In this document: piece by piece, positions 1-64,000 of the stretch
Numbering within the stretch: the stretch's first letter is position 1
Layout of the letters: each line of letters starts with the position of its first letter
Assembly: GCF_002251855.1 (NCBI RefSeq)
Contig: NZ_NOXW01000019.1
Location: forward strand, 1 to 64,000
Direction: 5' to 3'
Length of the DNA: 64,000 nt
DNA from: Rhodoferax sp. TH121
Lineage (GTDB): Bacteria; Pseudomonadota; Gammaproteobacteria; Burkholderiales; Burkholderiaceae_C
Translations under genes and position numbers: made by a program
The notes under the pieces: model-generated
Told to the model about the DNA's origin: nothing
Databases searched by the model: none
What the model saw: only the letters and a program-made list of their open reading frames with translations

Positions 1-31
1 TCCCCGTGTGAAAGTAGGTCATCGTCAGGCT
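1..31 (+). rRNA. rrf: 5S rRNA, 3' end only
   Basis: The window opens inside a 5S rRNA gene. The first 31 bases match the conserved 3' arm of bacterial 5S rRNA (CCCCGTGTGAAAGTAGG followed by a GTCAGGCT-like 3' strand of helix I), and a strong terminator follows directly. The rest of the rRNA operon must lie upstream of the window. The exact 3' end is approximate. Confidence 0.85.
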
Positions 32-43
32 ATTACAGTGAGA

Positions 44-76
44 AAAGCCCCGCCTGATCAGGTGGGGCTTTTTTTT
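44..76 (+). terminator. Rho-independent terminator of the rRNA operon
   Basis: AAGCCCCGCCTGA pairs with TCAGGTGGGGCTT to form a 13-bp stem with one G-U pair, followed by a run of T. It lies 12 bases beyond the 5S end, as expected for the terminator of an rrn operon. Bases 77-150 hold no gene I can recognise, apart from the ancestral stop codon of the neighbouring minus-strand gene. Confidence 0.9.
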
Positions 77-150
77 GCCTGTTAGTTTTAGATTTGCTGC
101 CGCGACCTCCAATCCTAGGCGCACGATGATATCGCGCTTCCTATGTTGCC

Positions 151-154
151 CTCG
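151..154. repeat. Target-site duplication CTCG, left copy
   Basis: CTCG borders the left terminal repeat of the IS3-family element and is repeated at 1358-1361 on the right. Removing the element and one copy restores an uninterrupted reading frame in the flanking gene, which supports these boundaries. Confidence 0.8.
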
Positions 155-195
155 CGACGTCCCCCTAGTTTCAGTAGCACTTGGGTTTGGAGTCC
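155..195 (+). repeat. Left terminal inverted repeat of the IS
   Basis: This end shares CGACGTCCCCC, then AGTAGCA and TTGGAGTCC, with the reverse complement of the right end. It lies downstream of the orfB stop. One single-base gap is needed in the alignment. Confidence 0.8.
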
Positions 196-199
196 GGGG

Positions 200-1033
200 T
201 TAATTTAACTGCTTTTGGATAAGTGTCTTGGCGTAGGCTGCCGGTGTCAGGCCACCCAGTGATCTCTTCGGCCTCTCCTCGTTGTATTCCTTCCTCCATG
301 CTTCAACGATCACACGGGCATGCGGCAGACTGGTGAACCAGTGTTCATTCAGACATTCATCGCGGAATCGCCCGTTGAATGATTCGATATAGGCGTTCTG
401 GTTGGGTTTGCCCGGTTCGATCAGAAATAACTGAACACCCCGTGCATGGGCCCATGTCAGCATGGCCCGGCTGCAGAACTCTTTGCCGTTGTCGGTCCTG
501 ATCGCTTTGGGTAAGCCTCGCGTGGTGCTCAGTTGTTCCAGGATGCGTACGGGCTGATTCCCGCCCAATGCACGCTCCGTCACGATCGCCACGGCCTCAT
601 GGGTTGCGTCATTCACCACCGTCAGGTTCTTGATGCGGCGTCCCTCGGCCGTTCGGTCGAACACGAAGTCCATAGACCATACCTGGTTGGCTGCGCTTGG
701 CCGTTCCAAGGGATGCCGGTCGGCAATCGGGATCTTCTTGCGCCTGCGCTTCTTCACCTGCAGGCCTGCTTCGGTATACAGACGGCCTACGCGCTTATGG
801 TTGACGAGTTCATCGGCTTGGCGAAGCTTCAGATAGATCATGCCAGCGCCGTAGCGGCGATGGCGCTGTGCCAAGGCGATGATCTTTTCCTTGAGTGCGC
901 AATTGCGGTCCTGGGCAGGTTCATAGCGGTAGGCGCTGGCACTCATGCCGACAACACGCAAGCAACGGCGTTCGCTCAACCCATGACTGACCATATGGCG
1001 CACCAGTTCACGTCTGGCCGGTGCGCTCTCCAC
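200..1033 (-). CDS. IS3-family transposase OrfB (DDE integrase domain)
   Basis: This is the catalytic part of the transposase, which cuts and joins the element ends. It shows an HTH_21-like N-terminal segment ([13 protein letters not shown]) and then an rve integrase core with the DDE acidic residues in [14 protein letters not shown] and [18 protein letters not shown] start at 1033 is possible, but IS3 elements normally make this domain as an OrfAB fusion by -1 frameshifting at the A6G just upstream. The length of 277 residues is usual for the family. No stop or frameshift damage is visible. Confidence 0.92.
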
Positions 1034-1290
1034 TTTTTTCTCAAGGCTTCTTTCGTCACCTCGTTCTCCAACATCGCCTCGGCCAGCAATCGCTTGAGTC
1101 GCCCGTTCTCCGCCTCCAGCTCCTTCAAGCGCTTGGCGTCAGACACGTTCATGCCGCCGAATTTGCTGCGCCACAGGTAATAGCTAGCCTCTGAGGAGCC
1201 GTGCCTGCGGCACAGCTCGGCGACCGCCAGGCCCGCTTCGGCTTCACGCAGGAAGCCAATGATTTGTTCTTCGGTAAATCTCTTCTTCAC
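976..1290 (-). CDS. IS3-family transposase OrfA (helix-turn-helix)
   Basis: This is the DNA-binding accessory protein of the element, which recognises the terminal repeats. The N-terminal half is the HTH_Tnp_1 domain ([19 protein letters not shown] and [11 protein letters not shown]). The second half is a leucine-zipper-like coiled coil rich in Leu and Glu. I prefer the GTG at 1290 because AGGAG lies 7 bases upstream and the family usually begins Met-Lys-Lys-Arg-Phe-Thr-Glu. A TTG six bases earlier is also open. Its end overlaps orfB by 58 bases, which is typical of IS3. Confidence 0.88.
1033..1039 (-). other. Programmed -1 frameshift slippery site of the IS
   Basis: On the minus strand orfA reads AGA AAA AAG TGG, giving the heptamer A-AAA-AAG inside the orfA/orfB overlap. 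Slipping back one base joins ...Arg-Lys-Lys to Val-Glu-Ser-Ala of orfB. This is the classical IS3 signal. I did not find a clear downstream pseudoknot by eye. Confidence 0.75.
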
Positions 1291-1315
1291 GTCCAATCTC
1301 CTGTCGTATGGGATT

Positions 1316-1357
1316 GGACTCCAACATCATTTGCTACTCAAATACGGGGGGACGTCG
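1316..1357 (-). repeat. Right terminal inverted repeat of the IS
   Basis: Read on the minus strand this end begins CGACGTCCCCC and contains AGTAGCA and TTGGAGTCC, mirroring the left end. It lies upstream of orfA and supplies the last codons and the stop of the neighbouring FFLEELY-motif gene. Confidence 0.8.
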
Positions 1358-2100
1358 CTCGCTAAACACACTTGAAGTTCTGTTTCGCACTTCATGTCGG
1401 GCGCGCTAAAGAGCACGTTGATCCACGCACTTTCACGCTCGCGGATGGTGTTTAAGAACACCTCGCTTTCTGCGCCTGCGCCCCCCATGCTTGCAAAAGT
1501 ATCAAACCCGACCTCCAGAAAGGTTTGTAAAGCCTGGAGCCCTGCAGCTTTGGCCGGGCCGCGCATCATGCGTAATGTCATCCTCAAGCCTTTGGTGCGT
1601 GTCAGCTTGTCAAGCTCTCTTCCAATCTCCAGAACAGAATGTAATTGACCCAAGCGAAGTTGTGGGTTCGCGACATTGCGCCAGCAAAGCAAGTAGCGCC
1701 TGCTGTCCAAGCCCAGCTCTGTCACTTGGTGCCCTAGTGTGAGGTATTGCTGTGCCATCTCAAAGTCCAGCGCTTCCGTGAGGGCATGCAGCTCTGCCAA
1801 TGCGATTGCGGTGTTTACGACCTGTTTGGGAAAAAACGTTTGCAAGGCGCCTGCGATGCGAGCGAATTGGGCGTCTCGATCTGAGAAATCACGTGCTCCG
1901 TAGAGTTCTTCGAGAAAGAACCGGGTGGGTGCCGCGAAGCTGGGTGACTGTAGCAAATCGTAATAGGTACCTGCAAACCGGCGCGCTTGCAACTGTTTGA
2001 CGTGTTGCAATGCCCTCTGTAGGTCTGGAGTTGCGTGCGCTTGCTCGCGCAAGCGTGTGACGTTGCGCAATGAATCGCGAATCTGGGCTGCGGCATCCAT
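1327..2100 (-). CDS. FFLEELY-motif protein, 3' end replaced by IS sequence
   Basis: This 257-residue protein of unknown function carries the motif FFLEELYGARDFSDRD at about residues 61-76, which names a conserved betaproteobacterial family. It looks soluble and largely helical, with no signal peptide or membrane segment. The final residues Ser-Asp-Val-Pro-Pro-Tyr-Leu-Ser-Ser-Lys and the stop lie inside the IS terminal repeat. Removing the IS and one CTCG gives an ending Leu-Ala-Arg-Ala-Thr with TAG at 141-143, so only the last few residues were changed and the protein is probably still functional. It is divergent from the GNAT gene at 2219. Confidence 0.8.
   Translation of the reverse strand: MDAAAQIRDSLRNVTRLREQAHATPDLQRALQHVKQLQARRFAGTYYDLLQSPSFAAPTRFFLEELYGARDFSDRDAQFARIAGALQTFFPKQVVNTAIALAELHALTEALDFEMAQQYLTLGHQVTELGLDSRRYLLCWRNVANPQLRLGQLHSVLEIGRELDKLTRTKGLRMTLRMMRGPAKAAGLQALQTFLEVGFDTFASMGGAGAESEVFLNTIRERESAWINVLFSAPDMKCETELQVCLASDVPPYLSSK
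1358..1361. repeat. Target-site duplication CTCG, right copy
   Basis: This is the second copy of the CTCG found at 151-154, directly outside the right terminal repeat of the IS. Confidence 0.8.
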
Positions 2101-2218
2101 ACCTAGGCAATGAGCAAGTTAATGCAACACGATACACGCTGCGGCAAAGACCAGCAGAGAATGCAGGGGAAGCGTGATTGGGGTGATGTGACTAGGTAAA
2201 AACCCTTATAGTGATGGA

Positions 2219-2947
2219 ATGTTGGATACCAAAACTCTGATCAGGGCTTCGCTGGAGGCTGGGCGAGAGTTCTTGCGTCCGCCGCTAGAGCGGAAATCAG
2301 AGCTTATAGAACGATCTGCGCCGGCCTTGGTCCCCATTCGGTCCTTGGGCGAAAATCATCGTGAGCGTATCGCCCAGCATTTGATAGCGCTGACCCCCCA
2401 TGACCGCTACTTGCGATTTGGCCATTCTGCGCAAGACGAGCAAATCCGCCGCTATGTCGAATCGCTGGATTTTGAACGTGATGAAATATTTGGCATTTAC
2501 AACCGTAAGCTCGCGTTGATTGCCGTAGCGCACTTGGCTTACGCCAAGGACAAGCAGCCTGACGATTGCGCAGAATTTGGTGTTTCTGTGCTGCCCAGTG
2601 CGCGCGGGCGAGGTTACGGCGCGCGTCTGTTTGATCGGGCCGCGATGCACGCTCGCAACGACGGCGTGAGTGTGATGTTTATCCATGCGCTGAGTGAGAA
2701 CGCCGCAATGCTCAAAATTGCCCGCAACGCCGGCGCAACCGTAGAGCGGGATGGTACTGAGTCTGAGGCCTATCTGCGTTTGCCAGCGCCAACGCTGGAC
2801 TCGCGAGTTACCGAATTGATTGAAGAACAGGTTGCGTTGACCGATTACCGGCTCAAGTCACAGGCCAAAAACTTTTGGAGTTTTTTGGCGGATGTGCAGG
2901 CCATTCGCCGGGACACCATCGACGCCAACCAACGCAGTTCTCCCTGA
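2219..2947 (+). CDS. GNAT-family N-acetyltransferase
   Basis: This 242-residue protein carries the acetyl-CoA-binding motif A of the GNAT fold: FGVSVLPSARGRGYGARLFD, with the pyrophosphate loop R-G-R-G-Y-G-A. An N-terminal segment precedes the domain (HDRYLRFGHSAQDEQIRRYV, a motif common in proteobacterial GNATs tied to the LTPHDRYLRF family). The substrate cannot be told from sequence. The start ATG TTG GAT lies behind a weak ribosome-binding site. The gene is divergent from the FFLEELY gene and is followed after 58 bases by the CorC-like gene. Confidence 0.8.
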   Translation: MLDTKTLIRASLEAGREFLRPPLERKSELIERSAPALVPIRSLGENHRERIAQHLIALTPHDRYLRFGHSAQDEQIRRYVESLDFERDEIFGIYNRKLALIAVAHLAYAKDKQPDDCAEFGVSVLPSARGRGYGARLFDRAAMHARNDGVSVMFIHALSENAAMLKIARNAGATVERDGTESEAYLRLPAPTLDSRVTELIEEQVALTDYRLKSQAKNFWSFLADVQAIRRDTIDANQRSSP

Positions 2948-3005
2948 CTTTCAAATCCGCTATCCTTAGCGCTTCGCAACCACGGCAGTCATCTGCCCCA
3001 ATCGA

Positions 3006-3878
3006 GTGTCCGATCCTCATCCTGCGCGCCTGTCCGAAAAAGAAGACAAGCGCACCTTTCTGCAAAAACTGGCTGAATTCATCCACCCCGGACCGGATTC
3101 AACGGCCGAGCTCATAGAGACTTTGGCGGAAGCGGAAGACAACAACATCATCGGTGCTGAATCGCGCGTCATGCTGGAGGGCGTGATTCGCATGGCTGAC
3201 ATGACGGCTGGCGACGTGATGGTGCCCGCCACGCGCATGGATCTGCTAAACATCCAGGAGCCTCTGGACAGCCTCATGCACACGGTCATCGATACGGCAC
3301 ACTCGCGGTTCCCGGTGTTTGATGGCGAGCGTGAAAACATCATTGGCATCCTGATGGCCAAGGATTTGCTTAAGCTCCAACGCGCGCCGGAGCTCAATAT
3401 CCGTGCCCTGCTGCGCCCCGCAGCGTTTGTTCCCGAATCCAAAGGCTTGAATGACCTGCTGCGTGAATTTCGCGGCAATCGCAACCACTTGGCCATCGTT
3501 ATCGACGAATTCGGCCGTGTGGCCGGCCTGATCACGATCGAGGATGTGCTGGAGCAGATCGTAGGGGAGATTGAAGACGAATTCGACATCCCTGAAGACG
3601 AAGGCGACATTTTCGCGCTGGCCGACCGCACCTACCGAGTCAGTGGGGATACTCCGCTGGAGCGTGTGAATGATGCTTTTTCCGTCGCCTTGGCCGGATC
3701 AGACCCTGAAGACCATTTCGACACCATTGGCGGTTTGATTGCCCACGAAATGGGGCACGTCCCCAAGCGGGGCGAGCGCCACAGCCTGGGCGGTTTGGAC
3801 TTTGTGGTCCTGCATACCAAAGGCGGTGCCGTGAAGTGGTTCAAGGTGTCCCCCGCTGTAGACGCCTCTGCGGCGTGA
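3006..3878 (+). CDS. corC: CorC/HlyC-type CBS-domain protein
   Basis: This 290-residue cytosolic protein has two CBS domains (about residues 60-185; TAGDVMVPATRMDLL and the second repeat containing RNHLAIVIDEFGRVAGLIT) followed by the acidic CorC_HlyC domain after EDVLEQIVGEIEDEFD. The family is linked to Mg/Co efflux or ion-dependent membrane regulation and commonly precedes lnt. The start is a GTG (Met-Ser-Asp-Pro-His). It overlaps the lnt start by three bases (GTGA), so the two are translationally coupled. It lacks the DUF21 membrane domain of HlyC-type exporters, so the CorC name is the better one. Confidence 0.88.
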   Translation: MSDPHPARLSEKEDKRTFLQKLAEFIHPGPDSTAELIETLAEAEDNNIIGAESRVMLEGVIRMADMTAGDVMVPATRMDLLNIQEPLDSLMHTVIDTAHSRFPVFDGERENIIGILMAKDLLKLQRAPELNIRALLRPAAFVPESKGLNDLLREFRGNRNHLAIVIDEFGRVAGLITIEDVLEQIVGEIEDEFDIPEDEGDIFALADRTYRVSGDTPLERVNDAFSVALAGSDPEDHFDTIGGLIAHEMGHVPKRGERHSLGGLDFVVLHTKGGAVKWFKVSPAVDASAA

Positions 3879-5443
3879 CTGCACGCGTAACTCTCCAGCC
3901 AAAGGGGCTTGCCGCGCCCCTGCCAAGAATGCAGATTGCTATTGCATTGATAGCGGCTTGCGCACAATCTGTGGGGGTCGCATGGCCTTTTGATGCTTTC
4001 TTTGAGCGCGGCGCCACCCTGTGGTGGCTACAACTGCTTGCCCAAGGCGTCTTCATTGCGGCGCTGTTGCGATCCCCCAGTGCGCGTGCTGCAGCAGGCT
4101 TGTCCTGGGCGTTTGCCACCGTATGGCTTAGTACGACGTTTTGGTGGCTGTTCATTGCATTGCACACCTACGGTGGCTTGCCCGCCGTGCTGGCGGTCGT
4201 GGCCATCGTTGCTTTGGCCGCCGCGTTGGGCATGTATTACGCCCTCGTGGGCATCGTTTTCTGGCGCTGGCGGCATGCCAGCGCCACCGTGTTGGCGGCT
4301 GGCTTTGCCGCAATGTGGACCATGGCGGAACTGGCCCGGGGAACTTGGCTCACTGGGTTTGGCTGGGGCGCGGTGGGTTATGCACACCTGGACGGCCCCT
4401 TGGGTTGGTATCTGCCTTGGGTTGGTAGCTACGGCGTGGGCGCGCTGGCGGCATTTGGTGCGGCCGCCTTGGCGCTGCTGGGGGGCAAGGGCATAGCCCC
4501 CGCGCTGGGCTTGGCAGCGCTGTTGGGCCTGCCATGGATAGCCCCCTCTGCGTGGAGTCACTGGACGCAACCCACGGGCACCCTGAGTGTCACGCTGCTG
4601 CAGGGCAATATCCCCCAGGACGAAAAGTTCGAAACTGGCAGTGGCGTGCCCTTGGCTCTGCAGTGGTACGGGCAACAACTGCATGCGAGCAGCACCGCAT
4701 TGGTTGTGGCGCCCGAAACTGCGGTCCCGTTGTTGCCCCAGCAGCTGCCTGAAGGCTACTGGCAGGCCCTGCAACAACGCTTTGCCAGCGGCAACACTAC
4801 GGCTCTCCTTGGCATCCCGCTGGGAAGCTACGCGATGGGGTATACCAATTCGGTACTGGGCTTGGCACCCGGGCAGCCAGAGCCTTGGCGCTATGACAAG
4901 CATCATCTGGTGCCCTTCGGTGAATTCATTCCCCCCCTATTCAAATGGTTCACCCGCATGATGAACATCCCGCTGGGGGACTTCAATCGCGGGCCACTGG
5001 GTCAGCCCTCGCTGCAGGTAGCCGGTGAGAGGGTAGCGCCCAATATTTGCTACGAAGACCTGTACGGTGAAGAACTGGCCAGCCGTTTCAACGATGCAGC
5101 CCAGGCGCCCACCGTGTTTGCCAATGTGAGCAATCTGGGCTGGTTCAACGATTCGATTGCGCTGGACCAACACCTGAATATCTCGCGCGCCCGGGCTCTG
5201 GAATTCCAGCGGCCCTTTGTCCGCGCCACTAACACCGGCGCCACTGCCATTCTGGACCACCACGCCGTGGTGCAAAAAATCCTGCCGGCTCGCACCCGGG
5301 GTGTGTTGGTAGGCGAGGTCCAGGGCCGTACCGGGGTGACCCCGTTTGCCTGGTGGGCGTCACGCTTTGGCCTCTGGCCTTTGTGGGTGCTGTGCATGCT
5401 GGTGGCCGCCATGGCTTGGGGCTTGGGTCGTCGCGCACGCTAA
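3875..5443 (+). CDS. lnt: Apolipoprotein N-acyltransferase
   Basis: This inner-membrane enzyme adds the third acyl chain to the N-terminal cysteine of lipoproteins. The N-terminal 200 residues are a series of hydrophobic helices. The C-terminal periplasmic nitrilase domain holds the expected triad: Glu in [10 protein letters not shown], Lys in [12 protein letters not shown] and Cys in [12 protein letters not shown] place the start at the GTG overlapping the corC stop, giving 522 residues; an ATG at 3931 would give a shorter N-terminus. The first hydrophobic stretch is encoded by a copy of the dispersed repeat (3935-3996), which is unusual for a membrane enzyme. Confidence 0.9.
3935..3996 (+). 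repeat. Dispersed ~60-bp repeat, copy 1 (inside lnt)
   Basis: This copy shows ATTGCTAT, then TTGATAGCGGCTTGCGCA, then a GGCC-TTTTGATGC end, the same order of blocks as the intergenic copies at 56031 and 58630. It reads in frame as [10 protein letters not shown] and becomes the first membrane helix of Lnt. Confidence 0.65.
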
Positions 5444-5525
5444 GGGCTTGCAGCCCCGTAAAATGCGGGGTTTACTCGAACGAACGTTCTTGCCGCGGCG
5501 CCCCGCGCGCACCGGCCCACGCACC

Positions 5526-6440
5526 ATGCTTACTTTTCAGCAAATCATTTTGAAACTGCAGTCCTATTGGGCTGACCAGGGTTGTGCCCTGTTGCAACCC
5601 TATGACATGGAAGTGGGCGCCGGCACCTCGCACACCGCCACTTTTTTGCGCGCTATCGGCCCCGAGCCCTGGAAGGCCGCCTACGTGCAGCCCAGCCGCC
5701 GCCCGAAAGACGGCCGCTATGGCGAGAACCCCAACCGCTTGCAGCACTACTACCAGTATCAGGTGGTGCTCAAGCCTGCGCCAGCCAACATCCTGGAGTT
5801 GTACCTTGGCTCGCTCGAGGCGCTGGGTTTTGACCTGAAGAAGAACGACATCCGTTTTGTCGAAGACGACTGGGAAAACCCCACCCTGGGCGCCTGGGGT
5901 CTGGGCTGGGAAGTCTGGTTGAACGGCATGGAGGTCACGCAGTTCACCTACTTCCAGCAAGTGGGGGGCATTGATTGCAAGCCCGCGACCGGCGAGATCA
6001 CCTACGGCCTGGAGCGCCTGGCTATGTACCTGCAAGGCGTGGACAACGTCTACAACCTGACTTGGACCGAAGGCCTGAGCTACGGCGATGTCTACAAGCA
6101 GAACGAGGTGGAGCAGTCCACCTATAACTTCGAGCACAGTGACGCCGACTTCCTGTTCACCGCCTTCAATGCACACGAAAAGCAAGCCAAACATTTGATG
6201 GAGCAACAGCTCGCGCTGCCCGCGTACGAGCAGGTGCTCAAAAGCGCGCACAGCTTCAACCTGCTGGATGCACGTGGTGCCATCAGCGTGACGGAGCGTG
6301 CGGCCTATATCGGCCGCATCCGCAACCTGGCCCGCAGCGTGGCGCAGAGCTATTACGAGAGCCGTGAGCGTCTGGGCTTCCCCATGGCGCCGCGCGAATG
6401 GGTGGAACAGATGACGAAGACCGACAAGAAGGCCGCGTGA
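5526..6440 (+). CDS. glyQ: Glycyl-tRNA synthetase alpha subunit
   Basis: This is the class II aminoacylation subunit of the bacterial alpha2beta2 GlyRS, which activates glycine. Its 304 residues are near the usual length. Family blocks are clear: [56 protein letters not shown] (motif 2 region) and [15 protein letters not shown] (motif 3). The open frame runs further upstream, but the ATG at 5526 matches the family N-terminus. It forms an operon with glyS, starting six bases before the glyS ATG. Confidence 0.97.
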
Positions 6441-6445
6441 GAGAC

Positions 6446-8572
6446 ATGACGATGACTACCAAAAACCTTCTTGTTGAACTGTTTGTTGAAGAGCTGCCCC
6501 CCAAGGCACTGAAAAAACTGGGCGAAGCGTTTTCGTCCGTGCTGGCTGACTCGCTCAAGGCCCAAGGCCTGGCAGCGGCCGATGCGGCAGTCACCCACTT
6601 TGCCTCCCCCCGCCGCTTGGCAGTGCATGTCACGGCAGTGGCGGCCCAGGCTGCGGACAAAGCCGTGTCGCAAAAGCTGATGCCCGTCGCCGTGGGCCTG
6701 GATGCCGCTGGCAACGCTACGCCTGCTCTGCTGAAGAAGATGCAGGCGCTGGGCGCCGACGCATCGGCGGTTGCCGGCCTCAAGCGCGCACCCGACGGCA
6801 AGGCCGAAGCGCTGTTCTTTGAGAGCACCGTCACCGGCGTAACTTTGGCCATTGGCCTGCAAAAAGCGTTGGAAGATTCCATTGCCAAGTTGCCCATCCC
6901 CAAGGTCATGAGCTACCAGCTGGAAAGCGGCTGCGAGCTGCCGGGCTGGAGCAGTGTGAGCTTTGTGCGCCCTGCACACGGTCTGGTGGCGCTGCATGGT
7001 GCTGACGTGGTGCCGGTGCAGGCGCTGGGCCTGAGCGCAGGCAACAGCACCCAAGGCCACCGCTTTGAAGCGGCCGTGTCGCCTGTGGTGGTGCCCGATG
7101 CGGACGCCTACGCCGCCTTGCTGGCCATGGACGGTGCGGTGATCGCCAGCTTTGCCGAACGCCGTGCCGAGATCGCGCGCCAGCTGGCTGCGGCGGCGGC
7201 CAAAGTGGGCGGCGGCTGCAAGCCGATTGAGGACGATGCACTGCTGGACGAAGTGACCGCGCTGGTGGAGCGCCCCAATGTGCTGATCTGCGAGTTCGAG
7301 AAGCAATTCCTCGACGTGCCGCAGGAGTGTCTGATTCTGACCATGAAGGCCAACCAGAAGTACTTCCCGCTGCTGGACGCCAACGACAAGCTCACCAACA
7401 AGTTCCTGGTGGTCAGCAACATCAACCCCGATGACGCGAGCTTTGTGATCGGCGGCAACGAGCGCGTGGTGCGCCCGCGCTTGGCGGATGCGAAGTTCTT
7501 CTTTGACCAAGACCGCAAGAAAACCTTGGCCTCACGCGTGGAAGCGCTGGGCAAAGTGGTCTACCACAACAAGCTGGGCACCCAGGGCGAGCGCGTGGAG
7601 CGCGTGCGCGCCATTGCCAAGGCGATTGCCGCCCAGCTGGGCGACGCCACGCTGGTGGCGCAGGCCGACTTGGCCGCGCAGCTGGCCAAGACCGACTTGG
7701 TGACCGACATGGTGGGAGAGTTCCCCGAGCTGCAGGGCATCATGGGGGGCTACTACGCGCTCAACGATGGCCTACCCGCTACGGTTGCCCACGCGATTGA
7801 AGACCACTACAAGCCCCGCTTTGCGGGGGACGCCTTGCCGCGCAATGAGGTGGGCGTGGTAGTGGCATTGGCCGACAAACTGGAGACGCTGGTTGGCATG
7901 TTCGGCATCGGCAATTTGCCCACCGGCGACAAAGACCCATTTGCGCTGCGTCGCCATGCGCTGGGTGTGATTCGCATGCTGGTGGAAAAAGACCTACCGC
8001 TGGATGTGGCTGCCTTGGTTCAGGCCGCGGCACCCGCCTTTGGCGAGAAGATCAGCCATGCGCAGGATTCCCTGGTCGAATTCATCTATGACCGCCTCGC
8101 CGGCTCTTTGCGCGAGCAAAGCTACAGCGCGCAAGAGGTGGATGCTGTGCTGGCCCTGAAACCCCAACGCTTGGGTGATGTGGCCAAACGCCTCACGGCA
8201 GTGCGTGCCTTCGCAGCCCTGCCGGAAAGCCCCGCGTTGGCGGCCGCCAACAAACGTATCAGCAACATCCTGAAAAAGACGGACGATGTGGATGCGCATG
8301 TGAGTGAAGTCTTGTTGCAAGAGGCTGCGGAAAAAGCGCTGTTCGCCGCGATGCAAGCCGTGCTTCCCAAGGCCCAAAGCCAATGGAAAGCGGGTGATTA
8401 CACGGCGTCATTGCAGTCGCTGGCTGCGCTCCGAACCCCTGTGGATGCCTTTTTCGAAGACGTCATGGTGAACGCCGAGCAAATGGATCTGCGATTGAAC
8501 CGATTGGGCCTGCTCAAAAGCCTCCAAGTGGCGATGAACCGCGTGGCCGATCTGTCCAAGTTGGCTGCCTGA
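6446..8572 (+). CDS. glyS: Glycyl-tRNA synthetase beta subunit
   Basis: This is the tRNA-binding and HD-domain-containing subunit of GlyRS, 708 residues. It starts with the conserved LLVELFVEELPPKALKKLGE and carries CLILTMKANQKYFPLLDAN and FFDQDRKKTLASRVEALGKV blocks. The C-terminal anticodon-binding region ends around VDAFFEDVMVNAEQMDLR. Two ATGs six bases apart (6446 and 6452) are possible; the first is five bases after the glyQ stop. Its stop lies 21 bases before gmhB. Confidence 0.96.
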   Translation: MTMTTKNLLVELFVEELPPKALKKLGEAFSSVLADSLKAQGLAAADAAVTHFASPRRLAVHVTAVAAQAADKAVSQKLMPVAVGLDAAGNATPALLKKMQALGADASAVAGLKRAPDGKAEALFFESTVTGVTLAIGLQKALEDSIAKLPIPKVMSYQLESGCELPGWSSVSFVRPAHGLVALHGADVVPVQALGLSAGNSTQGHRFEAAVSPVVVPDADAYAALLAMDGAVIASFAERRAEIARQLAAAAAKVGGGCKPIEDDALLDEVTALVERPNVLICEFEKQFLDVPQECLILTMKANQKYFPLLDANDKLTNKFLVVSNINPDDASFVIGGNERVVRPRLADAKFFFDQDRKKTLASRVEALGKVVYHNKLGTQGERVERVRAIAKAIAAQLGDATLVAQADLAAQLAKTDLVTDMVGEFPELQGIMGGYYALNDGLPATVAHAIEDHYKPRFAGDALPRNEVGVVVALADKLETLVGMFGIGNLPTGDKDPFALRRHALGVIRMLVEKDLPLDVAALVQAAAPAFGEKISHAQDSLVEFIYDRLAGSLREQSYSAQEVDAVLALKPQRLGDVAKRLTAVRAFAALPESPALAAANKRISNILKKTDDVDAHVSEVLLQEAAEKALFAAMQAVLPKAQSQWKAGDYTASLQSLAALRTPVDAFFEDVMVNAEQMDLRLNRLGLLKSLQVAMNRVADLSKLAA

Positions 8573-8593
8573 CCCCCCCGGAGCGTTTCCACC

Positions 8594-9142
8594 ATGAAGC
8601 TCTGCATCCTTGACCGCGACGGCACCATCAACATCGACAGCGCGGAGTTCGTCAAATCGCCGAACGAGTGGCGGCCGCTGCCCGGCGCGCTGGAGGCGAT
8701 TGCCAAGCTCAACCATGCGGGCTGGCATGTGGTGGTGGCGACCAACCAGAGCGGTCTGGGTCGGGGGCTGTTTGACGTGGTGGCGCTCAACGCCATGCAC
8801 GCCAAGATGCAGACCATGCTGGCCGCCGTGGGGGGCAAGGTGGATGCGATTTTTTTCTGCCCCCACGCACCCGATGACAACTGTCGCTGCCGCAAGCCCG
8901 AGCCGGGCCTCTTTGAGCAGATTGGTGAGCGCTTTGGTGTGGATCTCCGGGGCATGCCCGCCGTCGGTGATTCGGCGCGTGACCTGATTGCCGGTGCGGC
9001 GGTAGGCTGTGTGCCGCACCTGGTGCTGACGGGCAAGGCGGCAGCCTACAGGGGGCGTGAGTTACCCGAGACCTTTCCGACCGGCACCATAGTGCACGAG
9101 GATCTGGCCGCGTTTGCTGACTATCTGGTGGCGCAAGCATGA
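8594..9142 (+). CDS. gmhB: D-glycero-beta-D-manno-heptose-1,7-bisphosphate 7-phosphatase
   Basis: This HAD-superfamily phosphatase acts in ADP-heptose synthesis for the LPS core. The nucleophile motif is LDRDGTIN at the N-terminus, with VATNQSGLGRGLF as motif II and GDSARDLIAGAAVG as motif IV. The zinc-binding loop CPHAPDDNCRCRKP (Cys-His-Cys-Cys) is the hallmark of GmhB. The 182 residues match the family. The stop overlaps the next ATG (ATGA), so it is coupled to the acyltransferase gene. Confidence 0.93.
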   Translation: MKLCILDRDGTINIDSAEFVKSPNEWRPLPGALEAIAKLNHAGWHVVVATNQSGLGRGLFDVVALNAMHAKMQTMLAAVGGKVDAIFFCPHAPDDNCRCRKPEPGLFEQIGERFGVDLRGMPAVGDSARDLIAGAAVGCVPHLVLTGKAAAYRGRELPETFPTGTIVHEDLAAFADYLVAQA

Positions 9143-9933
9143 GCGGCATGCCCCCCGTGGTGCCACTGCAAAAGCGCCCCAACTGGTTGATGGCAGTGCT
9201 GCGTTCATGCCTGCACATGCTGTGGATGCTGGTCACCGTGATGCCCTGGGGCATCATCATGTTGGTGGCGTCCTTGCGCATCCGTGGCAAACGGCTGTGG
9301 TGGATGGCGGTGCGGTGGCTCGGCTGGGCCATTGGCGGTGCGCGCGTGCTGCTGGGGATTCGGACCCATGTGATCGGCTGGGAGAACCTGCCTACCGGCG
9401 ACACTGCACCGGCCATCCTGCTCGTCAAGCACCAGTCCACCTTCGAAACCTTTTTGATGCCCACGCTGATGCCACATCCGCTGGCCTATGTGTTCAAGAA
9501 GGAGCTGCTCTACGTGCCCTTTTTCGGCTGGGCCATGGGCCGGCTGGACATGATCCACATCGACCGCAGCCAGCGCGCCGAGTCCTTTGCCAAGGTGGTG
9601 GAGCAGGGCAAGCGCCTGTTGGCACAGGGCATCTGGGTGATCATGTTTCCCGAGGGCACGCGCATTCCGCGCGGGCAAACCGGCACCTACAAGCTGGGCG
9701 GTACCCGTCTGGCCGTGGCCACGGGCGCGCCCGTCATTCCGGTGGCCGTGACCAGTGCCAAATGCTGGCCGCGCAAGGCCTTCATCAAGACGCCGGGCGT
9801 GGTCGAGGTGTCGATCGGTAAACCTATTCCCAGCGAGGGACGTGAGCCCAAAGAGCTGATGGACGAGGTGCAAGCCTGGATCGAGGCCGAAATGCGCCGT
9901 CTGGACCCCGGGGCCTATCCGCCCGTCCGGTAG
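9139..9933 (+). CDS. plsC: 1-acyl-sn-glycerol-3-phosphate acyltransferase
   Basis: This membrane-associated enzyme of phospholipid synthesis converts lysophosphatidate to phosphatidate. After an N-terminal hydrophobic segment it shows acyltransferase motif I as KHQSTFETF, in which Glu takes the place of the usual acidic Asp (H-x4-E, common in betaproteobacteria), and motif III as MFPEGTRIPRG. It is translationally coupled to gmhB and is followed 13 bases later by the YgjP-like gene. It could be a paralogue acting on another lysophospholipid. Confidence 0.85.
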   Translation: MSGMPPVVPLQKRPNWLMAVLRSCLHMLWMLVTVMPWGIIMLVASLRIRGKRLWWMAVRWLGWAIGGARVLLGIRTHVIGWENLPTGDTAPAILLVKHQSTFETFLMPTLMPHPLAYVFKKELLYVPFFGWAMGRLDMIHIDRSQRAESFAKVVEQGKRLLAQGIWVIMFPEGTRIPRGQTGTYKLGGTRLAVATGAPVIPVAVTSAKCWPRKAFIKTPGVVEVSIGKPIPSEGREPKELMDEVQAWIEAEMRRLDPGAYPPVR

Positions 9934-9946
9934 TCTTCCCGCTACC

Positions 9947-10861
9947 ATGCGTTCCCTGCTGCGTTACACGCTGGACCTTTTTGAGCCTTTTGAGGCTCCA
10001 GGCAGCGTGAAATCTGCGCAAGCAGCTCCTGAAAAGATAGCGGCTTTGCCGCCTGGTGAGCCCTATGTCGCGGGGCAACCGCTGCAACAGGCTATCGCGC
10101 CTGCGCACTATGCCCACCCCAAGGCCAACCGCGAGGTGCGGCTGGACGGGGCCGTGGTGGCCTACGCCTTTGCGCGGGGCAAGCGCCGCACCATTGGTTT
10201 CATGGTCGGGCCCGATGGCCTGAGCGTGCGTGCGCCGCGCTGGACACCCTTGTATGAAGTGGACGCCGCCTTGCAGGAGAAAGCCGATTGGATCCTGCGC
10301 AAGCTGGCCGAGGTGCGTGAGCGCCAGACCCGGCAGCAGGAAACCCAGGTGGTATGGCGTGACGGAGCCGAGTTCCCCTATCTGGGCCAGCCTGTGCGCA
10401 TTGCCCTCGATGCTGGCCATGGTTTTGCCGCCAAGGGGGCGCAGCTGGATGCAGAGCCCGACGCCTTGGGCGTCCGGTCGCTGCGCGTGGCCCTGCCGCA
10501 GACCGCCGCGCCGGAGCAGATCCGCGACGCCGTCCAGGCCTGGCTCATGCGCCAAGCCAAAGCTTTGTTTGTGCAGCGGCTGGACCACTTTGCGCCACAG
10601 CTGCAGGTGCGCTGGTCCAAGCTGAGCCTGAGCAACGCGGGTACCCGCTGGGGCAGCGCCAAGAGCGATGGCTCCATCCGCCTGAACTGGCGCCTCATCC
10701 ACTTCCGCTTGCCTGTCATTGACTACGTGGTAGCCCACGAACTCAGCCACCTGCGCGTCATGGACCACAGCCACCGTTTCTGGGACACCGTGCGATCTGT
10801 GGTGCCCGACTACGCGGAGCTGCGCAGCAGCCTGAAAGACCCGGCCATCCCAAAGTGGTGA
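9947..10861 (+). CDS. YgjP-like metallopeptidase (M48/SprT-like, DUF45)
   Basis: This zinc-metallopeptidase-fold protein of 304 residues has the HExxH-type motif AHELSHLRVMDHSHRFW, with the third ligand a few residues downstream, and the family block RWGSAKSDGSIRLNWRL. The biological substrate is not established for this family. The first 60 residues are poorly conserved in kind and contain a reverse copy of the dispersed repeat (SAQAAPEKIAAL). It is the last gene of the lnt-to-plsC run. Confidence 0.85.
   Translation: MRSLLRYTLDLFEPFEAPGSVKSAQAAPEKIAALPPGEPYVAGQPLQQAIAPAHYAHPKANREVRLDGAVVAYAFARGKRRTIGFMVGPDGLSVRAPRWTPLYEVDAALQEKADWILRKLAEVRERQTRQQETQVVWRDGAEFPYLGQPVRIALDAGHGFAAKGAQLDAEPDALGVRSLRVALPQTAAPEQIRDAVQAWLMRQAKALFVQRLDHFAPQLQVRWSKLSLSNAGTRWGSAKSDGSIRLNWRLIHFRLPVIDYVVAHELSHLRVMDHSHRFWDTVRSVVPDYAELRSSLKDPAIPKW
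9988..10048 (-). repeat. Dispersed ~60-bp repeat, copy 2 (inside ygjP-like gene)
   Basis: On the minus strand this reads CGCTATCTTTTCAGGAGCTG, then CTTGCGCAGATTTCACGCTG, then CCTGGAGCCTCAAAA, following the block order of the family. In the gene it is translated as Ser-Ala-Gln-Ala-Ala-Pro-Glu-Lys-Ile-Ala-Ala. Confidence 0.7.
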
Positions 10862-10936
10862 GCGGCACATTGACGAAAGAGGCTCCTTCGTCTGCTAGAT
10901 TCGGTGTGCTTCAATTCACAAATACAGGGAGGAAAA

Positions 10937-11653
10937 ATGAAGTACTGGATACGTACGGCCGTCGTTTTTGGGGCTCTGCTCGCGCAGGTTGCGGGGGCAG
11001 AGGATTTGTTCCCGGGCGGCAAGGCTGCCAAGTTGGCGCGTCTAGCGGAGGTGCCCAGCGCCACCACCATGGGCGGCTACCCGCTCTACACCGGGGGGCG
11101 CAACTGGTATTTACTGGACAACAAGGTGGAAAGCAACAACATGGATGCGCGCATTGCGTATTTGCAGTTGGTGAGCCCAGAGGGAGATAGTTTGTTTGCC
11201 CAAATGGCAGTGGTTGCCTCCTTGAGCGCCGCGACTGAAGAGGGGTATTTTTCCGCCGATTTGTGCAGCCCCAGCAAGTCCCATTTGTTCATGCTGAATA
11301 AGGCTGCTGGCCGCAACGATAACTGCCTTCTGATTGATCCTGTGGAGGGCAAGATCGGCGACAAAGCTTTCACCTTGTTGCATCTCAAGATACGTAATTC
11401 CCAGTCCAGCTGGCGCCTCTACGACGTGTCGATGTACTTGAGCTTGGAAAAGCTGGGATTCCCGAGTACTGTAGCCGGCGACTGGACGCCCAGCGCAGTG
11501 GCTGCAGATCCTCGGAAGCAGAAAGCCTTCGACAAGATCGTGGCTTGGGCCAAGCAACTGCAGGACGGGGTGAACAAAGCCATTGCTTTCTCCAAGCCGC
11601 AGGACGCATTTGATGGCGTGCCCGCCATCCAGACACTGGTGGCCGCAGACTGA
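10937..11653 (+). CDS. Secreted protein of unknown function
   Basis: This 238-residue protein begins with a clear signal peptide (basic MKYWIR, hydrophobic core, likely cleavage after GLY-ALA in AQVAGAED). The ATG at 10937 is preceded by GGGAGG at a good distance, so I reject the upstream in-frame ATG. The mature part has two cysteines (CSPSK and NDNCLL) that could form a disulfide. I recognise no domain. A bidirectional terminator follows it and separates it from the convergent metallo-hydrolase gene. Confidence 0.7.
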   Translation: MKYWIRTAVVFGALLAQVAGAEDLFPGGKAAKLARLAEVPSATTMGGYPLYTGGRNWYLLDNKVESNNMDARIAYLQLVSPEGDSLFAQMAVVASLSAATEEGYFSADLCSPSKSHLFMLNKAAGRNDNCLLIDPVEGKIGDKAFTLLHLKIRNSQSSWRLYDVSMYLSLEKLGFPSTVAGDWTPSAVAADPRKQKAFDKIVAWAKQLQDGVNKAIAFSKPQDAFDGVPAIQTLVAAD

Positions 11654-11670
11654 GCAAGACGTTGCGGGCA

Positions 11671-11694
11671 AAAAAGCACCCTCGGGTGCTTTTT
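11671..11694. terminator. Bidirectional terminator
   Basis: AAAAAGCACCC pairs with GGGTGCTTTTT around a 2-base loop, with A and T tracts on the two sides. It lies between two convergent genes and can end transcription from both. Confidence 0.88.
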
Positions 11695-11713
11695 GCATCT
11701 GTGCGCGGTGTTG

Positions 11714-12832
11714 TCAGCGCATCGTGCTTGCACGCGGTTTCCTTGGTGTAGCACCTTCGCGTAATTCAGGAAACTTGCTGGCCGTGGAGAACCGCAGCAC
11801 TCCATCTTCGTCCCGTGTGCGTTGCAGCCGGTCGGCGTACCAGAGGGCGTGCAGGTGGGCCACCGCTTCGCCCAGCGCAAAGGTGGTCTGGTGAAAGTCC
11901 ATGGCACGGGTAAACAGCACGGGAATCACATCGGCCGCACTGCAGGGGTGGGCGTTGCAGGCCGCCAGCACCTTGTCCAAGTGGGCGCGATGGTGGTCGT
12001 GCAGCTGGCGGATCCGTTCGTGTAGGCCCGTGAAGGGCTTGCCGTGGGCGGGCAGCACCAGTGTGGATTCCGGCAGGGGCAGAAACTTGTCGATAGAGTC
12101 CAGAAAGAGTGCGAGGGCATTGGCCTCAGGCTCGGATTCATAGACGCTCACATTAGTGGAGATGCGCGGCAGCATCATGTCGCCGCCTATCAGCACGCCC
12201 AGGTCTTCGCAGTACAGCGCCATGTGTTCCGGGGCATGGCCGTAGCCGCTGATGCAGCGCCAGGCATGGCCGCCGATGTGCACGGTCTGGCCATCCAGCA
12301 GGCGGTGGTACTCGTCAGGCACCGAGGGGACCAGCGTGGTGAAGTAGTCGCGCCGGTTCAGCAGCTTGCCCTGCGTCTCAGCGTCGTTAAGCCCGTGTTG
12401 CGCAAAAAAGGCTGCGGTACGCCCGCCACCAAAACTCGCGGGCGCCAGGCAGGCTAGCCGAGCCACCTGGTAGTCCAACCCGCTGATCCACAGCGGTGCA
12501 TTCCAGCGCTGGCAGAGCCAGTGCGCCAACCCAATGTGGTCGGGATGCATGTGGGTGACGAAAACGCGCAGGATGGGCAGGCCATCCAACTCGTGGGCAA
12601 AGATGGCTTCCCATTGCGATTTGGCCTCGTCGTGGTGAATGCAGGTGTCCACCACGCTCCAGCCGGCTACGCCGTCCATCTCGTCACGCAGCAGCCAGAG
12701 GTTGATATGGTTCAGCGCAAAGGGCAGGGCCATGCGGATCCACTTGATGCCCGGGGCCACTTCGATGCAGCGCCCATTCTCGGGCAGGGCGTCGCCCAAG
12801 GGGTAATGCAACCGCTGTTCAAGCTCGTTCAT
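11714..12832 (-). CDS. MBL-fold metallo-hydrolase of the liu region
   Basis: This 372-residue metallo-beta-lactamase-fold enzyme carries the metal motif THMHPDHIG (HxHxDH), further ligands in GHAPEHM and GGDMMLPR, and a C-terminal winged-helix-like extension (FALGEAVAHLHALW). The start faces liuR across a 105-base gap that holds a perfect LiuR-type palindrome, so co-regulation with branched-chain acyl-CoA degradation is likely. The substrate is unknown; thioester hydrolysis would fit the context but is a guess. Confidence 0.82.
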   Translation of the reverse strand: MNELEQRLHYPLGDALPENGRCIEVAPGIKWIRMALPFALNHINLWLLRDEMDGVAGWSVVDTCIHHDEAKSQWEAIFAHELDGLPILRVFVTHMHPDHIGLAHWLCQRWNAPLWISGLDYQVARLACLAPASFGGGRTAAFFAQHGLNDAETQGKLLNRRDYFTTLVPSVPDEYHRLLDGQTVHIGGHAWRCISGYGHAPEHMALYCEDLGVLIGGDMMLPRISTNVSVYESEPEANALALFLDSIDKFLPLPESTLVLPAHGKPFTGLHERIRQLHDHHRAHLDKVLAACNAHPCSAADVIPVLFTRAMDFHQTTFALGEAVAHLHALWYADRLQRTRDEDGVLRFSTASKFPELREGATPRKPRASTMR

Positions 12833-12856
12833 GGGATGTCCGGGTTTTGCTTCATA

Positions 12857-12880
12857 ATTGACGTTTACGTAAACGTCAAT
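12857..12880. promoter_or_regulatory. LiuR-type operator palindrome 1
   Basis: A perfect 24-bp palindrome, with half-site ATTGACGTTTAC and its exact mirror, lies between the divergent metallo-hydrolase and liuR. A second copy lies at 26687-26714. MerR-family LiuR is known to bind palindromes with ACGT cores in proteobacterial liu regulons, and the adjacent regulator makes this the obvious candidate. It could govern both divergent genes. Confidence 0.85.
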
Positions 12881-12937
12881 CTTGGAGGCATTGTAGGCAG
12901 GTGCAACCCGCCAGCCTGTCGCTTCAATTACCGCACC

Positions 12938-13372
12938 ATGAGCACCACCTACAGCATCAGCGATCTGGCCCGCGAGTTTGACCTCACCACCCGCGCCATC
13001 CGCTTCTACGAAGACCTCGGTCTGCTGCAGCCCGAGCGCACAGGCCCGGGTGGACGCAATCGCGTGTACAGCGGCCGTGATCGTACCCGGCTCAAACTCA
13101 CGCTGCGCGCCAAGCGCCTAGGCCTGTCGCTGACCGAGGCGCGCGACATCATCGAGATGTATGACAGCCCACGCGATACGGGCGCCCAGCTCAAGAAGTT
13201 TCTGGATGTGCTGGCCGAGCATCGCAAGCAGGTCGAAGAGCAGATGGCTGAGCTGCAGGCCAACCTGGACGAGATCAAAGTGCACCAGCGTGAGGCCCGC
13301 GCCCTGCTGGCCGCCAGCGAGGCCAAACCCGGCAAGCCGGCGACCAAGACACCCAAAAAGACTGCCATCTGA
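12938..13372 (+). CDS. liuR: MerR-family regulator of leucine/isovalerate degradation
   Basis: This 144-residue MerR-family protein has the winged HTH at the N-terminus (YSISDLAREFDLTTRAIRFY, then RNRVYSGRDRTRLKLTLRAK), a long coiled-coil dimerisation helix (HRKQVEEQMAELQANLDEI) and a Lys-rich tail. It lacks the conserved metal-binding cysteines of metal-sensing MerR proteins, as expected for LiuR. The ATG at 12938 gives the family N-terminus; the frame extends upstream but through the operator. It is followed by isovaleryl-CoA dehydrogenase 33 bases later, probably as one operon. Confidence 0.9.
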   Translation: MSTTYSISDLAREFDLTTRAIRFYEDLGLLQPERTGPGGRNRVYSGRDRTRLKLTLRAKRLGLSLTEARDIIEMYDSPRDTGAQLKKFLDVLAEHRKQVEEQMAELQANLDEIKVHQREARALLAASEAKPGKPATKTPKKTAI

Positions 13373-13405
13373 GCGGTCCACCCCATACCAACCCGAGGAG
13401 ACACC

Positions 13406-14587
13406 ATGAACAACTTGCCCGGACTGAATTTCCAACTCGGCGAAGACATTGACGCCTTGCGCGACGCTGTGCGTGAATTCGCCCAAGCCGAGATTGCACC
13501 ACGCGCAGCAGAGATCGACCGCAATGACCAGTTCCCGATGGATCTGTGGCGCAAGATGGGCGACCTGGGCGTGCTCGGCATCACCGTGGGCGAGGAATAT
13601 GGTGGCGCCAACATGGGCTACCTAGCCCACATGATTGCGATGGAAGAGATCTCCCGTGCATCGGCTTCTGTGGGCCTGAGCTACGGCGCGCACAGCAACC
13701 TGTGCGTGAATCAGATCAAGCGCAACGGCACGGACGCACAACGCGCCAAATACCTGCCCAAGCTGATCAGTGGCGAGCACGTGGGCGCGTTGGCGATGAG
13801 CGAACCTGGTGCTGGCTCCGACGTCTTGAGCATGAAACTCAAAGCCGAAGATAAGGGTGGCTACTACCTGCTCAATGGCAACAAGATGTGGATCACCAAC
13901 GGCCCTGATGCGGACACGCTGGTCGTCTACGCCAAGAGCGAGCCTGAGCTGGGCGCACGCGGCGTCACTGCCTTCCTGATCGAAAAAGGCATGCCCGGCT
14001 TCAGCATTGCGCAAAAGCTGGACAAGCTGGGCATGCGCGGCAGCCACACCGGCGAGCTGGTGTTCAACAATGTGGAAGTGCCGCAAGCCAACGTGCTGGG
14101 CGCGGTCAATGGCGGGGCCAAGGTGCTGATGAGCGGCTTGGACTACGAACGCGCGGTGCTGACCGGCGGCCCGCTGGGCATCATGCAATCGGTGATGGAC
14201 AACGTGATCCCGTACATCCACGACCGCAAGCAGTTTGGCCAAAGCATTGGCGAGTTCCAGCTGATCCAGGGCAAGGTGGCTGACATGTACACCGTGTTGC
14301 AGGCTGGCCGCAGCTTTGCCTACACCGTGGCCAAGAACCTGGACCTGCTGGGTGCCGAACATGTACGCCAGGTCCGCAAAGACTGCGCCTCCGTGATCCT
14401 GTGGACCGCCGAGAAGGCCACCTGGATGGCCGGCGAGGGCGTGCAGATCTTTGGCGGCAACGGTTACATCAACGAATACCCCCTGGGCCGCCTGTGGCGC
14501 GACGCCAAGCTGTACGAAATCGGGGCTGGCACCAGTGAGATTCGCCGCATGCTCATAGGCCGGGAGTTGTTCGCTGAGACAATGTAG
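13406..14587 (+). CDS. liuA: Isovaleryl-CoA dehydrogenase
   Basis: This FAD enzyme of leucine degradation oxidises isovaleryl-CoA to 3-methylcrotonyl-CoA. Its 393 residues are full length. Acyl-CoA dehydrogenase signatures are present: [20 protein letters not shown] and the C-terminal [20 protein letters not shown]. The context (liuR upstream, methylcrotonyl-CoA carboxylase and HMG-CoA lyase at 35-41 kb) supports the isovaleryl specificity. GAGGAG precedes the ATG at good spacing. Confidence 0.94.
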
Positions 14588-14599
14588 GGCTTGGTCCGC

Positions 14600-14630
14600 G
14601 TTTCACCCGGGGGTGGCCCTGCGGTGAAAC
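14600..14630 (+). other. Hairpin downstream of liuA
   Basis: GTTTCACC and GGTGAAAC form an 8-bp inverted repeat 13 bases beyond the liuA stop. It has no T-run, so it is at best a weak transcript-end or stability element. Confidence 0.4.
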
Positions 14631-14655
14631 ATCGCCTCACTTTGTTCTGAACTGA

Positions 14656-16671
14656 ATGAAAAACGCCTTTGCCCGTACCCTGACAACCCTTTTGCATGGC
14701 GCCCTGCGCGGCTTGTTACGCGCTTGGGTGCTGGTGGTGCCACTGGTGCTGGCACTCAGCCTGATCCGCCTGGGGCAGTTGGCGTATTTTTGGCCCCAGG
14801 GCTACCAAGCCTCCGGAGCGGACTTGACGGCCGTGGTCGTCCAAGGCTTGCGCTTTGACCTCAAGGTCAGCGCCATTGCAGGTTTCCTGTTGCTTTTGCT
14901 TTTGCCGTGGGTGTCCGGCAAGGTGCAGGCCCGCATCGCCGGGGTGGTGGCCTTCGTATTTGTGATGGCCTCGCTGGTCAATCTGCATTACTTCGGCTTT
15001 TACAAAACACCGATCGACTCTCTGGTGTTCGGGCTGGTGGAGGACGACACCGCCGCTGTGCTGGAAACCATCTGGCGCGATTTTCCGGTCATCTGGACGC
15101 TGGTACTGGCCGCCGCGCTGACCTGGGCCGCCATCGCCCTGCACCGCCATCTGGTGCTGCGCATGCGGCCCGACACATTGCTGCAAACACGCCATGTCTT
15201 GACCAAGCTATTGGTCGTGGTGCTGGTGCTGTTTGCCATGTTGTTTGCGGGCAAGGGCACCTTGCGGCAGATGGCGCTGCAGCGCCAGCATTTGACGGTG
15301 ACGACGTCGCAGTTCCTCAACGACATGGTGCCCAACGGCATCATCGCCCTCAAGTACGCATGGGACAGCCGGGGCCAGTCCCAAAACTTGTCGGACCCGC
15401 TGGTCGGCCTCAAAGCCATGGGGTTCGAATCCCCGCAGGCCGCTGCCCAAGTGCTGGGCTTGCCGGTGGGGTCGGACGACGAAGTCCGGGCCGCGCTCTA
15501 CCACCACGATCCGCTGCCGATGGGCACCGCCAAAAAGAACCTGGTGTTTTTTTTGATGGAGTCCTGGAGCGCCGAGCCCATGCTCTACCAAGCGCCGACG
15601 TTTGACGTGTTGGGCCGCCTTGCGCCTACCCTGACGGATCCGGGGAAGGCTTGCCTTTTTCGCAATTTCGACTCGGCCCACGCGGGCACCCACCCCTCGC
15701 TGGAAGCCATTTTGTTTTCCACGCCCATCACGCCATTGACGCTGGGTGATGTGGGGCGCAAGCCGATTCCCTGGGCCTTGGCCAAGGTGGTGAAAGAGGC
15801 GGGGTACCAAACCTTGTTTGTCACCTCGGCCCGCTCGGGCTGGCGCGATCTGAACCGGGTGCTCAAGGTGCAGGGCTTTGACGAAGTGGTGGACGCAAAC
15901 ACCCTCAAGGAAGCCTACCCCGAAGCCACACTGGGCATCTGGGGCGTGTGGGATAGCTATGTCTTCAAGTACCTGAGCAAGCGCATGGCGGCCCAGCCCA
16001 CCGACAAGCCGCTGTTTGTGTTTGTGCTCACCAGCACCAACCACCCGCCCTACGACCTGCCCTCTGACTATCAGCGTGTGCCGCGCGACATGAGTCTGTG
16101 GAGGGGCGAAACCAATTCAGATACGCTGATTCCCAACCTGGACAGTTACCACTACGCCGCCGATTTGTTGGGTGGATTTGTGCAAGAGGTGCAGAACGGG
16201 CCGCTCAAAGACAGCACCATCGTTGCGGGGACTGGCGACCACAATGTGCGCTCCTTCGGCGTGTATGCCGACGCCAGCCGCCGCTACTTGGTGCGCCAGG
16301 TGCCCTTTGTCATCTGGGGCAGCAAGCTCCAATGCGGCAACCAGCAGGAGCAGCCAGCCAGCCATCGCGACATGTTCAACACCTTGTTGCCACTGGCGGG
16401 TATTGATGTCCCCTACATCCAGTCCGGCCGCAATCTGCTCAAAGACCTGCCTGCCCAGCCCGCCCCGATGAACGCGCCGCGCGCAATGTTCTTCACGGGT
16501 GAAGCGCGCAACAGCCAAGGTATGTGGCAGCTGGGCAACCCCGGCTCCTTTGTCTGCACCGGAACCAAGGCCCCAGTGGGGGCCTGCGAGTTCAATGCGT
16601 TGGACGACCAGCAAGAACGAGCCCGGTACGGACTTCTGGACTGGCATGTTCGCATCTCACTTAAGAAATAA
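14656..16671 (+). CDS. LTA-synthase/sulfatase-family membrane phosphotransferase
   Basis: This 671-residue protein has about five N-terminal membrane helices (residues 20-190) and a periplasmic alkaline-phosphatase-superfamily domain. Family motifs include FFLMESWSAEPM (first metal site), the catalytic Thr in AHAGTHPSLEAI, and GTGDHNVRSF. Relatives transfer phosphoglycerol or phosphoethanolamine groups to glucans or lipids (MdoB, LtaS). Which acceptor applies here cannot be read. It is followed after eight bases by carbonic anhydrase. Confidence 0.8.
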   Translation: MKNAFARTLTTLLHGALRGLLRAWVLVVPLVLALSLIRLGQLAYFWPQGYQASGADLTAVVVQGLRFDLKVSAIAGFLLLLLLPWVSGKVQARIAGVVAFVFVMASLVNLHYFGFYKTPIDSLVFGLVEDDTAAVLETIWRDFPVIWTLVLAAALTWAAIALHRHLVLRMRPDTLLQTRHVLTKLLVVVLVLFAMLFAGKGTLRQMALQRQHLTVTTSQFLNDMVPNGIIALKYAWDSRGQSQNLSDPLVGLKAMGFESPQAAAQVLGLPVGSDDEVRAALYHHDPLPMGTAKKNLVFFLMESWSAEPMLYQAPTFDVLGRLAPTLTDPGKACLFRNFDSAHAGTHPSLEAILFSTPITPLTLGDVGRKPIPWALAKVVKEAGYQTLFVTSARSGWRDLNRVLKVQGFDEVVDANTLKEAYPEATLGIWGVWDSYVFKYLSKRMAAQPTDKPLFVFVLTSTNHPPYDLPSDYQRVPRDMSLWRGETNSDTLIPNLDSYHYAADLLGGFVQEVQNGPLKDSTIVAGTGDHNVRSFGVYADASRRYLVRQVPFVIWGSKLQCGNQQEQPASHRDMFNTLLPLAGIDVPYIQSGRNLLKDLPAQPAPMNAPRAMFFTGEARNSQGMWQLGNPGSFVCTGTKAPVGACEFNALDDQQERARYGLLDWHVRISLKK

Positions 16672-16679
16672 TTACGGCC

Positions 16680-17345
16680 ATGACTGACAAACTCAACGAC
16701 CTCTTTTCCCGCAACCGCGAATGGGCCGCCGAGATGGAGCGCACCCGTCCCGGTTTCTTCACGGGGCTGGCCAACCAGCAAAAGCCCCAGTACATGTGGA
16801 TCGGCTGCTCCGACAGCCGTGTGCCCGCCAACGAGATCATCGGACTGGCGCCGGGCGAAATTTTTGTGCACCGTAACGTGGCCAATGTGGTGGTGCATTC
16901 CGACTTGAACGCGCTGTCCACCATCCAGTTCGCGGTGGAGCGGCTCAAGGTCAAACACATCATGGTGGTGGGCCACTATGGCTGCTCGGGCGTGCAGGCG
17001 GCGCTGGAAGGTGCGCGCATCGGTCTGGCCGACAACTGGCTGCGCCACATCCAGGATGTGCGTGACCGCCACCGCGACATCCTGGACGTCATCCCCGAAC
17101 ACGGCAAGGCCGCAGCGCTGTGCGAGCTCAATGCCATTGAGCAGGTGGTCAACGTGGCACAAAGCACGGTGCTGCAAGATGCCTGGGCGGCCGGACAAGA
17201 GGTGACGCTGCATGGCTGGGTCTACGGTGTGCACGACGGCCTGGTGCAGGACCTGCACATGACGGTGGGGCGCGAGGATGACCTTGCATTGCTGTACCGC
17301 GAGGCAATATCGGGCGTGCGCTTGATGCCTAGATATATAAGGTAA
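16680..17345 (+). CDS. can: Beta-class carbonic anhydrase
   Basis: This cytosolic zinc enzyme interconverts CO2 and bicarbonate. Zinc ligands and catalytic dyad are visible: Cys and Asp in IGCSDSRVP, His and Cys in GHYGCSGV. At 221 residues it matches the Can group. A copy of the dispersed repeat begins almost at the stop codon and fills the gap to aceK. Bicarbonate supply may serve the carboxylases encoded further along, but that link is inference. Confidence 0.94.
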   Translation: MTDKLNDLFSRNREWAAEMERTRPGFFTGLANQQKPQYMWIGCSDSRVPANEIIGLAPGEIFVHRNVANVVVHSDLNALSTIQFAVERLKVKHIMVVGHYGCSGVQAALEGARIGLADNWLRHIQDVRDRHRDILDVIPEHGKAAALCELNAIEQVVNVAQSTVLQDAWAAGQEVTLHGWVYGVHDGLVQDLHMTVGREDDLALLYREAISGVRLMPRYIR

Positions 17346-17398
17346 ATTGGCCTCTAGGCCCCGTTGTATATGCGCAAGCAGCTATCAAATATATAGCT
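17344..17398 (-). repeat. Dispersed ~60-bp repeat, copy 3 (can-aceK gap)
   Basis: On the minus strand this reads AGCTATATATTTGATAGCTG, then CTTGCGCATATACAACGGGG, then CCTAGAGGCCAATTT. It occupies the whole gap between carbonic anhydrase and aceK and touches the aceK ATG. It is one of the best-preserved copies. Confidence 0.85.
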
Positions 17399-17399
17399 T

Positions 17400-19238
17400 A
17401 TGACGGAGGCCATGCTTCCCGCCAGGCTGGACTCCACGCTGGCCTATGACATTGCCCGGGCGATGCTCGACGGCTTTAATCGCCACTACCAGCTCTTTCG
17501 CGCTGAGAGCGCGCGGGCCAAGCATCGCTTCGAAGTGGCTGATTGGCACGCCCAGCAACGTGCCCAGCGCGAACGCATCGAGTTCTATGACCTGCGCGTG
17601 AAGGAATGCTCCAAACGCCTGGAGCGGGAGTTCAAGGCAGGCGAACAAGGGCGTGCGCTTTGGCAGCAGATCAAGCTGCACTACATCGGGCTTTTGGTCG
17701 ACCACCACCAGCCCGAGCTGGCCGAGACTTTTTTCAACTCGGTCACGACCAAGATCCTGCACAGCAGCTATTTTCAGAACGACTTCATCTTTGTGCGGCC
17801 GGCGGTCAGCACCGAGTACATCGAAAACCTGGCCTCCGCCGGGCGGCCCAGTCACCGTCCCACCTACCGCTGCTACTACCCCACGCAAGACGACCTGCAA
17901 CAACAGCTGGTGCGCATGGTGCAAGACTTTGACCTGCGTGCGCCGTTTGAAGACCTGGTGCGCGACGCCGCACGTGTGCAAGGGGTGATGCAAGCCCAGC
18001 TGGGTGATGTCAAGTTACGGGCCAACTTGCAGGTGCAAGTGCTCACCGGGCTGTTCTTCCGCAACAAGGGTTGCTACATCATCGGCAAGCTCATCAACGG
18101 TTTCTACGAACATGGCTTCGCACTGCCGGTGTTGCACGGCCGCGGTGGCTTGCGCATCGACGCCGCGCTGTTTGGCGAGGACGACCTGCTGCGCCTGTTC
18201 AGCTTTGCCCGCGCCTACTTCATGGTGGACATGGAGATCCCCAGCGCCTACGTGCAGTTTTTGCGCAGCATGATGCCGCGTAAGCCACGCAACGAGCTCT
18301 ACAACGCGCTCGGACTGGCCAAGCAGGGCAAGACACTGTTCTACCGTGACTTTCTGCACCACCTGCAGCACAGCACGGACCAGTTTCGTATCGCCGCCGG
18401 TATCAAGGGCATGGTCATGCTGGTGTTCGACCTGCCCAGCTACCCTTATGTGTTCAAACTCATCAAGGACCACTTTCCGCACCAGAAAGAGACCACGCGC
18501 GAGCAGGTCAAGGCCAAGTACCAGCTGGTCAAGCAGCACGACCGCGTGGGCCGCATGGCCGACACGCTGGATTACGGAGATGTGGCTTTCCCGCGCGAGC
18601 GTTTCAGCGATGCGCTGATGGCCGAGTTGCAGGCGTACGCACCCAGCCAGTTCGAGATCAGCGACCGCGATGGCGACGGCCAGACTGAGGTCATCATCAA
18701 ACACCTCTACATCGAGCGGCGCATGATCCCGCTCAATATGTACCTGCAGGAAGCGTTTGACGCGGGCGGCGCCGACCCGGCCAATACCAGCCCGGCCGCG
18801 CTGCGGGCCCGCCAGCAGATCACCCGTGCCGTCATCGATTATGGCTATGCCATCAAGGACATGGTGGCCGCCAACATCTTCCCCGGCGACATGCTGTGGA
18901 AGAACTTCGGCATCACCCGCAACAGCCAGGTGGTGTTCTACGACTACGACGAGATTGAGTACCTGACCGCCTGCAACTTCCGCAAGGTGCCCGAGCCGCG
19001 CAACGAGGAAGAGGAAATGTCCAACGAAATTTGGTACCGCGTGGGCCCACACGATGTGTTCCCCGAGACCTTTGCCCCGTTTCTACTGGGCAATCCGCTG
19101 GTGCGTGAAGTCTTCCTGCAGTACCACGCCAATTTGCTGGACCCCGCCTTCTGGCAGACGCAGAAAGAGCGCATCGCGGCGGGCTATGTGCACGATGTGT
19201 TTCCGTATGAGAAGGGGAAGCGGTTTCCGCGCTACTGA
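17400..19238 (+). CDS. aceK: Isocitrate dehydrogenase kinase/phosphatase
   Basis: This bifunctional enzyme phosphorylates and dephosphorylates isocitrate dehydrogenase and so directs isocitrate to the TCA cycle or the glyoxylate bypass. Its 612 residues match the family. Signature blocks include [51 protein letters not shown] and [16 protein letters not shown]. The ATG at 17400 lies at the edge of a repeat copy; an ATG at 17412 (Met-Leu-Pro-Ala-Arg) would fit equally well. No aceA or aceB is adjacent. Confidence 0.95.
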
Positions 19239-19260
19239 AGTCGCCAAGCGCTTTGTCGTA

Positions 19261-19350
19261 CACTCCGCCCTGCCCGGGGTGCGCAGTGGTTGCGCTGAGA
19301 TGGATACCAAACCCGTGAACTTGATCTGGTTCATACCAGCGTAAGAAGTG
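19261..19350 (+). promoter_or_regulatory. TPP riboswitch
   Basis: The leader upstream of thiC contains the conserved thi-box elements in order: CGGGGTGC, CTGAGAT, ACCCGTGAACTTGATCTGG and ATACCAGCGTAAGAAGTG. CACT at the 5' side and AGTG at the 3' side can close helix P1. TPP binding should lower expression of thiC and the genes behind it. The gap of about 185 bases to thiC holds further hairpins, including CCCCCG at 19361 with CGGGGG at 19405. Confidence 0.95.
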
Positions 19351-19452
19351 CAGAGCAGTGCCCCCGGCCGAGTGCCGAACGGGCGTTCGCTCATTCCAAG
19401 TTTTCGGGGGCCTGTCGTTCTCTTCCTTCGGGCGTTAACCCGGAGAAGACCC

Positions 19453-21422
<1,970 letters not shown>

Positions 21423-21424
21423 CC

Positions 21425-22471
21425 ATGGTCACTCTGCGCATAGGCATTGCCGGTGCGGGTGTGCTGGGCCGGCTACTGGCCGTGCAACTCAGCCGTTCCG
21501 GCCATTCCGTGCAGGTGTTTGACACTGCCGAGGGACCGGGACCAGACGATGCATCCGGTGCGCGCGCTGCGGGCTGGACGGCCGCGGGCATGCTCAGCCC
21601 CGTGGTGGAACTGGAGCGCGCGGGCGCCGAGGTGTTTGCCCTGGGCCTGCGCTCCTGCTCGCTGTGGCCGCAGATCGTGCAGAGGCTGGTGCAGCCGGTA
21701 GACCTGCGCATGCAGGGCAGCCTGCTGCTGGCCCACCGCAGTGATGCGGGGGCGGCACAGCGCGTGGTGGGCTTGCTGCGGGCCAAGGCCGACGCGGCCT
21801 ACCAGCCAGAACCGCTGCCCTTGTCGCAACTGCACGAATTGGAGCCCAGCATCAGCGGCCCGGCATTGGCCTGGCTGCTGCCCAGCGAGGGGCAGATCCA
21901 CCCGGTGCAAGCCCTGCAGGCTTTGGCCGCGCAGGCCACGGCGCAAGGCGTGGAATGGCACTGGGGCGCCTCGGTGACCGCGGTGACTGCGGGGCAACTC
22001 GAGGTGCACGGCCAGCGCCACTGCTTTGACCATGTGTTTGACGTGCGCGGCGTTGGCGCCAAGCCGGTGGTGCCCGTGCGCGGCGTGCGTGGCGAGGTGT
22101 TCTGGCTTCATGCCCCCGGCGTGCCGCTGCACCGCCCCGTGCGCTTGCTGCACCCGCGCCATTCCATCTACATGGTGCCCCGCCCCGGCGACATCATCGT
22201 GGTGGGCGCCAGTGAAATCGAGAGCGAAGACCGATCCCCCGTGTCCCTGCGCAGCACCATCGAGCTGCTGAGCGCCGCGCACAGCGCCATCCCTGCACTG
22301 GCCGAAGCGCGTGTGGTCCACACGGAAACCAACCTCCGCCCCGCACTGCCCGACAACCTGCCCGCGCTGCGCCACGCACCGGGCCTCACCGTCATCAACG
22401 GCCTCTTTCGCCACGGCTGGCTCATCGCCCCCGCGCTGGTGGAGCAGGCCCTGCAAGAGCTGGAACTATGA
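21425..22471 (+). CDS. thiO: Glycine oxidase ThiO (FAD-dependent)
   Basis: This FAD oxidase makes dehydroglycine for the thiazole ring. The N-terminus has the dinucleotide-binding motif [16 protein letters not shown], and the DAO-type C-terminal block contains [18 protein letters not shown] and [18 protein letters not shown]. At 348 residues it fits the family. The ATG follows the thiC stop directly and its stop overlaps the thiS start. Glycine oxidase replaces ThiH in aerobes, consistent with an oxygen-using bacterium. Confidence 0.9.
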
Positions 22472-22695
22472 ACACCACAGACACCGCGCCGCACACGATT
22501 ACCGTGGTGGTGAACGGCAACCCCGAAAGCACCACGGCCACCACCTTGCAAGCCTGGGTAGACGCACGCGGCGTGCTGCCCTCCGCCCTGGCCACCGCCG
22601 TGAACGGCAACTTCGTCCCCCGCAGCCTGCGCGCCCAGCAACCGCTAGCCGAAGGCGACACCATCCTGACCTTCCAACCCATAGAAGGAGGTTGA
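22468..22695 (+). CDS. thiS: Sulfur-carrier protein ThiS
   Basis: This 75-residue ubiquitin-fold protein carries sulfur as a C-terminal thiocarboxylate. It shows [21 protein letters not shown] and ends in Glu-Gly-Gly, the required Gly-Gly tail. It overlaps thiO by four bases and lies two bases before the thiG ATG, so the genes are coupled. Confidence 0.93.
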
Positions 22696-22697
22696 GC

Positions 22698-23591
22698 ATG
22701 ACCGAGCACCAAAGAGACCCGGTGGCAGTGGCTTCTGCGCAGGTAAAGGAGGAGACCGCGAAGCGGTCGGGGGACACGGAGCAGAAGCCGCTGCCACCGG
22801 GGCGCTCATCCGCAAGCGAATGGAGTATTGGCGGTCGGACTTTGACCAGCCGCTTCTTCCTGGGCACCGCCGCCTACCCATCCCCACAAATCCTGCAAGA
22901 CGCCATCACCGCCTCCGGCGCCCAAGTCGTCACCATGGGCCTGCGCCGCCAACTGGCCCACGGCGCCGAGGCCAGCGACTTCTTTGCATTGATCAAAGCC
23001 ACCGGCGCCCACCTGCTCCCCAACACGGCAGGCTGCCACACCGCCCGCGAAGCCATCACCCTGGCCCACATGGCCCGAGAGCTGTTCGACACCCCCTGGA
23101 TCAAACTCGAGGTGGTCGGCGACGCCCATACCCTGCAACCCGACCCGTTTGAGCTGCTCACTGCCGCCACCCAGCTGGTCAAAGACGGCTTCGAGGTCTT
23201 CCCCTACTGCATGGACGACCTGGTGAGCTGCCAGCGCCTGCTGGACGCGGGCTGCACCATCCTCATGCCATGGGGCGCGCCCATCGGCTCGGGCCAGGGG
23301 CTGGTGAACCCCGGCGCACTGCGCACGCTGCGCGCGCGCCTGCCGGGCGTGCCGCTCGTCGTGGACGCGGGCATCGGTTCCCCTGCCGACGCCGTGCAGG
23401 CCATGGAACTGGGGCTGGACGCCGTGCTGCTCAACAGCGCCGTGGCGCACGCCGTAGACCCCGTGCGCATGGCGCGCGCCTTCAAGCTCGGCATCGAGTC
23501 TGGCCGCCTCGCGTTCGAGGCCGGCGTCATGGCCCGCCAGGACATGGCCGTGGCTTCCACGCCCGTTGCCGGTCATCCCATCCTGTTGTAA
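22698..23591 (+). CDS. thiG: Thiazole synthase with repeat-derived N-terminal extension
   Basis: This TIM-barrel enzyme assembles the thiazole phosphate from DXP, dehydroglycine and ThiS thiocarboxylate. The catalytic Lys lies in [22 protein letters not shown] and [13 protein letters not shown] are family blocks. The usual protein begins near [20 protein letters not shown]. Here about 43 extra residues precede it, and most of them are encoded by a large inverted repeat (22718-22801). They are probably a disordered, dispensable tail, unless translation starts later. Confidence 0.93.
22718..22801. repeat. Palindromic element inside thiG
   Basis: The arms CCCGGTGGCAGTGGCTTCTG (to 22738) and its mirror at 22781-22801 pair over 21 bp with one mismatch. 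The 42-base loop contains a nested hairpin, GACCGC-GAA-GCGGTC. The element is in frame at the start of thiG and lengthens the protein. Confidence 0.85.
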
Positions 23592-23651
23592 TGTGCTATG
23601 AAAAAAGAAGCTGCTCGCGCAATACCTACGAGGGCTAGAAGCACTTTAAGC
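23591..23651 (+). repeat. Dispersed ~60-bp repeat, copy 4 (thiG-thiDE gap)
   Basis: Blocks GTGCTATGAAAA, GAAGCTGCTCGCGCAATA and GAGGGCTAGAAGCACTTTAAG follow the family order. It fills the gap between thiG and the ThiD domain and supplies an ATG that opens a frame into thiDE. Confidence 0.8.
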
Positions 23652-25160
23652 ACGGAAGTTCCCCCCGTGGCGACTAACAAGCGCCCCGTGGTCTGGAGCA
23701 TCGCCGGCTCCGACTCAGGCGCAGGCGCTGGCCTGCAAGCCGACCTGAAAGCACTGCAGGCCTTTGGTGTGCACGGCTGCACGGCGGTGGCGGCCGTTAC
23801 CGCGCAAAACTCCGTGGCCGTTACCCGTGTGGAGCCTGTCAGCGCCGACCTGCTGGACGCGCAGCTGAGCGCAATGGCGCAGGACATGCCGCCCCAGGCC
23901 ATCAAGACCGGCCTGCTGGGCAGTGCGGACAACGTACGCGTGGTCAGCCAGTGGATAGATCGCTTGCGCGCGCAGGGCCATGCCGTCGCTTTGGTGGTGG
24001 ACCCAGTGCTGGGTTCCACTACGGGCGCGGCCTTTGCCAACGATGCGGTGCGCCAAGCCTATGTGGAAGAACTGCTGCCCCGCGCCACCCTCATCACCCC
24101 CAACCAGGCCGAGGCGCAGCGCCTGGGGCTGGCAGAGTCCGCCGCGCAGCAGGCCCTGCGGGCGCGGGGTGTGTCGCTGTGCATCACCGGCGGTGACGCG
24201 GATGATGCCCAAGCCAGTGACTGGCTGTGCAGCCCGCAGGCCACCGGTTGGCTCAGCCTGCCTCGCGTGGCCACGCACCACCACCACGGCACCGGTTGCA
24301 CCTTCGCCTCCACCGCCGCCGCCGCGCTGGCCAGCGGCTACTGCGTGGCCGACGCCGTGGTGCTGGCCAAGATGGCCACCACCCACGCCCTGCGCCACGC
24401 CTACGCAGCCGGGCAGGGCGCAGGCCCGGTGCAGGCCCTGCCGGACTTTGCGCAGCACATCGATAACCTGCCCGCCTTCACGCTGCCAGGTGCTGCCGCG
24501 CCACTGGATGTACATGCGCTGCCATCCTTCGCGCACCTGAGCAATCCCGCCTTGGGTGTCTACCCTGTGGTGGACAGCGCGGCCTGGGTGCGCCGCGTGT
24601 TGGTGGCCGGCATTCGCACCGTGCAGCTGCGCATCAAGGAACCGAACGAACCTACGTTGGCCACGCAGATCGCGGAGAGCATTGCGGCAGCCAACGCCAC
24701 GCCGCGTGCGCAGCTGTTCATCAACGACCACTGGCAACTCGCGCTGCAACACGGCGCCTATGGGGTGCACCTGGGCCAGGAGGATTTGGAACAGGTGGAT
24801 CTGCAGGCGCTGCGCCAGGCCGGCGTGCGCTTAGGGCTAAGCACCCATAGCTACTGGGAAGTCGCCCGCGCCTGGGCCCTGCGCCCCAGCTACATCGCCT
24901 GCGGCCCCATCTTCGCCACCCAAAGCAAAGACATGCCCTGGATTCCGCAGGGCCTGGACAACCTGCGCTACTGGGCCAGTGTGTTACCCCTGCCCGTGGT
25001 GGGTATTGCAGGCATTCATGTGGGCAATGTGGCGGACGTGGCCGCGACTGGGGCGGCCAGTGCAGCGGTGATTTCGGCGATCACGAAGGCGGCTAACCCT
25101 GAACAGGCGTGTGCGGCTTTGCTGCAGGGTTTTGCTGGCGGGACTACGCGCCCGGCTTGA
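23598..25160 (+). CDS. thiDE: HMP-P kinase / thiamin-phosphate synthase fusion
   Basis: This bifunctional enzyme phosphorylates HMP-P (ThiD, about residues 30-290) and joins HMP-PP to thiazole phosphate (ThiE, about residues 320-515). ThiD blocks are WSIAGSDSGAGAGLQADLKA and HHHHGTGCTFASTAAAALA. ThiE blocks are LFINDHWQLALQHGAYGVHL and CGPIFATQSKDMPWIPQGL. The ATG at 23598 lies inside a dispersed repeat; a GTG at 23667 (Val-Ala-Thr-Asn-Lys-Arg-Pro) behind GGAAG is a better family start. Its end overlaps the convergent protease gene by 17 bases. Confidence 0.93.
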   Translation: MKKEAARAIPTRARSTLSTEVPPVATNKRPVVWSIAGSDSGAGAGLQADLKALQAFGVHGCTAVAAVTAQNSVAVTRVEPVSADLLDAQLSAMAQDMPPQAIKTGLLGSADNVRVVSQWIDRLRAQGHAVALVVDPVLGSTTGAAFANDAVRQAYVEELLPRATLITPNQAEAQRLGLAESAAQQALRARGVSLCITGGDADDAQASDWLCSPQATGWLSLPRVATHHHHGTGCTFASTAAAALASGYCVADAVVLAKMATTHALRHAYAAGQGAGPVQALPDFAQHIDNLPAFTLPGAAAPLDVHALPSFAHLSNPALGVYPVVDSAAWVRRVLVAGIRTVQLRIKEPNEPTLATQIAESIAAANATPRAQLFINDHWQLALQHGAYGVHLGQEDLEQVDLQALRQAGVRLGLSTHSYWEVARAWALRPSYIACGPIFATQSKDMPWIPQGLDNLRYWASVLPLPVVGIAGIHVGNVADVAATGAASAAVISAITKAANPEQACAALLQGFAGGTTRPA

Positions 25161-26622
25161 GCGGGATGGCGATGTAGTTTTTCTCCGCCCCATGCTGCAC
25201 CAGCAGTGCCACGGAGCCTTTGGCCTGTGCCAGAAGGGCACGGGCTTGTTCCACGGACGTGACGGGTACATGGTTGATCGCCAACAGGATGTCCCCCGGG
25301 GCGATGCCGGCTTTGTCGGCTGTCTCTTGCACACCTTCGACCATCAGGCCGTTGCGGGCTTCGGCGGCGCGCTGCTCCACGGGCAGCAGGGGGCGCACGG
25401 CCAGGCCCAGCTGGGAGAGCACAGGGATATTGGGTACCCCATGGGGCGCGGGTTTTGTGGTTGTGGGGTCTTCCAATGTGGCGCGCACTTGCATGGCCTT
25501 GCCGTTGCGCAGCACGTCGATCTGCATTCGTTGGCCCGGCAATGCCATGGCCACCCATAGTGGCAGGTCGCTCGATGCGAGGATGGCGTGGCCGTCAATG
25601 CCGGTGATAACGTCTCCGGCTTGCAAACCTGCTTTGGCAGCTGCGGTGTCGGCACGCACCTCCGAGATGAGTGCGCCTGCGGGGCGTGGCAACTTGAACG
25701 CATCCGCCAGCGCTTGCGTCACTTCTTGTACTGACACGCCCAGCACGCCGTGCGATGCGCGGCCGGTGGCCACGATCTGGCGTTGTACTGATTGCGCCAG
25801 GTCAATCGGAATGGCAAAGCTCAGTCCTTGGTAGCCGCCGCTGCGCGTGTAGATCTGCGAGTTGATGCCCACCACCTCGCCACGGGCGTTGAACAGCGGG
25901 CCGCCCGAGTTGCCAGGGTTGATCGCCGCGTCGGTCTGGATGAAGGGGACGGTGTAGTCGTCGGGCAAGGTACGGCTCTTGGCGCTGACCACGCCGGTGG
26001 TGACGGTGTTGTCCAACCCGAAGGGCGAGCCAATCGCCAGTACCCACTCGCCAACGTTCAGGTCATTCGGCTTGCCGATGGCCACCGTGGGCAAATCTTT
26101 GGCCTCAATTTTCAGCACTGCCACATCCGTCTTGGCATCGCTGCCCAGCACCTTGGCCTTGAACTCGCGCCGGTCGGTCAGCTTGACGGTCACCTCGCTG
26201 GCATGGGCGATGACATGGGCATTGGTGAGCACCAGGCCGTCGGCACTGACGATAAAGCCCGACGCCCGCCCACTGACGGGGATCTGCATGCTGGCGCCTG
26301 TGGCGCCAAACTGCTCCTGGAACTTGCGCAGGAAGAGTTGGGCGGGGTCTTCGTTGTCGGCGCCTTTGGCGCTGGTGTCACTGTCCTTGCTGTCTGCGGT
26401 GATGAGCCGCGTGCCGCTCACACTGATGTTGACCACCGCCGGGCCGTAGCGCTGCACGATTTGGGCAAAGTCCGGCGTACCCAGGGTGCGGATGGCAAGC
26501 GGCGTTGCGGGGGGGAGGCTGGTGTTTTGTGCATGCGCGGTCACCAGCAGGTTGGCGCTGGCCAGCACAACAAGGGTGAGTCGGGTCAGGCGGGTCAAGG
26601 TAGAAGAGCTCATGCCCGCCAT
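25144..26622 (-). CDS. Periplasmic S1C serine protease (DegP/DegQ family)
   Basis: This HtrA-type protease or chaperone of the periplasm has a signal peptide ending near LLVTAHAQ. The triad is visible: His in LTNAHVIAHA, Asp in DAKTDVAVLK and Ser in INPGNSGGPLF. Two PDZ domains follow (about residues 300-390 and 400-490). Start ATGs at 26622 and 26613 are both possible. The reading frame stays open far upstream, antisense to the thiolase gene, but that part is spurious. The downstream end overlaps thiDE by 17 bases. Confidence 0.92.
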   Translation of the reverse strand: MAGMSSSTLTRLTRLTLVVLASANLLVTAHAQNTSLPPATPLAIRTLGTPDFAQIVQRYGPAVVNISVSGTRLITADSKDSDTSAKGADNEDPAQLFLRKFQEQFGATGASMQIPVSGRASGFIVSADGLVLTNAHVIAHASEVTVKLTDRREFKAKVLGSDAKTDVAVLKIEAKDLPTVAIGKPNDLNVGEWVLAIGSPFGLDNTVTTGVVSAKSRTLPDDYTVPFIQTDAAINPGNSGGPLFNARGEVVGINSQIYTRSGGYQGLSFAIPIDLAQSVQRQIVATGRASHGVLGVSVQEVTQALADAFKLPRPAGALISEVRADTAAAKAGLQAGDVITGIDGHAILASSDLPLWVAMALPGQRMQIDVLRNGKAMQVRATLEDPTTTKPAPHGVPNIPVLSQLGLAVRPLLPVEQRAAEARNGLMVEGVQETADKAGIAPGDILLAINHVPVTSVEQARALLAQAKGSVALLVQHGAEKNYIAIPLKPGA

Positions 26623-26686
26623 GGTGCCGGGCCCGCATGAAGACGTGTATGCGGCGCGTGAAGCCGGGGTAAAGATTTTTCTGCCA

Positions 26687-26714
26687 CAATTGACGTTTAC
26701 GTAAACGTCAATTG
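26687..26714. promoter_or_regulatory. LiuR-type operator palindrome 2
   Basis: A perfect 28-bp palindrome, half-site CAATTGACGTTTAC with its exact mirror, lies 31 bases before the thiolase ATG and upstream of the divergent protease. It contains the entire core of palindrome 1 at 12857. This makes the thiolase-led operon a likely LiuR target. Confidence 0.85.
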
Positions 26715-26745
26715 CGTTTGTCCACTTTGCATACCAAGGAAGACC

Positions 26746-27927
26746 ATGCCCGACTCCATCGTGATCGTCAGCGCCGCCCGCACCCCTATGGGGGCTTTCC
26801 AAGGCGATTTCGCCAGCTTGGCCGCCCATGACCTGGGGGGCGCCGCCATCCAGGCCGCCGTGCAGCGTGCGGGCATTGCGCCTGAGCAAGTGACCGAGGT
26901 GATCTTTGGCAACTGCCTGATGGCCGGCCAGGGCCAGGCGCCAGCGCGCCAGGCGGCTTTCAAGGGCGGCTTGCCCAAAAGCGCCGGTGCAGTCACGCTG
27001 AGCAAAATGTGCGGTTCCGGCATGCGCGCTGCCATGTTTGCGCACGACATGCTGCTGGCCGGAAGCCACGACGTGTTGGTGGCCGGTGGCATGGAAAGCA
27101 TGACCAATGCCCCGCACTTGCTCTTGAAGGGTCGCAGCGGCATCCGCATCGGCCATGACCGCGTCATGGACCACATGATGCTGGACGGCTTGGAAGACGC
27201 CTACGAGCCCGGCCGCTCCATGGGCACCTTTGGCGAAGACTGCGCCGCCAAGTACAGCTTCACCCGTGAGCAACAAGACAAATTCGCCACGGCCAGCGTG
27301 GAACGTGCACAAGCAGCTATCAAAAGTGGAGCGTTTGAGGCCGAGATCACTCCCATCACCGTCAAGACCCGTGCGGGTGACGTGCAGGTCAGCGTGGACG
27401 AAGGCCCCGGCAAGATCAAGCTCGACAAGATTCCCATGCTCAAGGCCGCGTTCAAAAAAGACGGCACCATCACCGCCGCGAGCAGCAGTTCCATCAACGA
27501 CGGCGCTGCCGCCATGGTGCTGATGCGCGAAGGCACGGCCAAAGACCTGGGCTGCAAGCAGCTGGCCAAGATCGTGGCCCACACCACCCACGCGCAAGAG
27601 CCCAACTGGTTTGCCACCGCCCCCGTGGGCGCCACGCAAAAGCTGTTGGCCAAAGCCGGCTGGAAGGTGGAGGGCGTGGACCTGTGGGAAATCAACGAAG
27701 CCTTTGCCGTCGTGCCCATGGCACTGATGGCCGAGCTGAACATTCCCCACGACAAGGTGAACGTGAACGGCGGCGCCTGCGCGCTGGGCCACCCCATTGG
27801 CGCCTCAGGCGCACGCATCATGGTGACCCTGATCCACGCCCTGAAAGCTCGCGGACTCAAGCGTGGCGTGGCCACCCTGTGCATTGGTGGCGGCGAGGCC
27901 ACTGCAGTCGCGCTGGAATTGCTATAA
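26746..27927 (+). CDS. Acetyl-CoA C-acetyltransferase (thiolase)
   Basis: This 393-residue thiolase condenses or cleaves acetoacetyl-CoA. The acyl-accepting Cys is residue 89 in LSKMCGSGMRAAMF. The second active-site blocks are WEINEAFAVVPMAL and GGACALGHPIGASGAR, and the C-terminal Cys lies in ATLCIGGGEATAVAL. Under the LiuR-type box it would split acetoacetyl-CoA, the product expected from leucine breakdown after CoA activation. Its last codons and stop are part of a dispersed repeat copy. Confidence 0.93.
   Translation: MPDSIVIVSAARTPMGAFQGDFASLAAHDLGGAAIQAAVQRAGIAPEQVTEVIFGNCLMAGQGQAPARQAAFKGGLPKSAGAVTLSKMCGSGMRAAMFAHDMLLAGSHDVLVAGGMESMTNAPHLLLKGRSGIRIGHDRVMDHMMLDGLEDAYEPGRSMGTFGEDCAAKYSFTREQQDKFATASVERAQAAIKSGAFEAEITPITVKTRAGDVQVSVDEGPGKIKLDKIPMLKAAFKKDGTITAASSSSINDGAAAMVLMREGTAKDLGCKQLAKIVAHTTHAQEPNWFATAPVGATQKLLAKAGWKVEGVDLWEINEAFAVVPMALMAELNIPHDKVNVNGGACALGHPIGASGARIMVTLIHALKARGLKRGVATLCIGGGEATAVALELL
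27305..27336 (-). repeat. Possible dispersed-repeat fragment, copy 5 (inside thiolase)
   Basis: On the minus strand this reads CACTTTTGATAGCTGCTTGT, matching the repeat centre. In the gene it is Arg-Ala-Gln-Ala-Ala-Ile-Lys-Ser-Gly, which also fits the normal thiolase sequence here, so it may be chance. The A/T-rich codons CAA GCA GCT ATC AAA stand out from the gene. Confidence 0.4.
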
Positions 27928-27976
27928 ATTCCGAAGCTGCTTGCGCAGTTTGCGCGCGGGCTGGAGGCACAAAATG
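27918..27976 (+). repeat. Dispersed ~60-bp repeat, copy 6 (thiolase-SDR gap)
   Basis: ATTGCTATAAATTCCGAAGC, TGCTTGCGCAG and GGGCTGGAGGCACAAAATG follow the family blocks. It contains the thiolase stop codon and ends at the SDR start codon, so it forms the entire intergenic gap. Confidence 0.85.
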
Positions 27977-28657
27977 AATGTATTCGTGATCGGCGCTTCG
28001 CGCGGTATTGGTTTGGAAGTGGTGCGCCAGCACCTGGATGCGGGCGACCGCGTGATTGCCACCGCGCGCGACGACGCTGGCCTGCAGCGCCTGCGTGACA
28101 TGGGCGCTCAGCCCCTGAAACTGGACGTGACCGACCCCGCCAGCGTGAGCGGCCTGAGCTGGGCGCTGGACGGCGAGAAGCTGGACATGGCCTATTACGT
28201 GGCCGGCGTGTTCAGCACCGAAGATGCCAAATCGCCTCCCACCCAGCAGGCTTTTGACGCCATGCTGCACGCCAACGTGCTGGGTGCCATGCAGGCCCTG
28301 CCGCAGGTGGCACCCTGGGTGGAAGAGGCGCAAGGCCAGTTCGTCTTCCTGACCAGTGACTTTGCCCAGATTGGCGGCGTGGAAAGCAGCCGCGGCTGGG
28401 TCTACCACGTGAGCAAGGCCGCGCTGAACATGGCGGTGGTCGCTGCACAGCCCGATTACCCCAAGGCCCAGTTTCTGTTGATCCACCCCGGCTGGGTGCG
28501 GACCGAGATGGGCACGCCCGATGCGCCCCTGCTGCCCGAAGAAAGCGTGGCAGCCATCCGCGCCACCGTGGCCGCGCGCAAGACGGGCAAGACTGGATTT
28601 GCTTGCAGCGATGTGCCCTACATCCGCTGGGACGGGACGCCCTTCTCCAGCTGGTAA
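27974..28657 (+). CDS. Short-chain dehydrogenase/reductase
   Basis: This 227-residue Rossmann-fold oxidoreductase has the cofactor motif VIGASRGIGLEVVRQHL and the catalytic Tyr-x3-Lys in WVYHVSKAALN. The arginines after the first strand (TARDD) suggest NADP(H). It resembles C-factor-like SDRs whose substrates are unknown. It lies between thiolase and acyl-CoA dehydrogenase in the LiuR-type operon, so a hydroxyacyl or related intermediate is possible. Confidence 0.85.
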   Translation: MNVFVIGASRGIGLEVVRQHLDAGDRVIATARDDAGLQRLRDMGAQPLKLDVTDPASVSGLSWALDGEKLDMAYYVAGVFSTEDAKSPPTQQAFDAMLHANVLGAMQALPQVAPWVEEAQGQFVFLTSDFAQIGGVESSRGWVYHVSKAALNMAVVAAQPDYPKAQFLLIHPGWVRTEMGTPDAPLLPEESVAAIRATVAARKTGKTGFACSDVPYIRWDGTPFSSW

Positions 28658-28694
28658 GCCAACAACCCTAACGATCCGAGAGAGACAAGTCCCC

Positions 28695-29822
28695 ATGCTG
28701 CTGACCCAAGACCAGGAAATGGTGCGCGACGCCGTGCGCGCATTTGCGCAGGCCGAGTTGTGGCCCAACGCCGCCCAGTGGGACAAGGACCATACCTTTC
28801 CCAAGGCGGCGCACCAGGGCCTGGCTGCGCTGGGCGCATACGGTATCTGCGTGCCGGAGGAGTTAGGCGGTGCGGGGCTGGACTATGTGACGCTGGCGCT
28901 GGTGCTGGAAGAAATTGCGGCCGGCGACGGCGGCACCAGCACGGTGATCAGCGTGACCAACTGTCCGGTCAATGCCATTCTCATGAAGTACGGCAATGCG
29001 CAGCAAAAGAAGCAGTGGCTGGAGCCCCTGGCCCAGGGGCAGATGCTGGGCGCCTTTTGCCTGACCGAGCCGCATGTGGGCAGCGATGCCTCCAGCTTGC
29101 GCACCACGGCGGTGAAGGAGGGCGACAGTTACGTCATCAACGGCGTCAAACAGTTCATCACCAGCGGCAAGAACGGCGATCTGGCCATCGTCATCGCGGT
29201 GACGGACAAGGCGGCCGGCAAAAAGGGTATGAGCGCCTTCCTGGTGCCTACCACTGCGCCGGGCTATGTGGTCGCGCGGCTGGAGGACAAGCTCGGCCAA
29301 CACAGCAGCGACACCGCGCAGATCAACTTTGACAACTGCCGCATTCCGGCCGAGAACCTGATTGGCAAAGAGGGCGAGGGCTATGGCATCGCGCTTGGCG
29401 GACTGGAAGGCGGGCGCATCGGCATCGCCGCGCAAAGCGTGGGTATGGCCCGCAGCGCACTAGATGTGGCGATTGCCTACGCCAAAGACCGCCAGAGCTT
29501 TGGCCAGTCCATCTTCAACCACCAGGCCGTGGGCTTTCGCCTGGCCGAGTGCGCCACCCAGATTGAAGCGGCGCGCCAGCTCATCTGGCACGCCGCCGCG
29601 CTGCGCGACGCTGGCCGCCCCTGCCTGAAAGAAGCCGCCATGGCCAAGCTGTTTGCCAGCGAGATTGCTGAGAAGGTGTGCAGCGCTGCCATCCAGACGC
29701 TGGGCGGCTACGGCTATGTGAGCGACTTCCCGGTCGAGCGCATTTACCGCGATGTACGCGTGTGCCAGATCTACGAAGGCACGAGTGATGTGCAGAAGAT
29801 CATCATCCAGCGCGGGCTGTAA
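28695..29822 (+). CDS. Acyl-CoA dehydrogenase
   Basis: This 375-residue flavoenzyme belongs to the short/branched-chain acyl-CoA dehydrogenases. Signatures are LGAFCLTEPHVGSDASSLRT and IQTLGGYGYVSDFPVERIYR. The ATG at 28695 follows the SDR gene after 37 bases and its stop overlaps the next ATG (TAATG). Specificity may be for a branched-chain substrate such as isobutyryl- or 2-methylbutyryl-CoA, judged only from regulon context. Confidence 0.9.
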   Translation: MLLTQDQEMVRDAVRAFAQAELWPNAAQWDKDHTFPKAAHQGLAALGAYGICVPEELGGAGLDYVTLALVLEEIAAGDGGTSTVISVTNCPVNAILMKYGNAQQKKQWLEPLAQGQMLGAFCLTEPHVGSDASSLRTTAVKEGDSYVINGVKQFITSGKNGDLAIVIAVTDKAAGKKGMSAFLVPTTAPGYVVARLEDKLGQHSSDTAQINFDNCRIPAENLIGKEGEGYGIALGGLEGGRIGIAAQSVGMARSALDVAIAYAKDRQSFGQSIFNHQAVGFRLAECATQIEAARQLIWHAAALRDAGRPCLKEAAMAKLFASEIAEKVCSAAIQTLGGYGYVSDFPVERIYRDVRVCQIYEGTSDVQKIIIQRGL

Positions 29823-30745
29823 TGACCACGCCTTCACTGCCTGCTGGCGTCAGTGTTTTTGAACGTGGTTGGCTGTCCAGCAACAACATCCTCATCCAGG
29901 GTGCGCAGGGCACCGCACTCATCGATAGCGGCTACTACACCCACGCGGACCAAACGCTGGCACTGGTGGACTCCGCCTTGCAGGGCCGCCCGCTGGACTT
30001 GTTGCTCAACACCCACCTGCACAGCGACCACTGCGGTGGCAATGCCGCGCTGCAGGTTCGTTACCCCGCGCTGCAAACCCACATCCCGCCCGGCCACGCC
30101 GAATATGTGCGTGTGTGGGATGCCCATGCCCTGAGCTACACGCCCACCGGCCAGCAGTGTCCGCGCTTTCACCTGGACTCCACGCTACAACCGGAAACCG
30201 AGATGCGGCTAGGTGAATTGTTATGGCAGGTGCACGCGGCGCCGGGGCATGACCCGCATTCGGTCATCCTCTTCGAGCCGAACAGCCGTACGCTGGTGTC
30301 AGCCGATGCGCTGTGGGAAAAGGGCTTTGGCGTGGTCTTCCCCGAGCTGGACGGCGACGATGCGTTTGATGAAGTGGCCGCCACGCTGGACCTGATTGAG
30401 CGCCTGAACCCCGCCACCGTGATCCCCGGCCATGGCGCGCCGTTTTCTGATGCCCCAGCGGCCCTGGCCTATGCACGCCAGCGCCTGCACGGTTTTGTCC
30501 AAAACCCCGCCAAGCACCTGCAGTACGCCGCCAAGGTGCTGCTCAAGTTCAAGTTGCTGGAGGCGCGTCACTTGCCACTGCCGGCCCTGATCGCGTGGGC
30601 ACGCAATACCACTTACTTCAGCCAAACCTTCCAGCAGCATTTTGCAGGCGCAACCTTCGAAGAGGCCACGCAGCATTTGGTGCACGACCTGGTGCGCTCC
30701 GGCGCTGCGCGCTTGCACGATGACGTGGTGTACAACATTGGCTGA
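29822..30745 (+). CDS. MBL-fold metallo-hydrolase
   Basis: This 307-residue metallo-beta-lactamase-fold enzyme shows NTHLHSDHCGGNAAL (HxHxDH), the distal His in AAPGHDPHSVIL, and VIPGHGAPFSDAP. It has no signal peptide. It overlaps the acyl-CoA dehydrogenase stop by one base. Together with the metallo-hydrolase beside liuR this makes two MBL proteins in the putative LiuR regulon. The reaction is unknown. Confidence 0.83.
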   Translation: MTTPSLPAGVSVFERGWLSSNNILIQGAQGTALIDSGYYTHADQTLALVDSALQGRPLDLLLNTHLHSDHCGGNAALQVRYPALQTHIPPGHAEYVRVWDAHALSYTPTGQQCPRFHLDSTLQPETEMRLGELLWQVHAAPGHDPHSVILFEPNSRTLVSADALWEKGFGVVFPELDGDDAFDEVAATLDLIERLNPATVIPGHGAPFSDAPAALAYARQRLHGFVQNPAKHLQYAAKVLLKFKLLEARHLPLPALIAWARNTTYFSQTFQQHFAGATFEEATQHLVHDLVRSGAARLHDDVVYNIG

Positions 30746-30775
30746 AGCAACGCAGCGCAGATGGAGGGACCTGTG

Positions 30776-31819
30776 ATGAAACCACTTGCAATGGGCTTGG
30801 CCATAGCGTGCAGTGTCTGGAGTGCAGCCGCCACGGCGCAACCTCTGGAGTGGGTAGACACCCATTTCCACTGGACCATGGACGATGTGGGTAGCACCGA
30901 AGAGATGGCGCAAAAGTCACTCGCCATCATGCAAGCGGAAAACATCCGGACCCTGATCCTCTCATCCCAGCCGCGGCCGGGGCAGGCGGGCGCCAACTTT
31001 GTGGAGCTGCAGAAGTTGCTGGCAGCGCACGGCAAGCGCTTTGCGGTGCTGGGGGGCGGAAACTCTCTCAATCCACTCATGCACCAGATTTACGAAGGCA
31101 AGGTCCCGCCAGAGACCGTGGAGCGCTTTCAAGCTTTGGCCGAACGAACGGCGGCCAGCGGTGTGCGGGGCTTTGGAGAGATTGCACTGCACCACATATC
31201 TCTCAATGACCAGCACGCTTACGAAGTGATCCCTGCGGATGACACCTTGGTCAAGATTTTGTTGGATACCGTGGCCCGGCATGACGCCGTGATTGACATT
31301 CACTTCGACGCCGTGCTGGCCAAAATGGCTCGGCCCGAGCGGCTGAACTCCCCCAACAATCCGGCCGAATTCGAACCCAATTTCGAAGCGTTTGAACGGA
31401 TGTTGGCCTACAACCGCAATGCGAAGGTGGTGTGGGCGCATGCGGGTGGAGTGGATATGCTGGGCAACTTCACGCCGCAGCTAGCATCACGCATGCTGGA
31501 GAAGCATCCCAATCTTTACATGAGCTTGCGACCGTTTGGTCGCGGACCCGGGGTCATGCTGCAGGTGCGCCCCAAAGGCCCCAAGCAGCTGAACCCGGAG
31601 TGGGTGGCTGTTGTCGAAAAGTACGCGGACCGCTTTGTCATGGGCAGCGACAGCTTTCTGGTCGCAGACAACGCCCAGCGTGCAGGTGCGGCCAAAATCT
31701 TCAGCGAGAACTCGTTCAACCTGCGCCAGGCCATCCGTGACGTCTTGGCGGCACTGAAGCCGGATGTCGCGCGCAAGGTCGCCTACGAAAACGCTGAGCG
31801 CCTCTACAAACTGCAATAG
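30776..31819 (+). CDS. Secreted amidohydrolase-2-family protein
   Basis: This 347-residue TIM-barrel metal-dependent hydrolase has a signal peptide (cleavage near SAAATAQP). The metal-site strand VDTHFHW opens the domain, with later blocks FGEIALHH, VVWAHAGGVDML and VMGSDSFLVAD. The ATG at 30776 follows GGAGGG at suitable distance; a frame start at 30761 is less likely. Export makes it odd among CoA-pathway genes. Substrate unknown. Confidence 0.78.
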   Translation: MKPLAMGLAIACSVWSAAATAQPLEWVDTHFHWTMDDVGSTEEMAQKSLAIMQAENIRTLILSSQPRPGQAGANFVELQKLLAAHGKRFAVLGGGNSLNPLMHQIYEGKVPPETVERFQALAERTAASGVRGFGEIALHHISLNDQHAYEVIPADDTLVKILLDTVARHDAVIDIHFDAVLAKMARPERLNSPNNPAEFEPNFEAFERMLAYNRNAKVVWAHAGGVDMLGNFTPQLASRMLEKHPNLYMSLRPFGRGPGVMLQVRPKGPKQLNPEWVAVVEKYADRFVMGSDSFLVADNAQRAGAAKIFSENSFNLRQAIRDVLAALKPDVARKVAYENAERLYKLQ

Positions 31820-31828
31820 GTAGAACAT

Positions 31829-32251
31829 ATGCCGATAACCAAAGGATTCCGTGCCTTGGTGGACGAAGCCACGGCCCAAATCACCACTTACAGTGTGGCC
31901 GAGGTGCGAGTCCGTCTGCAGGACCCGTCTGTGCAGATTGTGGATATCCGTGACATCCGCGAGCTGAACGATGGAACTGTGCGTGGCGCCTTCCATGCGC
32001 CGCGCGGCATGCTGGAGTTCTGGGTGGACCCAGAGTCGCCTTACCACAAGCCCCTGTTTGCCGACGCATCCAAAGAGTTCATCCTGTTTTGCGGTGCCGG
32101 TTGGCGCAGCGCGCTGGCGGCCAAGACCTTGCAGGACATGGGCATGCGTAATGTGGCGCATATGGATGGAGGCTGGGGCGCATGGCGCGAGGCCGGTGCG
32201 CCAGTCGAAACGTTGGAAGAGCAGAAAGCCCGCCGCGCCGCCAAGGCATGA
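31829..32251 (+). CDS. Rhodanese-domain sulfurtransferase
   Basis: This single rhodanese domain of 140 residues has the active-site Cys in LFCGAGWRSALAA and the domain start VQIVDIRDIRELNDGTV. It likely moves sulfane sulfur in the cytosol. It sits nine bases after the amidohydrolase gene and its stop overlaps the next start (ATGA). Confidence 0.88.
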   Translation: MPITKGFRALVDEATAQITTYSVAEVRVRLQDPSVQIVDIRDIRELNDGTVRGAFHAPRGMLEFWVDPESPYHKPLFADASKEFILFCGAGWRSALAAKTLQDMGMRNVAHMDGGWGAWREAGAPVETLEEQKARRAAKA

Positions 32252-32667
32252 TGGAGGGCATGAAGCCCTTTGAGATGACCGATATCTGCCCTTGCGGCAG
32301 GCTGCACCAGAAGAAACCCGTTGCCTATGGCGCCTGCTGCGGCCGCTGGCTGGAAACCGATAGCCCCGCGCCAGACGCCGAGAGCCTGATGCGCAGCCGC
32401 TACTGCGCGTTTGTGCTGGAGCGCGAAGACTACCTGCTGAAAAGCTGGCACCTAAATCATCGCCCCACAAGTATCGAATTTGATCCCGGCGTCAAATGGC
32501 TGGGGTTGGAGGTGCGCAGCCACACCGTGCAAGACGCCACCCATGCGCAGGTGGAGTTTGTGGCGCGCCAGAAGCCCGCGGCAGGCGCCGCGGTGCGCCT
32601 GCACGAGCGCAGCCGCTTCGTCCTCGACAATGGCGCCTGGTTGTATGTGGATGGAGATGCCCTGTGA
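32248..32667 (+). CDS. YchJ-like protein (UPF0225, SEC-C motif)
   Basis: This 139-residue protein starts with a zinc-binding SEC-C-type cluster (CPCGR, then ACCGRW) and continues with the NTF2-like YchJ domain (ESLMRSRYCAFVLEREDYL). The function is unknown. Alternative ATGs at 32251 and 32260 exist. The stop overlaps the HAD gene start (GTGA). Confidence 0.85.
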   Translation: MMEGMKPFEMTDICPCGRLHQKKPVAYGACCGRWLETDSPAPDAESLMRSRYCAFVLEREDYLLKSWHLNHRPTSIEFDPGVKWLGLEVRSHTVQDATHAQVEFVARQKPAAGAAVRLHERSRFVLDNGAWLYVDGDAL

Positions 32668-33332
32668 AGTTTGATGCCGTGTTGTTTGACTGCGATGGAG
32701 TGCTGGTGGACAGCGAACCCATTACCAACGGCGTATTGCGCGACATGCTGGCCGAGCAGGGCTGGCGCTTGAGTGTGGCCGAGTGCATGGACATTTTTGT
32801 GGGTAAAGCCGTGGTCGATGAACGCGCCCGCATCGAGGCGGAGACCGGCAAGCCGCTCACGCCCGATTGGATGGCCGAATTCCGTGCCCGGCGCAATGCG
32901 GCGCTGGATGCCCAGGTCCTCGCCATTGCCGGTGCGGTGCCCGCGGTGGCGGCGGTGCATGCCAGTGTGCAGGGGCGCATCGCCTGTGCCTCGGGCGCGG
33001 ACCGTATCAAGGTGGAGATGCAGTTGCAGAAGGTGGGCCTGTGGCCTTACTTTGACGGACGCGTTTTCAGTGGCCATGAGATGCCGCGCTCCAAGCCTGC
33101 CCCTGATGTGTACCTGGCCGCTGCGGCCGCCTTGGGTGCCAAGCCGGCGCGCTGCGCCGTAGTGGAAGACACCGTGACCGGCGTGACGGCGGGTGTGGCT
33201 GCGGGGGCGACCGTGTTTGCCTATGCGCCAGCGGGGCAGGGCCACGCGCTGCGCCAGGCGGGCGCGCACCATGTGTTTACGCACATGGACGCGCTCCACG
33301 CCAGCCTGCTGGGCGCAGACCCGCCCGCATAA
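32664..33332 (+). CDS. HAD-superfamily sugar-phosphatase/mutase-like hydrolase
   Basis: This 222-residue HAD hydrolase of subfamily IA has the nucleophile motif LFDCDGVLVDSE and motif III/IV in SKPAPDVYLAAAAALG and CAVVEDTVTGVTAG. It resembles phosphoglycolate phosphatase or beta-phosphoglucomutase-like enzymes. The GTG start overlaps the preceding stop; the upstream extension of the frame is rejected because it runs through the YchJ gene. Confidence 0.86.
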   Translation: MKFDAVLFDCDGVLVDSEPITNGVLRDMLAEQGWRLSVAECMDIFVGKAVVDERARIEAETGKPLTPDWMAEFRARRNAALDAQVLAIAGAVPAVAAVHASVQGRIACASGADRIKVEMQLQKVGLWPYFDGRVFSGHEMPRSKPAPDVYLAAAAALGAKPARCAVVEDTVTGVTAGVAAGATVFAYAPAGQGHALRQAGAHHVFTHMDALHASLLGADPPA

Positions 33333-33333
33333 C

Positions 33334-34002
33334 TCAAGGGCGAATGTCGGGCGAGGGTGTGGTCGGCACACCCTGGTCCAGCGCGGCCTGGTGCTGCACT
33401 TGCAGCGCGCGCTGGTAGGCCGGCCGGGCCTGCAGGCGCTGCCAGTAGGCGGTGACTGCGGGCGGGAACTGGGCCGATAGCCCCAGGTGCTGCGCCAGCA
33501 GCAGCGCGTAGCCCACCGCGACATCGGCCCCGGTAAAGCGGCCAGCACACAAGTATTCCGCGTTCTGCAGCGCCGCGTCTACCGCGCGCAGGCGCGCCAG
33601 AAACCAGCGCGCATAGTCGGCGGCCACCTGCGGCTGCAGGCGTTCGGGTGGCTCGAAATGGGTGTAGCGCAGCACCAGCGTTTGCGGGAAGGTGAGCGTG
33701 GCATCGCTCATGTGCAGCCAGTTCAGGTAGGCGCCATAGGCCACGTCGTCCCATGGCACATCGAACGCGCCAGCGCCATGGCGCGCGGCCAGGTACTGGC
33801 AGATAGCGGCAGATTCGGTCATGCGCGTGGCTCCATCCACCAGCAGGGGCACGGTGCCCAGCGGGTTTTCTTCCAGGTAGTGGCGGGCCAGCGCACGCGG
33901 CGGAAAGGGCAACATGCGCAGTCCGCAAGGCAAGCCCAGTTCTTCCAGCATCCACAGGGGGCGAAAGGATCTTGCGCTGACGCAGTGGTAGAGAACCATC
34001 AT
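33334..34002 (-). CDS. Glutathione S-transferase-like protein
   Basis: This 222-residue protein has a thioredoxin-like N-terminal domain (VLYHCVSARSFRPLWMLEEL, with the SxR/S active-site region) and a helical C-terminal domain ending in FPPAVTAYWQRLQARPAYQR. The start is one of two adjacent ATGs at 34002 and 33999. It is convergent with the HAD gene, its stop lying two bases away. The substrate is unknown. Confidence 0.85.
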   Translation of the reverse strand: MMVLYHCVSARSFRPLWMLEELGLPCGLRMLPFPPRALARHYLEENPLGTVPLLVDGATRMTESAAICQYLAARHGAGAFDVPWDDVAYGAYLNWLHMSDATLTFPQTLVLRYTHFEPPERLQPQVAADYARWFLARLRAVDAALQNAEYLCAGRFTGADVAVGYALLLAQHLGLSAQFPPAVTAYWQRLQARPAYQRALQVQHQAALDQGVPTTPSPDIRP

Positions 34003-34070
34003 GCAGACCAGTGTAGGTCGCGTCGGGTTACGGCGTGTGCCACGGCAGGGCACAAATCACGCCAACTGCG

Positions 34071-35102
34071 TCAGTCCTGGGGCGTGGCCTGGCGCCGAAA
34101 TTCGGCCGGGGACTGGCCAGTCCAGCCCTTGAAGGCGCGCATAAAACTCTTCTCGTTTTGAAAGCCTGCCGCCTCGGCCACCTGCTTGATGGGGCGGCGC
34201 GTGCGCAGTAGCAGCTCGGTGGCGCGGCTTTGGCGCACTTCATCCTTCAGCGCCTGCAGCGTGGCGCCTTCGTCTTTCAGCTGGCGGTGCAGGGTGCGGG
34301 GGGACAGGTGCAGCAGCGCGGCCAGTGCCTCGGCCCCATGCGTGTCTTGCGGCTGGGTGGCCAGCAGTTGGCGCACGCGCTGCACCAGCAGGCGGTCGCG
34401 CCGATACTGCAGCACGGTCAGCGGCAGGGCGTGCTGCAGCATCTGCTGCAGCGCTTTTTCGTCACGCCGCAACGGCAATTGCAGGTACTGCGCATCAAAA
34501 CTGATAGCAGCTTGCGCTTGATTGAAGCGGGTCGGGCCCGAAAACAGCACTTGATAAGCCTCCGCGTGCGGCGGCGGGGCAAATGGAAACTGCGCTTGCA
34601 AGAGCGGAATGCGCGAGTCCACCAGCCAGCAGGCCAGGCCCAGGATGTTGCGCAGCACCGAGACTAAGCAGAACTCGCGCAGCGCCCCCCCCTCGCCTAA
34701 TTCGCGGTTCTCGGCGATGGTGATGCTGGCGGTGCTGCCGCTGGCCTGCAGGGTGAGGGTGATGTCGTCGGCGATCAGACCGTGGTGGCGGCACCAGCGC
34801 TGCACCGCCAGCGCCAGTGTGGGGGCGCTGATCGAGGCACGCGCCAGCATGCCGTAGCTGCCCCAGGGCAGGCGGCGCTGGAACCAGCCCAGGGCCTCGT
34901 CGTCCAGCTCACGCATGGCAGCTTCGGAGATACGTTCCATCTGCCAAGCGGTAATGCGGGCGCTGCTGTTCTGCAACTGCACTGGCGCAATCTGTGCCAG
35001 GGCCAATGCCTGTGACGGGTCCTGCCCGTAGCGCGCATAGGCCGACACAATGGCTTGGACAAAGGCCATGGGCGTGGCGGCAACGGGGGCGTGGGCGGGC
35101 AT
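34071..35102 (-). CDS. AraC-family regulator, divergent from the mcc operon
   Basis: This 343-residue protein has an N-terminal Arabinose_bd-type sensing domain (AFVQAIVSAYARYGQDPSQA) and a C-terminal AraC HTH pair (LHLSPRTLHRQLKDEGATLQ and IKQVAEAAGFQNEKSFMRAF). It resembles OruR-type regulators. I choose the ATG at 35102 since it gives the family N-terminus. It faces the carboxylase operon across 122 bases, so it is the likely local regulator there. A dispersed-repeat copy lies within the sensing domain. Confidence 0.87.
   Translation of the reverse strand: MPAHAPVAATPMAFVQAIVSAYARYGQDPSQALALAQIAPVQLQNSSARITAWQMERISEAAMRELDDEALGWFQRRLPWGSYGMLARASISAPTLALAVQRWCRHHGLIADDITLTLQASGSTASITIAENRELGEGGALREFCLVSVLRNILGLACWLVDSRIPLLQAQFPFAPPPHAEAYQVLFSGPTRFNQAQAAISFDAQYLQLPLRRDEKALQQMLQHALPLTVLQYRRDRLLVQRVRQLLATQPQDTHGAEALAALLHLSPRTLHRQLKDEGATLQALKDEVRQSRATELLLRTRRPIKQVAEAAGFQNEKSFMRAFKGWTGQSPAEFRRQATPQD
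34495..34541 (+). repeat. Dispersed ~60-bp repeat, copy 7 (inside araC-type gene)
   Basis: AAAACTGATAGCAGCTTGCG followed by TTGATTGAAGCGGGTCGGGC matches the centre and part of the right side of the family. In the regulator it reads as Gln-Ala-Gln-Ala-Ala-Ile-Ser-Phe. Confidence 0.6.
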
Positions 35103-35224
35103 GGCTGCAGTGTGCCAAAAAATGCGGCCTGTGTGGCAGGATTTGCAACCTCGGCAGCGCTGATGTACGCGCACTGCAGGCGGACAATGCCGCTTGACTG
35201 TCCAACCCCTGACCGGATGCGCCC

Positions 35225-36832
<1,608 letters not shown>

Positions 36833-36842
36833 GGGGCTGGCC

Positions 36843-37622
36843 ATGACTGCATTGACCCTGACCCACACCGGCGCGCTGCTCACCATCACGCTGAGTCGCC
36901 CCGAGGTGCGCAACGCCTTCAACGACGAGGTCATCGCCGAACTGACCCAGGCCTTCCAGACCGCCGCCGCTAGCGCCGAGGTGCGCGCGGTGGTGCTCGC
37001 TGCGGAGGGCCCTGCCTTCTGCGCGGGTGCCGACCTGAACTGGATGCGCCGCATGGCCGACTACACCCGTGCCGAGAACCTGGCCGACGCGGCCAAGCTC
37101 GCCGAGATGCTGCGCGTGATCTACGCCTGCCCCAAGCCCACCATCGCCCGCATCCAGGGCGATGTGGTGGCCGGTGGCATGGGCTTGGTGGCCGCCTGTG
37201 ACATGGCAGTGACGGTGGATACGGCGGGCTTTTGCCTGAGCGAAGTGAAGCTGGGCCTGATCCCCGCCACCATCAGCCCCTACGTGATCCGCGCCATGGG
37301 CGCGCGTGCCGCCCACCGCTACTTTTTGACGGCTGAGCGCTTCAGCGCGCAGGAGGCGCACCGCATCGGCTTTGTGCACGAGGTGGTGCCCGCTGAGCAG
37401 CTGGACGCCAAGGTGGCCGAGCTGGTGAAGGCGCTGGTGAGTGCCAGCCCGAATGCTGTGCGCAGTTGCAAAGAATTGGTGCAGACCGTGGCCGAGCGCG
37501 AGATCGACGGCGCCCTGATCGCTCAGACGGTGGAAGGCATTGCCGATATCCGCAGCAGTACCGAAGGCAAAGAGGGCGTGCAGTCCTTCCTGCAAAAACG
37601 AAAACCGAATTGGCTGGTCTGA
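36843..37622 (+). CDS. liuC: Enoyl-CoA hydratase, methylglutaconyl-CoA hydratase type
   Basis: This crotonase-fold enzyme of 259 residues hydrates 3-methylglutaconyl-CoA to HMG-CoA. Oxyanion-hole and substrate segments are AEGPAFCAGADLNWMRRMAD and IQGDVVAGGMGLVAACDMAV; SEVKLGLIPATISPYVIRAM follows. Position between liuB and liuD supports the assignment. It lies ten bases after the liuB stop. Confidence 0.92.
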   Translation: MTALTLTHTGALLTITLSRPEVRNAFNDEVIAELTQAFQTAAASAEVRAVVLAAEGPAFCAGADLNWMRRMADYTRAENLADAAKLAEMLRVIYACPKPTIARIQGDVVAGGMGLVAACDMAVTVDTAGFCLSEVKLGLIPATISPYVIRAMGARAAHRYFLTAERFSAQEAHRIGFVHEVVPAEQLDAKVAELVKALVSASPNAVRSCKELVQTVAEREIDGALIAQTVEGIADIRSSTEGKEGVQSFLQKRKPNWLV

Positions 37623-37639
37623 GCCCCGAGGAGACACAC

Positions 37640-39673
37640 ATGTTTACAAAAATACTCATCGCCAACCGGGGAGAAATCGCCTGCCGCGTGGCCGCCACGG
37701 CTGCGCGACTAGCTATCAAAACCGTAGCGGTCTACTCGGATGCCGATGCCCACGCCAAACACGTGGCGGCGTGCAATGAGGCCGTGCACATTGGCGGCAG
37801 CGCGCCCAAGGACAGCTACCTGCGCTGGGAACGCATCATCGAAGCGGCGAAGGCTACCGGCGCGCAAGCCATCCACCCCGGCTATGGTTTTTTGAGCGAA
37901 AACGAAGACTTTGCCAAGGCCTGCGCCGCTGCTGGGCTGGTCTTCATCGGTCCGCCCGCATCCGCCATCCTGGCCATGGGCCTCAAGGCCGAGTCCAAGC
38001 AGTTGATGGAAAAGGCCGGTGTGCCCCTGGTGCCTGGTTACCACGGTGCCGACCAGGACCCAGCGCTGCTGCAGCGTGAGGCGGACCGGATCGGTTACCC
38101 CGTGCTCATCAAGGCCAGCGCGGGTGGTGGCGGCAAGGGCATGCGTGCGGTGGACAAGGCCGAGGACTTCGCCGCTGCGCTGGCCAGCTGCAAACGCGAG
38201 GCCATCAACAGCTTTGGCGACGACGCGGTGCTGGTGGAAAAGTATGTGCAGCGCCCGCGCCATATCGAGATCCAGGTGTTTGGCGACACGCAGGGCAACT
38301 ACGTCTACCTGTTTGAACGCGACTGCTCGGTGCAGCGCCGCCACCAAAAGGTGCTGGAAGAAGCCCCCGCGCCCGGCATGACGCCGGAGCTGCGTGCGCG
38401 CATGGGCGCAGCGGCGGTGGAAGCGGCGCGTGCGGTGAACTACGTTGGCGCTGGTACGGTGGAATTCATCGTGGAGCAGCCCGGCGGCTACGCGCGCCCT
38501 GAGCAAATGAAGTTCTACTTCATGGAGATGAACACGCGCCTGCAGGTGGAACATCCGGTGACGGAAGCCATCACCGGGCTGGACCTGGTGGAGTGGCAGT
38601 TGCGCGTGGCGGCCGGCGAGCCACTGCCCCTGCAGCAAGACCAGTTGCAGATCCACGGCCACGCGATTGAGGCGCGCATCTGTGCCGAGAATCCGGACAA
38701 CAACTTCTTGCCCGCTACGGGTACTTTGCATGCGTACGGTTTGCCGGGGCATGTGACGTTTGAACGCGCGCCGCAGGGTACGCGGGTGGACTCTGGCGTG
38801 CGCCAGGGCGACACCATCAGCCCCTTCTACGATTCCATGGTTGCCAAGCTCATCGTGCACGGCGCCACCCGCGCCGAGGCCTTGGCTCGCTTGGATGCCG
38901 CACTCGCGCAAACCCACATCGTGGGCTTGGCGACCAATGTGCAGTTTTTGCGCCATGTGACGACCAGTGACGCGTTTGCCAAGGCCGAGTTGGACACCGC
39001 CCTGATCCCCCGCGAGGCGGCGGCCTTGTTCCATCAGGACAAGGTGGGCTTGCCGCTAGCCGCAGCGGCTTTGGTGGCGCACTCCCTGCAGGCCGAGCAG
39101 GCGCAGGGCGCCGCGGTGGACGCCAGCGGATGGCGCGACCCGTGGGCGCAGCGCGATGGTTGGCGCTCGCACGGTGTCTCCACACGCAGCTTTGCGCTGG
39201 AGTACGCAGGGGCGGCGCACACGGTGGTGCTGACCACCCAGCGCGGCGCGCATACCCTGACGGTAGGCGGTGACACTCTGCCATTCGCCTGGGCTGAAGC
39301 GGCCGGTGGTGCGCTGGATTTGCAACTGGGCTGCCAGCGCGTGCAGGTCCATATCCATAGAAATGGCGATGTAGCCCACGTATTCACTGCGCAAGGTGCT
39401 ACACAAATCGTAGCGGTTGACGCGTTAGCCCATGCGGGCGATACGCAGGCCGAAGGTGGCCGCCTGACTGCGCCCATGCCGGGCAAAGTGGTGTCGTTTG
39501 CGGTGAAGGCGGGTGACGCGGTGAGGAAGGGCCAGGCCCTGGCCGTGATGGAAGCCATGAAGATGGAGCACACCATTGCTGCGCCGGCCGATGGCACGGT
39601 GGCCGAGCTGTTGTTTGCGCCCGGCGATCAGGTGAGCGAGGGAGCGGAGCTGCTGCGTCTGGCCACGGCCTGA
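37640..39673 (+). CDS. liuD: 3-methylcrotonyl-CoA carboxylase alpha (biotin) subunit
   Basis: This 677-residue subunit combines a biotin carboxylase (FTKILIANRGEIACRVA; ATP-grasp KASAGGGGKGMRAV; FMEMNTRLQVEHPVTEAI), a linker domain, and a C-terminal biotin carrier with the biotinyl Lys in VMEAMKMEHTI. The ATG at 37640 gives the standard N-terminus. Two patches of A/T-rich codons (37692-37730 and 39358-39420) match the dispersed repeat and stand out from the gene's codon use. Confidence 0.96.
   Translation: MFTKILIANRGEIACRVAATAARLAIKTVAVYSDADAHAKHVAACNEAVHIGGSAPKDSYLRWERIIEAAKATGAQAIHPGYGFLSENEDFAKACAAAGLVFIGPPASAILAMGLKAESKQLMEKAGVPLVPGYHGADQDPALLQREADRIGYPVLIKASAGGGGKGMRAVDKAEDFAAALASCKREAINSFGDDAVLVEKYVQRPRHIEIQVFGDTQGNYVYLFERDCSVQRRHQKVLEEAPAPGMTPELRARMGAAAVEAARAVNYVGAGTVEFIVEQPGGYARPEQMKFYFMEMNTRLQVEHPVTEAITGLDLVEWQLRVAAGEPLPLQQDQLQIHGHAIEARICAENPDNNFLPATGTLHAYGLPGHVTFERAPQGTRVDSGVRQGDTISPFYDSMVAKLIVHGATRAEALARLDAALAQTHIVGLATNVQFLRHVTTSDAFAKAELDTALIPREAAALFHQDKVGLPLAAAALVAHSLQAEQAQGAAVDASGWRDPWAQRDGWRSHGVSTRSFALEYAGAAHTVVLTTQRGAHTLTVGGDTLPFAWAEAAGGALDLQLGCQRVQVHIHRNGDVAHVFTAQGATQIVAVDALAHAGDTQAEGGRLTAPMPGKVVSFAVKAGDAVRKGQALAVMEAMKMEHTIAAPADGTVAELLFAPGDQVSEGAELLRLATA
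37692..37730 (-). repeat. Dispersed-repeat patch, copy 9 (inside liuD, N-terminal)
   Basis: On the minus strand this reads CGCTACGGTTTTGATAGCTA then GTCGCGCAG, close to the repeat centre. The peptide Ala-Arg-Leu-Ala-Ile-Lys-Thr-Val-Ala-Val is also what this family needs, but the codons CGA CTA GCT ATC AAA ACC GTA are unlike the rest of the gene. Confidence 0.5.
39358..39420 (-). repeat. Dispersed ~60-bp repeat, copy 10 (inside liuD, C-terminal)
   Basis: On the minus strand this reads CGCTACGATTTGTGTAGCAC, CTTGCGCAGTGAATACG, then GTGGGCTACATCGCCATTTC, following the family blocks. The gene reads Thr-Ala-Gln-Gly-Ala-Thr-Gln-Ile-Val-Ala-Val before the biotin carrier domain. Confidence 0.65.
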
Positions 39674-39718
39674 GCCGGGGCGGGCAGAGGGGCTTTGCAA
39701 AGCGGCGAAAATCTGCCC

Positions 39719-40648
39719 ATGTCTTCCCTGCGCATTACCTATTACTCGGCCGATATGGACGCGGCCTCCTGGATTCCCGGCCTGCAGGCCGCACTGCCCG
39801 GCGCCACGGTCACCCTGTGGGAGCCCGGTGCCCCGCAAGCCGACTACGCTGTGGTTTGGAAGCCGCCCCAGCAGTTGCTCGATGAGCAAACCAGCCTGAA
39901 GGCCATCTTTAATACCGGTGCCGGTGTGGATGCGCTGATGCAGCTGCGCTTGCCGGCGGGCGTGCCCGTCATTCGGTTGGACGACGCGGGCATGTCGGTA
40001 CAGATGGCCGAGTACGTGTGTCACGCCGTCATCCGCCATTTCCGCGAGCTCGATGGGTACGAGTCCGACATGGCCATGGGCAAGTGGTCCTTCCGCAAGC
40101 CGCGCAGCCGGGTGGACTACCCGGTGGGCGTGCTGGGGCTGGGCGTGCTGGGCGAACGCGTGGCCAAGTCGGTGGCTCAGTTCGACTTTCCGGTGAACGG
40201 CTGGAGCCAATCGCCCAAAACCATCGCCGGTGTGCAGTCCTTCCATGGCGCGGCGCAACTGGACGCCTTTTTGGCCGCCAGCCGCATCGTGGTCTGCCTG
40301 CTGCCGCTGACACCCGACACCGAAAACATCCTCAACGCCCAGCGTCTGGCGCAGATCCGCCCCGGCGGTTACGTCATCAATGTGGCGCGCGGTGCCCATG
40401 TGGTGGACGCGGACCTGTTGGCTGCCATTGACGGCGGCCACCTGGCGGGCGCCACGCTCGACGTGTTCCGCGTGGAGCCGCTGCCGCAAGGCCATGCGTT
40501 CTGGAACCACCCCAAGATCACCATCACGCCCCACACTTCCGCCCGTACCTTGCGCAGCGAAAGCATCGCGCAAATCGCCCGCAAGATCGCCGCGCTGCAA
40601 AACGGCCAAACGGTTGCGGGCCGCGTGGATGCGGCGCGCGGCTACTGA
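39719..40648 (+). CDS. ghrA: Glyoxylate/hydroxypyruvate reductase A-like
   Basis: This 309-residue D-2-hydroxyacid dehydrogenase has the NAD(P)-binding loop GVLGLGVLGERVAKSVAQFD and the catalytic blocks INVARGAHVVDADLLAAID (Arg) and PKITITPHTSA (His). It resembles GhrA, which reduces glyoxylate. It sits inside the leucine operon between the carboxylase and HMG-CoA lyase, a combination for which no pathway step is evident. Confidence 0.88.
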   Translation: MSSLRITYYSADMDAASWIPGLQAALPGATVTLWEPGAPQADYAVVWKPPQQLLDEQTSLKAIFNTGAGVDALMQLRLPAGVPVIRLDDAGMSVQMAEYVCHAVIRHFRELDGYESDMAMGKWSFRKPRSRVDYPVGVLGLGVLGERVAKSVAQFDFPVNGWSQSPKTIAGVQSFHGAAQLDAFLAASRIVVCLLPLTPDTENILNAQRLAQIRPGGYVINVARGAHVVDADLLAAIDGGHLAGATLDVFRVEPLPQGHAFWNHPKITITPHTSARTLRSESIAQIARKIAALQNGQTVAGRVDAARGY

Positions 40649-40663
40649 ACTGAGAGACTGACC

Positions 40664-41572
40664 ATGTCCATCCCCTCCAAAGTCAAGATCATCGATGTGG
40701 GCCCGCGGGACGGCCTGCAGAACGAGAAAGAACCTGTGCCGGCCGCCGTGAAGGTGGAGCTGGTGCACCGCCTGCAGGACGCGGGCCTGAAAGAGATTGA
40801 GGTCACCAGCTTTGTGTCGCCCAAATGGGTGCCGCAGATGGCGGACAACGCGGAGGTGATGGCGGGCATCCAGCGCAAGCCCGGCGTGCGCTACTCGGTG
40901 CTCACGCCCAATATGAAAGGCTTTGAGGCGGCGGTGCTGTCCAAACCCGACGAGATCGTGGTGTTTGGCGCGGCCAGTGAGGCCTTCAGCCAGAAGAACA
41001 TCAACTGCTCGATCGAAGAAAGTATTGAGCGCTTCCGCCCCGTGGCGGCAGCGGCCAAAGCAGCTGGCATTGCGGTGCGCGGTGCCATCTCGTGCGCTGT
41101 GGGCTGCCCCTACGAGGGCGAGATTGCGCCCGAGCGCGTGGCGCTGGTGGCGCGGCTCATGAAGGACATTGGCGTGGAGCACGTGGGCGTAGCCGACACC
41201 ATTGGCGTGGGTACACCGCTCAAGGTGCAGCGCGCAATGGACGCGACGCTGCAGTACTACAACGTGGACGAGATATCCGGCCACTTCCACGACACCTATG
41301 GCATGGCGCTGGCCAATACGCTGGCCTGCTTGGAGATGGGCATCTGGCACTACGACACGTCCTCCGCCGGCCTGGGCGGCTGCCCTTATGCCAAGGGGGC
41401 TACCGGCAATGTGGCGACTGAAGACGTGGTCTACCTGCTGCACGGCATGGGTATCGAGACGGGCATTGACTTGGACAAGCTCATCGACGCGGGCAAGTTC
41501 ATCAGCGACTTCTTGCAGCGCAAGCCGCACTCGCGCGCGGCCAATGCGCTGCTGACCAAGCGACTTGGATAA
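40664..41572 (+). CDS. liuE: Hydroxymethylglutaryl-CoA lyase
   Basis: This 302-residue TIM-barrel lyase cleaves HMG-CoA to acetoacetate and acetyl-CoA, the last step of leucine degradation. It shows KIIDVGPRDGLQNEKEPVP, SCAVGCPYEGEI, the metal motif GHFHDTYGMALAN and the active-site Cys loop GLGGCPYAKGATGNVATED. It lies 15 bases after ghrA. Confidence 0.96.
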   Translation: MSIPSKVKIIDVGPRDGLQNEKEPVPAAVKVELVHRLQDAGLKEIEVTSFVSPKWVPQMADNAEVMAGIQRKPGVRYSVLTPNMKGFEAAVLSKPDEIVVFGAASEAFSQKNINCSIEESIERFRPVAAAAKAAGIAVRGAISCAVGCPYEGEIAPERVALVARLMKDIGVEHVGVADTIGVGTPLKVQRAMDATLQYYNVDEISGHFHDTYGMALANTLACLEMGIWHYDTSSAGLGGCPYAKGATGNVATEDVVYLLHGMGIETGIDLDKLIDAGKFISDFLQRKPHSRAANALLTKRLG

Positions 41573-41580
41573 ACAACACG

Positions 41581-42348
41581 ATGTGTGGAGCCGAATTGAC
41601 AGAGTTACCTGAAGGTGTGCAGCGTGTCGCTGCCGAATTGCAAGCAAAAAACCACCCCCATAGCCCGGTGATGCTGGACGGCGCCGCACGCACCGCTCAG
41701 CAGGCGGCCGATGCGCTAGGCGTGGCCGTGGGCCAGATTGCCAAGAGCATCATCTTCAAGCGCATCGAAGACGATGTGGCGGTGCTGGTCGTCACCTCGG
41801 GTGACCGCCGTGTGGACGAAGCCAAGGTGGCGGCGCTGGTGGGGCCGCTGGGCCGGGCCAATGCGGCCTTTGTGAAGGAGCGCACGGGGTTCAGCATAGG
41901 CGGCGTGAGCCCGGTTGCGCACGCCTTGCCCGGTGTGACGCTGATCGACCAGGAGCTGTTTCGCTTTGAGGAAGTATGGGCCGCGGCAGGCCACCCGCAT
42001 GGTGTCTTCAAGCTGCACCCCGAACACCTGGTGGCGCTGACCGGTGCACCGGTAGCCGATGTGGTGGAGGCGCCCGAGGATGAAGATGTGCTGGATGCAT
42101 TGGCGCGTGAAAATGCTATCAAAACGCTAGCTACTCGCGCACTATCCATAAGCTCAATCGCTGAAAACGTGCCCAGTCCTTGTGTGAATGTATGTCGCAT
42201 GGATACGGGCAGTGGCCTGTGCGAAGGCTGTTTTCGCACCATCGATGAGATCCGCGAGTGGGGCCGCAGCGATGATGCAGCCAAAAAGGTGATGTGGACC
42301 CACATCACCGATCGCCTGCGGCAGACTCATCCCGAGGCGTTTTCCTGA
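41581..42348 (+). CDS. YbaK/prolyl-tRNA deacylase domain fused to DUF1289
   Basis: The N-terminal 165 residues are a YbaK-type aminoacyl-tRNA deacylase domain (AKSIIFKRIEDDVAVLVVTS; FSIGGVSPVAHA). The C-terminal 50 residues are a DUF1289 module with SPCVNVCRMDTGSGLCEGCF (Cys-x3-Cys-x8-Cys-x2-Cys). The linker between them is encoded exactly by a forward copy of the dispersed repeat. The two domains are normally separate proteins, so the fusion may have arisen when the repeat replaced a stop codon. The start ATG TGT lies eight bases after liuE. Confidence 0.85.
   Translation: MCGAELTELPEGVQRVAAELQAKNHPHSPVMLDGAARTAQQAADALGVAVGQIAKSIIFKRIEDDVAVLVVTSGDRRVDEAKVAALVGPLGRANAAFVKERTGFSIGGVSPVAHALPGVTLIDQELFRFEEVWAAAGHPHGVFKLHPEHLVALTGAPVADVVEAPEDEDVLDALARENAIKTLATRALSISSIAENVPSPCVNVCRMDTGSGLCEGCFRTIDEIREWGRSDDAAKKVMWTHITDRLRQTHPEAFS
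42111..42164 (+). repeat. Dispersed ~60-bp repeat, copy 11 (YbaK-DUF1289 joint)
   Basis: AATGCTATCAAAACGCTAGC, TACTCGCGCACTATCCATAA and GCTCAATCGCTGA follow the left and central blocks of the family. It is translated as Asn-Ala-Ile-Lys-Thr-Leu-Ala-Thr-Arg-Ala-Leu-Ser-Ile. Confidence 0.75.
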
Positions 42349-42372
42349 TTCCCTTGCCACACCAAGGCTCCC

Positions 42373-43029
42373 ATGAAACAAATCACGTTTTACCTGGACT
42401 TCATCTCGCCTTACGCTTATCTGGCGTTTGAAGCGCTGCCGGCGGCTTTGCAAGATCTGAGTTACCACGTGGTTTACAAGCCCGTGTTTCTGGGCGGGCT
42501 GCTCAAGCACAACGCGGTGCTGGGCCCAGCGGAGGTGCCACCCAAGCGCGCCTGGATCTACCGCCACGTGCAATGGCTGGCACAGCGCGACGGCGTGGCG
42601 CTGGACTTTCCGGCTGCACACCCTTTCAACCCGCTGGGCCTGCTGCGCTTGGCGGTGGCTTGTGATGCGCAGGGCCTGCCCAATCGCTATGTGTGCGAAA
42701 CCCTGTTTCGCCATGTGTGGGTCGGCGGGGCGGATGCCGCCAATCCGCAGCGCTTGGCCGATGTGACGCAAGCACTGGCCCCTGTGCAGGAGCCTGGCAG
42801 CGCCGAGGTGAAAGCCCAGCTCAAAGCCCACGCAGACGAAGCCATTGCACGCGACGTATTTGGTGTGCCCAGCTTCGAGGTGGATGGCAAAGTGTTCTGG
42901 GGCCTGGACGCGCTGCCCATGCTGCGCGCTTATCTTGATGGGGATGCCAGCCTGGTTGGTAGTGAAGCTGACACGCGCTGGGACCGCGTGCACGCCTGGC
43001 CTTCGGGTATACCCGCGCGCTCCGCCTGA
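42373..43029 (+). CDS. 2-hydroxychromene-2-carboxylate isomerase-family protein
   Basis: This 218-residue DsbA-fold (kappa-class GST-like) protein starts with ITFYLDFISPYAYLAFEALP, carries the Ser in place of the DsbA cysteines, and ends with DVFGVPSFEVDGKVFWGLDA. Family members use glutathione in aromatic-compound isomerisation. No aromatic pathway genes are nearby, so the substrate is open. Confidence 0.87.
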   Translation: MKQITFYLDFISPYAYLAFEALPAALQDLSYHVVYKPVFLGGLLKHNAVLGPAEVPPKRAWIYRHVQWLAQRDGVALDFPAAHPFNPLGLLRLAVACDAQGLPNRYVCETLFRHVWVGGADAANPQRLADVTQALAPVQEPGSAEVKAQLKAHADEAIARDVFGVPSFEVDGKVFWGLDALPMLRAYLDGDASLVGSEADTRWDRVHAWPSGIPARSA

Positions 43030-43197
43030 ATTGCCGTGATGTGAAATGATGGTTAAGGGTTAGACCCTAAACCGTCAGAGGGCTGTCAGTTTTGCGCAAG
43101 CCAGCGTTGGTTTCGCGTCAGAGCAGGGTCAGTGCCCCCTCCAAAAATAAGGTCAACCTCCATCCCGGAGGCCCGACAACAATTGGAGACAAGCACT

Positions 43198-44853
43198 ATG
43201 GCAACAACAGCCCCACGGCCGATGTCTGCGGAAGAGAAGAAAGTTATCTTCGCTTCCTCACTCGGCACCGTTTTCGAGTGGTACGACTTTTACCTCTACG
43301 GTTCCTTGGCAGCGATCATTGCCAAGCAGTTCTTCAGCGGTCTGGACGAAGGCTCCGCCTTCATCTTTGCCTTGCTGGCGTTTGCGGCAGGTTTCATCGT
43401 GCGCCCCTTCGGTGCCATTTTCTTTGGCCGTTTGGGTGACATGATCGGTCGCAAGTACACATTCTTGGTGACCATCCTGATCATGGGCTTGTCCACCTTC
43501 ATTGTGGGTATTTTGCCCACCTACGCTTCCATCGGCGTGGCGGCTCCCATCATCCTGATCGTGCTGCGCTTGCTGCAAGGTTTGGCTTTGGGTGGTGAGT
43601 ACGGTGGTGCTGCTACCTATGTGGCAGAACACGCTCCCCACGGCAAACGTGGTGCCTACACCTCCTGGATCCAGACCACAGCGACTTTGGGCTTGTTCCT
43701 GTCCCTGATGGTGATTCTGGGTACCCGGACCGTTGTGGGTGAAGCTGCGTTTGCCGATTGGGGCTGGCGCGTTCCGTTCATCGTGTCCATTCTGTTGTTG
43801 GCCGTGTCGGTCTACATCCGCTTGAGCATGAATGAATCGCCCGCTTTCGCCAAGATGAAAGCCGAAGGCAAGACTTCCAAGGCTCCTCTGTCCGAGTCTT
43901 TCGGTCAGTGGAAAAACCTGAAGATCGTGATCTTGGCCCTGGTCGGTCTGACCGCCGGTCAAGCCGTGGTTTGGTATTCTGGTCAGTTCTACGCCCTGTT
44001 CTTCCTGACGCAAGCGTTGAAGGTGGACGGTGCGACCGCCAACATCATGGTGGCGATCTCCCTGATCATCGGCACGCCGTTCTTCATCGTGTTCGGTTCG
44101 CTGTCTGACAAGATTGGTCGCAAGCCAATCATCTTGGCTGGCTGCTTGTTGGCCGCGTTGACCTACTTCCCCGTGTTCGAAGCGCTGACCAAAGCTGCCA
44201 ACCCTGACCTGGCTGCTGCACAAGCTGCCAACAAGGTCGTGGTGACTGCGGACCCTGCAGAGTGCTCGTTCCAGTTCAACCCCACAGGCACTGTGAAGTT
44301 CACCAGCTCCTGCGACATTGCCAAGCAAGCGCTGGCTAGCCGCTCGGTGAGCTATGACAATGCCGTGGCTGCTGCTGGCACACCTGCTACCGTGTCCGTG
44401 GGTGCCACCGTGATCCCCGGTTACACCTCCAAGGGTCTGAGCAAGGAAGACGCTGCCGCCAAGGCCGCAGAATTCAACAAGGCCCTGAACGAAGCCCTGA
44501 AGACCGCTGGCTACCCCGCCAAGGCTGACATGGCCAAGTTCGACAAGGTCAAGGTCATCATCATCCTGTCTTACCTGGTGATCCTGGTGACCATGGTGTA
44601 CGGCCCCATTGCTGCCATGCTGGTGGAAATGTTCCCGACCCGTATCCGTTACACCTCCATGTCCTTGCCTTACCACATCGGTAACGGCTGGTTCGGCGGC
44701 CTGCTGCCCACCACGGCCTTCGCCATCGTGGCCCAGACCGGTAATATGTACAACGGCTTGTGGTATCCCATCATCATTGCGGCAGCGACCGTGGTGATCG
44801 GCGGCTTGTTCGTCAAGGAAACCAAAGACGTGGACATCTACGCCAACGACTGA
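43198..44853 (+). CDS. MFS transporter (MHS/ProP-like) with periplasmic insert
   Basis: This 551-residue transporter of the metabolite:H+ symporter group starts at the ATG behind GGAGAC. Family motifs are GTVFEWYDFYLYGSLA, RPFGAIFFGRLGDMIGRKYT, LQGLALGGEYGGAATYVAEH and GSLSDKIGRKP. Between helices 9 and 10, residues of about 335-452 form a hydrophilic insert with two Cys (AECSF and SSCD), predicted periplasmic. Codon use is strongly biased, suggesting high expression. The substrate is probably a small organic acid or osmolyte, by family only. Confidence 0.88.
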   Translation: MATTAPRPMSAEEKKVIFASSLGTVFEWYDFYLYGSLAAIIAKQFFSGLDEGSAFIFALLAFAAGFIVRPFGAIFFGRLGDMIGRKYTFLVTILIMGLSTFIVGILPTYASIGVAAPIILIVLRLLQGLALGGEYGGAATYVAEHAPHGKRGAYTSWIQTTATLGLFLSLMVILGTRTVVGEAAFADWGWRVPFIVSILLLAVSVYIRLSMNESPAFAKMKAEGKTSKAPLSESFGQWKNLKIVILALVGLTAGQAVVWYSGQFYALFFLTQALKVDGATANIMVAISLIIGTPFFIVFGSLSDKIGRKPIILAGCLLAALTYFPVFEALTKAANPDLAAAQAANKVVVTADPAECSFQFNPTGTVKFTSSCDIAKQALASRSVSYDNAVAAAGTPATVSVGATVIPGYTSKGLSKEDAAAKAAEFNKALNEALKTAGYPAKADMAKFDKVKVIIILSYLVILVTMVYGPIAAMLVEMFPTRIRYTSMSLPYHIGNGWFGGLLPTTAFAIVAQTGNMYNGLWYPIIIAAATVVIGGLFVKETKDVDIYAND

Positions 44854-44909
44854 TCTGTTGGTTTCATGTTGAGTTAACGCCCTGGCCGATGTGGCCGGGG
44901 CAATTTCCA

Positions 44910-44936
44910 GGCTCTCCTTGTGGGGGCCTTTTTTTT
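44910..44936 (+). terminator. Rho-independent terminator after the MFS gene
   Basis: GGCTCTC pairs with GGGGGCC (two G-U pairs) and is followed by eight T. It lies 56 bases after the transporter stop and 12 bases before the next small gene. Confidence 0.75.
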
Positions 44937-44948
44937 GAAAGAAGTGGT

Positions 44949-45140
44949 ATGTGGAAAATTGCTGTGGGTTTTGCCTTGTTTGCGGCGCTGGCGCTGTACA
45001 TCCTGAGCACCGGGGGTGACATCGATATGGGTGGAGAAAAACACGGTGCAGAGGCATTGCACACCGAAGCGCCCGCTGCTGCGGCATCCGCCCCTGCTGC
45101 CGCCCCCGCACCTGCAGCGGCAGCCAGCGAAGCCAAATAG
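44949..45140 (+). CDS. Small single-helix membrane protein, Ala/Pro-rich tail
   Basis: This 63-residue frame begins with one hydrophobic helix (IAVGFALFAALALYIL) followed by a polar segment and an Ala-Pro tail. I recognise no family. The start is directly after the MFS terminator with a weak ribosome-binding site (AAGAAGTGG), so it may have its own promoter. It could be a small membrane accessory protein. Confidence 0.5.
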   Translation: MWKIAVGFALFAALALYILSTGGDIDMGGEKHGAEALHTEAPAAAASAPAAAPAPAAAASEAK

Positions 45141-45211
45141 TAGGGTTTACCTGATGTTGCAGGCGGCATGAAAACGCTGCCAGGGCAGGGTGTGGACCCT
45201 AAAATGCCCGC

Positions 45212-45694
45212 ATGAAATACATCAAAACAGAATTGGGGCAGCAAGCGTTCAAAGAACGCTCGCCGCTCTTTTCTGCGCGCCAGCGGTCCACCTTCATTCT
45301 GTTTGATGGCAACAAGACGCAGGAGCAGGTGCTCGCGGCCACTGCCGGCATGGGCGTGACTGCCGAAGATGTGGAGCACATGGTGGCGCAGGGCTTTTTG
45401 GCCTTGGTAGCCGGTTCTGTCGCCGCACCGGGGCCGGTGGCGAGTGCCGACTCGGTGCTGCAAGCTGAAGATGCGGCCTTGCCTCCTAGCAACCGCACAG
45501 CGCAGGAGCGTTATGCCGACGCCAAACCGATTGCAACCAAACTGACCGCCAGTCTCGGCTTGCGGGGCTTTCGGCTGAACCTGTCAGTGGAAGCTGCTGC
45601 AGGTTTTGACGATCTGTTGGCCTTGTTGCCCAAAATTCAGGAAGCCGTCGGCAGCAAGGCTGCCCGCGAGTTGGAGCGGGCTCTGAAAGGCTAA
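45212..45694 (+). CDS. Conserved-looking protein of unknown function
   Basis: This 160-residue soluble protein has an N-terminal winged-helix-like segment (FILFDGNKTQEQVLAATAG, EHMVAQGFLAL), a variable middle and a C-terminal helical part (FDDLLALLPKIQEAVGSKAA). No known motif is seen. It stands alone between the small membrane protein and uvrA, with a TAAAAT -10-like box at 45199. Confidence 0.65.
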   Translation: MKYIKTELGQQAFKERSPLFSARQRSTFILFDGNKTQEQVLAATAGMGVTAEDVEHMVAQGFLALVAGSVAAPGPVASADSVLQAEDAALPPSNRTAQERYADAKPIATKLTASLGLRGFRLNLSVEAAAGFDDLLALLPKIQEAVGSKAARELERALKG

Positions 45695-45819
45695 GCGGCG
45701 GTTGTCTTGTCCCCGGGGAATACGCCCTGATACGGGGTGATGGAAAATTGTCCTCACGCCTTTGTTGTCCTCCTGGGGCTGCCTAGAATGTCTCTCCTCC
45801 TACCGAAGAGCATTCACTT

Positions 45820-48800
45820 ATGTCCCAGGGATCCATCCGCATTCGCGGAGCGCGGCAGCACAATCTCAAGAACCTCGATCTAGATATTCGCACCGGCGAA
45901 CTGACCGTGGTGACAGGGCCCAGCGGCTCGGGCAAGTCCAGCTTGGTGTTTGACACGCTGTACGCAGAAGGCCAGCGCCGCTACGTGGAAACCTTCAGCG
46001 CCTACGCCCGCCAGTTTCTGGACCGCATGGACAAACCCGCGGTGGACAAGGTGGAAGGCGTGCCTCCGGCCATCGCCATCGACCAGACCAATCCGGTGCG
46101 CTCCAGCCGCTCCACCGTGGGCACCATGACGGAGCTCAACGACCACCTGAAGCTGCTGTTCTCCCGCGCCGGCAATCTGTTTGACAAAGACACGGCGCTG
46201 CCCGTGCAGCACGACACGCCGGAGACGATTTACGCCGAGCTGCTGCGTCGCGCCGCCAGCGAGGGAAACCCGCGCCTGGTGCTGACGTTTCCCGTGGAGT
46301 TGCCCGCCAGCACCACACAAGACGAAGTGACCCAGTGGCTCAGCGCCAGCGGCTTTACACGGGTACAGGCGGAGCGTGAGGTGGGCACCATCAGCGGCCC
46401 CCGCAAGGTACTGGACGTGGTGGCCGATCGCTTCCGCATCGACGGGGTGGAGAAGGCCCGTGTGCTGGAAGCGATTGAAGTCGCTTTGAAGCGCGGCAGC
46501 GGTCGACTCAATGTTTATGTGCTAAATGAGGTCCTGGCCCCCGCGAATACTGCGCAAACAGCACCTGAAACTGTAGCTAATGCTGCGCCTGCCTTGTGGC
46601 GTTTTTCTACAGGCTTGCATTGCCCACAGAGCGACATCCGTTACAGCGACCCCCTCGCGTCCATGTTCAGCTTCAATTCCGCCGTGGGCGCCTGCGAAGC
46701 CTGTCGTGGCTTTGGCCGTGTGGTGGGGGTGGACTATGGACTTGTCATCCCTAACGACAAGCTGACCTTGCGCGCGGGCGCTGTCAAACCCATGCAGACC
46801 CCCGCGTGGCAAGAGTGCCAGGACGATTTGATGCGCCATGCCGAGGCCAGCGGTATTCCGCGTGATACGCCTTGGTACAAGCTGACCGAGGAGCAGAAGC
46901 ACTGGGTGCTCAAGGGCTCGCCGAACTGGAATGGCAAGTGGAACCAGCACTGGTTTGGCGTGGACCGTTTCTTTGAATACCTGGAAAGCAAGGCTTACAA
47001 GATGCACATCCGGGTGCTCTTGTCGAAATACCGCAGTTACACGCCGTGTGGCACCTGCGGCGGTGCGCGGCTCAAGACCGAGAGCCTGCTGTGGCGCATT
47101 GGCACCAAGGCGCAGGCCGACGCGGTGCTGCCGCCGGCCAAGCGCTTCATGCCGCAGGGCGTGAAGTGGACGCGCGCGCAGCTGGAGGCGCTGCCGGGCT
47201 TGTGTCTGCATGATTTGATGCTGATGTCGTTAGACAAGCTGAAGAGGTTTTTTGATTCGCTGCAGTGGCAGCTCGATGGAAGTGGGGCGGAGCCAAGGGT
47301 GTCGGCAGAGGCCTCATCCACTCGCTTCGCGATTGGCAAATCGGCCTCCGCCGACACCCCTGGCTCCGCTTCGCGTTCGGGCGATGTTGCTCCGGCCCAG
47401 TCTGAGGCTGAAGCCAAAACCCTCAAGCTCTTGTTTGAAGAGGTGGGCACGCGGCTCAAGTACTTGTGCGACGTGGGCATTGGCTACCTCACGCTGGACC
47501 GGCAGAGCCGCACGCTGTCGGGCGGCGAGGTGCAGCGTATTAACCTGACCACGGCGCTGGGTACATCCCTGGTCAACACCCTGTTTGTGCTGGATGAGCC
47601 CAGCATCGGCCTGCACCCGCGTGACATGAACCGCATCATCGTGGCGATGCAGCGCCTGCGCGATGCGGGCAACACGCTGGTGGTGGTGGAGCATGACCCG
47701 GCGGTGATGCTGGCGGCCGACCGCATGATCGACATGGGCCCCGGCCCGGGCGAGAAGGGCGGCAACATTGTGTTTGACGGAACGACCGAGGCGTTGAAGG
47801 CAGCGGACACCATGACCGGGGCTTACCTGGGCGGCCGCAAACAGGTCGGCATGGGCTTCAAGCGCATGGTGGCACCCAATACGCCGCGCCTGATTCTGGA
47901 GGGCGTGACCGAGCACAACCTCAAAAACGTGTCTGTGGAGATTCCACTGCAGCGCCTGGTCTGTGTGACGGGCGTGTCGGGTTCGGGCAAGTCCACGCTG
48001 ATTCAAGACGTGCTGGCACCTGCGCTGCTGCGCTACTTTGGCAAGGCCACCGAAACCCCGGGCGCACACAGCCGCCTGCTGGGGGCCGAGCAGCTCAGCG
48101 AAGTGGTATTTGTGGACCAGTCTCCCATCGGCAAGACGGCGCGCTCCAACCCCGTGAGTTATGTGGGGGCGTGGGACGCGATCCGCGAGCTGTTTGCGGG
48201 TGCTGCCTTGTCCAAGGAGCGCAGCTACACGGCCAGCAAATTCAGTTTCAACAGTGGGGACGGCCGCTGCCCCACCTGCGGTGGCTCGGGCTTTGAGCAT
48301 GTGGAGATGCAGTTCCTGAGCGACGTGTACCTGCGCTGCCCCGACTGCGATGGCAAGCGTTACCGGCCAGAGATTCTGGAAGTCACCATCGAACGCAAGG
48401 GCCGTAATGTGAACGTGGCTGATGTACTGGACCTGACGGTGAGCGAAGCCGCCGACCTGTTCAGCGCAGACCGTGATGTGATCCGCGTGCTGCAGCCCAT
48501 CGTGGACGTGGGGCTGGAGTATGTGAAGTTGGGCCAGCCGGTGCCGACCTTGTCAGGCGGCGAGGCGCAGCGCCTCAAGCTGGCAGGCTTTCTTGCGGAG
48601 GCAGCGAAGGGGGGGAGCGCCAGCCGGCAATTCCTGGGCAAAAAGGGTTCGCTCTTCATGCTCGACGAGCCGACCACGGGGCTGCATTTTGACGACATCG
48701 CCAAGCTGATGCGTGCACTGCGAAAGTTGTTGGATGCGGGGCATTCGTTGGTTGTCATCGAGCACAACCTGGATGTGATTCGTGCGTCGGACTGGCTCAT

Positions 48801-51800
48801 TGATCTGGGCCCCGAGGGTGGGGATGCGGGGGGCGAGGTCGTTGCGCATGGCACACCGGAGGATGTGATGCTGCATGCCACATCACACACCGGGCAAGCG
48901 CTGCGGGACTATGCGGCGGCGATGGGGGTGGTGCATGAGGTGGCTGAGCCGTCGGCCAAGTATTTGATGCGGGCAGCCTCTCTCGCTGCGGCGGATGGGC
49001 TTGCGCCCAGTGCCTCATCAACTCGCTTCGCGAGTAGCAAATCGGCCCCGGGCGCAAGCCCATACACCGCCGATTCTGGGCAGGGGGGCGAGGACAGCAA
49101 TTCCATTCGTATCGTGAATGCGAAGGAGCACAACCTGAAGTCGCTGTCCGTGGATATTCCGCGGGGCAAGTTCAGTGTGGTCACTGGTGTGTCCGGTTCG
49201 GGCAAGTCCACGTTGGCGTTTGACATTCTGTTCAACGAAGGCCAGCGGCGTTATCTCGAATCCTTGAATGCCTATGCGCGATCCATCGTGCAGCCTGCGG
49301 GCCGGCCCGAGGTGGATGCGGTGTATGGCATTCCGCCTACGGTGGCTATCGAGCAGCGTTTGTCGCGCGGTGGGCGTAAATCCACTGTGGGCACCACCAC
49401 GGAGGTCTGGCACTTTCTGCGCCTGCTGTGCGTCAAGCTGGGCACGCAGCACTGCTACAAGGACGGCGCGGCGGTGGAGCCGCAGTCGGCAGACAGCATT
49501 GCGGCGCAGCTGCTCAAGAACTACCGTGGCCAGCACATCGGCTTGCTGGCCCCGCTGGTGCAGGGGCGCAAGGGCGTGTACACCGAGCTGGCGGACTGGG
49601 CGCGGCCGCGCGGGTACACGCACCTGCGGGTGGATGGCAACTTCCTGCCTACCAGTGGCTTTCCGCGGATTGACCGTTTCAAGGAACACAACATCGAGCT
49701 GCCCGTAGCCAGTCTGGACGTAACGCCTGCCAACGAACCCGCGCTGCGACAGGCGCTGACCGATGCGCTGACGCACGGCAAAGGGCTTGTGTATGTGCTG
49801 AGCGAGATTGATGGATTGCGCGAGGCCATGGTGGCTGGCGCACCGGCCGCTGGCATTGGCAAGGTACAGGTGTTTTCCACCAAACGCGCGTGCCCGGTGT
49901 GCGCCACGTCGTATGCCGAGCTGGACCCGCGCCTGTTCTCCTACAACAGCAAACACGGCTGGTGCCCGGATTGTGTGGGCACCGGGGTAGCGCTGACCAA
50001 AGAGCAGCGCAAGGTGTTTGACGATTCCGCGCCGGACGATGACAACAAGGGCCGTGAGCAGACCTTTGCTGAAGCCGACATAGAGGACTTGCACGACGCG
50101 ACCTGCCCTACCTGCGAGGGCACTCGCCTGAACGCAACCGCACGCAACGTCAAGTTTGCCGGCGTGGGCATCACCGACATTGCGCGCTTGAGCGTGACCG
50201 ATGTGCGCAAGTGGGTGCAGACGCTGCAAGTGGCGGGCGGCATGAGCGCGCGCGAGGCAGACATTGCGCGTGACCTGGTGCCTGAAATTCGCAGCCGTTT
50301 GGAGTTTTTGGAAGAAGTGGGTCTGGGTTATCTGACGCTGGACCGCGGCGCACCCACCCTCAGCGGCGGCGAGGCGCAGCGCATCCGTCTGGCGGCGCAG
50401 CTGGGCAGCAATCTGCAGGGTGTGTGTTACGTGCTGGACGAGCCCACCATTGGTCTGCATGCGCGCGACAACAAGATTCTGTTGGGCGCGTTGCAGTCCT
50501 TGAGCGACAAGGGCAACACGTTGGTGGTGGTGGAGCACGACGAGGACACCATTCGCCATGCGGACCACATCATCGACATCGGTCCCAGCGCGGGTAAACG
50601 CGGTGGGCGGCTGGTGGCGCAGGGTTCTATTGCTGATGTGCAGAACGCTCCTGAGTCGCAGACCGGGCGCTACCTCTTGCATGCAATGAAGCATCCGTTG
50701 GCGGTACGTCGCGGGATGGTGTCTTACGCGGAGACACTGGTGCTCGACGCGGCGGAAGCCGATGCGCCGGGTTCCTCATACGGCGCGCCAAAATCGTCAC
50801 CCGGCGCATCGACTTCCACCGCTGGTGCCAGCGCCAAACCGGCTAAGAAACTCAGTGCAAAAGCTGCGAAGGCGGCTGCCGCAGCTGCCCAATTGAGCGC
50901 CAGCGAAACGGCTAATGCCGAGCTTGCGGAACGCACCAAAGTAGCCGCGGAATACGCAGCCCTTGCCGACCGTCGCACCGCCCAAATGTCCGTCGCAGCA
51001 GCGGGTAGCCCTGGGGTGGGTGACGAAATTGAGCTACGCGACGAGGAGCCCGCCCCAGGGCTACCCGCTGCGGGCCCAGCAAAGGCACCAAAGCCAAAGA
51101 TCGACTGGCTAACGGTACATAACGCCAGCATGCACAACCTGCAGAACTTCACCGCCCATGTTCCGCTGAAGCGCCTGGTCGCCATCACCGGCGTCAGCGG
51201 CTCCGGCAAGTCCACGCTGGCACGTGACGTGTTGCTGGCCAACGTGCAAGTGGCCGTGCAAAAGCGCAGCACCAAGGCCGGCTGCGATGCGCTGGAGGCG
51301 GGCGAGACGATTCAGTGGACGGGTTGCGAAGGTGTGGACGGTTTTGAGACGGTGGACCGGGTGCTCGAAGTGGACCAGACCCCCATCGGCAAAACGCCGC
51401 GCAGCTGCCCGGCCACCTACATCGGTTTCTGGGACACCATCCGCAAACTCTTTGCCGATACGCTGGAAGCCAAGGCGCGTGGTTATGCATCCAACCGATT
51501 CAGCTTCAACACCGGCGAGGGCCGCTGCCCCTCCTGCGAGGGGCAGGGCATTCGTACCATCGGCATGAGCTTCTTGCCCGATGTGAAAGTGCTGTGCGAA
51601 ACCTGCAAGGGCGCGCGCTTCAACCCCGAGACATTGGCTGTGACGTGGCGTGGCAAAAACATTGGCGATGTGCTGCAGATGGAGGTGGACGAAGCGGTGG
51701 ACTTCTTCGCCGCCATGCCGGTCATCGCACACCCGCTGCAGCTCCTCAAGGATGTGGGCTTGGGCTACCTCACGCTGGGCCAGCCCTCACCCACGCTCAG

Positions 51801-52161
51801 CGGTGGCGAGGCCCAGCGCATCAAGCTGGTGACCGAACTTAGCAAGGTGCGTGACGACGTGGGCAAGCGCGGCAACAAAGTGCCGCATACGCTGTATGTG
51901 CTGGACGAGCCCACCGTGGGCCTGCACATGGCCGATGTGGAAAAACTCATCCACGTGCTGCACCGCCTGGTCAACGGCGGCCACAGCGTGGTGGTCATTG
52001 AGCACGACCTGGACGTGATCGCCGAAGCCGACTGGGTCATTGACCTGGGGCCAGACGGTGGCAACGGCGGTGGGCGCGTGGTGGCTGCTACGACGCCTGA
52101 AGAGGTGGTTAAGCTGGGCACCCACACGGGCAAGGCGCTGGAGGCGGTGCTGGCGCGATGA
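45820..52161 (+). CDS. uvrA: Tandem double-length UvrA excinuclease subunit
   Basis: This 2113-residue protein is two UvrA units in one chain (about residues 1-1055 and 1090-2113), giving four ABC ATPase sites with Walker A at residues 33, 718, 1123 and 1791 (G-x-SGSGKS), and signatures LSGGEVQRINL, LSGGEAQRLKL, LSGGEAQRIRL, LSGGEAQRIKL. Zinc-finger pairs are CPTCGGSGF/CPDCDGKRY and CPSCEGQGI/CETCKGARF. UvrA recognises DNA lesions for UvrB loading. Both halves differ from the E. coli type, so a normal uvrA is probably elsewhere. Linkers hold five repeat insertions. No LexA-type box is visible upstream. Confidence 0.92.
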   Translation: MSQGSIRIRGARQHNLKNLDLDIRTGELTVVTGPSGSGKSSLVFDTLYAEGQRRYVETFSAYARQFLDRMDKPAVDKVEGVPPAIAIDQTNPVRSSRSTVGTMTELNDHLKLLFSRAGNLFDKDTALPVQHDTPETIYAELLRRAASEGNPRLVLTFPVELPASTTQDEVTQWLSASGFTRVQAEREVGTISGPRKVLDVVADRFRIDGVEKARVLEAIEVALKRGSGRLNVYVLNEVLAPANTAQTAPETVANAAPALWRFSTGLHCPQSDIRYSDPLASMFSFNSAVGACEACRGFGRVVGVDYGLVIPNDKLTLRAGAVKPMQTPAWQECQDDLMRHAEASGIPRDTPWYKLTEEQKHWVLKGSPNWNGKWNQHWFGVDRFFEYLESKAYKMHIRVLLSKYRSYTPCGTCGGARLKTESLLWRIGTKAQADAVLPPAKRFMPQGVKWTRAQLEALPGLCLHDLMLMSLDKLKRFFDSLQWQLDGSGAEPRVSAEASSTRFAIGKSASADTPGSASRSGDVAPAQSEAEAKTLKLLFEEVGTRLKYLCDVGIGYLTLDRQSRTLSGGEVQRINLTTALGTSLVNTLFVLDEPSIGLHPRDMNRIIVAMQRLRDAGNTLVVVEHDPAVMLAADRMIDMGPGPGEKGGNIVFDGTTEALKAADTMTGAYLGGRKQVGMGFKRMVAPNTPRLILEGVTEHNLKNVSVEIPLQRLVCVTGVSGSGKSTLIQDVLAPALLRYFGKATETPGAHSRLLGAEQLSEVVFVDQSPIGKTARSNPVSYVGAWDAIRELFAGAALSKERSYTASKFSFNSGDGRCPTCGGSGFEHVEMQFLSDVYLRCPDCDGKRYRPEILEVTIERKGRNVNVADVLDLTVSEAADLFSADRDVIRVLQPIVDVGLEYVKLGQPVPTLSGGEAQRLKLAGFLAEAAKGGSASRQFLGKKGSLFMLDEPTTGLHFDDIAKLMRALRKLLDAGHSLVVIEHNLDVIRASDWLIDLGPEGGDAGGEVVAHGTPEDVMLHATSHTGQALRDYAAAMGVVHEVAEPSAKYLMRAASLAAADGLAPSASSTRFASSKSAPGASPYTADSGQGGEDSNSIRIVNAKEHNLKSLSVDIPRGKFSVVTGVSGSGKSTLAFDILFNEGQRRYLESLNAYARSIVQPAGRPEVDAVYGIPPTVAIEQRLSRGGRKSTVGTTTEVWHFLRLLCVKLGTQHCYKDGAAVEPQSADSIAAQLLKNYRGQHIGLLAPLVQGRKGVYTELADWARPRGYTHLRVDGNFLPTSGFPRIDRFKEHNIELPVASLDVTPANEPALRQALTDALTHGKGLVYVLSEIDGLREAMVAGAPAAGIGKVQVFSTKRACPVCATSYAELDPRLFSYNSKHGWCPDCVGTGVALTKEQRKVFDDSAPDDDNKGREQTFAEADIEDLHDATCPTCEGTRLNATARNVKFAGVGITDIARLSVTDVRKWVQTLQVAGGMSAREADIARDLVPEIRSRLEFLEEVGLGYLTLDRGAPTLSGGEAQRIRLAAQLGSNLQGVCYVLDEPTIGLHARDNKILLGALQSLSDKGNTLVVVEHDEDTIRHADHIIDIGPSAGKRGGRLVAQGSIADVQNAPESQTGRYLLHAMKHPLAVRRGMVSYAETLVLDAAEADAPGSSYGAPKSSPGASTSTAGASAKPAKKLSAKAAKAAAAAAQLSASETANAELAERTKVAAEYAALADRRTAQMSVAAAGSPGVGDEIELRDEEPAPGLPAAGPAKAPKPKIDWLTVHNASMHNLQNFTAHVPLKRLVAITGVSGSGKSTLARDVLLANVQVAVQKRSTKAGCDALEAGETIQWTGCEGVDGFETVDRVLEVDQTPIGKTPRSCPATYIGFWDTIRKLFADTLEAKARGYASNRFSFNTGEGRCPSCEGQGIRTIGMSFLPDVKVLCETCKGARFNPETLAVTWRGKNIGDVLQMEVDEAVDFFAAMPVIAHPLQLLKDVGLGYLTLGQPSPTLSGGEAQRIKLVTELSKVRDDVGKRGNKVPHTLYVLDEPTVGLHMADVEKLIHVLHRLVNGGHSVVVIEHDLDVIAEADWVIDLGPDGGNGGGRVVAATTPEEVVKLGTHTGKALEAVLAR
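46518..46583 (-). repeat. Dispersed ~60-bp repeat, copy 12 (inside uvrA)
   Basis: On the minus strand this reads TAGCTACAGTTTCAGGTGCT, GTTTGCGCAGTATTCGCGGG, then GGCCAGGACCTCATTT, matching all family blocks. It encodes residues 233-255 (Thr-Ala-Gln-Thr-Ala-Pro-Glu-Thr-Val-Ala) in a loop before FSTGLHCP. Confidence 0.75.
47287..47369. repeat. Palindromic element 1 in uvrA
   Basis: The arms at 47287-47313 and 47343-47369 pair over 27 bp with two mismatches. The 29-base loop contains ACTCGCTTCGCGATTGGC and reads Ser-Ser-Thr-Arg-Phe-Ala-Ile-Gly-Lys. It encodes residues 490-517, in a linker of the first UvrA unit. Confidence 0.9.
48995..49063. repeat. Palindromic element 2 in uvrA
   Basis: The arms at 48995-49014 and 49044-49063 pair over 20 bp with two mismatches and differ completely from those of element 1. 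The 29-base loop is 26/29 identical to that of element 1, in the same frame (Ser-Ser-Thr-Arg-Phe-Ala-Ser-Ser-Lys). It lies in the linker between the two UvrA units. Confidence 0.9.
50751..50820. repeat. Palindromic element 3 in uvrA
   Basis: The arms at 50751-50772 and 50799-50820 pair over 22 bp with two mismatches. The 26-base loop (TCCTCATACGGCGCGCC, then AAAATCGTC) is in the same frame as loops 1 and 2 (Ser-Ser-Tyr-Gly-Ala-Pro-Lys). It lies in the linker of the second UvrA unit. Confidence 0.88.
50998..51071. repeat. Palindromic element 4 in uvrA
   Basis: The arms at 50998-51020 and 51049-51071 pair over 23 bp with one mismatch. The 28-base loop, read on the minus strand, begins CTCCTCGTCGCG and ends TTTCGTCA, like loop 3. 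So this copy is inserted in the opposite orientation. It lies about 180 bases after element 3. Confidence 0.88.
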
Positions 52162-52201
52162 CCTGGAGTTTGTGGCTATTTGTCGGTGTCCTCACCAGAA
52201 T

Positions 52202-52238
52202 CGACATAAACCGAAACAAAGCGAAACCGCTCTGACAC
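52202..52238 (+). promoter_or_regulatory. Putative response-regulator box 1 (before mipA)
   Basis: CCGAAACAAAGCGAAAC carries two CGAAAC direct repeats 10 bp apart, as OmpR/PhoB-type regulators prefer. The surrounding 37 bp recur with three differences at 53067, upstream of the Spy-like gene. It lies 59 bases before the mipA start and is the likely site of the response regulator encoded at 53968. Confidence 0.7.
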
Positions 52239-52297
52239 ACGGTGGTGTAGCTACAACCGCACCATCGGCGCCTCACTTTTTTTAAAAGGTTTCTGTG

Positions 52298-53065
52298 ATG
52301 GATTTGCGAGTATCTGCTTATTGGGGGCTGGCTGTTGCCGGCATTGCAATGCTGGGCGCTGCCCACGCCCAACAGCCCCCCAAGGATGGGGGGCGCGTTG
52401 GGCTGGTGGCGCTGGGTGGCTACGAGTACCAAGGTTCGGACGAACCACGCACGCTGGTGCTGCCCACCCTGGACTACACCTGGGCCAATGGTTGGTTTGC
52501 CGGTGTCAACGGTGTGGGGCGCCAATGGAATGCGGGCGACAGCTTGCAATACGGCCTCAAACTGGGCTACGACATGGGGCGTGAAGAAGGGCGCAGCACC
52601 GCGTTGCGCGGCCTGGGCAGTGTGGATGCGAGTGCCGAATTCGGTGGCTTCGCCCGCTTTGCCCTGGGCAATGGCTTTGCCGCCAAGACCAGCGTGCGTG
52701 CGGGCTCAGGTGTGGACAACAAGGGCGCGCTCTGGGATGTCGGGCTGGAATACGGTCAGCCATTGGGCGCAAGCTGGCGCCTGGGGAGTGAATTGGTTGC
52801 GACCTATGCCAATGCCGACTATCTGCAGTCCTACTTTGGGGTCACAGCCAAGCAGGCGCAGGCCAGTGGCTACGCGGTGTACACACCTTCTGCCGGGCTG
52901 CGTGATGTGAGTGCACGGGTCTCGCTCACCTACCTGATCAGCCCGCAGTGGTCGTTGACGGGGGGCTTGCGTCATACCCAGTTGATGGGTGATGCCAAAG
53001 ATGCCCCCATGGTGCGCAAGACCAGCGCCAACACGGCCTTGCTGGCCCTCGGCTACGCTTTTTGA
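52298..53065 (+). CDS. MipA/OmpV-family outer-membrane protein
   Basis: This 255-residue beta-barrel protein has a signal peptide (cleavage after GAAHA). It shows family blocks VGLVALGGYEYQGSDEPRT, FAGVNGVGRQWNAGDSLQYG, and ends in Phe (ALGYAF), as outer-membrane barrels do. MipA-like proteins are often induced by envelope stress or cationic agents. The ATG at 52298 follows AAAGG; a GTG just before it is also open. Confidence 0.87.
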   Translation: MDLRVSAYWGLAVAGIAMLGAAHAQQPPKDGGRVGLVALGGYEYQGSDEPRTLVLPTLDYTWANGWFAGVNGVGRQWNAGDSLQYGLKLGYDMGREEGRSTALRGLGSVDASAEFGGFARFALGNGFAAKTSVRAGSGVDNKGALWDVGLEYGQPLGASWRLGSELVATYANADYLQSYFGVTAKQAQASGYAVYTPSAGLRDVSARVSLTYLISPQWSLTGGLRHTQLMGDAKDAPMVRKTSANTALLALGYAF

Positions 53066-53066
53066 G

Positions 53067-53103
53067 CGACATAAACCGAAACAAAGCGAAACTGCCCTGA
53101 CAC
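53067..53103 (+). promoter_or_regulatory. Putative response-regulator box 2 (before spy-like gene)
   Basis: This second copy of the 37-bp box, with identical CCGAAACAAAGCGAAAC, starts one base after the mipA stop. It lies upstream of the Spy-like gene and the two-component genes behind it, suggesting autoregulation. Confidence 0.72.
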
Positions 53104-53116
53104 CCTGTGTCAGGGC
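53094..53116 (+). terminator. Hairpin overlapping box 2
   Basis: GCCCTGACAC and GTGTCAGGGC form a perfect 10-bp stem with a 3-base loop. It partly overlaps box 2. It has no T-run and may end mipA transcripts poorly or shape the leader of the next gene. Confidence 0.5.
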
Positions 53117-53173
53117 CCCCGCGGCACCATTGCGGTCATGTTCAACCCGTCCTGTAGGACACGAAAGACCGCC

Positions 53174-53656
53174 ATGACACAGTTCACCCGCATCAGCCTC
53201 AAACGCACCCTCTTGGGCGCCCTGACCGCCACCGTGTTGGTGGGCGGGCTTGCCGCCTGCGCTGGCAACCGCCATGACTACAGCGCCAGCATGAACGCCG
53301 AGCAATACGCCCAGAAGCGCGACAAGATGGTGGAGAAGGCAGCCAGCAAGCTGGACCTCAGCGACGACCAGAAAAAGCGCCTGAGCGTGCTGGGCGACAA
53401 GCTGTTTGAACAACGCGCCGCACTCATCGGTCAGACCAAGAACCCACGCGCCGAATTGCAAGCGCTGATGGCGGGGGAGAAGTTTGACGCCGTGCGTGCC
53501 CAGGCCCTCATCAACGAAAAGACCGCCGCATTGCAGACCAAGAGCCCCGAAGTCATTGCCGCGCTGGCCGACTTCTACAACAGCCTGAACCCGGTGCAGC
53601 AACAAAAGGTTCGCGACTACATGGAAGGTCGTGGCCACTGGTTCAGCCGCGGGTAA
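53174..53656 (+). CDS. Spy/CpxP-like periplasmic lipoprotein
   Basis: This 160-residue protein has a lipoprotein signal with lipobox Leu-Ala-Ala-Cys at residues 26-29. The mature part is helical and basic, with KLDLSDDQKKRLSVLGDKLFEQ resembling the LTxxQ repeat of Spy/CpxP chaperones and a C-terminal LADFYNSLNPVQQQKVRDYM. It likely binds misfolded proteins or senses stress in the periplasm. It sits between the box and the two-component genes. Confidence 0.8.
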   Translation: MTQFTRISLKRTLLGALTATVLVGGLAACAGNRHDYSASMNAEQYAQKRDKMVEKAASKLDLSDDQKKRLSVLGDKLFEQRAALIGQTKNPRAELQALMAGEKFDAVRAQALINEKTAALQTKSPEVIAALADFYNSLNPVQQQKVRDYMEGRGHWFSRG

Positions 53657-53661
53657 GCGCC

Positions 53662-53961
53662 ATGGCCACCGCAGCGTTGAACGCCATCGCCGCGCCGCTC
53701 CGGGCCTATGGCCCCGTGGTGTTTGAAGGCTATGAGGAGCCCCATGCCGAAATCATGGCGCTGGTGTGGGGGCCCCGGTTTGACCGGGAGCACGCCCACA
53801 CGTTGCTGGAGCGTCGCCCCGGGTATGTGCCGCAGGTGCTACAGGCCGTGCGCCAGGCCGCGGACCACTTTGACCGCCTGCCCGAGGCCGAGCGGCAGCG
53901 CCTGCGCACCCTCATCCTGCGGCACCGAAGCCGGTGGGACAATATCCGCGCAGCCCACTAA
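53662..53961 (+). CDS. Unknown 99-residue protein in the two-component operon
   Basis: This small helical protein has no signal peptide and no family I recognise. It contains EAERQRLRTLILRHRSRW near its end. It starts five bases after the Spy-like stop and ends six bases before the response regulator, so it is part of the operon. A role in the same response is likely but unproven. Confidence 0.6.
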   Translation: MATAALNAIAAPLRAYGPVVFEGYEEPHAEIMALVWGPRFDREHAHTLLERRPGYVPQVLQAVRQAADHFDRLPEAERQRLRTLILRHRSRWDNIRAAH

Positions 53962-53967
53962 CGCCCT

Positions 53968-54663
53968 ATGCCCCGCATCCTGCTGATTGACGACGACACC
54001 CAATTGGGTGGCCCCCTGGCCGCGTACTTTGCACGCTTTGACATGGTGCTGGAGCACGCATTGCGCCCCAGCGAAGGCTTGGCGCGCCTGCAGCAGGGCG
54101 GGCTGGATGCCGCCATTCTGGATGTGATGTTGCCCGAGATGGACGGCTTCGCCCTGTGCCGCACCATCCGCAAAGACAACGACATTCCCATCATCATGCT
54201 CACCGCACGCGGCGAGGTGATGGACCGCGTGGTGGGGCTGGAGCTGGGGGCCGACGATTACGTGCCCAAACCCTTTGAGCCGCGTGAGCTGGTGGCCCGC
54301 GTGCAAACGGTGCTGCGCCGCCGGGCGCCCGTGGCCGCCAAGGCCGCGCCGCCCGACGCCAACACGCTGGTGTTTGACGGCCTGCAGGTCAACGCCACCA
54401 CCCGCACCGTGCTGCGCGGGGGCGAGGCGGTAGACCTCACCAGCACCGAATTTGATTTGCTGTTGCTGCTGGCCCGTGCCCCAGGCAAGGTGTTCAGCCG
54501 CGATGACATCCTCAACCAGCTGCGCGGTCATGAAGCCGAGCTGTACACCCGGGCGGTGGACATTGTGGTGAGCCGCTTGCGCAAAAAGCTCGAGCCATTG
54601 GACTGCATCAAAACCCTGCGCAACGCAGGCTACACCCTGGCACTGGCCGGCAGCACCACATGA
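53968..54663 (+). CDS. OmpR-family response regulator
   Basis: This 231-residue protein has a receiver domain (acidic pair in LLIDDDTQ, phospho-Asp in AILDVMLPEMDG, Lys in DYVPKPFEP) and a winged-helix output domain (DLTSTEFDLLLLLARAPGKV, DIVVSRLRKKLE). The likely targets are the two CGAAAC boxes upstream. The stop overlaps the kinase start (ATGA). It is closest in kind to CpxR/RstA regulators. Confidence 0.93.
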   Translation: MPRILLIDDDTQLGGPLAAYFARFDMVLEHALRPSEGLARLQQGGLDAAILDVMLPEMDGFALCRTIRKDNDIPIIMLTARGEVMDRVVGLELGADDYVPKPFEPRELVARVQTVLRRRAPVAAKAAPPDANTLVFDGLQVNATTRTVLRGGEAVDLTSTEFDLLLLLARAPGKVFSRDDILNQLRGHEAELYTRAVDIVVSRLRKKLEPLDCIKTLRNAGYTLALAGSTT

Positions 54664-56030
54664 AGTTCAAAGGGCTTACGTTCTGTGTCAAGGCACACCG
54701 CCGTGCCAAGCATGCGCTGGGGCACTCGCTGCGCGTGAAGCTGGTGGCGCTGTTTGTGGTGCTGGCGCTCACCATGGCCGCGGCGTTTACCTTCGGCATG
54801 CAGGCTGCCATGGGGGCCAGCTGGCGCGCCGTGGCCAAGCCCTTGCTCACCGATTATGTGGACCGTCTGGCCGCCGATATTGGCAGCCCACCCAGCACCG
54901 AGCGGGCTTTGGCCCTGACCGAGCAACTGCCCCTGAGCATCCGCATCACCGGCCCCCAACTCAACTGGCGCAGCCACCCGCTGGAGCCTGAGCTGGACTG
55001 GATGTATGACGACCACGGCCCCGGGGAGGAATACAAGTTTTTCCAGCGCACCACCGCCGACGGGCACCGCGTCCAGTTCGGCATCAGCGTGCAGGCCTGG
55101 AACCAAAAGCCCCGCTTCATTGGCTGGGTCACGTTGGCCACCCTTTTGCTCTTGACCTGGGTGGCCTACAAATGGGTGCGACGCATGCTGCGCCCGCTGG
55201 ACGATATTCGGGCCGGAGCCCTGCGCTTTGGTGCGGGCGACTTTGCCCACCACATCCCCGTGCGCCACGCCCACCGCCCTGACGAGCTGGGCGAGCTGGC
55301 TGCGACCATCAACACCATGGGCGCGGATATTCATCAGATGCTTGAAGCCAAGCGCACGCTGCTGCTGGCCATCAGCCACGAGCTGCGCAGCCCGCTGACC
55401 CGCGCCCGCCTCAACACCGAGCTGCTGCCCGAGAGCAGCGAGGTACAGCCCAGCCGTGATGCGCTGCTGCGCGACCTGGCGCTGATGCGCGATCTGGTGA
55501 CCGACCTGCTGGAAAGCGAACGCCTGGCCAGCCCGCACGCCGCCCTGCACCGCGAGGCAGTCGACCTGCCGGCTCTGGTGCGCGATGTGGTGTGTGAATT
55601 GCAGTCCGCCCATGCGCAGGCCGATGGCTCTGGCGCGCCGAACATTGCCACTGCGCTGCCCCAGACCATGCCCCCGCTGTCGCTGGACCCCACCCGCATG
55701 CGCCTGCTGGTGCGCAACCTGCTGGACAACGCCCTGCGCCACAGCAGCGGTGCCAGTGCGCCGCCCCGGGTGGAGGTGCAAACCTTGGCCGACGGCGCTG
55801 TGCAGATCGCCGTGCGCGACTTCGGCCCCGGCGTCGCCGAAGACCAGCTCCCCCACCTGGGCCAACCCTTCTTCCGCCCGGACGCCGCCCGCACCCGCGA
55901 AGGCGGCGGCGTCGGCCTGGGCCTTTACCTTTGCCGCCTGGTCGCCCAGGCCCACGGCGGCAGCTTTGCCGTGCGCAATGTGCAGCCGGGGCTGGAAATC
56001 TGCGTGGTTCTGCCCGACCAGAAGTTGTAA
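54660..56030 (+). CDS. Sensor histidine kinase
   Basis: This 456-residue inner-membrane kinase has two membrane helices (about 20-45 and 155-175) around a periplasmic sensor domain, a HAMP segment (RRMLRPLDDIRAGALRFGAG), the phospho-His in LLAISHELRSPLTRARLN, the N-box LVRNLLDNALRHS and G-boxes DFGPGVAEDQ and GGGVGLGLYL. It pairs with the overlapping response regulator. Its stop is directly followed by a dispersed repeat. Confidence 0.93.
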   Translation: MKFKGLTFCVKAHRRAKHALGHSLRVKLVALFVVLALTMAAAFTFGMQAAMGASWRAVAKPLLTDYVDRLAADIGSPPSTERALALTEQLPLSIRITGPQLNWRSHPLEPELDWMYDDHGPGEEYKFFQRTTADGHRVQFGISVQAWNQKPRFIGWVTLATLLLLTWVAYKWVRRMLRPLDDIRAGALRFGAGDFAHHIPVRHAHRPDELGELAATINTMGADIHQMLEAKRTLLLAISHELRSPLTRARLNTELLPESSEVQPSRDALLRDLALMRDLVTDLLESERLASPHAALHREAVDLPALVRDVVCELQSAHAQADGSGAPNIATALPQTMPPLSLDPTRMRLLVRNLLDNALRHSSGASAPPRVEVQTLADGAVQIAVRDFGPGVAEDQLPHLGQPFFRPDAARTREGGGVGLGLYLCRLVAQAHGGSFAVRNVQPGLEICVVLPDQKL

Positions 56031-56090
56031 ATTGCTCCTGTATTGATAGCTGCTCGCGCAATAGATACCTGGGCTAGAGGCCAATTTCAA
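56031..56090 (+). repeat. Dispersed ~60-bp repeat, copy 13 (kinase-zeta convergent gap)
   Basis: ATTGCTCCTG, TATTGATAGCTGCTCGCGCA and GGGCTAGAGGCCAATTTCAA show all family blocks. It fills the gap between two convergent genes; the zeta-toxin stop codon lies in its last bases. Confidence 0.88.
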
Positions 56091-56683
56091 TCCCAAAGCA
56101 CCTGCCGTGCCCACTCGGGCATGGGCTGCACCAGTTCTTGTGTCCGGTCGCCTTTGCAGGTGGCCACGGCAGTGTGCGTGCCGGGCGTTACGTCAGCAGA
56201 GTCGTAAAGAATGGCGGCGTCGGCCAGGCGCACCGCTTGGGTGAGGTGGGCTAGCGTGCGCGTGTAACGCGCCAGAATGCGTTCAGGGGGCACAGTGTGG
56301 CCGCCCTCAAGAACCCGCTGAGCCACGCGCGCCAGCAGGCGTCCCGGCCTGTCCAACGCCACCACCAACAGCATGACGAAGAAGCCTGCTGCTTGGGCCT
56401 CTTGAATGAGCACGAGTTTGGACTTGTGTGAGAACACAGTCTCGCTCGCAAATGACTGACCTGCTTGCAGCAGCGCGGCCCGGCGCGCGTCGGCCCACTG
56501 GCGGGCTTGCTCAGAGCGCTGCGCTGGGTCGGCAATGTGTTGCAGGTGTGCGGTCTCGTGCAGGTCGGCGTTCACAAACTCTGCTGCGGCCGGGATGGTG
56601 CCTGCCAATACCAGTGCGCGATACAGGGTGGACTTGCCTGCGCCGTTGGGCCCGGCCAGCAGGTAGAAGACGGGTTGCCCCAT
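56087..56683 (-). CDS. Zeta-toxin-like P-loop kinase
   Basis: This 198-residue protein starts with a Walker A motif in LLAGPNGAGKSTLYR and carries EFVNADLH and SFASETVFSHKSKL, features of zeta toxins that phosphorylate UDP-GlcNAc sugars and block cell-wall synthesis. The antitoxin-like gene ends one base before its ATG. murA, whose pathway zeta toxins affect, lies nearby; this may be coincidence. Some members of this group act as plain ATPases. Confidence 0.8.
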   Translation of the reverse strand: MGQPVFYLLAGPNGAGKSTLYRALVLAGTIPAAAEFVNADLHETAHLQHIADPAQRSEQARQWADARRAALLQAGQSFASETVFSHKSKLVLIQEAQAAGFFVMLLVVALDRPGRLLARVAQRVLEGGHTVPPERILARYTRTLAHLTQAVRLADAAILYDSADVTPGTHTAVATCKGDRTQELVQPMPEWARQVLWD

Positions 56684-56684
56684 G

Positions 56685-57020
56685 TCAGGCAGTTGCCGGG
56701 CTTGCCTTGCTTCGGTTGTTGGCTACCACCTCACGCACCCGTTGTGCCAGGCTGCCATCGTTCTCCACGGCCATGAATTGGGCGAGCAGGTCGTCCGCCT
56801 GGCTGGGGCGAGCGCGCTTGGCGGCGGCCTCGTAGTTGGCAATGGCGGTTTGTGCTTCTTGGGCAGTCAGGCCGCTGTGCTCCACGATGCGGCCTAGCGT
56901 AGCCCAGTATTCCACTTGTCCGGCTACCGACCGGCGCATGGGTTGCGCTGCCTCGCGTGCTTGGTCCACCAAGGCGGCGGGAAGTTTGACGGATGCAAAA
57001 CCGGTGGGGGCTTGGGACAT
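56685..57020 (-). CDS. ParD-like antitoxin
   Basis: This 111-residue protein has an N-terminal ribbon-helix-helix-like part (GFASVKLPAALVDQAREAAQ, RRSVAGQVEYWATLGRIVEH) typical of ParD-like antitoxins found beside zeta toxins. The ATG at 57020 has GGAG upstream. The gene is coupled to the toxin gene. Two inverted repeats directly upstream are likely autoregulatory sites. Confidence 0.8.
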   Translation of the reverse strand: MSQAPTGFASVKLPAALVDQAREAAQPMRRSVAGQVEYWATLGRIVEHSGLTAQEAQTAIANYEAAAKRARPSQADDLLAQFMAVENDGSLAQRVREVVANNRSKASPATA

Positions 57021-57034
57021 GACATTTCTCCTGA

Positions 57035-57053
57035 TTGGCGCATTTTGCGCCAA
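57035..57053. promoter_or_regulatory. Operator-like palindrome before antitoxin gene
   Basis: TTGGCGCA and TGCGCCAA form a perfect 8-bp inverted repeat with a 3-base spacer, 15 bases before the antitoxin ATG. It is a plausible site for autoregulation by the antitoxin or toxin-antitoxin complex. Confidence 0.6.
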
Positions 57054-57105
57054 TTTGGCTAAATTGGCAGAAAATCATTCTCTGCTGTGATGGGCGGCTC
57101 CACTA

Positions 57106-57138
57106 CATTCAATATTCGCGATTCACAAATATTGAATG
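57106..57138. promoter_or_regulatory. AT-rich inverted repeat between antitoxin and murA
   Basis: CATTCAATATT and AATATTGAATG are perfect 11-bp arms separated by 11 bp, one helical turn. The protein that binds it is unknown; it could belong to either divergent gene. Confidence 0.55.
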
Positions 57139-57350
57139 CAAGTGCAACTTAAATCCCAAGATTTCCTGGCAGCTCTCATGCGCGGGGCTCTGGGCCATCC
57201 GGGTTGGTCGTATGCGCGGTCTATCAGCCTCTGTCGGGCGCGATTGCACAGTAAATCGGCGAAGATCCACAGGCTGTATTAAAAATTCAAACTCTTCGTG
57301 GGCGACCTCGCGCTCGAAAACGCGTAAAGCAACCACAACCATATTTATTT

Positions 57351-58628
57351 ATGTCTACTTTTGAAATCGAAGGCGGCGTGCCCCTGCGGGGCACGATCCG
57401 CGCCTCTGGCAACAAGAACGCCATCCTGCCCATGATTGCGGCCTGCATCCTGACCGACCGGGAGGTGGTGCTGGACAACGTGCCCGACATCATCGACGTG
57501 CGCCACATGCTGGACGTGATCGTCGAGATTGGTGGCAAGGTGGAGCGCAGCGGTGAGCGCGTGAGCATCCATGTAGCCAGCGTGCGCACCAATGAGATTG
57601 GGCAGGCGCTGTGCAACAAGGTGCGTACCTCCATCCTCTGCGTGGCCGGCCTGCTGCACCGCACCGGCAAGGCGCGCCTCTACCCGCCCGGTGGCGACGT
57701 GATTGGCCGCCGCAGGCTGGATACGCATTTCTACGGTCTGATGAAGCTGGGTGCCAAGGTGTCCATCGAAGCGACCTATGACTTTGAAGTGCCCGGCGCG
57801 CTGACCGGCGCCGAGCTGTTCTTTGACGAACCCTCCGTCACCGGTACCGAGCACATCCTGATGGCTGCCGCCGTGAGCCGCGGCCACACCCTGATCCGTA
57901 ACGCGGCCTGCGAGCCGCATGTGCAAGACCTGGCCCACCTGCTCAACGCCATGGGCGCCAAGATCACCGGCATTGGCACCAACCAGCTCAGCGTGGAGGG
58001 CGTGCCTTCCTTGGGCGGTGCGCACTACAGTGTGTGCCACGACCATATCGAGGCTGCGTCCTACCTGGCGCTGGCTGCTGCCACGGGCGGCGAGATCACG
58101 GTGGAAGGCACCGACAAGCACGCCTACGGCATGTGCCACCGCGTGTTCGAGACCCTGGGCGTCAAGATTGAGCTGCACGACAAGCACATCTACCTGCCCG
58201 CCAACCAGACCCTGCGCGTGACGCGCGAGTTCGACGGTGCCATGCCGGTCATTGGCGACGGCCCCTGGCCCCAGTTCGCCACCGACCAGATGAGCTGCAT
58301 GATCACGCTGGCCACGCAAGTGGAGGGCAATGTGCTGTTCTTCGAGAAGATGTTCGAGTCGCGCCTGTACTTTGTGGACAAGCTCATCGCCATGGGCGCG
58401 GCCGCCGTGGTGTGCGACCCGCACCGCGTGGTCATCAGCGGGCGCAGCAAGCTGCGCGGCACCACACTGCCTTCCCCCGACATCCGTGCGGGCATGGCGC
58501 TGCTGGGCGCGGCCTTGTGCGCGAGTGGCAAGTCCACGCTGCAAAATGCCAACATGATCCAGCGCGGCTACGAGAAGTTGGACGAGAAGCTGCTGGCGCT
58601 GGGCGCCCGCATCACGCTGAAGGCCTGA
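57351..58628 (+). CDS. murA: UDP-N-acetylglucosamine 1-carboxyvinyltransferase
   Basis: This enzyme catalyses the first committed step of peptidoglycan synthesis, adding enolpyruvate to UDP-GlcNAc. The 425-residue protein starts at the usual FEIEGGVPLRGTIRASGNKN. The active-site Cys is in SILCVAGLLHRTGKARLYPP, which fits a variant loop; the Cys115 equivalent cannot be fixed by eye. Later blocks are TEHILMAAAVSRGHTLIRNA and DLRAGMAL-like PDIRAGMALLGAAL. A dispersed repeat follows. Confidence 0.93.
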   Translation: MSTFEIEGGVPLRGTIRASGNKNAILPMIAACILTDREVVLDNVPDIIDVRHMLDVIVEIGGKVERSGERVSIHVASVRTNEIGQALCNKVRTSILCVAGLLHRTGKARLYPPGGDVIGRRRLDTHFYGLMKLGAKVSIEATYDFEVPGALTGAELFFDEPSVTGTEHILMAAAVSRGHTLIRNAACEPHVQDLAHLLNAMGAKITGIGTNQLSVEGVPSLGGAHYSVCHDHIEAASYLALAAATGGEITVEGTDKHAYGMCHRVFETLGVKIELHDKHIYLPANQTLRVTREFDGAMPVIGDGPWPQFATDQMSCMITLATQVEGNVLFFEKMFESRLYFVDKLIAMGAAAVVCDPHRVVISGRSKLRGTTLPSPDIRAGMALLGAALCASGKSTLQNANMIQRGYEKLDEKLLALGARITLKA

Positions 58629-58629
58629 G

Positions 58630-58690
58630 ATTGCTATATAAAAAGTAGCTGCTTGCGCATATTCCATAAGGGCTGGAGCCCTATTTGATG
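58630..58690 (+). repeat. Dispersed ~60-bp repeat, copy 14 (murA-hdac gap)
   Basis: ATTGCTATATAAAAAGTAGC, TGCTTGCGCATATTCCATAA and GGGCTGGAGCCCTATTTGAT show the full block order. It fills most of the gap before the deacetylase gene. It is a good reference copy. Confidence 0.9.
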
Positions 58691-58709
58691 CCTAAAAGAG
58701 GCCTTAGCC

Positions 58710-59750
58710 ATGAAAACCTTCTACAACCACCTGCACGCCCAGCACCAGGGCAAGGTCGAGATGTTCCGCGGTGCGCTGGTACCGTGTTTTGAAGTGCCGG
58801 CCCGTGCTGACCATGTGTTGGCGGAGCTCAAGCGCCGCCAGCTGGGCACGGTGCTGGAGCCGCAGGCCTTTGACGACAGCGCACTCACCGCCATCCACAG
58901 TCCGCGCTACCTGAACTTCCTGGCCACGGCCTGGGACCAGTGGGTGGCGCTGGACCCGGCCAACGCGGACAAGGACATCCTGCCCTCGGTCTGGCCTACG
59001 CGCACCTTCCGCTCTGACATCGAGCCCGATAACTTTGCCGCCAAAGTGGGCCTCTATTCGTATGACGCCGGCTCGCCTTTCACCCGCGGTACCTGGGTGG
59101 CCGCGCGTGCCGGCGCCCACTGCGCGCTGAGCGCGGCGCAGGCCCTGTTAGCCGGCGACCGCGCGTCCTTCGCGCTGAGCCGCCCGCCGGGTCACCACGC
59201 GGGCGCCGATTTCTTTGGCGGCTACTGCTTCCTCAACAACGCTGCCCTGGCCGCGCAGCACTTGCGCAATGCGGGCCTGAAGAAGGTGGCCGTGCTGGAC
59301 GTGGACTACCACCATGGCAACGGCACGCAAGCCATCTTTTACGACCGCCCGGATGTGTTCTTTGCCAGCATCCACGGCGACCCACGCACCGAGTACCCCT
59401 TCTACTTGGGCCATGCCGATGAAAAAGGGCAGGGCGCGGGGCTGGGTGCCAACCTCAACCTGCCGCAGCCGCGTGGCACCGCCTACGCCACCTGGGCGCA
59501 GGCGCTGGACACGGCCTTGGCCGCCATCCAGGCCTTTGGTGCCGAGGCATTGGTGGTGTCGCTGGGCATGGACACCTTCGAGGGTGACCCGATTTCCGGC
59601 TTTACCCTGAAGAGCGACGACTACCTCCGCGTGGGCGAGCGCCTGGCGCGCGCCGGTCTGCCCACGGCCTTCATTTTTGAGGGCGGCTATGCCGTGGAAG
59701 AGGTCGGCATCAACGCCGTGAATGTGCTGGAGGCTTTTACAAGCGCTTAA
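58710..59750 (+). CDS. Histone deacetylase-family amidohydrolase
   Basis: This 346-residue zinc amidohydrolase resembles bacterial acetylpolyamine deacetylases. Active-site motifs are SRPPGHHAGADFFGG and VAVLDVDYHHGNGTQAIFYD, with SLGMDTFEGDPISGF holding the third metal ligand. Substrates may be acetylated polyamines or similar amides. It begins 20 bases after a dispersed repeat and has its own start. Confidence 0.9.
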   Translation: MKTFYNHLHAQHQGKVEMFRGALVPCFEVPARADHVLAELKRRQLGTVLEPQAFDDSALTAIHSPRYLNFLATAWDQWVALDPANADKDILPSVWPTRTFRSDIEPDNFAAKVGLYSYDAGSPFTRGTWVAARAGAHCALSAAQALLAGDRASFALSRPPGHHAGADFFGGYCFLNNAALAAQHLRNAGLKKVAVLDVDYHHGNGTQAIFYDRPDVFFASIHGDPRTEYPFYLGHADEKGQGAGLGANLNLPQPRGTAYATWAQALDTALAAIQAFGAEALVVSLGMDTFEGDPISGFTLKSDDYLRVGERLARAGLPTAFIFEGGYAVEEVGINAVNVLEAFTSA

Positions 59751-59798
59751 CAAGTTTTGGCCCGCCGCGCCTGCCCGGTGCGGCTAAGCTCCCGCCCC

Positions 59799-60443
59799 AT
59801 GATCCGAATTTCTTTTATGCCGGACCGCCTGCGCGCCGGCCCCCGCCACTGGCTGCTGGTCGGCCTGCTGGGCACCCTGTTGGCCTGCGCTGGTGTGCCC
59901 GCTTGGGCCAATGCCGACGACGGCTACACCGATCGGCTGGTGACCGAGTTTGCTCCGTGGGTGGGTAGCCCGCAGGACACGGCAGCGCTGGTGCAGAGCT
60001 TGCAAAGTGGTCAGGCGCTGGACCCTGGCGCTGCAAGCGCAGGTGTGCCCGCTACGGGGGCATTGGGGTATGGCGAAACACGCTTGGCGCTCAAGCTGGC
60101 GCAGGCCACCCTGGCGCAGGAGGGGGTGACCCAGCCCAGTGGTGCGCAAATCCAGGCGGCTTTGCACGGCGGCACCTTGGACACAATCAATGGCCCCAAG
60201 CCCCTGGCCGGTGTGCTACCGCAACGTGCCCAAGGCGTGAGCTGGGGGGCGATGGCGCAGAGCGCGGGCTTGTCGGTGGAGGACCTGATTCCACCCAAAT
60301 CCGCGGCGCCCAAAAAAGTCGTCCGCAAAACGGCCAAAACCAAGATGGCGTCTGGCAAACCCGCAGCCAAGGCGGGCAGCAAGCCCAAGTCCAAGCAGGC
60401 CGCATCTCCACGCAAGGCGACGTCGAAAAAGTCTGCCAAATAA
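59799..60443 (+). CDS. Exported protein with histone-H1-like basic tail
   Basis: The predicted 214-residue protein has a signal peptide (WLLVGLLGTLLACAGVPAWA), a helical middle domain (YGETRLALKLAQATLAQEGV) and a tail of about 45 residues made of Lys, Ala, Ser and Pro, as in AlgP or histone-H1-like proteins. A Lys-rich tail after an export signal is uncommon and could bind an anionic polymer such as LPS, DNA or teichoic-like material. An ATG at 59817 is also possible. No family recognised. Confidence 0.65.
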   Translation: MIRISFMPDRLRAGPRHWLLVGLLGTLLACAGVPAWANADDGYTDRLVTEFAPWVGSPQDTAALVQSLQSGQALDPGAASAGVPATGALGYGETRLALKLAQATLAQEGVTQPSGAQIQAALHGGTLDTINGPKPLAGVLPQRAQGVSWGAMAQSAGLSVEDLIPPKSAAPKKVVRKTAKTKMASGKPAAKAGSKPKSKQAASPRKATSKKSAK

Positions 60444-60455
60444 ACCAGCTGCGTT

Positions 60456-61649
60456 TTAGGGTGTGTCGCCGCGCCGGGTGCGCAGCAGCGCGAGCAACCC
60501 TACCGCGGCCACCGCAATCAGTACCAATGGAAACCCCCGCGTGGGAGACCAATCAATCAGCGCGCCTGAGAGGGCCGAGGCCACCAGCCCGCCCAGCGTG
60601 TAATTGAGCACCAGCACTGCGGTGCTATTGACCAGGGTGATGCCCTGTTCGCGCGCACCGATGTCTGTCATGCTCAGGGTGTAGAGGCTGCTACCCGCCG
60701 CACCCAGCACAAACACGATGGGCCAGGCCAGCCACTGCGCTTGCGCCACCAGCGGCAGCCCACAGGCCGCCACCAGCGCAATCGCCGCGCTCAGTGTCAT
60801 CAGCGTACGTCGCCCGCGCACCTTGTCCGCATATCGGTCGGCCACCATGCCCACGGGAATGGCGGCCAGCGTGCTGCCCAGGCCGCTGACCGAAATCAGC
60901 AATGCCGCCGCCGCTGCACCCAGGCCCATGGCCAGGCCATACAGCGGAAGGATGGAGGCCAAACCCAGCTCAAAAAAACCGCCTATAAATCCGGCCAGCA
61001 TGATCGCGGGGTGGCTGCGCACGGCCAGCCACAGGCCATGCAGGCCCACCGGTGTCTGGGCCGATTCGGCATGTGGTGGCACCACAGGAATCAGTGCCGT
61101 CCATGCCAGGCCGACGCCGAGCAGGGCAATGACCAAGCCCAGCGCCGCCTGCCCATCCGGCCCGACCCAGGCCAGCAGCGTGGGGCCGATGATGAAGGTG
61201 GCGCCCACCATGGTGGCGTAGATGCCGATGTAGCGGCCCAGTCGGTCCGAAGGCGAGAACTCGGCAATAAAGGCCTCGGCCAGCACCCAGCGCAAGCCGC
61301 CCGCCACGCCAGCCAGCAGCTCCAGGGAAAACCACAGCCAGAGCGCGTCGGTGGTCAAAAATCCAATCGCAGCCAGCAGCGGCGCGCCCGACGCAAACCA
61401 CATGGTGCGCCGCTGTCCCCAGCGCCGGGTGAGCGCGGAGGCAAACGGGGTGACGATAAAAATGCCCAGCCAAGTGGTGGCGGCAAACAGGCCCGCCACA
61501 GATGTGGACACCTCGCGCTGCGTCAGCAGCACCAGCATCAGCGGCGAGAGCATGAACACGCCTGAGAGCTGGAACAGCGTGGACCCAAAGACCGCCAGCA
61601 GCCCCATGGGGGAGCCGGGGCCGTTGCGCCGCGGAGCACCTGCACTCAT
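60456..61649 (-). CDS. MFS transporter
   Basis: This 397-residue protein has about 12 hydrophobic helices and MFS-type loops (SALTRRWGQRRTMW between helices 2 and 3; VADRYADKVRGRRTLM mid-protein). It resembles sugar-efflux or drug-efflux transporters. It starts within the stop codon of the HAD gene (ATGA), so the two form one unit. Substrate unknown. Confidence 0.85.
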   Translation of the reverse strand: MSAGAPRRNGPGSPMGLLAVFGSTLFQLSGVFMLSPLMLVLLTQREVSTSVAGLFAATTWLGIFIVTPFASALTRRWGQRRTMWFASGAPLLAAIGFLTTDALWLWFSLELLAGVAGGLRWVLAEAFIAEFSPSDRLGRYIGIYATMVGATFIIGPTLLAWVGPDGQAALGLVIALLGVGLAWTALIPVVPPHAESAQTPVGLHGLWLAVRSHPAIMLAGFIGGFFELGLASILPLYGLAMGLGAAAAALLISVSGLGSTLAAIPVGMVADRYADKVRGRRTLMTLSAAIALVAACGLPLVAQAQWLAWPIVFVLGAAGSSLYTLSMTDIGAREQGITLVNSTAVLVLNYTLGGLVASALSGALIDWSPTRGFPLVLIAVAAVGLLALLRTRRGDTP

Positions 61650-62503
61650 GCGCCACGCGCTCGCAGAATGGCGCGTGCCACTTCGGCAAAGCCAGCGCCG
61701 CGCTCAGCCTGTGCCACGTAGCGTGGCAGGTGTTGGAGCTGCGGGGCAAAGTGGGCGATATTGGCCACCCCCACGCTGTGCGTGAAGTGTTCAAACATGG
61801 CCTGGTCGTTGCCCGAGTCGCCCACAAACACCCAGCGGTCCAGCTCGGTGGGCAAGTCGCGCCCCAGCAGTTCGCGCGCAATCCAGCAGGCGCCCTGCCA
61901 TTTGTTGAAGTTGCCAAAGCAGCCGTGGATGTGGATGCTGCTCACCGTGGTTTGCATGCCCGCATGCTGCAGCACGGCCAGCACCTGCTGCACGGTATCG
62001 GGCGAGAGGCGGGCGAATTCTGCGTAGTCAAACGCCAAGTCCGTCTCGCGCCCGGCGCTGTCGCGGCTGAGCTGCACGCCGGGCACCTCGGCCATTACCT
62101 GGGCCGCAATGGCCTGCATGCGGGCCTGGTTGGCGGTGCGTGTCTCGACATCTTGTTGATACAGTTTTGATAGCTGCTTGCGCAGATTTGACGGGGTCTG
62201 CAGGCCTTTTTGTCTTGTATTTGTGCCAGTTGATTCGTGCACGAAGGCCACTGCTCCGTTCTCCGCCACCATGGCGTCCACCGGCCATGCGGCGCCGTGG
62301 GTGCCGGCCATAAACGGCTCGCACCAGCCAATGGGCCGCCCTGTGATGGGGATGACGAACAGGCCTGCGGCCTTCAGGTCGGCCAGCGCCTGCAGCGCGT
62401 CCGCGGTGATGGCGCCTTGGGTGGTCAGGGTATCGTCAATGTCGGTGAACACACCCACCACAGTGCGGCGGGCGGCTTCGGGCCAGTGGGTCAGGGCTTG
62501 CAT
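61646..62503 (-). CDS. HAD-family phosphatase (mannosyl-3-phosphoglycerate type)
   Basis: This 285-residue Cof-type HAD hydrolase has VGVFTDIDDTLTTQGAIT (nucleophile Asp), IPITGRPIGWCEPF, and the Mg-binding RWVFVGDSGNDQAMFEHF. Relatives act on phosphosugars. The ATG at 62503 is preferred over an upstream in-frame start. A dispersed-repeat copy is translated within its cap region (LRKQLSKLY). It is coupled to the MFS gene, which hints at a sugar export or salvage role. Confidence 0.82.
   Translation of the reverse strand: MQALTHWPEAARRTVVGVFTDIDDTLTTQGAITADALQALADLKAAGLFVIPITGRPIGWCEPFMAGTHGAAWPVDAMVAENGAVAFVHESTGTNTRQKGLQTPSNLRKQLSKLYQQDVETRTANQARMQAIAAQVMAEVPGVQLSRDSAGRETDLAFDYAEFARLSPDTVQQVLAVLQHAGMQTTVSSIHIHGCFGNFNKWQGACWIARELLGRDLPTELDRWVFVGDSGNDQAMFEHFTHSVGVANIAHFAPQLQHLPRYVAQAERGAGFAEVARAILRARGA
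62160..62212 (+). repeat. Dispersed ~60-bp repeat, copy 15 (inside HAD gene)
   Basis: GTTTTGATAGCTGCTTGCGC followed by GGGGTCTGCAGGCCTTTTTG matches the family centre and right end. The gene reads it on the minus strand in a frame different from most other intragenic copies. Confidence 0.75.
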
Positions 62504-62560
62504 GGGGTTCGGTATGCTGTGGTGCTTGTGCGCCAAGGCGCGATGGTCTGGGAGGTGGAG

Positions 62561-62923
62561 ATGTTGCGTGGTTTGATCATGGGCGTGTCATTGTGGCTGC
62601 TGGCGTGGAGCGCTCTGGCGCAAACGCATGGCGACCCATCTTTCACCTGCCAGCGCGCCGCCGCCAAGGTCGACAGTCTCATTGAGGACTGGCACGCCAT
62701 GGTGCTGGAGTTCCATGCCGAGGCCCAGAACCCGTCCGTGCTGCAGATGTGGGCCGAGCACCGCAAGGGCCGGCTGAAAACCAATTTTCAAAAGCACTGC
62801 AAGCGCGAGTGGAACACCCATCAGGCCATATTTACATGTTTCAGTGGCTCTGTCAGCGAGATGGGTTTGGCACTATGCCGCCAGGCAGATACCAACCCCA
62901 ACGGCTGGCAATACAAGCCCTAG
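62561..62923 (+). CDS. Small periplasmic four-cysteine protein
   Basis: This 120-residue protein has a signal peptide (MGVSLWLLAWSALAQ) and a mature domain with four Cys (FTCQR, KHCKR, FTCFS, ALCRQ), fitting two disulfides. GGAGGTGGAG precedes the ATG closely, which decides the start. The downstream end faces prfC, with 32 bases between the stops. No family recognised. Confidence 0.65.
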   Translation: MLRGLIMGVSLWLLAWSALAQTHGDPSFTCQRAAAKVDSLIEDWHAMVLEFHAEAQNPSVLQMWAEHRKGRLKTNFQKHCKREWNTHQAIFTCFSGSVSEMGLALCRQADTNPNGWQYKP

Positions 62924-62955
62924 CTGGGGATATGCCAGCCAGGTCTGATGGCCGC

Positions 62956-64000
62956 TCAACCTGCGCTTTGCAGCGCCAAGCCCGCGTGCTCGCGCAGCGG
63001 GTGGAAGTGGATCTTGGGGAAACGCTCCTGCGCCAGGCGCACGTCATACGGGCTGGTGCACAGGTAGGCCAACGTGTCTGCTGCGTCTTTGGCCATGCGC
63101 ATGGGGTAAGCATTCACAAATTCGCGCAGTTCTGCGAGGGTGTCGGCGGTGATCCAGCGCGCACCGGTGTACTGGCTGCCTTCCAGACGAATGTCTGCGT
63201 CGTACTCGGCCTTCAGGCGGTGCTGCACCACTTCAAACTGCAGTTGGCCCACCGCGCCTAGCAGCATGTTGCCGCCCACTTCAGGCTTGAAGACCTGAAT
63301 GGCGCCTTCTTCTCCCAGCTGTGCCAGGCCTTGCTGCAGCTGCTTGGTACGCAGCGGGTTCTTCAACACCACGGTCATGAACATTTCGGGCGCGAAGAAG
63401 GGCAGGCCGGTGTACATGAGGTTGACGCTGCCATCGGTGATGGTGTCACCCAGCTGCACACCGCCGTGGGTGGTGAAGCCGACGATGTCGCCCGCGTAGG
63501 CTTCTTCCACCGCCTCGCGGCGCTGGCTCATGAAGGTCACCACGCTGGTGGGGCGCAGCTCCTTGGCGGTGCGCATCACCTTGAGCTTCATGCCCGGCGT
63601 GTATTTGCCGCTGGCCATGCGCACAAAGGCAATGCGGTCACGGTGGTTGGCGTCCATATTGGCCTGCACCTTGAAGACCACACCGCTGAAGGCCTCGTCT
63701 TCGGGCTGTACTTCCTTCACCACGGGTTGGCGGTTTACCAGCGTGGTGCTGGTGCGGCTGCGTGGGCTGGGGGCCAGGTCCACCAGTGCGTCCAGCACTT
63801 CCATCACCCCAAAGTTGTTGACGCCGGAGCCAAAAAACACGGGAGTTTGTTTGCCAGCCAAGAAGGCGTCCAGGTCCCAGGCGGGGGAGGCGCCGGTAGC
63901 CAGTTCCATGCTCTCCATGGCAGTGGTCCATTCGTGGCCAAAGCGCTTTTCTAGCGCGGCGGCGTCGGATAGCGGCACGGTGTCAAAGTCTTGGGGGCGG
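62956..64000 (-). CDS. prfC: Peptide chain release factor 3, C-terminal part
   Basis: This GTPase recycles class I release factors from the ribosome. Only the C-terminal 348 residues lie in the window; the G domain is beyond position 64000. Visible family blocks are TPVFFGSGVNNFGVMEVLDA, FKVQANMDANHRDRIAFVRM and GAVGQLQFEVVQHRLKAEYD. The frame is open to the window edge with no sign of damage. Confidence 0.95.
   Translation of the reverse strand, partial: RPQDFDTVPLSDAAALEKRFGHEWTTAMESMELATGASPAWDLDAFLAGKQTPVFFGSGVNNFGVMEVLDALVDLAPSPRSRTSTTLVNRQPVVKEVQPEDEAFSGVVFKVQANMDANHRDRIAFVRMASGKYTPGMKLKVMRTAKELRPTSVVTFMSQRREAVEEAYAGDIVGFTTHGGVQLGDTITDGSVNLMYTGLPFFAPEMFMTVVLKNPLRTKQLQQGLAQLGEEGAIQVFKPEVGGNMLLGAVGQLQFEVVQHRLKAEYDADIRLEGSQYTGARWITADTLAELREFVNAYPMRMAKDAADTLAYLCTSPYDVRLAQERFPKIHFHPLREHAGLALQSAG

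Follow-up and report, generated by a model that had tools for sequence, protein, structure and literature searches.

A 70-bp motif conserved at the DNA level and dispersed through genomes of Comamonadaceae is a candidate DNA uptake signal

The data presented here identify a dispersed motif of 70 columns that is conserved at the DNA level, even at third codon positions, and that at the in-gene sites examined arose by base changes and not by jumping in. We suggest as a candidate function, with even odds in our estimation, that this motif is an unusually long uptake signal of the Comamonadaceae resembling the USS and DUS of other families.

An initial annotation of the window, i.e. the whole 64,000-nucleotide stretch of Rhodoferax sp. 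TH121 analysed here, had described a repeat of about 60 bp at 15 positions in both orientations, ten of them inside genes. A gap-free profile of 70 columns with an information content of 52.8 bits confirms that the repeat is real, picking up all 15 copies on plus and minus strands with scores of 17.3 to 74.3 bits (Table 1), and sets its length at about 70 bp instead. Ten of the 15 copies are indeed genic according to the gene caller, which placed the copy at 27269 in an overlapping ORF where the thiolase gene is the one supported by Pfam. That the repeat carries no gene is likewise supported, and a literature search yielded no established name, although what seem to be fragments of it stand unexplained in PMC5217627. 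A scan with the profile gave 75 matches of at least 8 bits in 464 kb (the window plus 400 kb) versus none in Markov-simulated sequence (a single first-order simulation) and none with the reversed profile. Cores of the motif gave a similar picture: a 16-mer with up to three mismatches matches 12 times in the window versus 1.37 expected, and a 15-mer with up to one mismatch matches 102 times in the whole genome and never in the reversed control. The weakest window copies are those at 37665, where only the left half is present, and at 34486. The 75 include an extra window match at 3891 (20.9 bits) on the opposite strand, which is a shadow of the overlapping copy 3932 because the left arm is near-palindromic. 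The density of about one copy per 4 kb noted originally holds for the window, which is denser than the 464 kb as a whole (1 per 6.2 kb).

Table 1. Copies of the motif in the window, with their genomic context and the state of the site in related genomes (G numbers).
Position	Strand	Score (bits)	Location	Related genomes
3932..4001	+	51.6	Near start of apolipoprotein N-acyltransferase gene (ORF 3836-5443 +), sense; Pfam LNT_N, CN_hydrolase	G183 orthologue 63.5 bits
9978..10047	-	62.9	Near start of YgjP-like metallopeptidase gene (ORF 9947-10861 +), antisense; PF01863	G199 orthologue 64.6 bits, gap-free
17334..17403	-	72.5	Intergenic, between tandem genes	Kept in G199 (75.1) and G183 (68.5); small gaps in both alignments
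23589..23658	+	60.2	Gene edge, start of gene (ORF 23598-25160 +)	Kept in G199 and G183
27269..27338	-	40.9	Inside thiolase gene (ORF 26746-27927 +), antisense; Pfam thiolase	12/12 gap-free; 6 with, 6 without motif
27915..27984	+	61.0	Thiolase gene end and gap beyond	Stretch longer in G183, G199, G208 by 108-111 nt, in G125 by five
34486..34555	+	27.8 (weak)	Inside AraC-type regulator gene (ORF 34071-35174 -), antisense; Pfam	0/11 orthologues reach 12 bits
36018..36087	-	53.9	Inside carboxyl transferase gene (ORF 35225-36832 +), antisense; Pfam Carboxyl_trans	Kept in 8/12
37665..37734	-	17.3 (half-copy)	N-terminal domain, biotin carboxylase gene (ORF 37466-39673 +), antisense; Pfam Biotin_carb_N	12/12 gap-free; 4 with, 8 without motif at 12 bits
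39351..39420	-	42.5	BT domain region of biotin carboxylase gene (ORF 37466-39673 +), antisense; Pfam BT_MCC_alpha, residues 531-652	Kept in 6/8 aligned by alignment-survey limit; G125, scored motif-less there, has 39 bits ungapped
42109..42178	+	42.2	Between tRNA_edit and DUF1289 domains of one gene (ORF 41581-42348 +), sense; Pfam	Kept in 6/7 aligned by alignment-survey limit; G197, scored motif-less there, has 22 bits ungapped
46514..46583	-	59.0	Inside 2113-aa UvrA-type gene (ORF 45820-52161 +), antisense; Pfam UvrA domains	G211, G226, G184 without motif, 20-27 nt shorter
56028..56097	+	64.5	Intergenic, between convergent genes	G183 and G199 align only partially
58627..58696	+	74.3 (top score)	Intergenic, between tandem genes	Kept in G199 (60.2)
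62152..62221	+	67.5	Inside HAD-type hydrolase gene (ORF 61646-62536 -), antisense; Pfam Hydrolase_3	G183 orthologue 50.0 bits, gap-free

The arms of the motif are AT-rich, its copies number hundreds, no tandem arrays were seen in the 464 kb, and the strand split of the matches is 23/29 on C15 and 10/14 on C17. By a home-made gene caller, which errs where ORFs overlap (27269 in the window and 251775 in the extended contig), 39 of the 75 matches are genic, 23 intergenic and 13 at gene edges; the 36 noncoding or edge copies represent a strong excess outside genes (p = 6e-12). Genic copies occur in sense (17) and antisense (22) orientation, and 30 of the 39 are translated as LIAACA or AQAAI, all in the corresponding frame (p = 3e-8).

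Comparison of orthologous genes did not bear out the original conclusion that the repeat must be moved by something else: in 72 orthologue alignments covering seven in-gene sites no empty site of 60-70 nt, as expected of a MITE, was found, and in the thiolase (27269) and biotin carboxylase (37665) genes the motif-less orthologues are equal in length and differ by substitutions only. Net length changes are similarly frequent in motif-less orthologues (5/35) and in control segments (68/480). Two of the 35 (G125 at 39351 and G197 at 42109) were scored motif-less because a 4-nt gap shortened them; without these two, net length differs in 3/33, all at 46514. When gaps of every kind are counted, they occur more often at motif-less sites (15/35) than in control segments (119/480, p = 0.027), which weighs against the uptake signal proposed below. 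Gene conversion, the other route originally proposed, is not expected in genes because the protein frame is conserved, the length is unchanged and the changes are mostly synonymous; it may apply to the intergenic copies, which were less examined. The constraint on the DNA itself is seen at third codon positions under columns of more than 1 bit, of which 34/273 (12.5%) differ versus 2896/9407 (30.8%) in the flanks (p = 2.9e-12, in a test that treats related genomes as independent); in the same test, columns of 0.3-1 bit within genes diverge more often than the flanks do (331/1284 versus 4614/28198).

In nine genomes, 61 copies align gaplessly over the 70 columns, and other Comamonadaceae carry lineage-specific dialects of the motif in the same 70-bp frame. 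Within the genus, a survey of 100 genomes under strict filters, in which counts stop at 50, making that figure a lower bound, and low counts may be underestimates, separated 42 motif-rich genomes from 58 others, some of them motif-free. An exact 13-mer count had placed G125 and G197 among the motif-poor genomes; further scans find both to be rich, the 13-mer undercounting other dialects. Among the genomes sampled elsewhere in the order, the motif is rare by the 61-copy model, which may miss foreign dialects because it was built from Comamonadaceae.

Combining these data, we suggest that the motif could serve throughout the genome as a recognition signal in double-stranded DNA by which a cell's own DNA is marked for uptake during natural transformation: (i) the 70-bp motif would be bound at the cell surface by a receptor, probably one of the minor pilins of the type IV pilus, (ii) fragments carrying the motif would be preferentially taken up and recombined, so that better-matching alleles would replace worse-matching ones, (iii) point mutations that create or improve a match would accumulate wherever proteins tolerate them, and (iv) shifts in the receptor would shift the spelling of the motif. 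Both uptake as the cause, which we hold most likely, and such a receptor are inferences. The broader proposal, for which we would stop somewhat short of even odds, is that Comamonadaceae possess the longest uptake signal yet seen, a modular self-mark of double-stranded DNA of about 70 bp with constant arms and a centre that changes or decays from one species to another (as in G197). Biased uptake would have written this mark into protein genes, even into signal peptides, and the mark would act as a sexual barrier between genera. ComEC and GspH were considered as discriminating genes and neither tracks the motif: ComEC is absent from 5 of the 42 motif-rich genus genomes (including G175, at 99% completeness) versus 4 of the 58 others and is found in motif-free genomes too, and GspH pseudopilins are present in all 26 genomes examined, motif-rich or motif-poor.

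The main rival, which we regard as rather unlikely, is a genome-wide intracellular site: the motif would be bound by a protein with a role in organising, segregating or protecting the chromosome, and selection for its sites would write them into genes by substitution. The DNA-level constraint and the strongest dependences between columns, which mostly link neighbouring columns, would fit such a site as well as an uptake signal. The chromosomal location (0/50,697 phage records contain the motif) and the motif-rich genomes that lack ComEC would fit such a site too; 53 bits, however, is far above the need for finding a site in 4 Mb, and many genomes of the same genus do without the motif. An even spread along the chromosome would fit both this alternative and an uptake signal, and the results on it are mixed: on the complete chromosome of G236, as sampled, copies per 20 kb are more even than chance (P = 0.008), with spacing within pieces not significant (P = 0.28 and 0.40), and in G000 copies are evenly spaced (CV 0.74 versus 1.01, P = 0.0005), short gaps pointing to evenness on C15 (P = 0.002) and not significantly on C17 (P = 0.28). 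Known segregation motifs such as KOPS and matS have strand polarity or cluster at ori or ter. In G236 neither ori nor ter clustering of this kind was seen, and an early polarity signal in the first 400 kb (19/64 copies on the leading strand, p = 0.0016) was no longer significant with 800 kb and fixed origin and terminus (53/122, p = 0.17), which argues against a segregation motif.

Mobility provides two further alternatives. Like REP/RAYT elements and MITEs, the motif is short, gene-less and dispersed, and the only Y1_Tnp gene in the genome has a motif copy directly after its stop codon, as might be expected if a RAYT-like Y1 transposase, for example, mobilised a REP-like or MITE-like element in trans. 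We nevertheless consider this highly improbable. In genes the substitution origin and the equal-length orthologues disfavour a mobile element, and the insertion signature is missing from the genes examined. The arms (GCTAT...ATAGC) look paired, but samples of 70, 120 and 50 copies revealed neither covariation nor an enrichment for pairing in the arms, invariant pairs being uninformative, and genic copies lie in both orientations; a hairpin or RNA was therefore rejected. Nor is the suggestive association with the transposase general: Y1_Tnp occurs in 93/100 genus genomes, usually as a single gene and including motif-free ones, is absent from 5/42 motif-rich ones, and is accompanied by a motif copy at only 6 of the 31 loci inspected. 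Alternatively, an early inserting repeat may have left old copies that were kept for function, with in-gene copies gained and lost later by substitution. This mixed origin would account for the excess outside genes, for the shorter motif-less orthologues of the UvrA gene at 46514 and for the length differences at 27915, and the gap evidence comes mainly from in-gene sites, with few intergenic copies compared; the orthologues at 27269 and 37665 that lack the motif and align without gaps, the lack of a 60-70 nt gap in all 72 alignments and the gapless alignment across nine genomes make it improbable, if less so than mobilisation in trans.

If the motif is an uptake signal, the sequence on which the selective DNA uptake measured in Verminephrobacter and Acidovorax depends would have been identified. 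Such uptake is reported for V. eiseniae and Acidovorax, the sequence behind it being given as not known, and A. temperans is described as transformed solely by DNA of its own species, in the available part of PMC4212676. Abundant uptake sequences are described as known chiefly from Pasteurellaceae and Neisseriaceae in the available parts of PMC1939737 and PMC7811141; Comamonadaceae would be a third such family, large and environmental, with a motif several times longer, and the debate on drive versus selection would become testable across motif-bearing and motif-free genomes of one genus. Should uptake not be responsible, an unknown force would have written a motif of 53 bits across chromosomes, which would be at least as surprising.

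Among described repeats, the Beta-proteobacterial repeat element BRE resembles the motif in occurring in Betaproteobacteria including Comamonadaceae, with some copies in genes. BRE is 75-91 bp long, has 69% GC in Bordetella, is often in tandem and never exceeds 29 copies, with 4 in R. ferrireducens (PMC3110155); the motif is set apart by its 70 columns, its AT-rich arms, copies that number in the hundreds and the lack of tandem arrays in the 464 kb, a comparison made by description because the BRE consensus is given just in a figure. Likely counterparts are two potential novel motifs in Table 7 of PMC5217627, ATAGCT(N)22CAAAAG in Polaromonas naphthalenivorans and GCTTAT(N)5AAGCG in Acidovorax ebreus, with 125 and 114 copies of which 81% and 94% are intergenic. 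Each can be placed within the 70-bp frame, with its blocks at fixed offsets, so that they are very likely fragments of two dialects of the motif; in PMC5217627 they stand as separate short pairs without the full motif, a mutual link or a function.

The closest parallels are USS and DUS. As far as PMC1626085 was available, USS of Pasteurellaceae have the core AAGTGCGGT or ACAAGCGGT with AT-rich flanks and in H. influenzae likewise arise by substitution; the motif shares with them hundreds of genic and intergenic copies, an origin by substitution rather than insertion, lineage variants and AT-rich blocks at a fixed distance, and differs in its length of about 70 bp and 53 bits versus a 9-bp core, in its sequence and family, and in being sparser. 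DUS of Neisseriaceae, which have dialects and of which kingDUS reaches 5918 copies in 2.4 Mb (PMC3630211, in the available part), are also betaproteobacterial, with many copies, dialects that follow lineages and some family members without them; unlike the motif, at 70 bp and about 1 copy per 6 kb, they measure 10-12 bp and are denser, and their receptor is the pilin ComP. Because a short core of about 9-12 bp is absent from its 70 columns and 52.8 bits, we do not class the motif as a member of USS/DUS but suggest that it may work like them, given its presence on both strands and in coding and noncoding DNA, its substitution origin at in-gene sites and its lineage dialects.

The repeat is described by an ungapped position profile derived from the sequence, which spans about 70 columns, carries 52.8 bits and has the consensus taaatTGCTATaaATTTgaTAGCTGCTtGCGCAgtaTccACGgGGGCTAgaGGCcaATTTggctctaAAt; matches were accepted at 8 bits or above. 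The profile recovered all 15 copies named in the initial annotation, which had put the length at about 60 bp; the repeat itself stands, the length does not, and an independent aligner returned exactly 70 columns from 61 copies in nine genomes. In 464 kb of the 3.99-Mb genome of Rhodoferax sp. TH121 (G000) 75 matches were found; the two controls for chance, one Markov-simulated sequence and a scan with the profile reversed, gave 0 each. Scaled from this sample, the genome would hold about 640 copies.

Coding sequence makes up approximately 85.5% of the sample, and the 36 of 75 matches that are intergenic (23) or at gene edges (13) far exceed expectation (p = 6e-12). The 39 genic matches comprise 17 sense and 22 antisense copies, and because the motif occupies both gene strands, these data speak for a DNA rather than an RNA signal. 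Thirty of the 39 genic copies share one frame (p = 3e-8), which translates as LIAACA for sense copies and as AQAAI for antisense ones. Genes of the window that host copies include those for an apolipoprotein N-acyltransferase, a YgjP-like peptidase, a thiolase, an AraC-type regulator, a carboxyl transferase, a biotin carboxylase (two copies), a tRNA_edit/DUF1289 protein, in which the copy falls between both domains, a UvrA-type protein and a HAD-type hydrolase. Outside the window the copy, as judged by eye, forms the N-terminal hydrophobic signal of the protein in 6 of the 30 loci fetched, examples being MPPLAKFALFLIAACAVSTGAIAQ and MQKRNTLKLIAACAALVCSTATFAQ.

Features of the window (C15:1-64000) and of one further locus
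Feature	Position	Observation
Motif copy	3932
Motif match	3891	Shadow of copy 3932, included in the 75 matches
Motif copy	27269	In thiolase gene
Motif copy	34486	In AraC-type regulator gene; weak site
Motif copy	37665	In biotin carboxylase gene; half-match only
Motif copy	46514	In UvrA-type gene
Palindrome pair	12856-12885 and 26684-26713	Near-identical, centred on AATTGACGTTTACGTAAACGTCAATT; presumably regulator sites of leucine/isovalerate catabolism
Open frame	45820-52161	Single frame of 2113 aa with internal repeats and two stretches of UvrA interaction domain; a UvrA-type protein of double length
Direct repeat	52202-52265 and 53067-53130	64 nt, 78% identity, starts CGACATAAACCGAAACAAAGCG
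Y1_Tnp gene	L031 1465-2200 (G000:C17:783964)	~240 aa; motif copy after stop codon

In-gene sites were compared with syntenic DNA from twelve relatives in the genus, G183 and G199 among them. The thiolase site aligns without gaps across the 70 nt in all twelve relatives; six carry the motif (31.9 to 46.4 bits) and six do not (-13.5 to -26.6 bits). The biotin carboxylase site 37665 is gap-free in 12/12, with four motif-bearing and eight motif-less relatives at a limit of 12 bits, a score reached by 0/11 orthologues at the AraC-type regulator site. The initial annotation had supposed that the repeat is moved by something else or spread by gene conversion and had looked to clean empty sites for mobility; the seven in-gene sites gave mobility no backing, no motif-less orthologue differing by 60-70 nt. 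Net length changes were found in 5 of 35 motif-less orthologues versus 68 of 480 control segments; two of the five are scoring artefacts, and the other three (20, 21 and 27 nt) all lie at the UvrA site, which may have undergone an insertion or deletion. Gaps occur in 2 of 37 motif-bearing orthologues and in 15 of the 35 called motif-less, and the latter share, being higher than that for gaps of any type in controls (119/480; p = 0.027), blurs a clean picture of substitution. Redfield and colleagues applied a gap test of this type to the uptake signals (USS) of H. influenzae and, with gaps in 24% of the alignments, judged them not to be insertions (PMC1626085).

Between TH121 and five motif-bearing relatives, which are mutually non-independent, third codon positions that fall in columns above 1 bit at window sites differ in 34 of 273 cases, compared to 2896 of 9407 in the flanks (p = 2.9e-12), and high-information positions of intergenic and edge copies differ in 1 of 104, compared to 560 of 3964 (p = 4e-6). 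In-gene columns of 0.3-1 bit are more variable than flanks (331/1284 versus 4614/28198) and, therefore, motif sites also occupy tolerant protein stretches. The strongest column dependences are mostly between neighbours, e.g. 40/41, 17/18 and 24/25, a pattern that would fit protein contact with double-stranded DNA. A hairpin suggested by the arms GCTAT...ATAGC was rejected, pair covariation being undetected in three copy sets (70, 120 and 50; permutation p 0.30 to 1); the invariant arm pairs are uninformative for or against it.

Forty 20-kb pieces of the complete chromosome of the relative G236 hold 122 copies, distributed more evenly than by chance (dispersion 0.54, P = 0.008); strand polarity in this sample (leading strand 53/122, p = 0.17) and regularity of spacing inside the pieces were not significant. 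All TH121 matches taken together are spaced more regularly than random (CV 0.74 versus 1.01, P = 0.0005), with two 41-nt shadow pairs acting against this result, and short gaps are significantly rare on C15 only, not on contig C17. A family survey of 150 genomes (15-mer core, at most one mismatch) gave at least 20 matches in 22, TH121 included, with a maximum of 306, and 0 in 59; the reversed core gave at most 3 per genome. Using the 61-copy model, 42 of 100 genomes of the genus have at least 50 matches, 4 have 8-43, 28 have 1-5 and 26 none. G211 (100% completeness, 5.5 Mb, one contig) has just one, and G226, G181 and G167, all of 100% completeness, have 0. In the order, 9 of 200 genomes have any match, and at least 25 occur only in TH121 and G128, of the same family. 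Among 72,556 plasmid records four carry a match, each from Comamonadaceae, and among 50,697 phage records none does. The 31.9-kb Rhodoferax antarcticus plasmid L253 (NZ_CP019241.1) has three motif-matching places, which is rare for plasmids.

Across lineages the frame is fixed and the letters change: GCGCA...GGGCT or GCGCT...AGAGgC in G000, G183 and G199, GCGCTTg...CAAGCGC or near it in G015, G120, G004 and G136, TTGAGCA...CATGGGCT in G035 and TAGCTGtCTGCGCA in G125, with both arms retained and the centre decayed in G197. In four Acidovorax-like genomes 25 of 50 matches to GCTT(N)7AAGCG lie at one fixed offset within copies; the remaining 25, which equal the offset set in number genome by genome, are probably the other-strand mirror of the same near-palindromic sites. 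ATAGCT(N)22C(N)4G has a single offset in 45 of 51 matches in six genomes. Because of these fixed offsets, we suggest that two motif pairs left unexplained by Tong et al., one from A. ebreus (GCTTAT(N)5AAGCG) and one from P. naphthalenivorans (ATAGCT(N)22CAAAAG; PMC5217627), very probably both belong to the present motif, as judged from spacing in other genomes. Neither the core string nor "DNA uptake sequence" together with Comamonadaceae was found in the literature searched, from which most subscription journals were absent, and the sole match to GGGCTAGAGGCC was a human enzyme paper. Where the term occurs together with Acidovorax, two papers deal with Neisseria, judging by their titles, and the other is the transformation study PMC4212676. 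For MITEs, a MITE review cites the Polaromonas JS666 genome paper (PMC10969869).

Combining the origin by substitution, the DNA-level constraint on both gene strands, the dialects, the wide spread and the very high information, we consider it most likely, by analogy, that the motif is a signal whose spread would be driven by biased uptake and recombination of motif-bearing DNA, as has been argued for USS of Pasteurellaceae and for the uptake signals (DUS) of Neisseriaceae. The main rival is a putative intracellular binding site occurring genome-wide. ComEC is present in 91 of 100 genomes of the genus and absent from 5 of the 42 motif-rich and 4 of the 58 others, GspH is present in 26/26 genomes tested, and Y1_Tnp, usually as a single gene, in 93/100. 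The motif-rich genome G175 is 99% complete and has no ComEC candidate; under the uptake-signal reading it would provide a natural case for motif decay following competence loss.

Among known repeats, the Beta-proteobacterial repeat element is GC-rich and often tandem in the description used here (PMC3110155), which sets the motif apart from it. Independent support for the uptake reading comes from other Comamonadaceae: Verminephrobacter and Acidovorax are naturally transformable, type IV pili have been shown for V. eiseniae, whose transformation drops approximately 10-fold with excess salmon DNA and then no further, and for A. temperans only conspecific DNA gave transformation; the sections of this work drawn on here identify no uptake sequence (PMC4212676). 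By analogy, the present motif is a natural candidate for the sequence behind this selective uptake.
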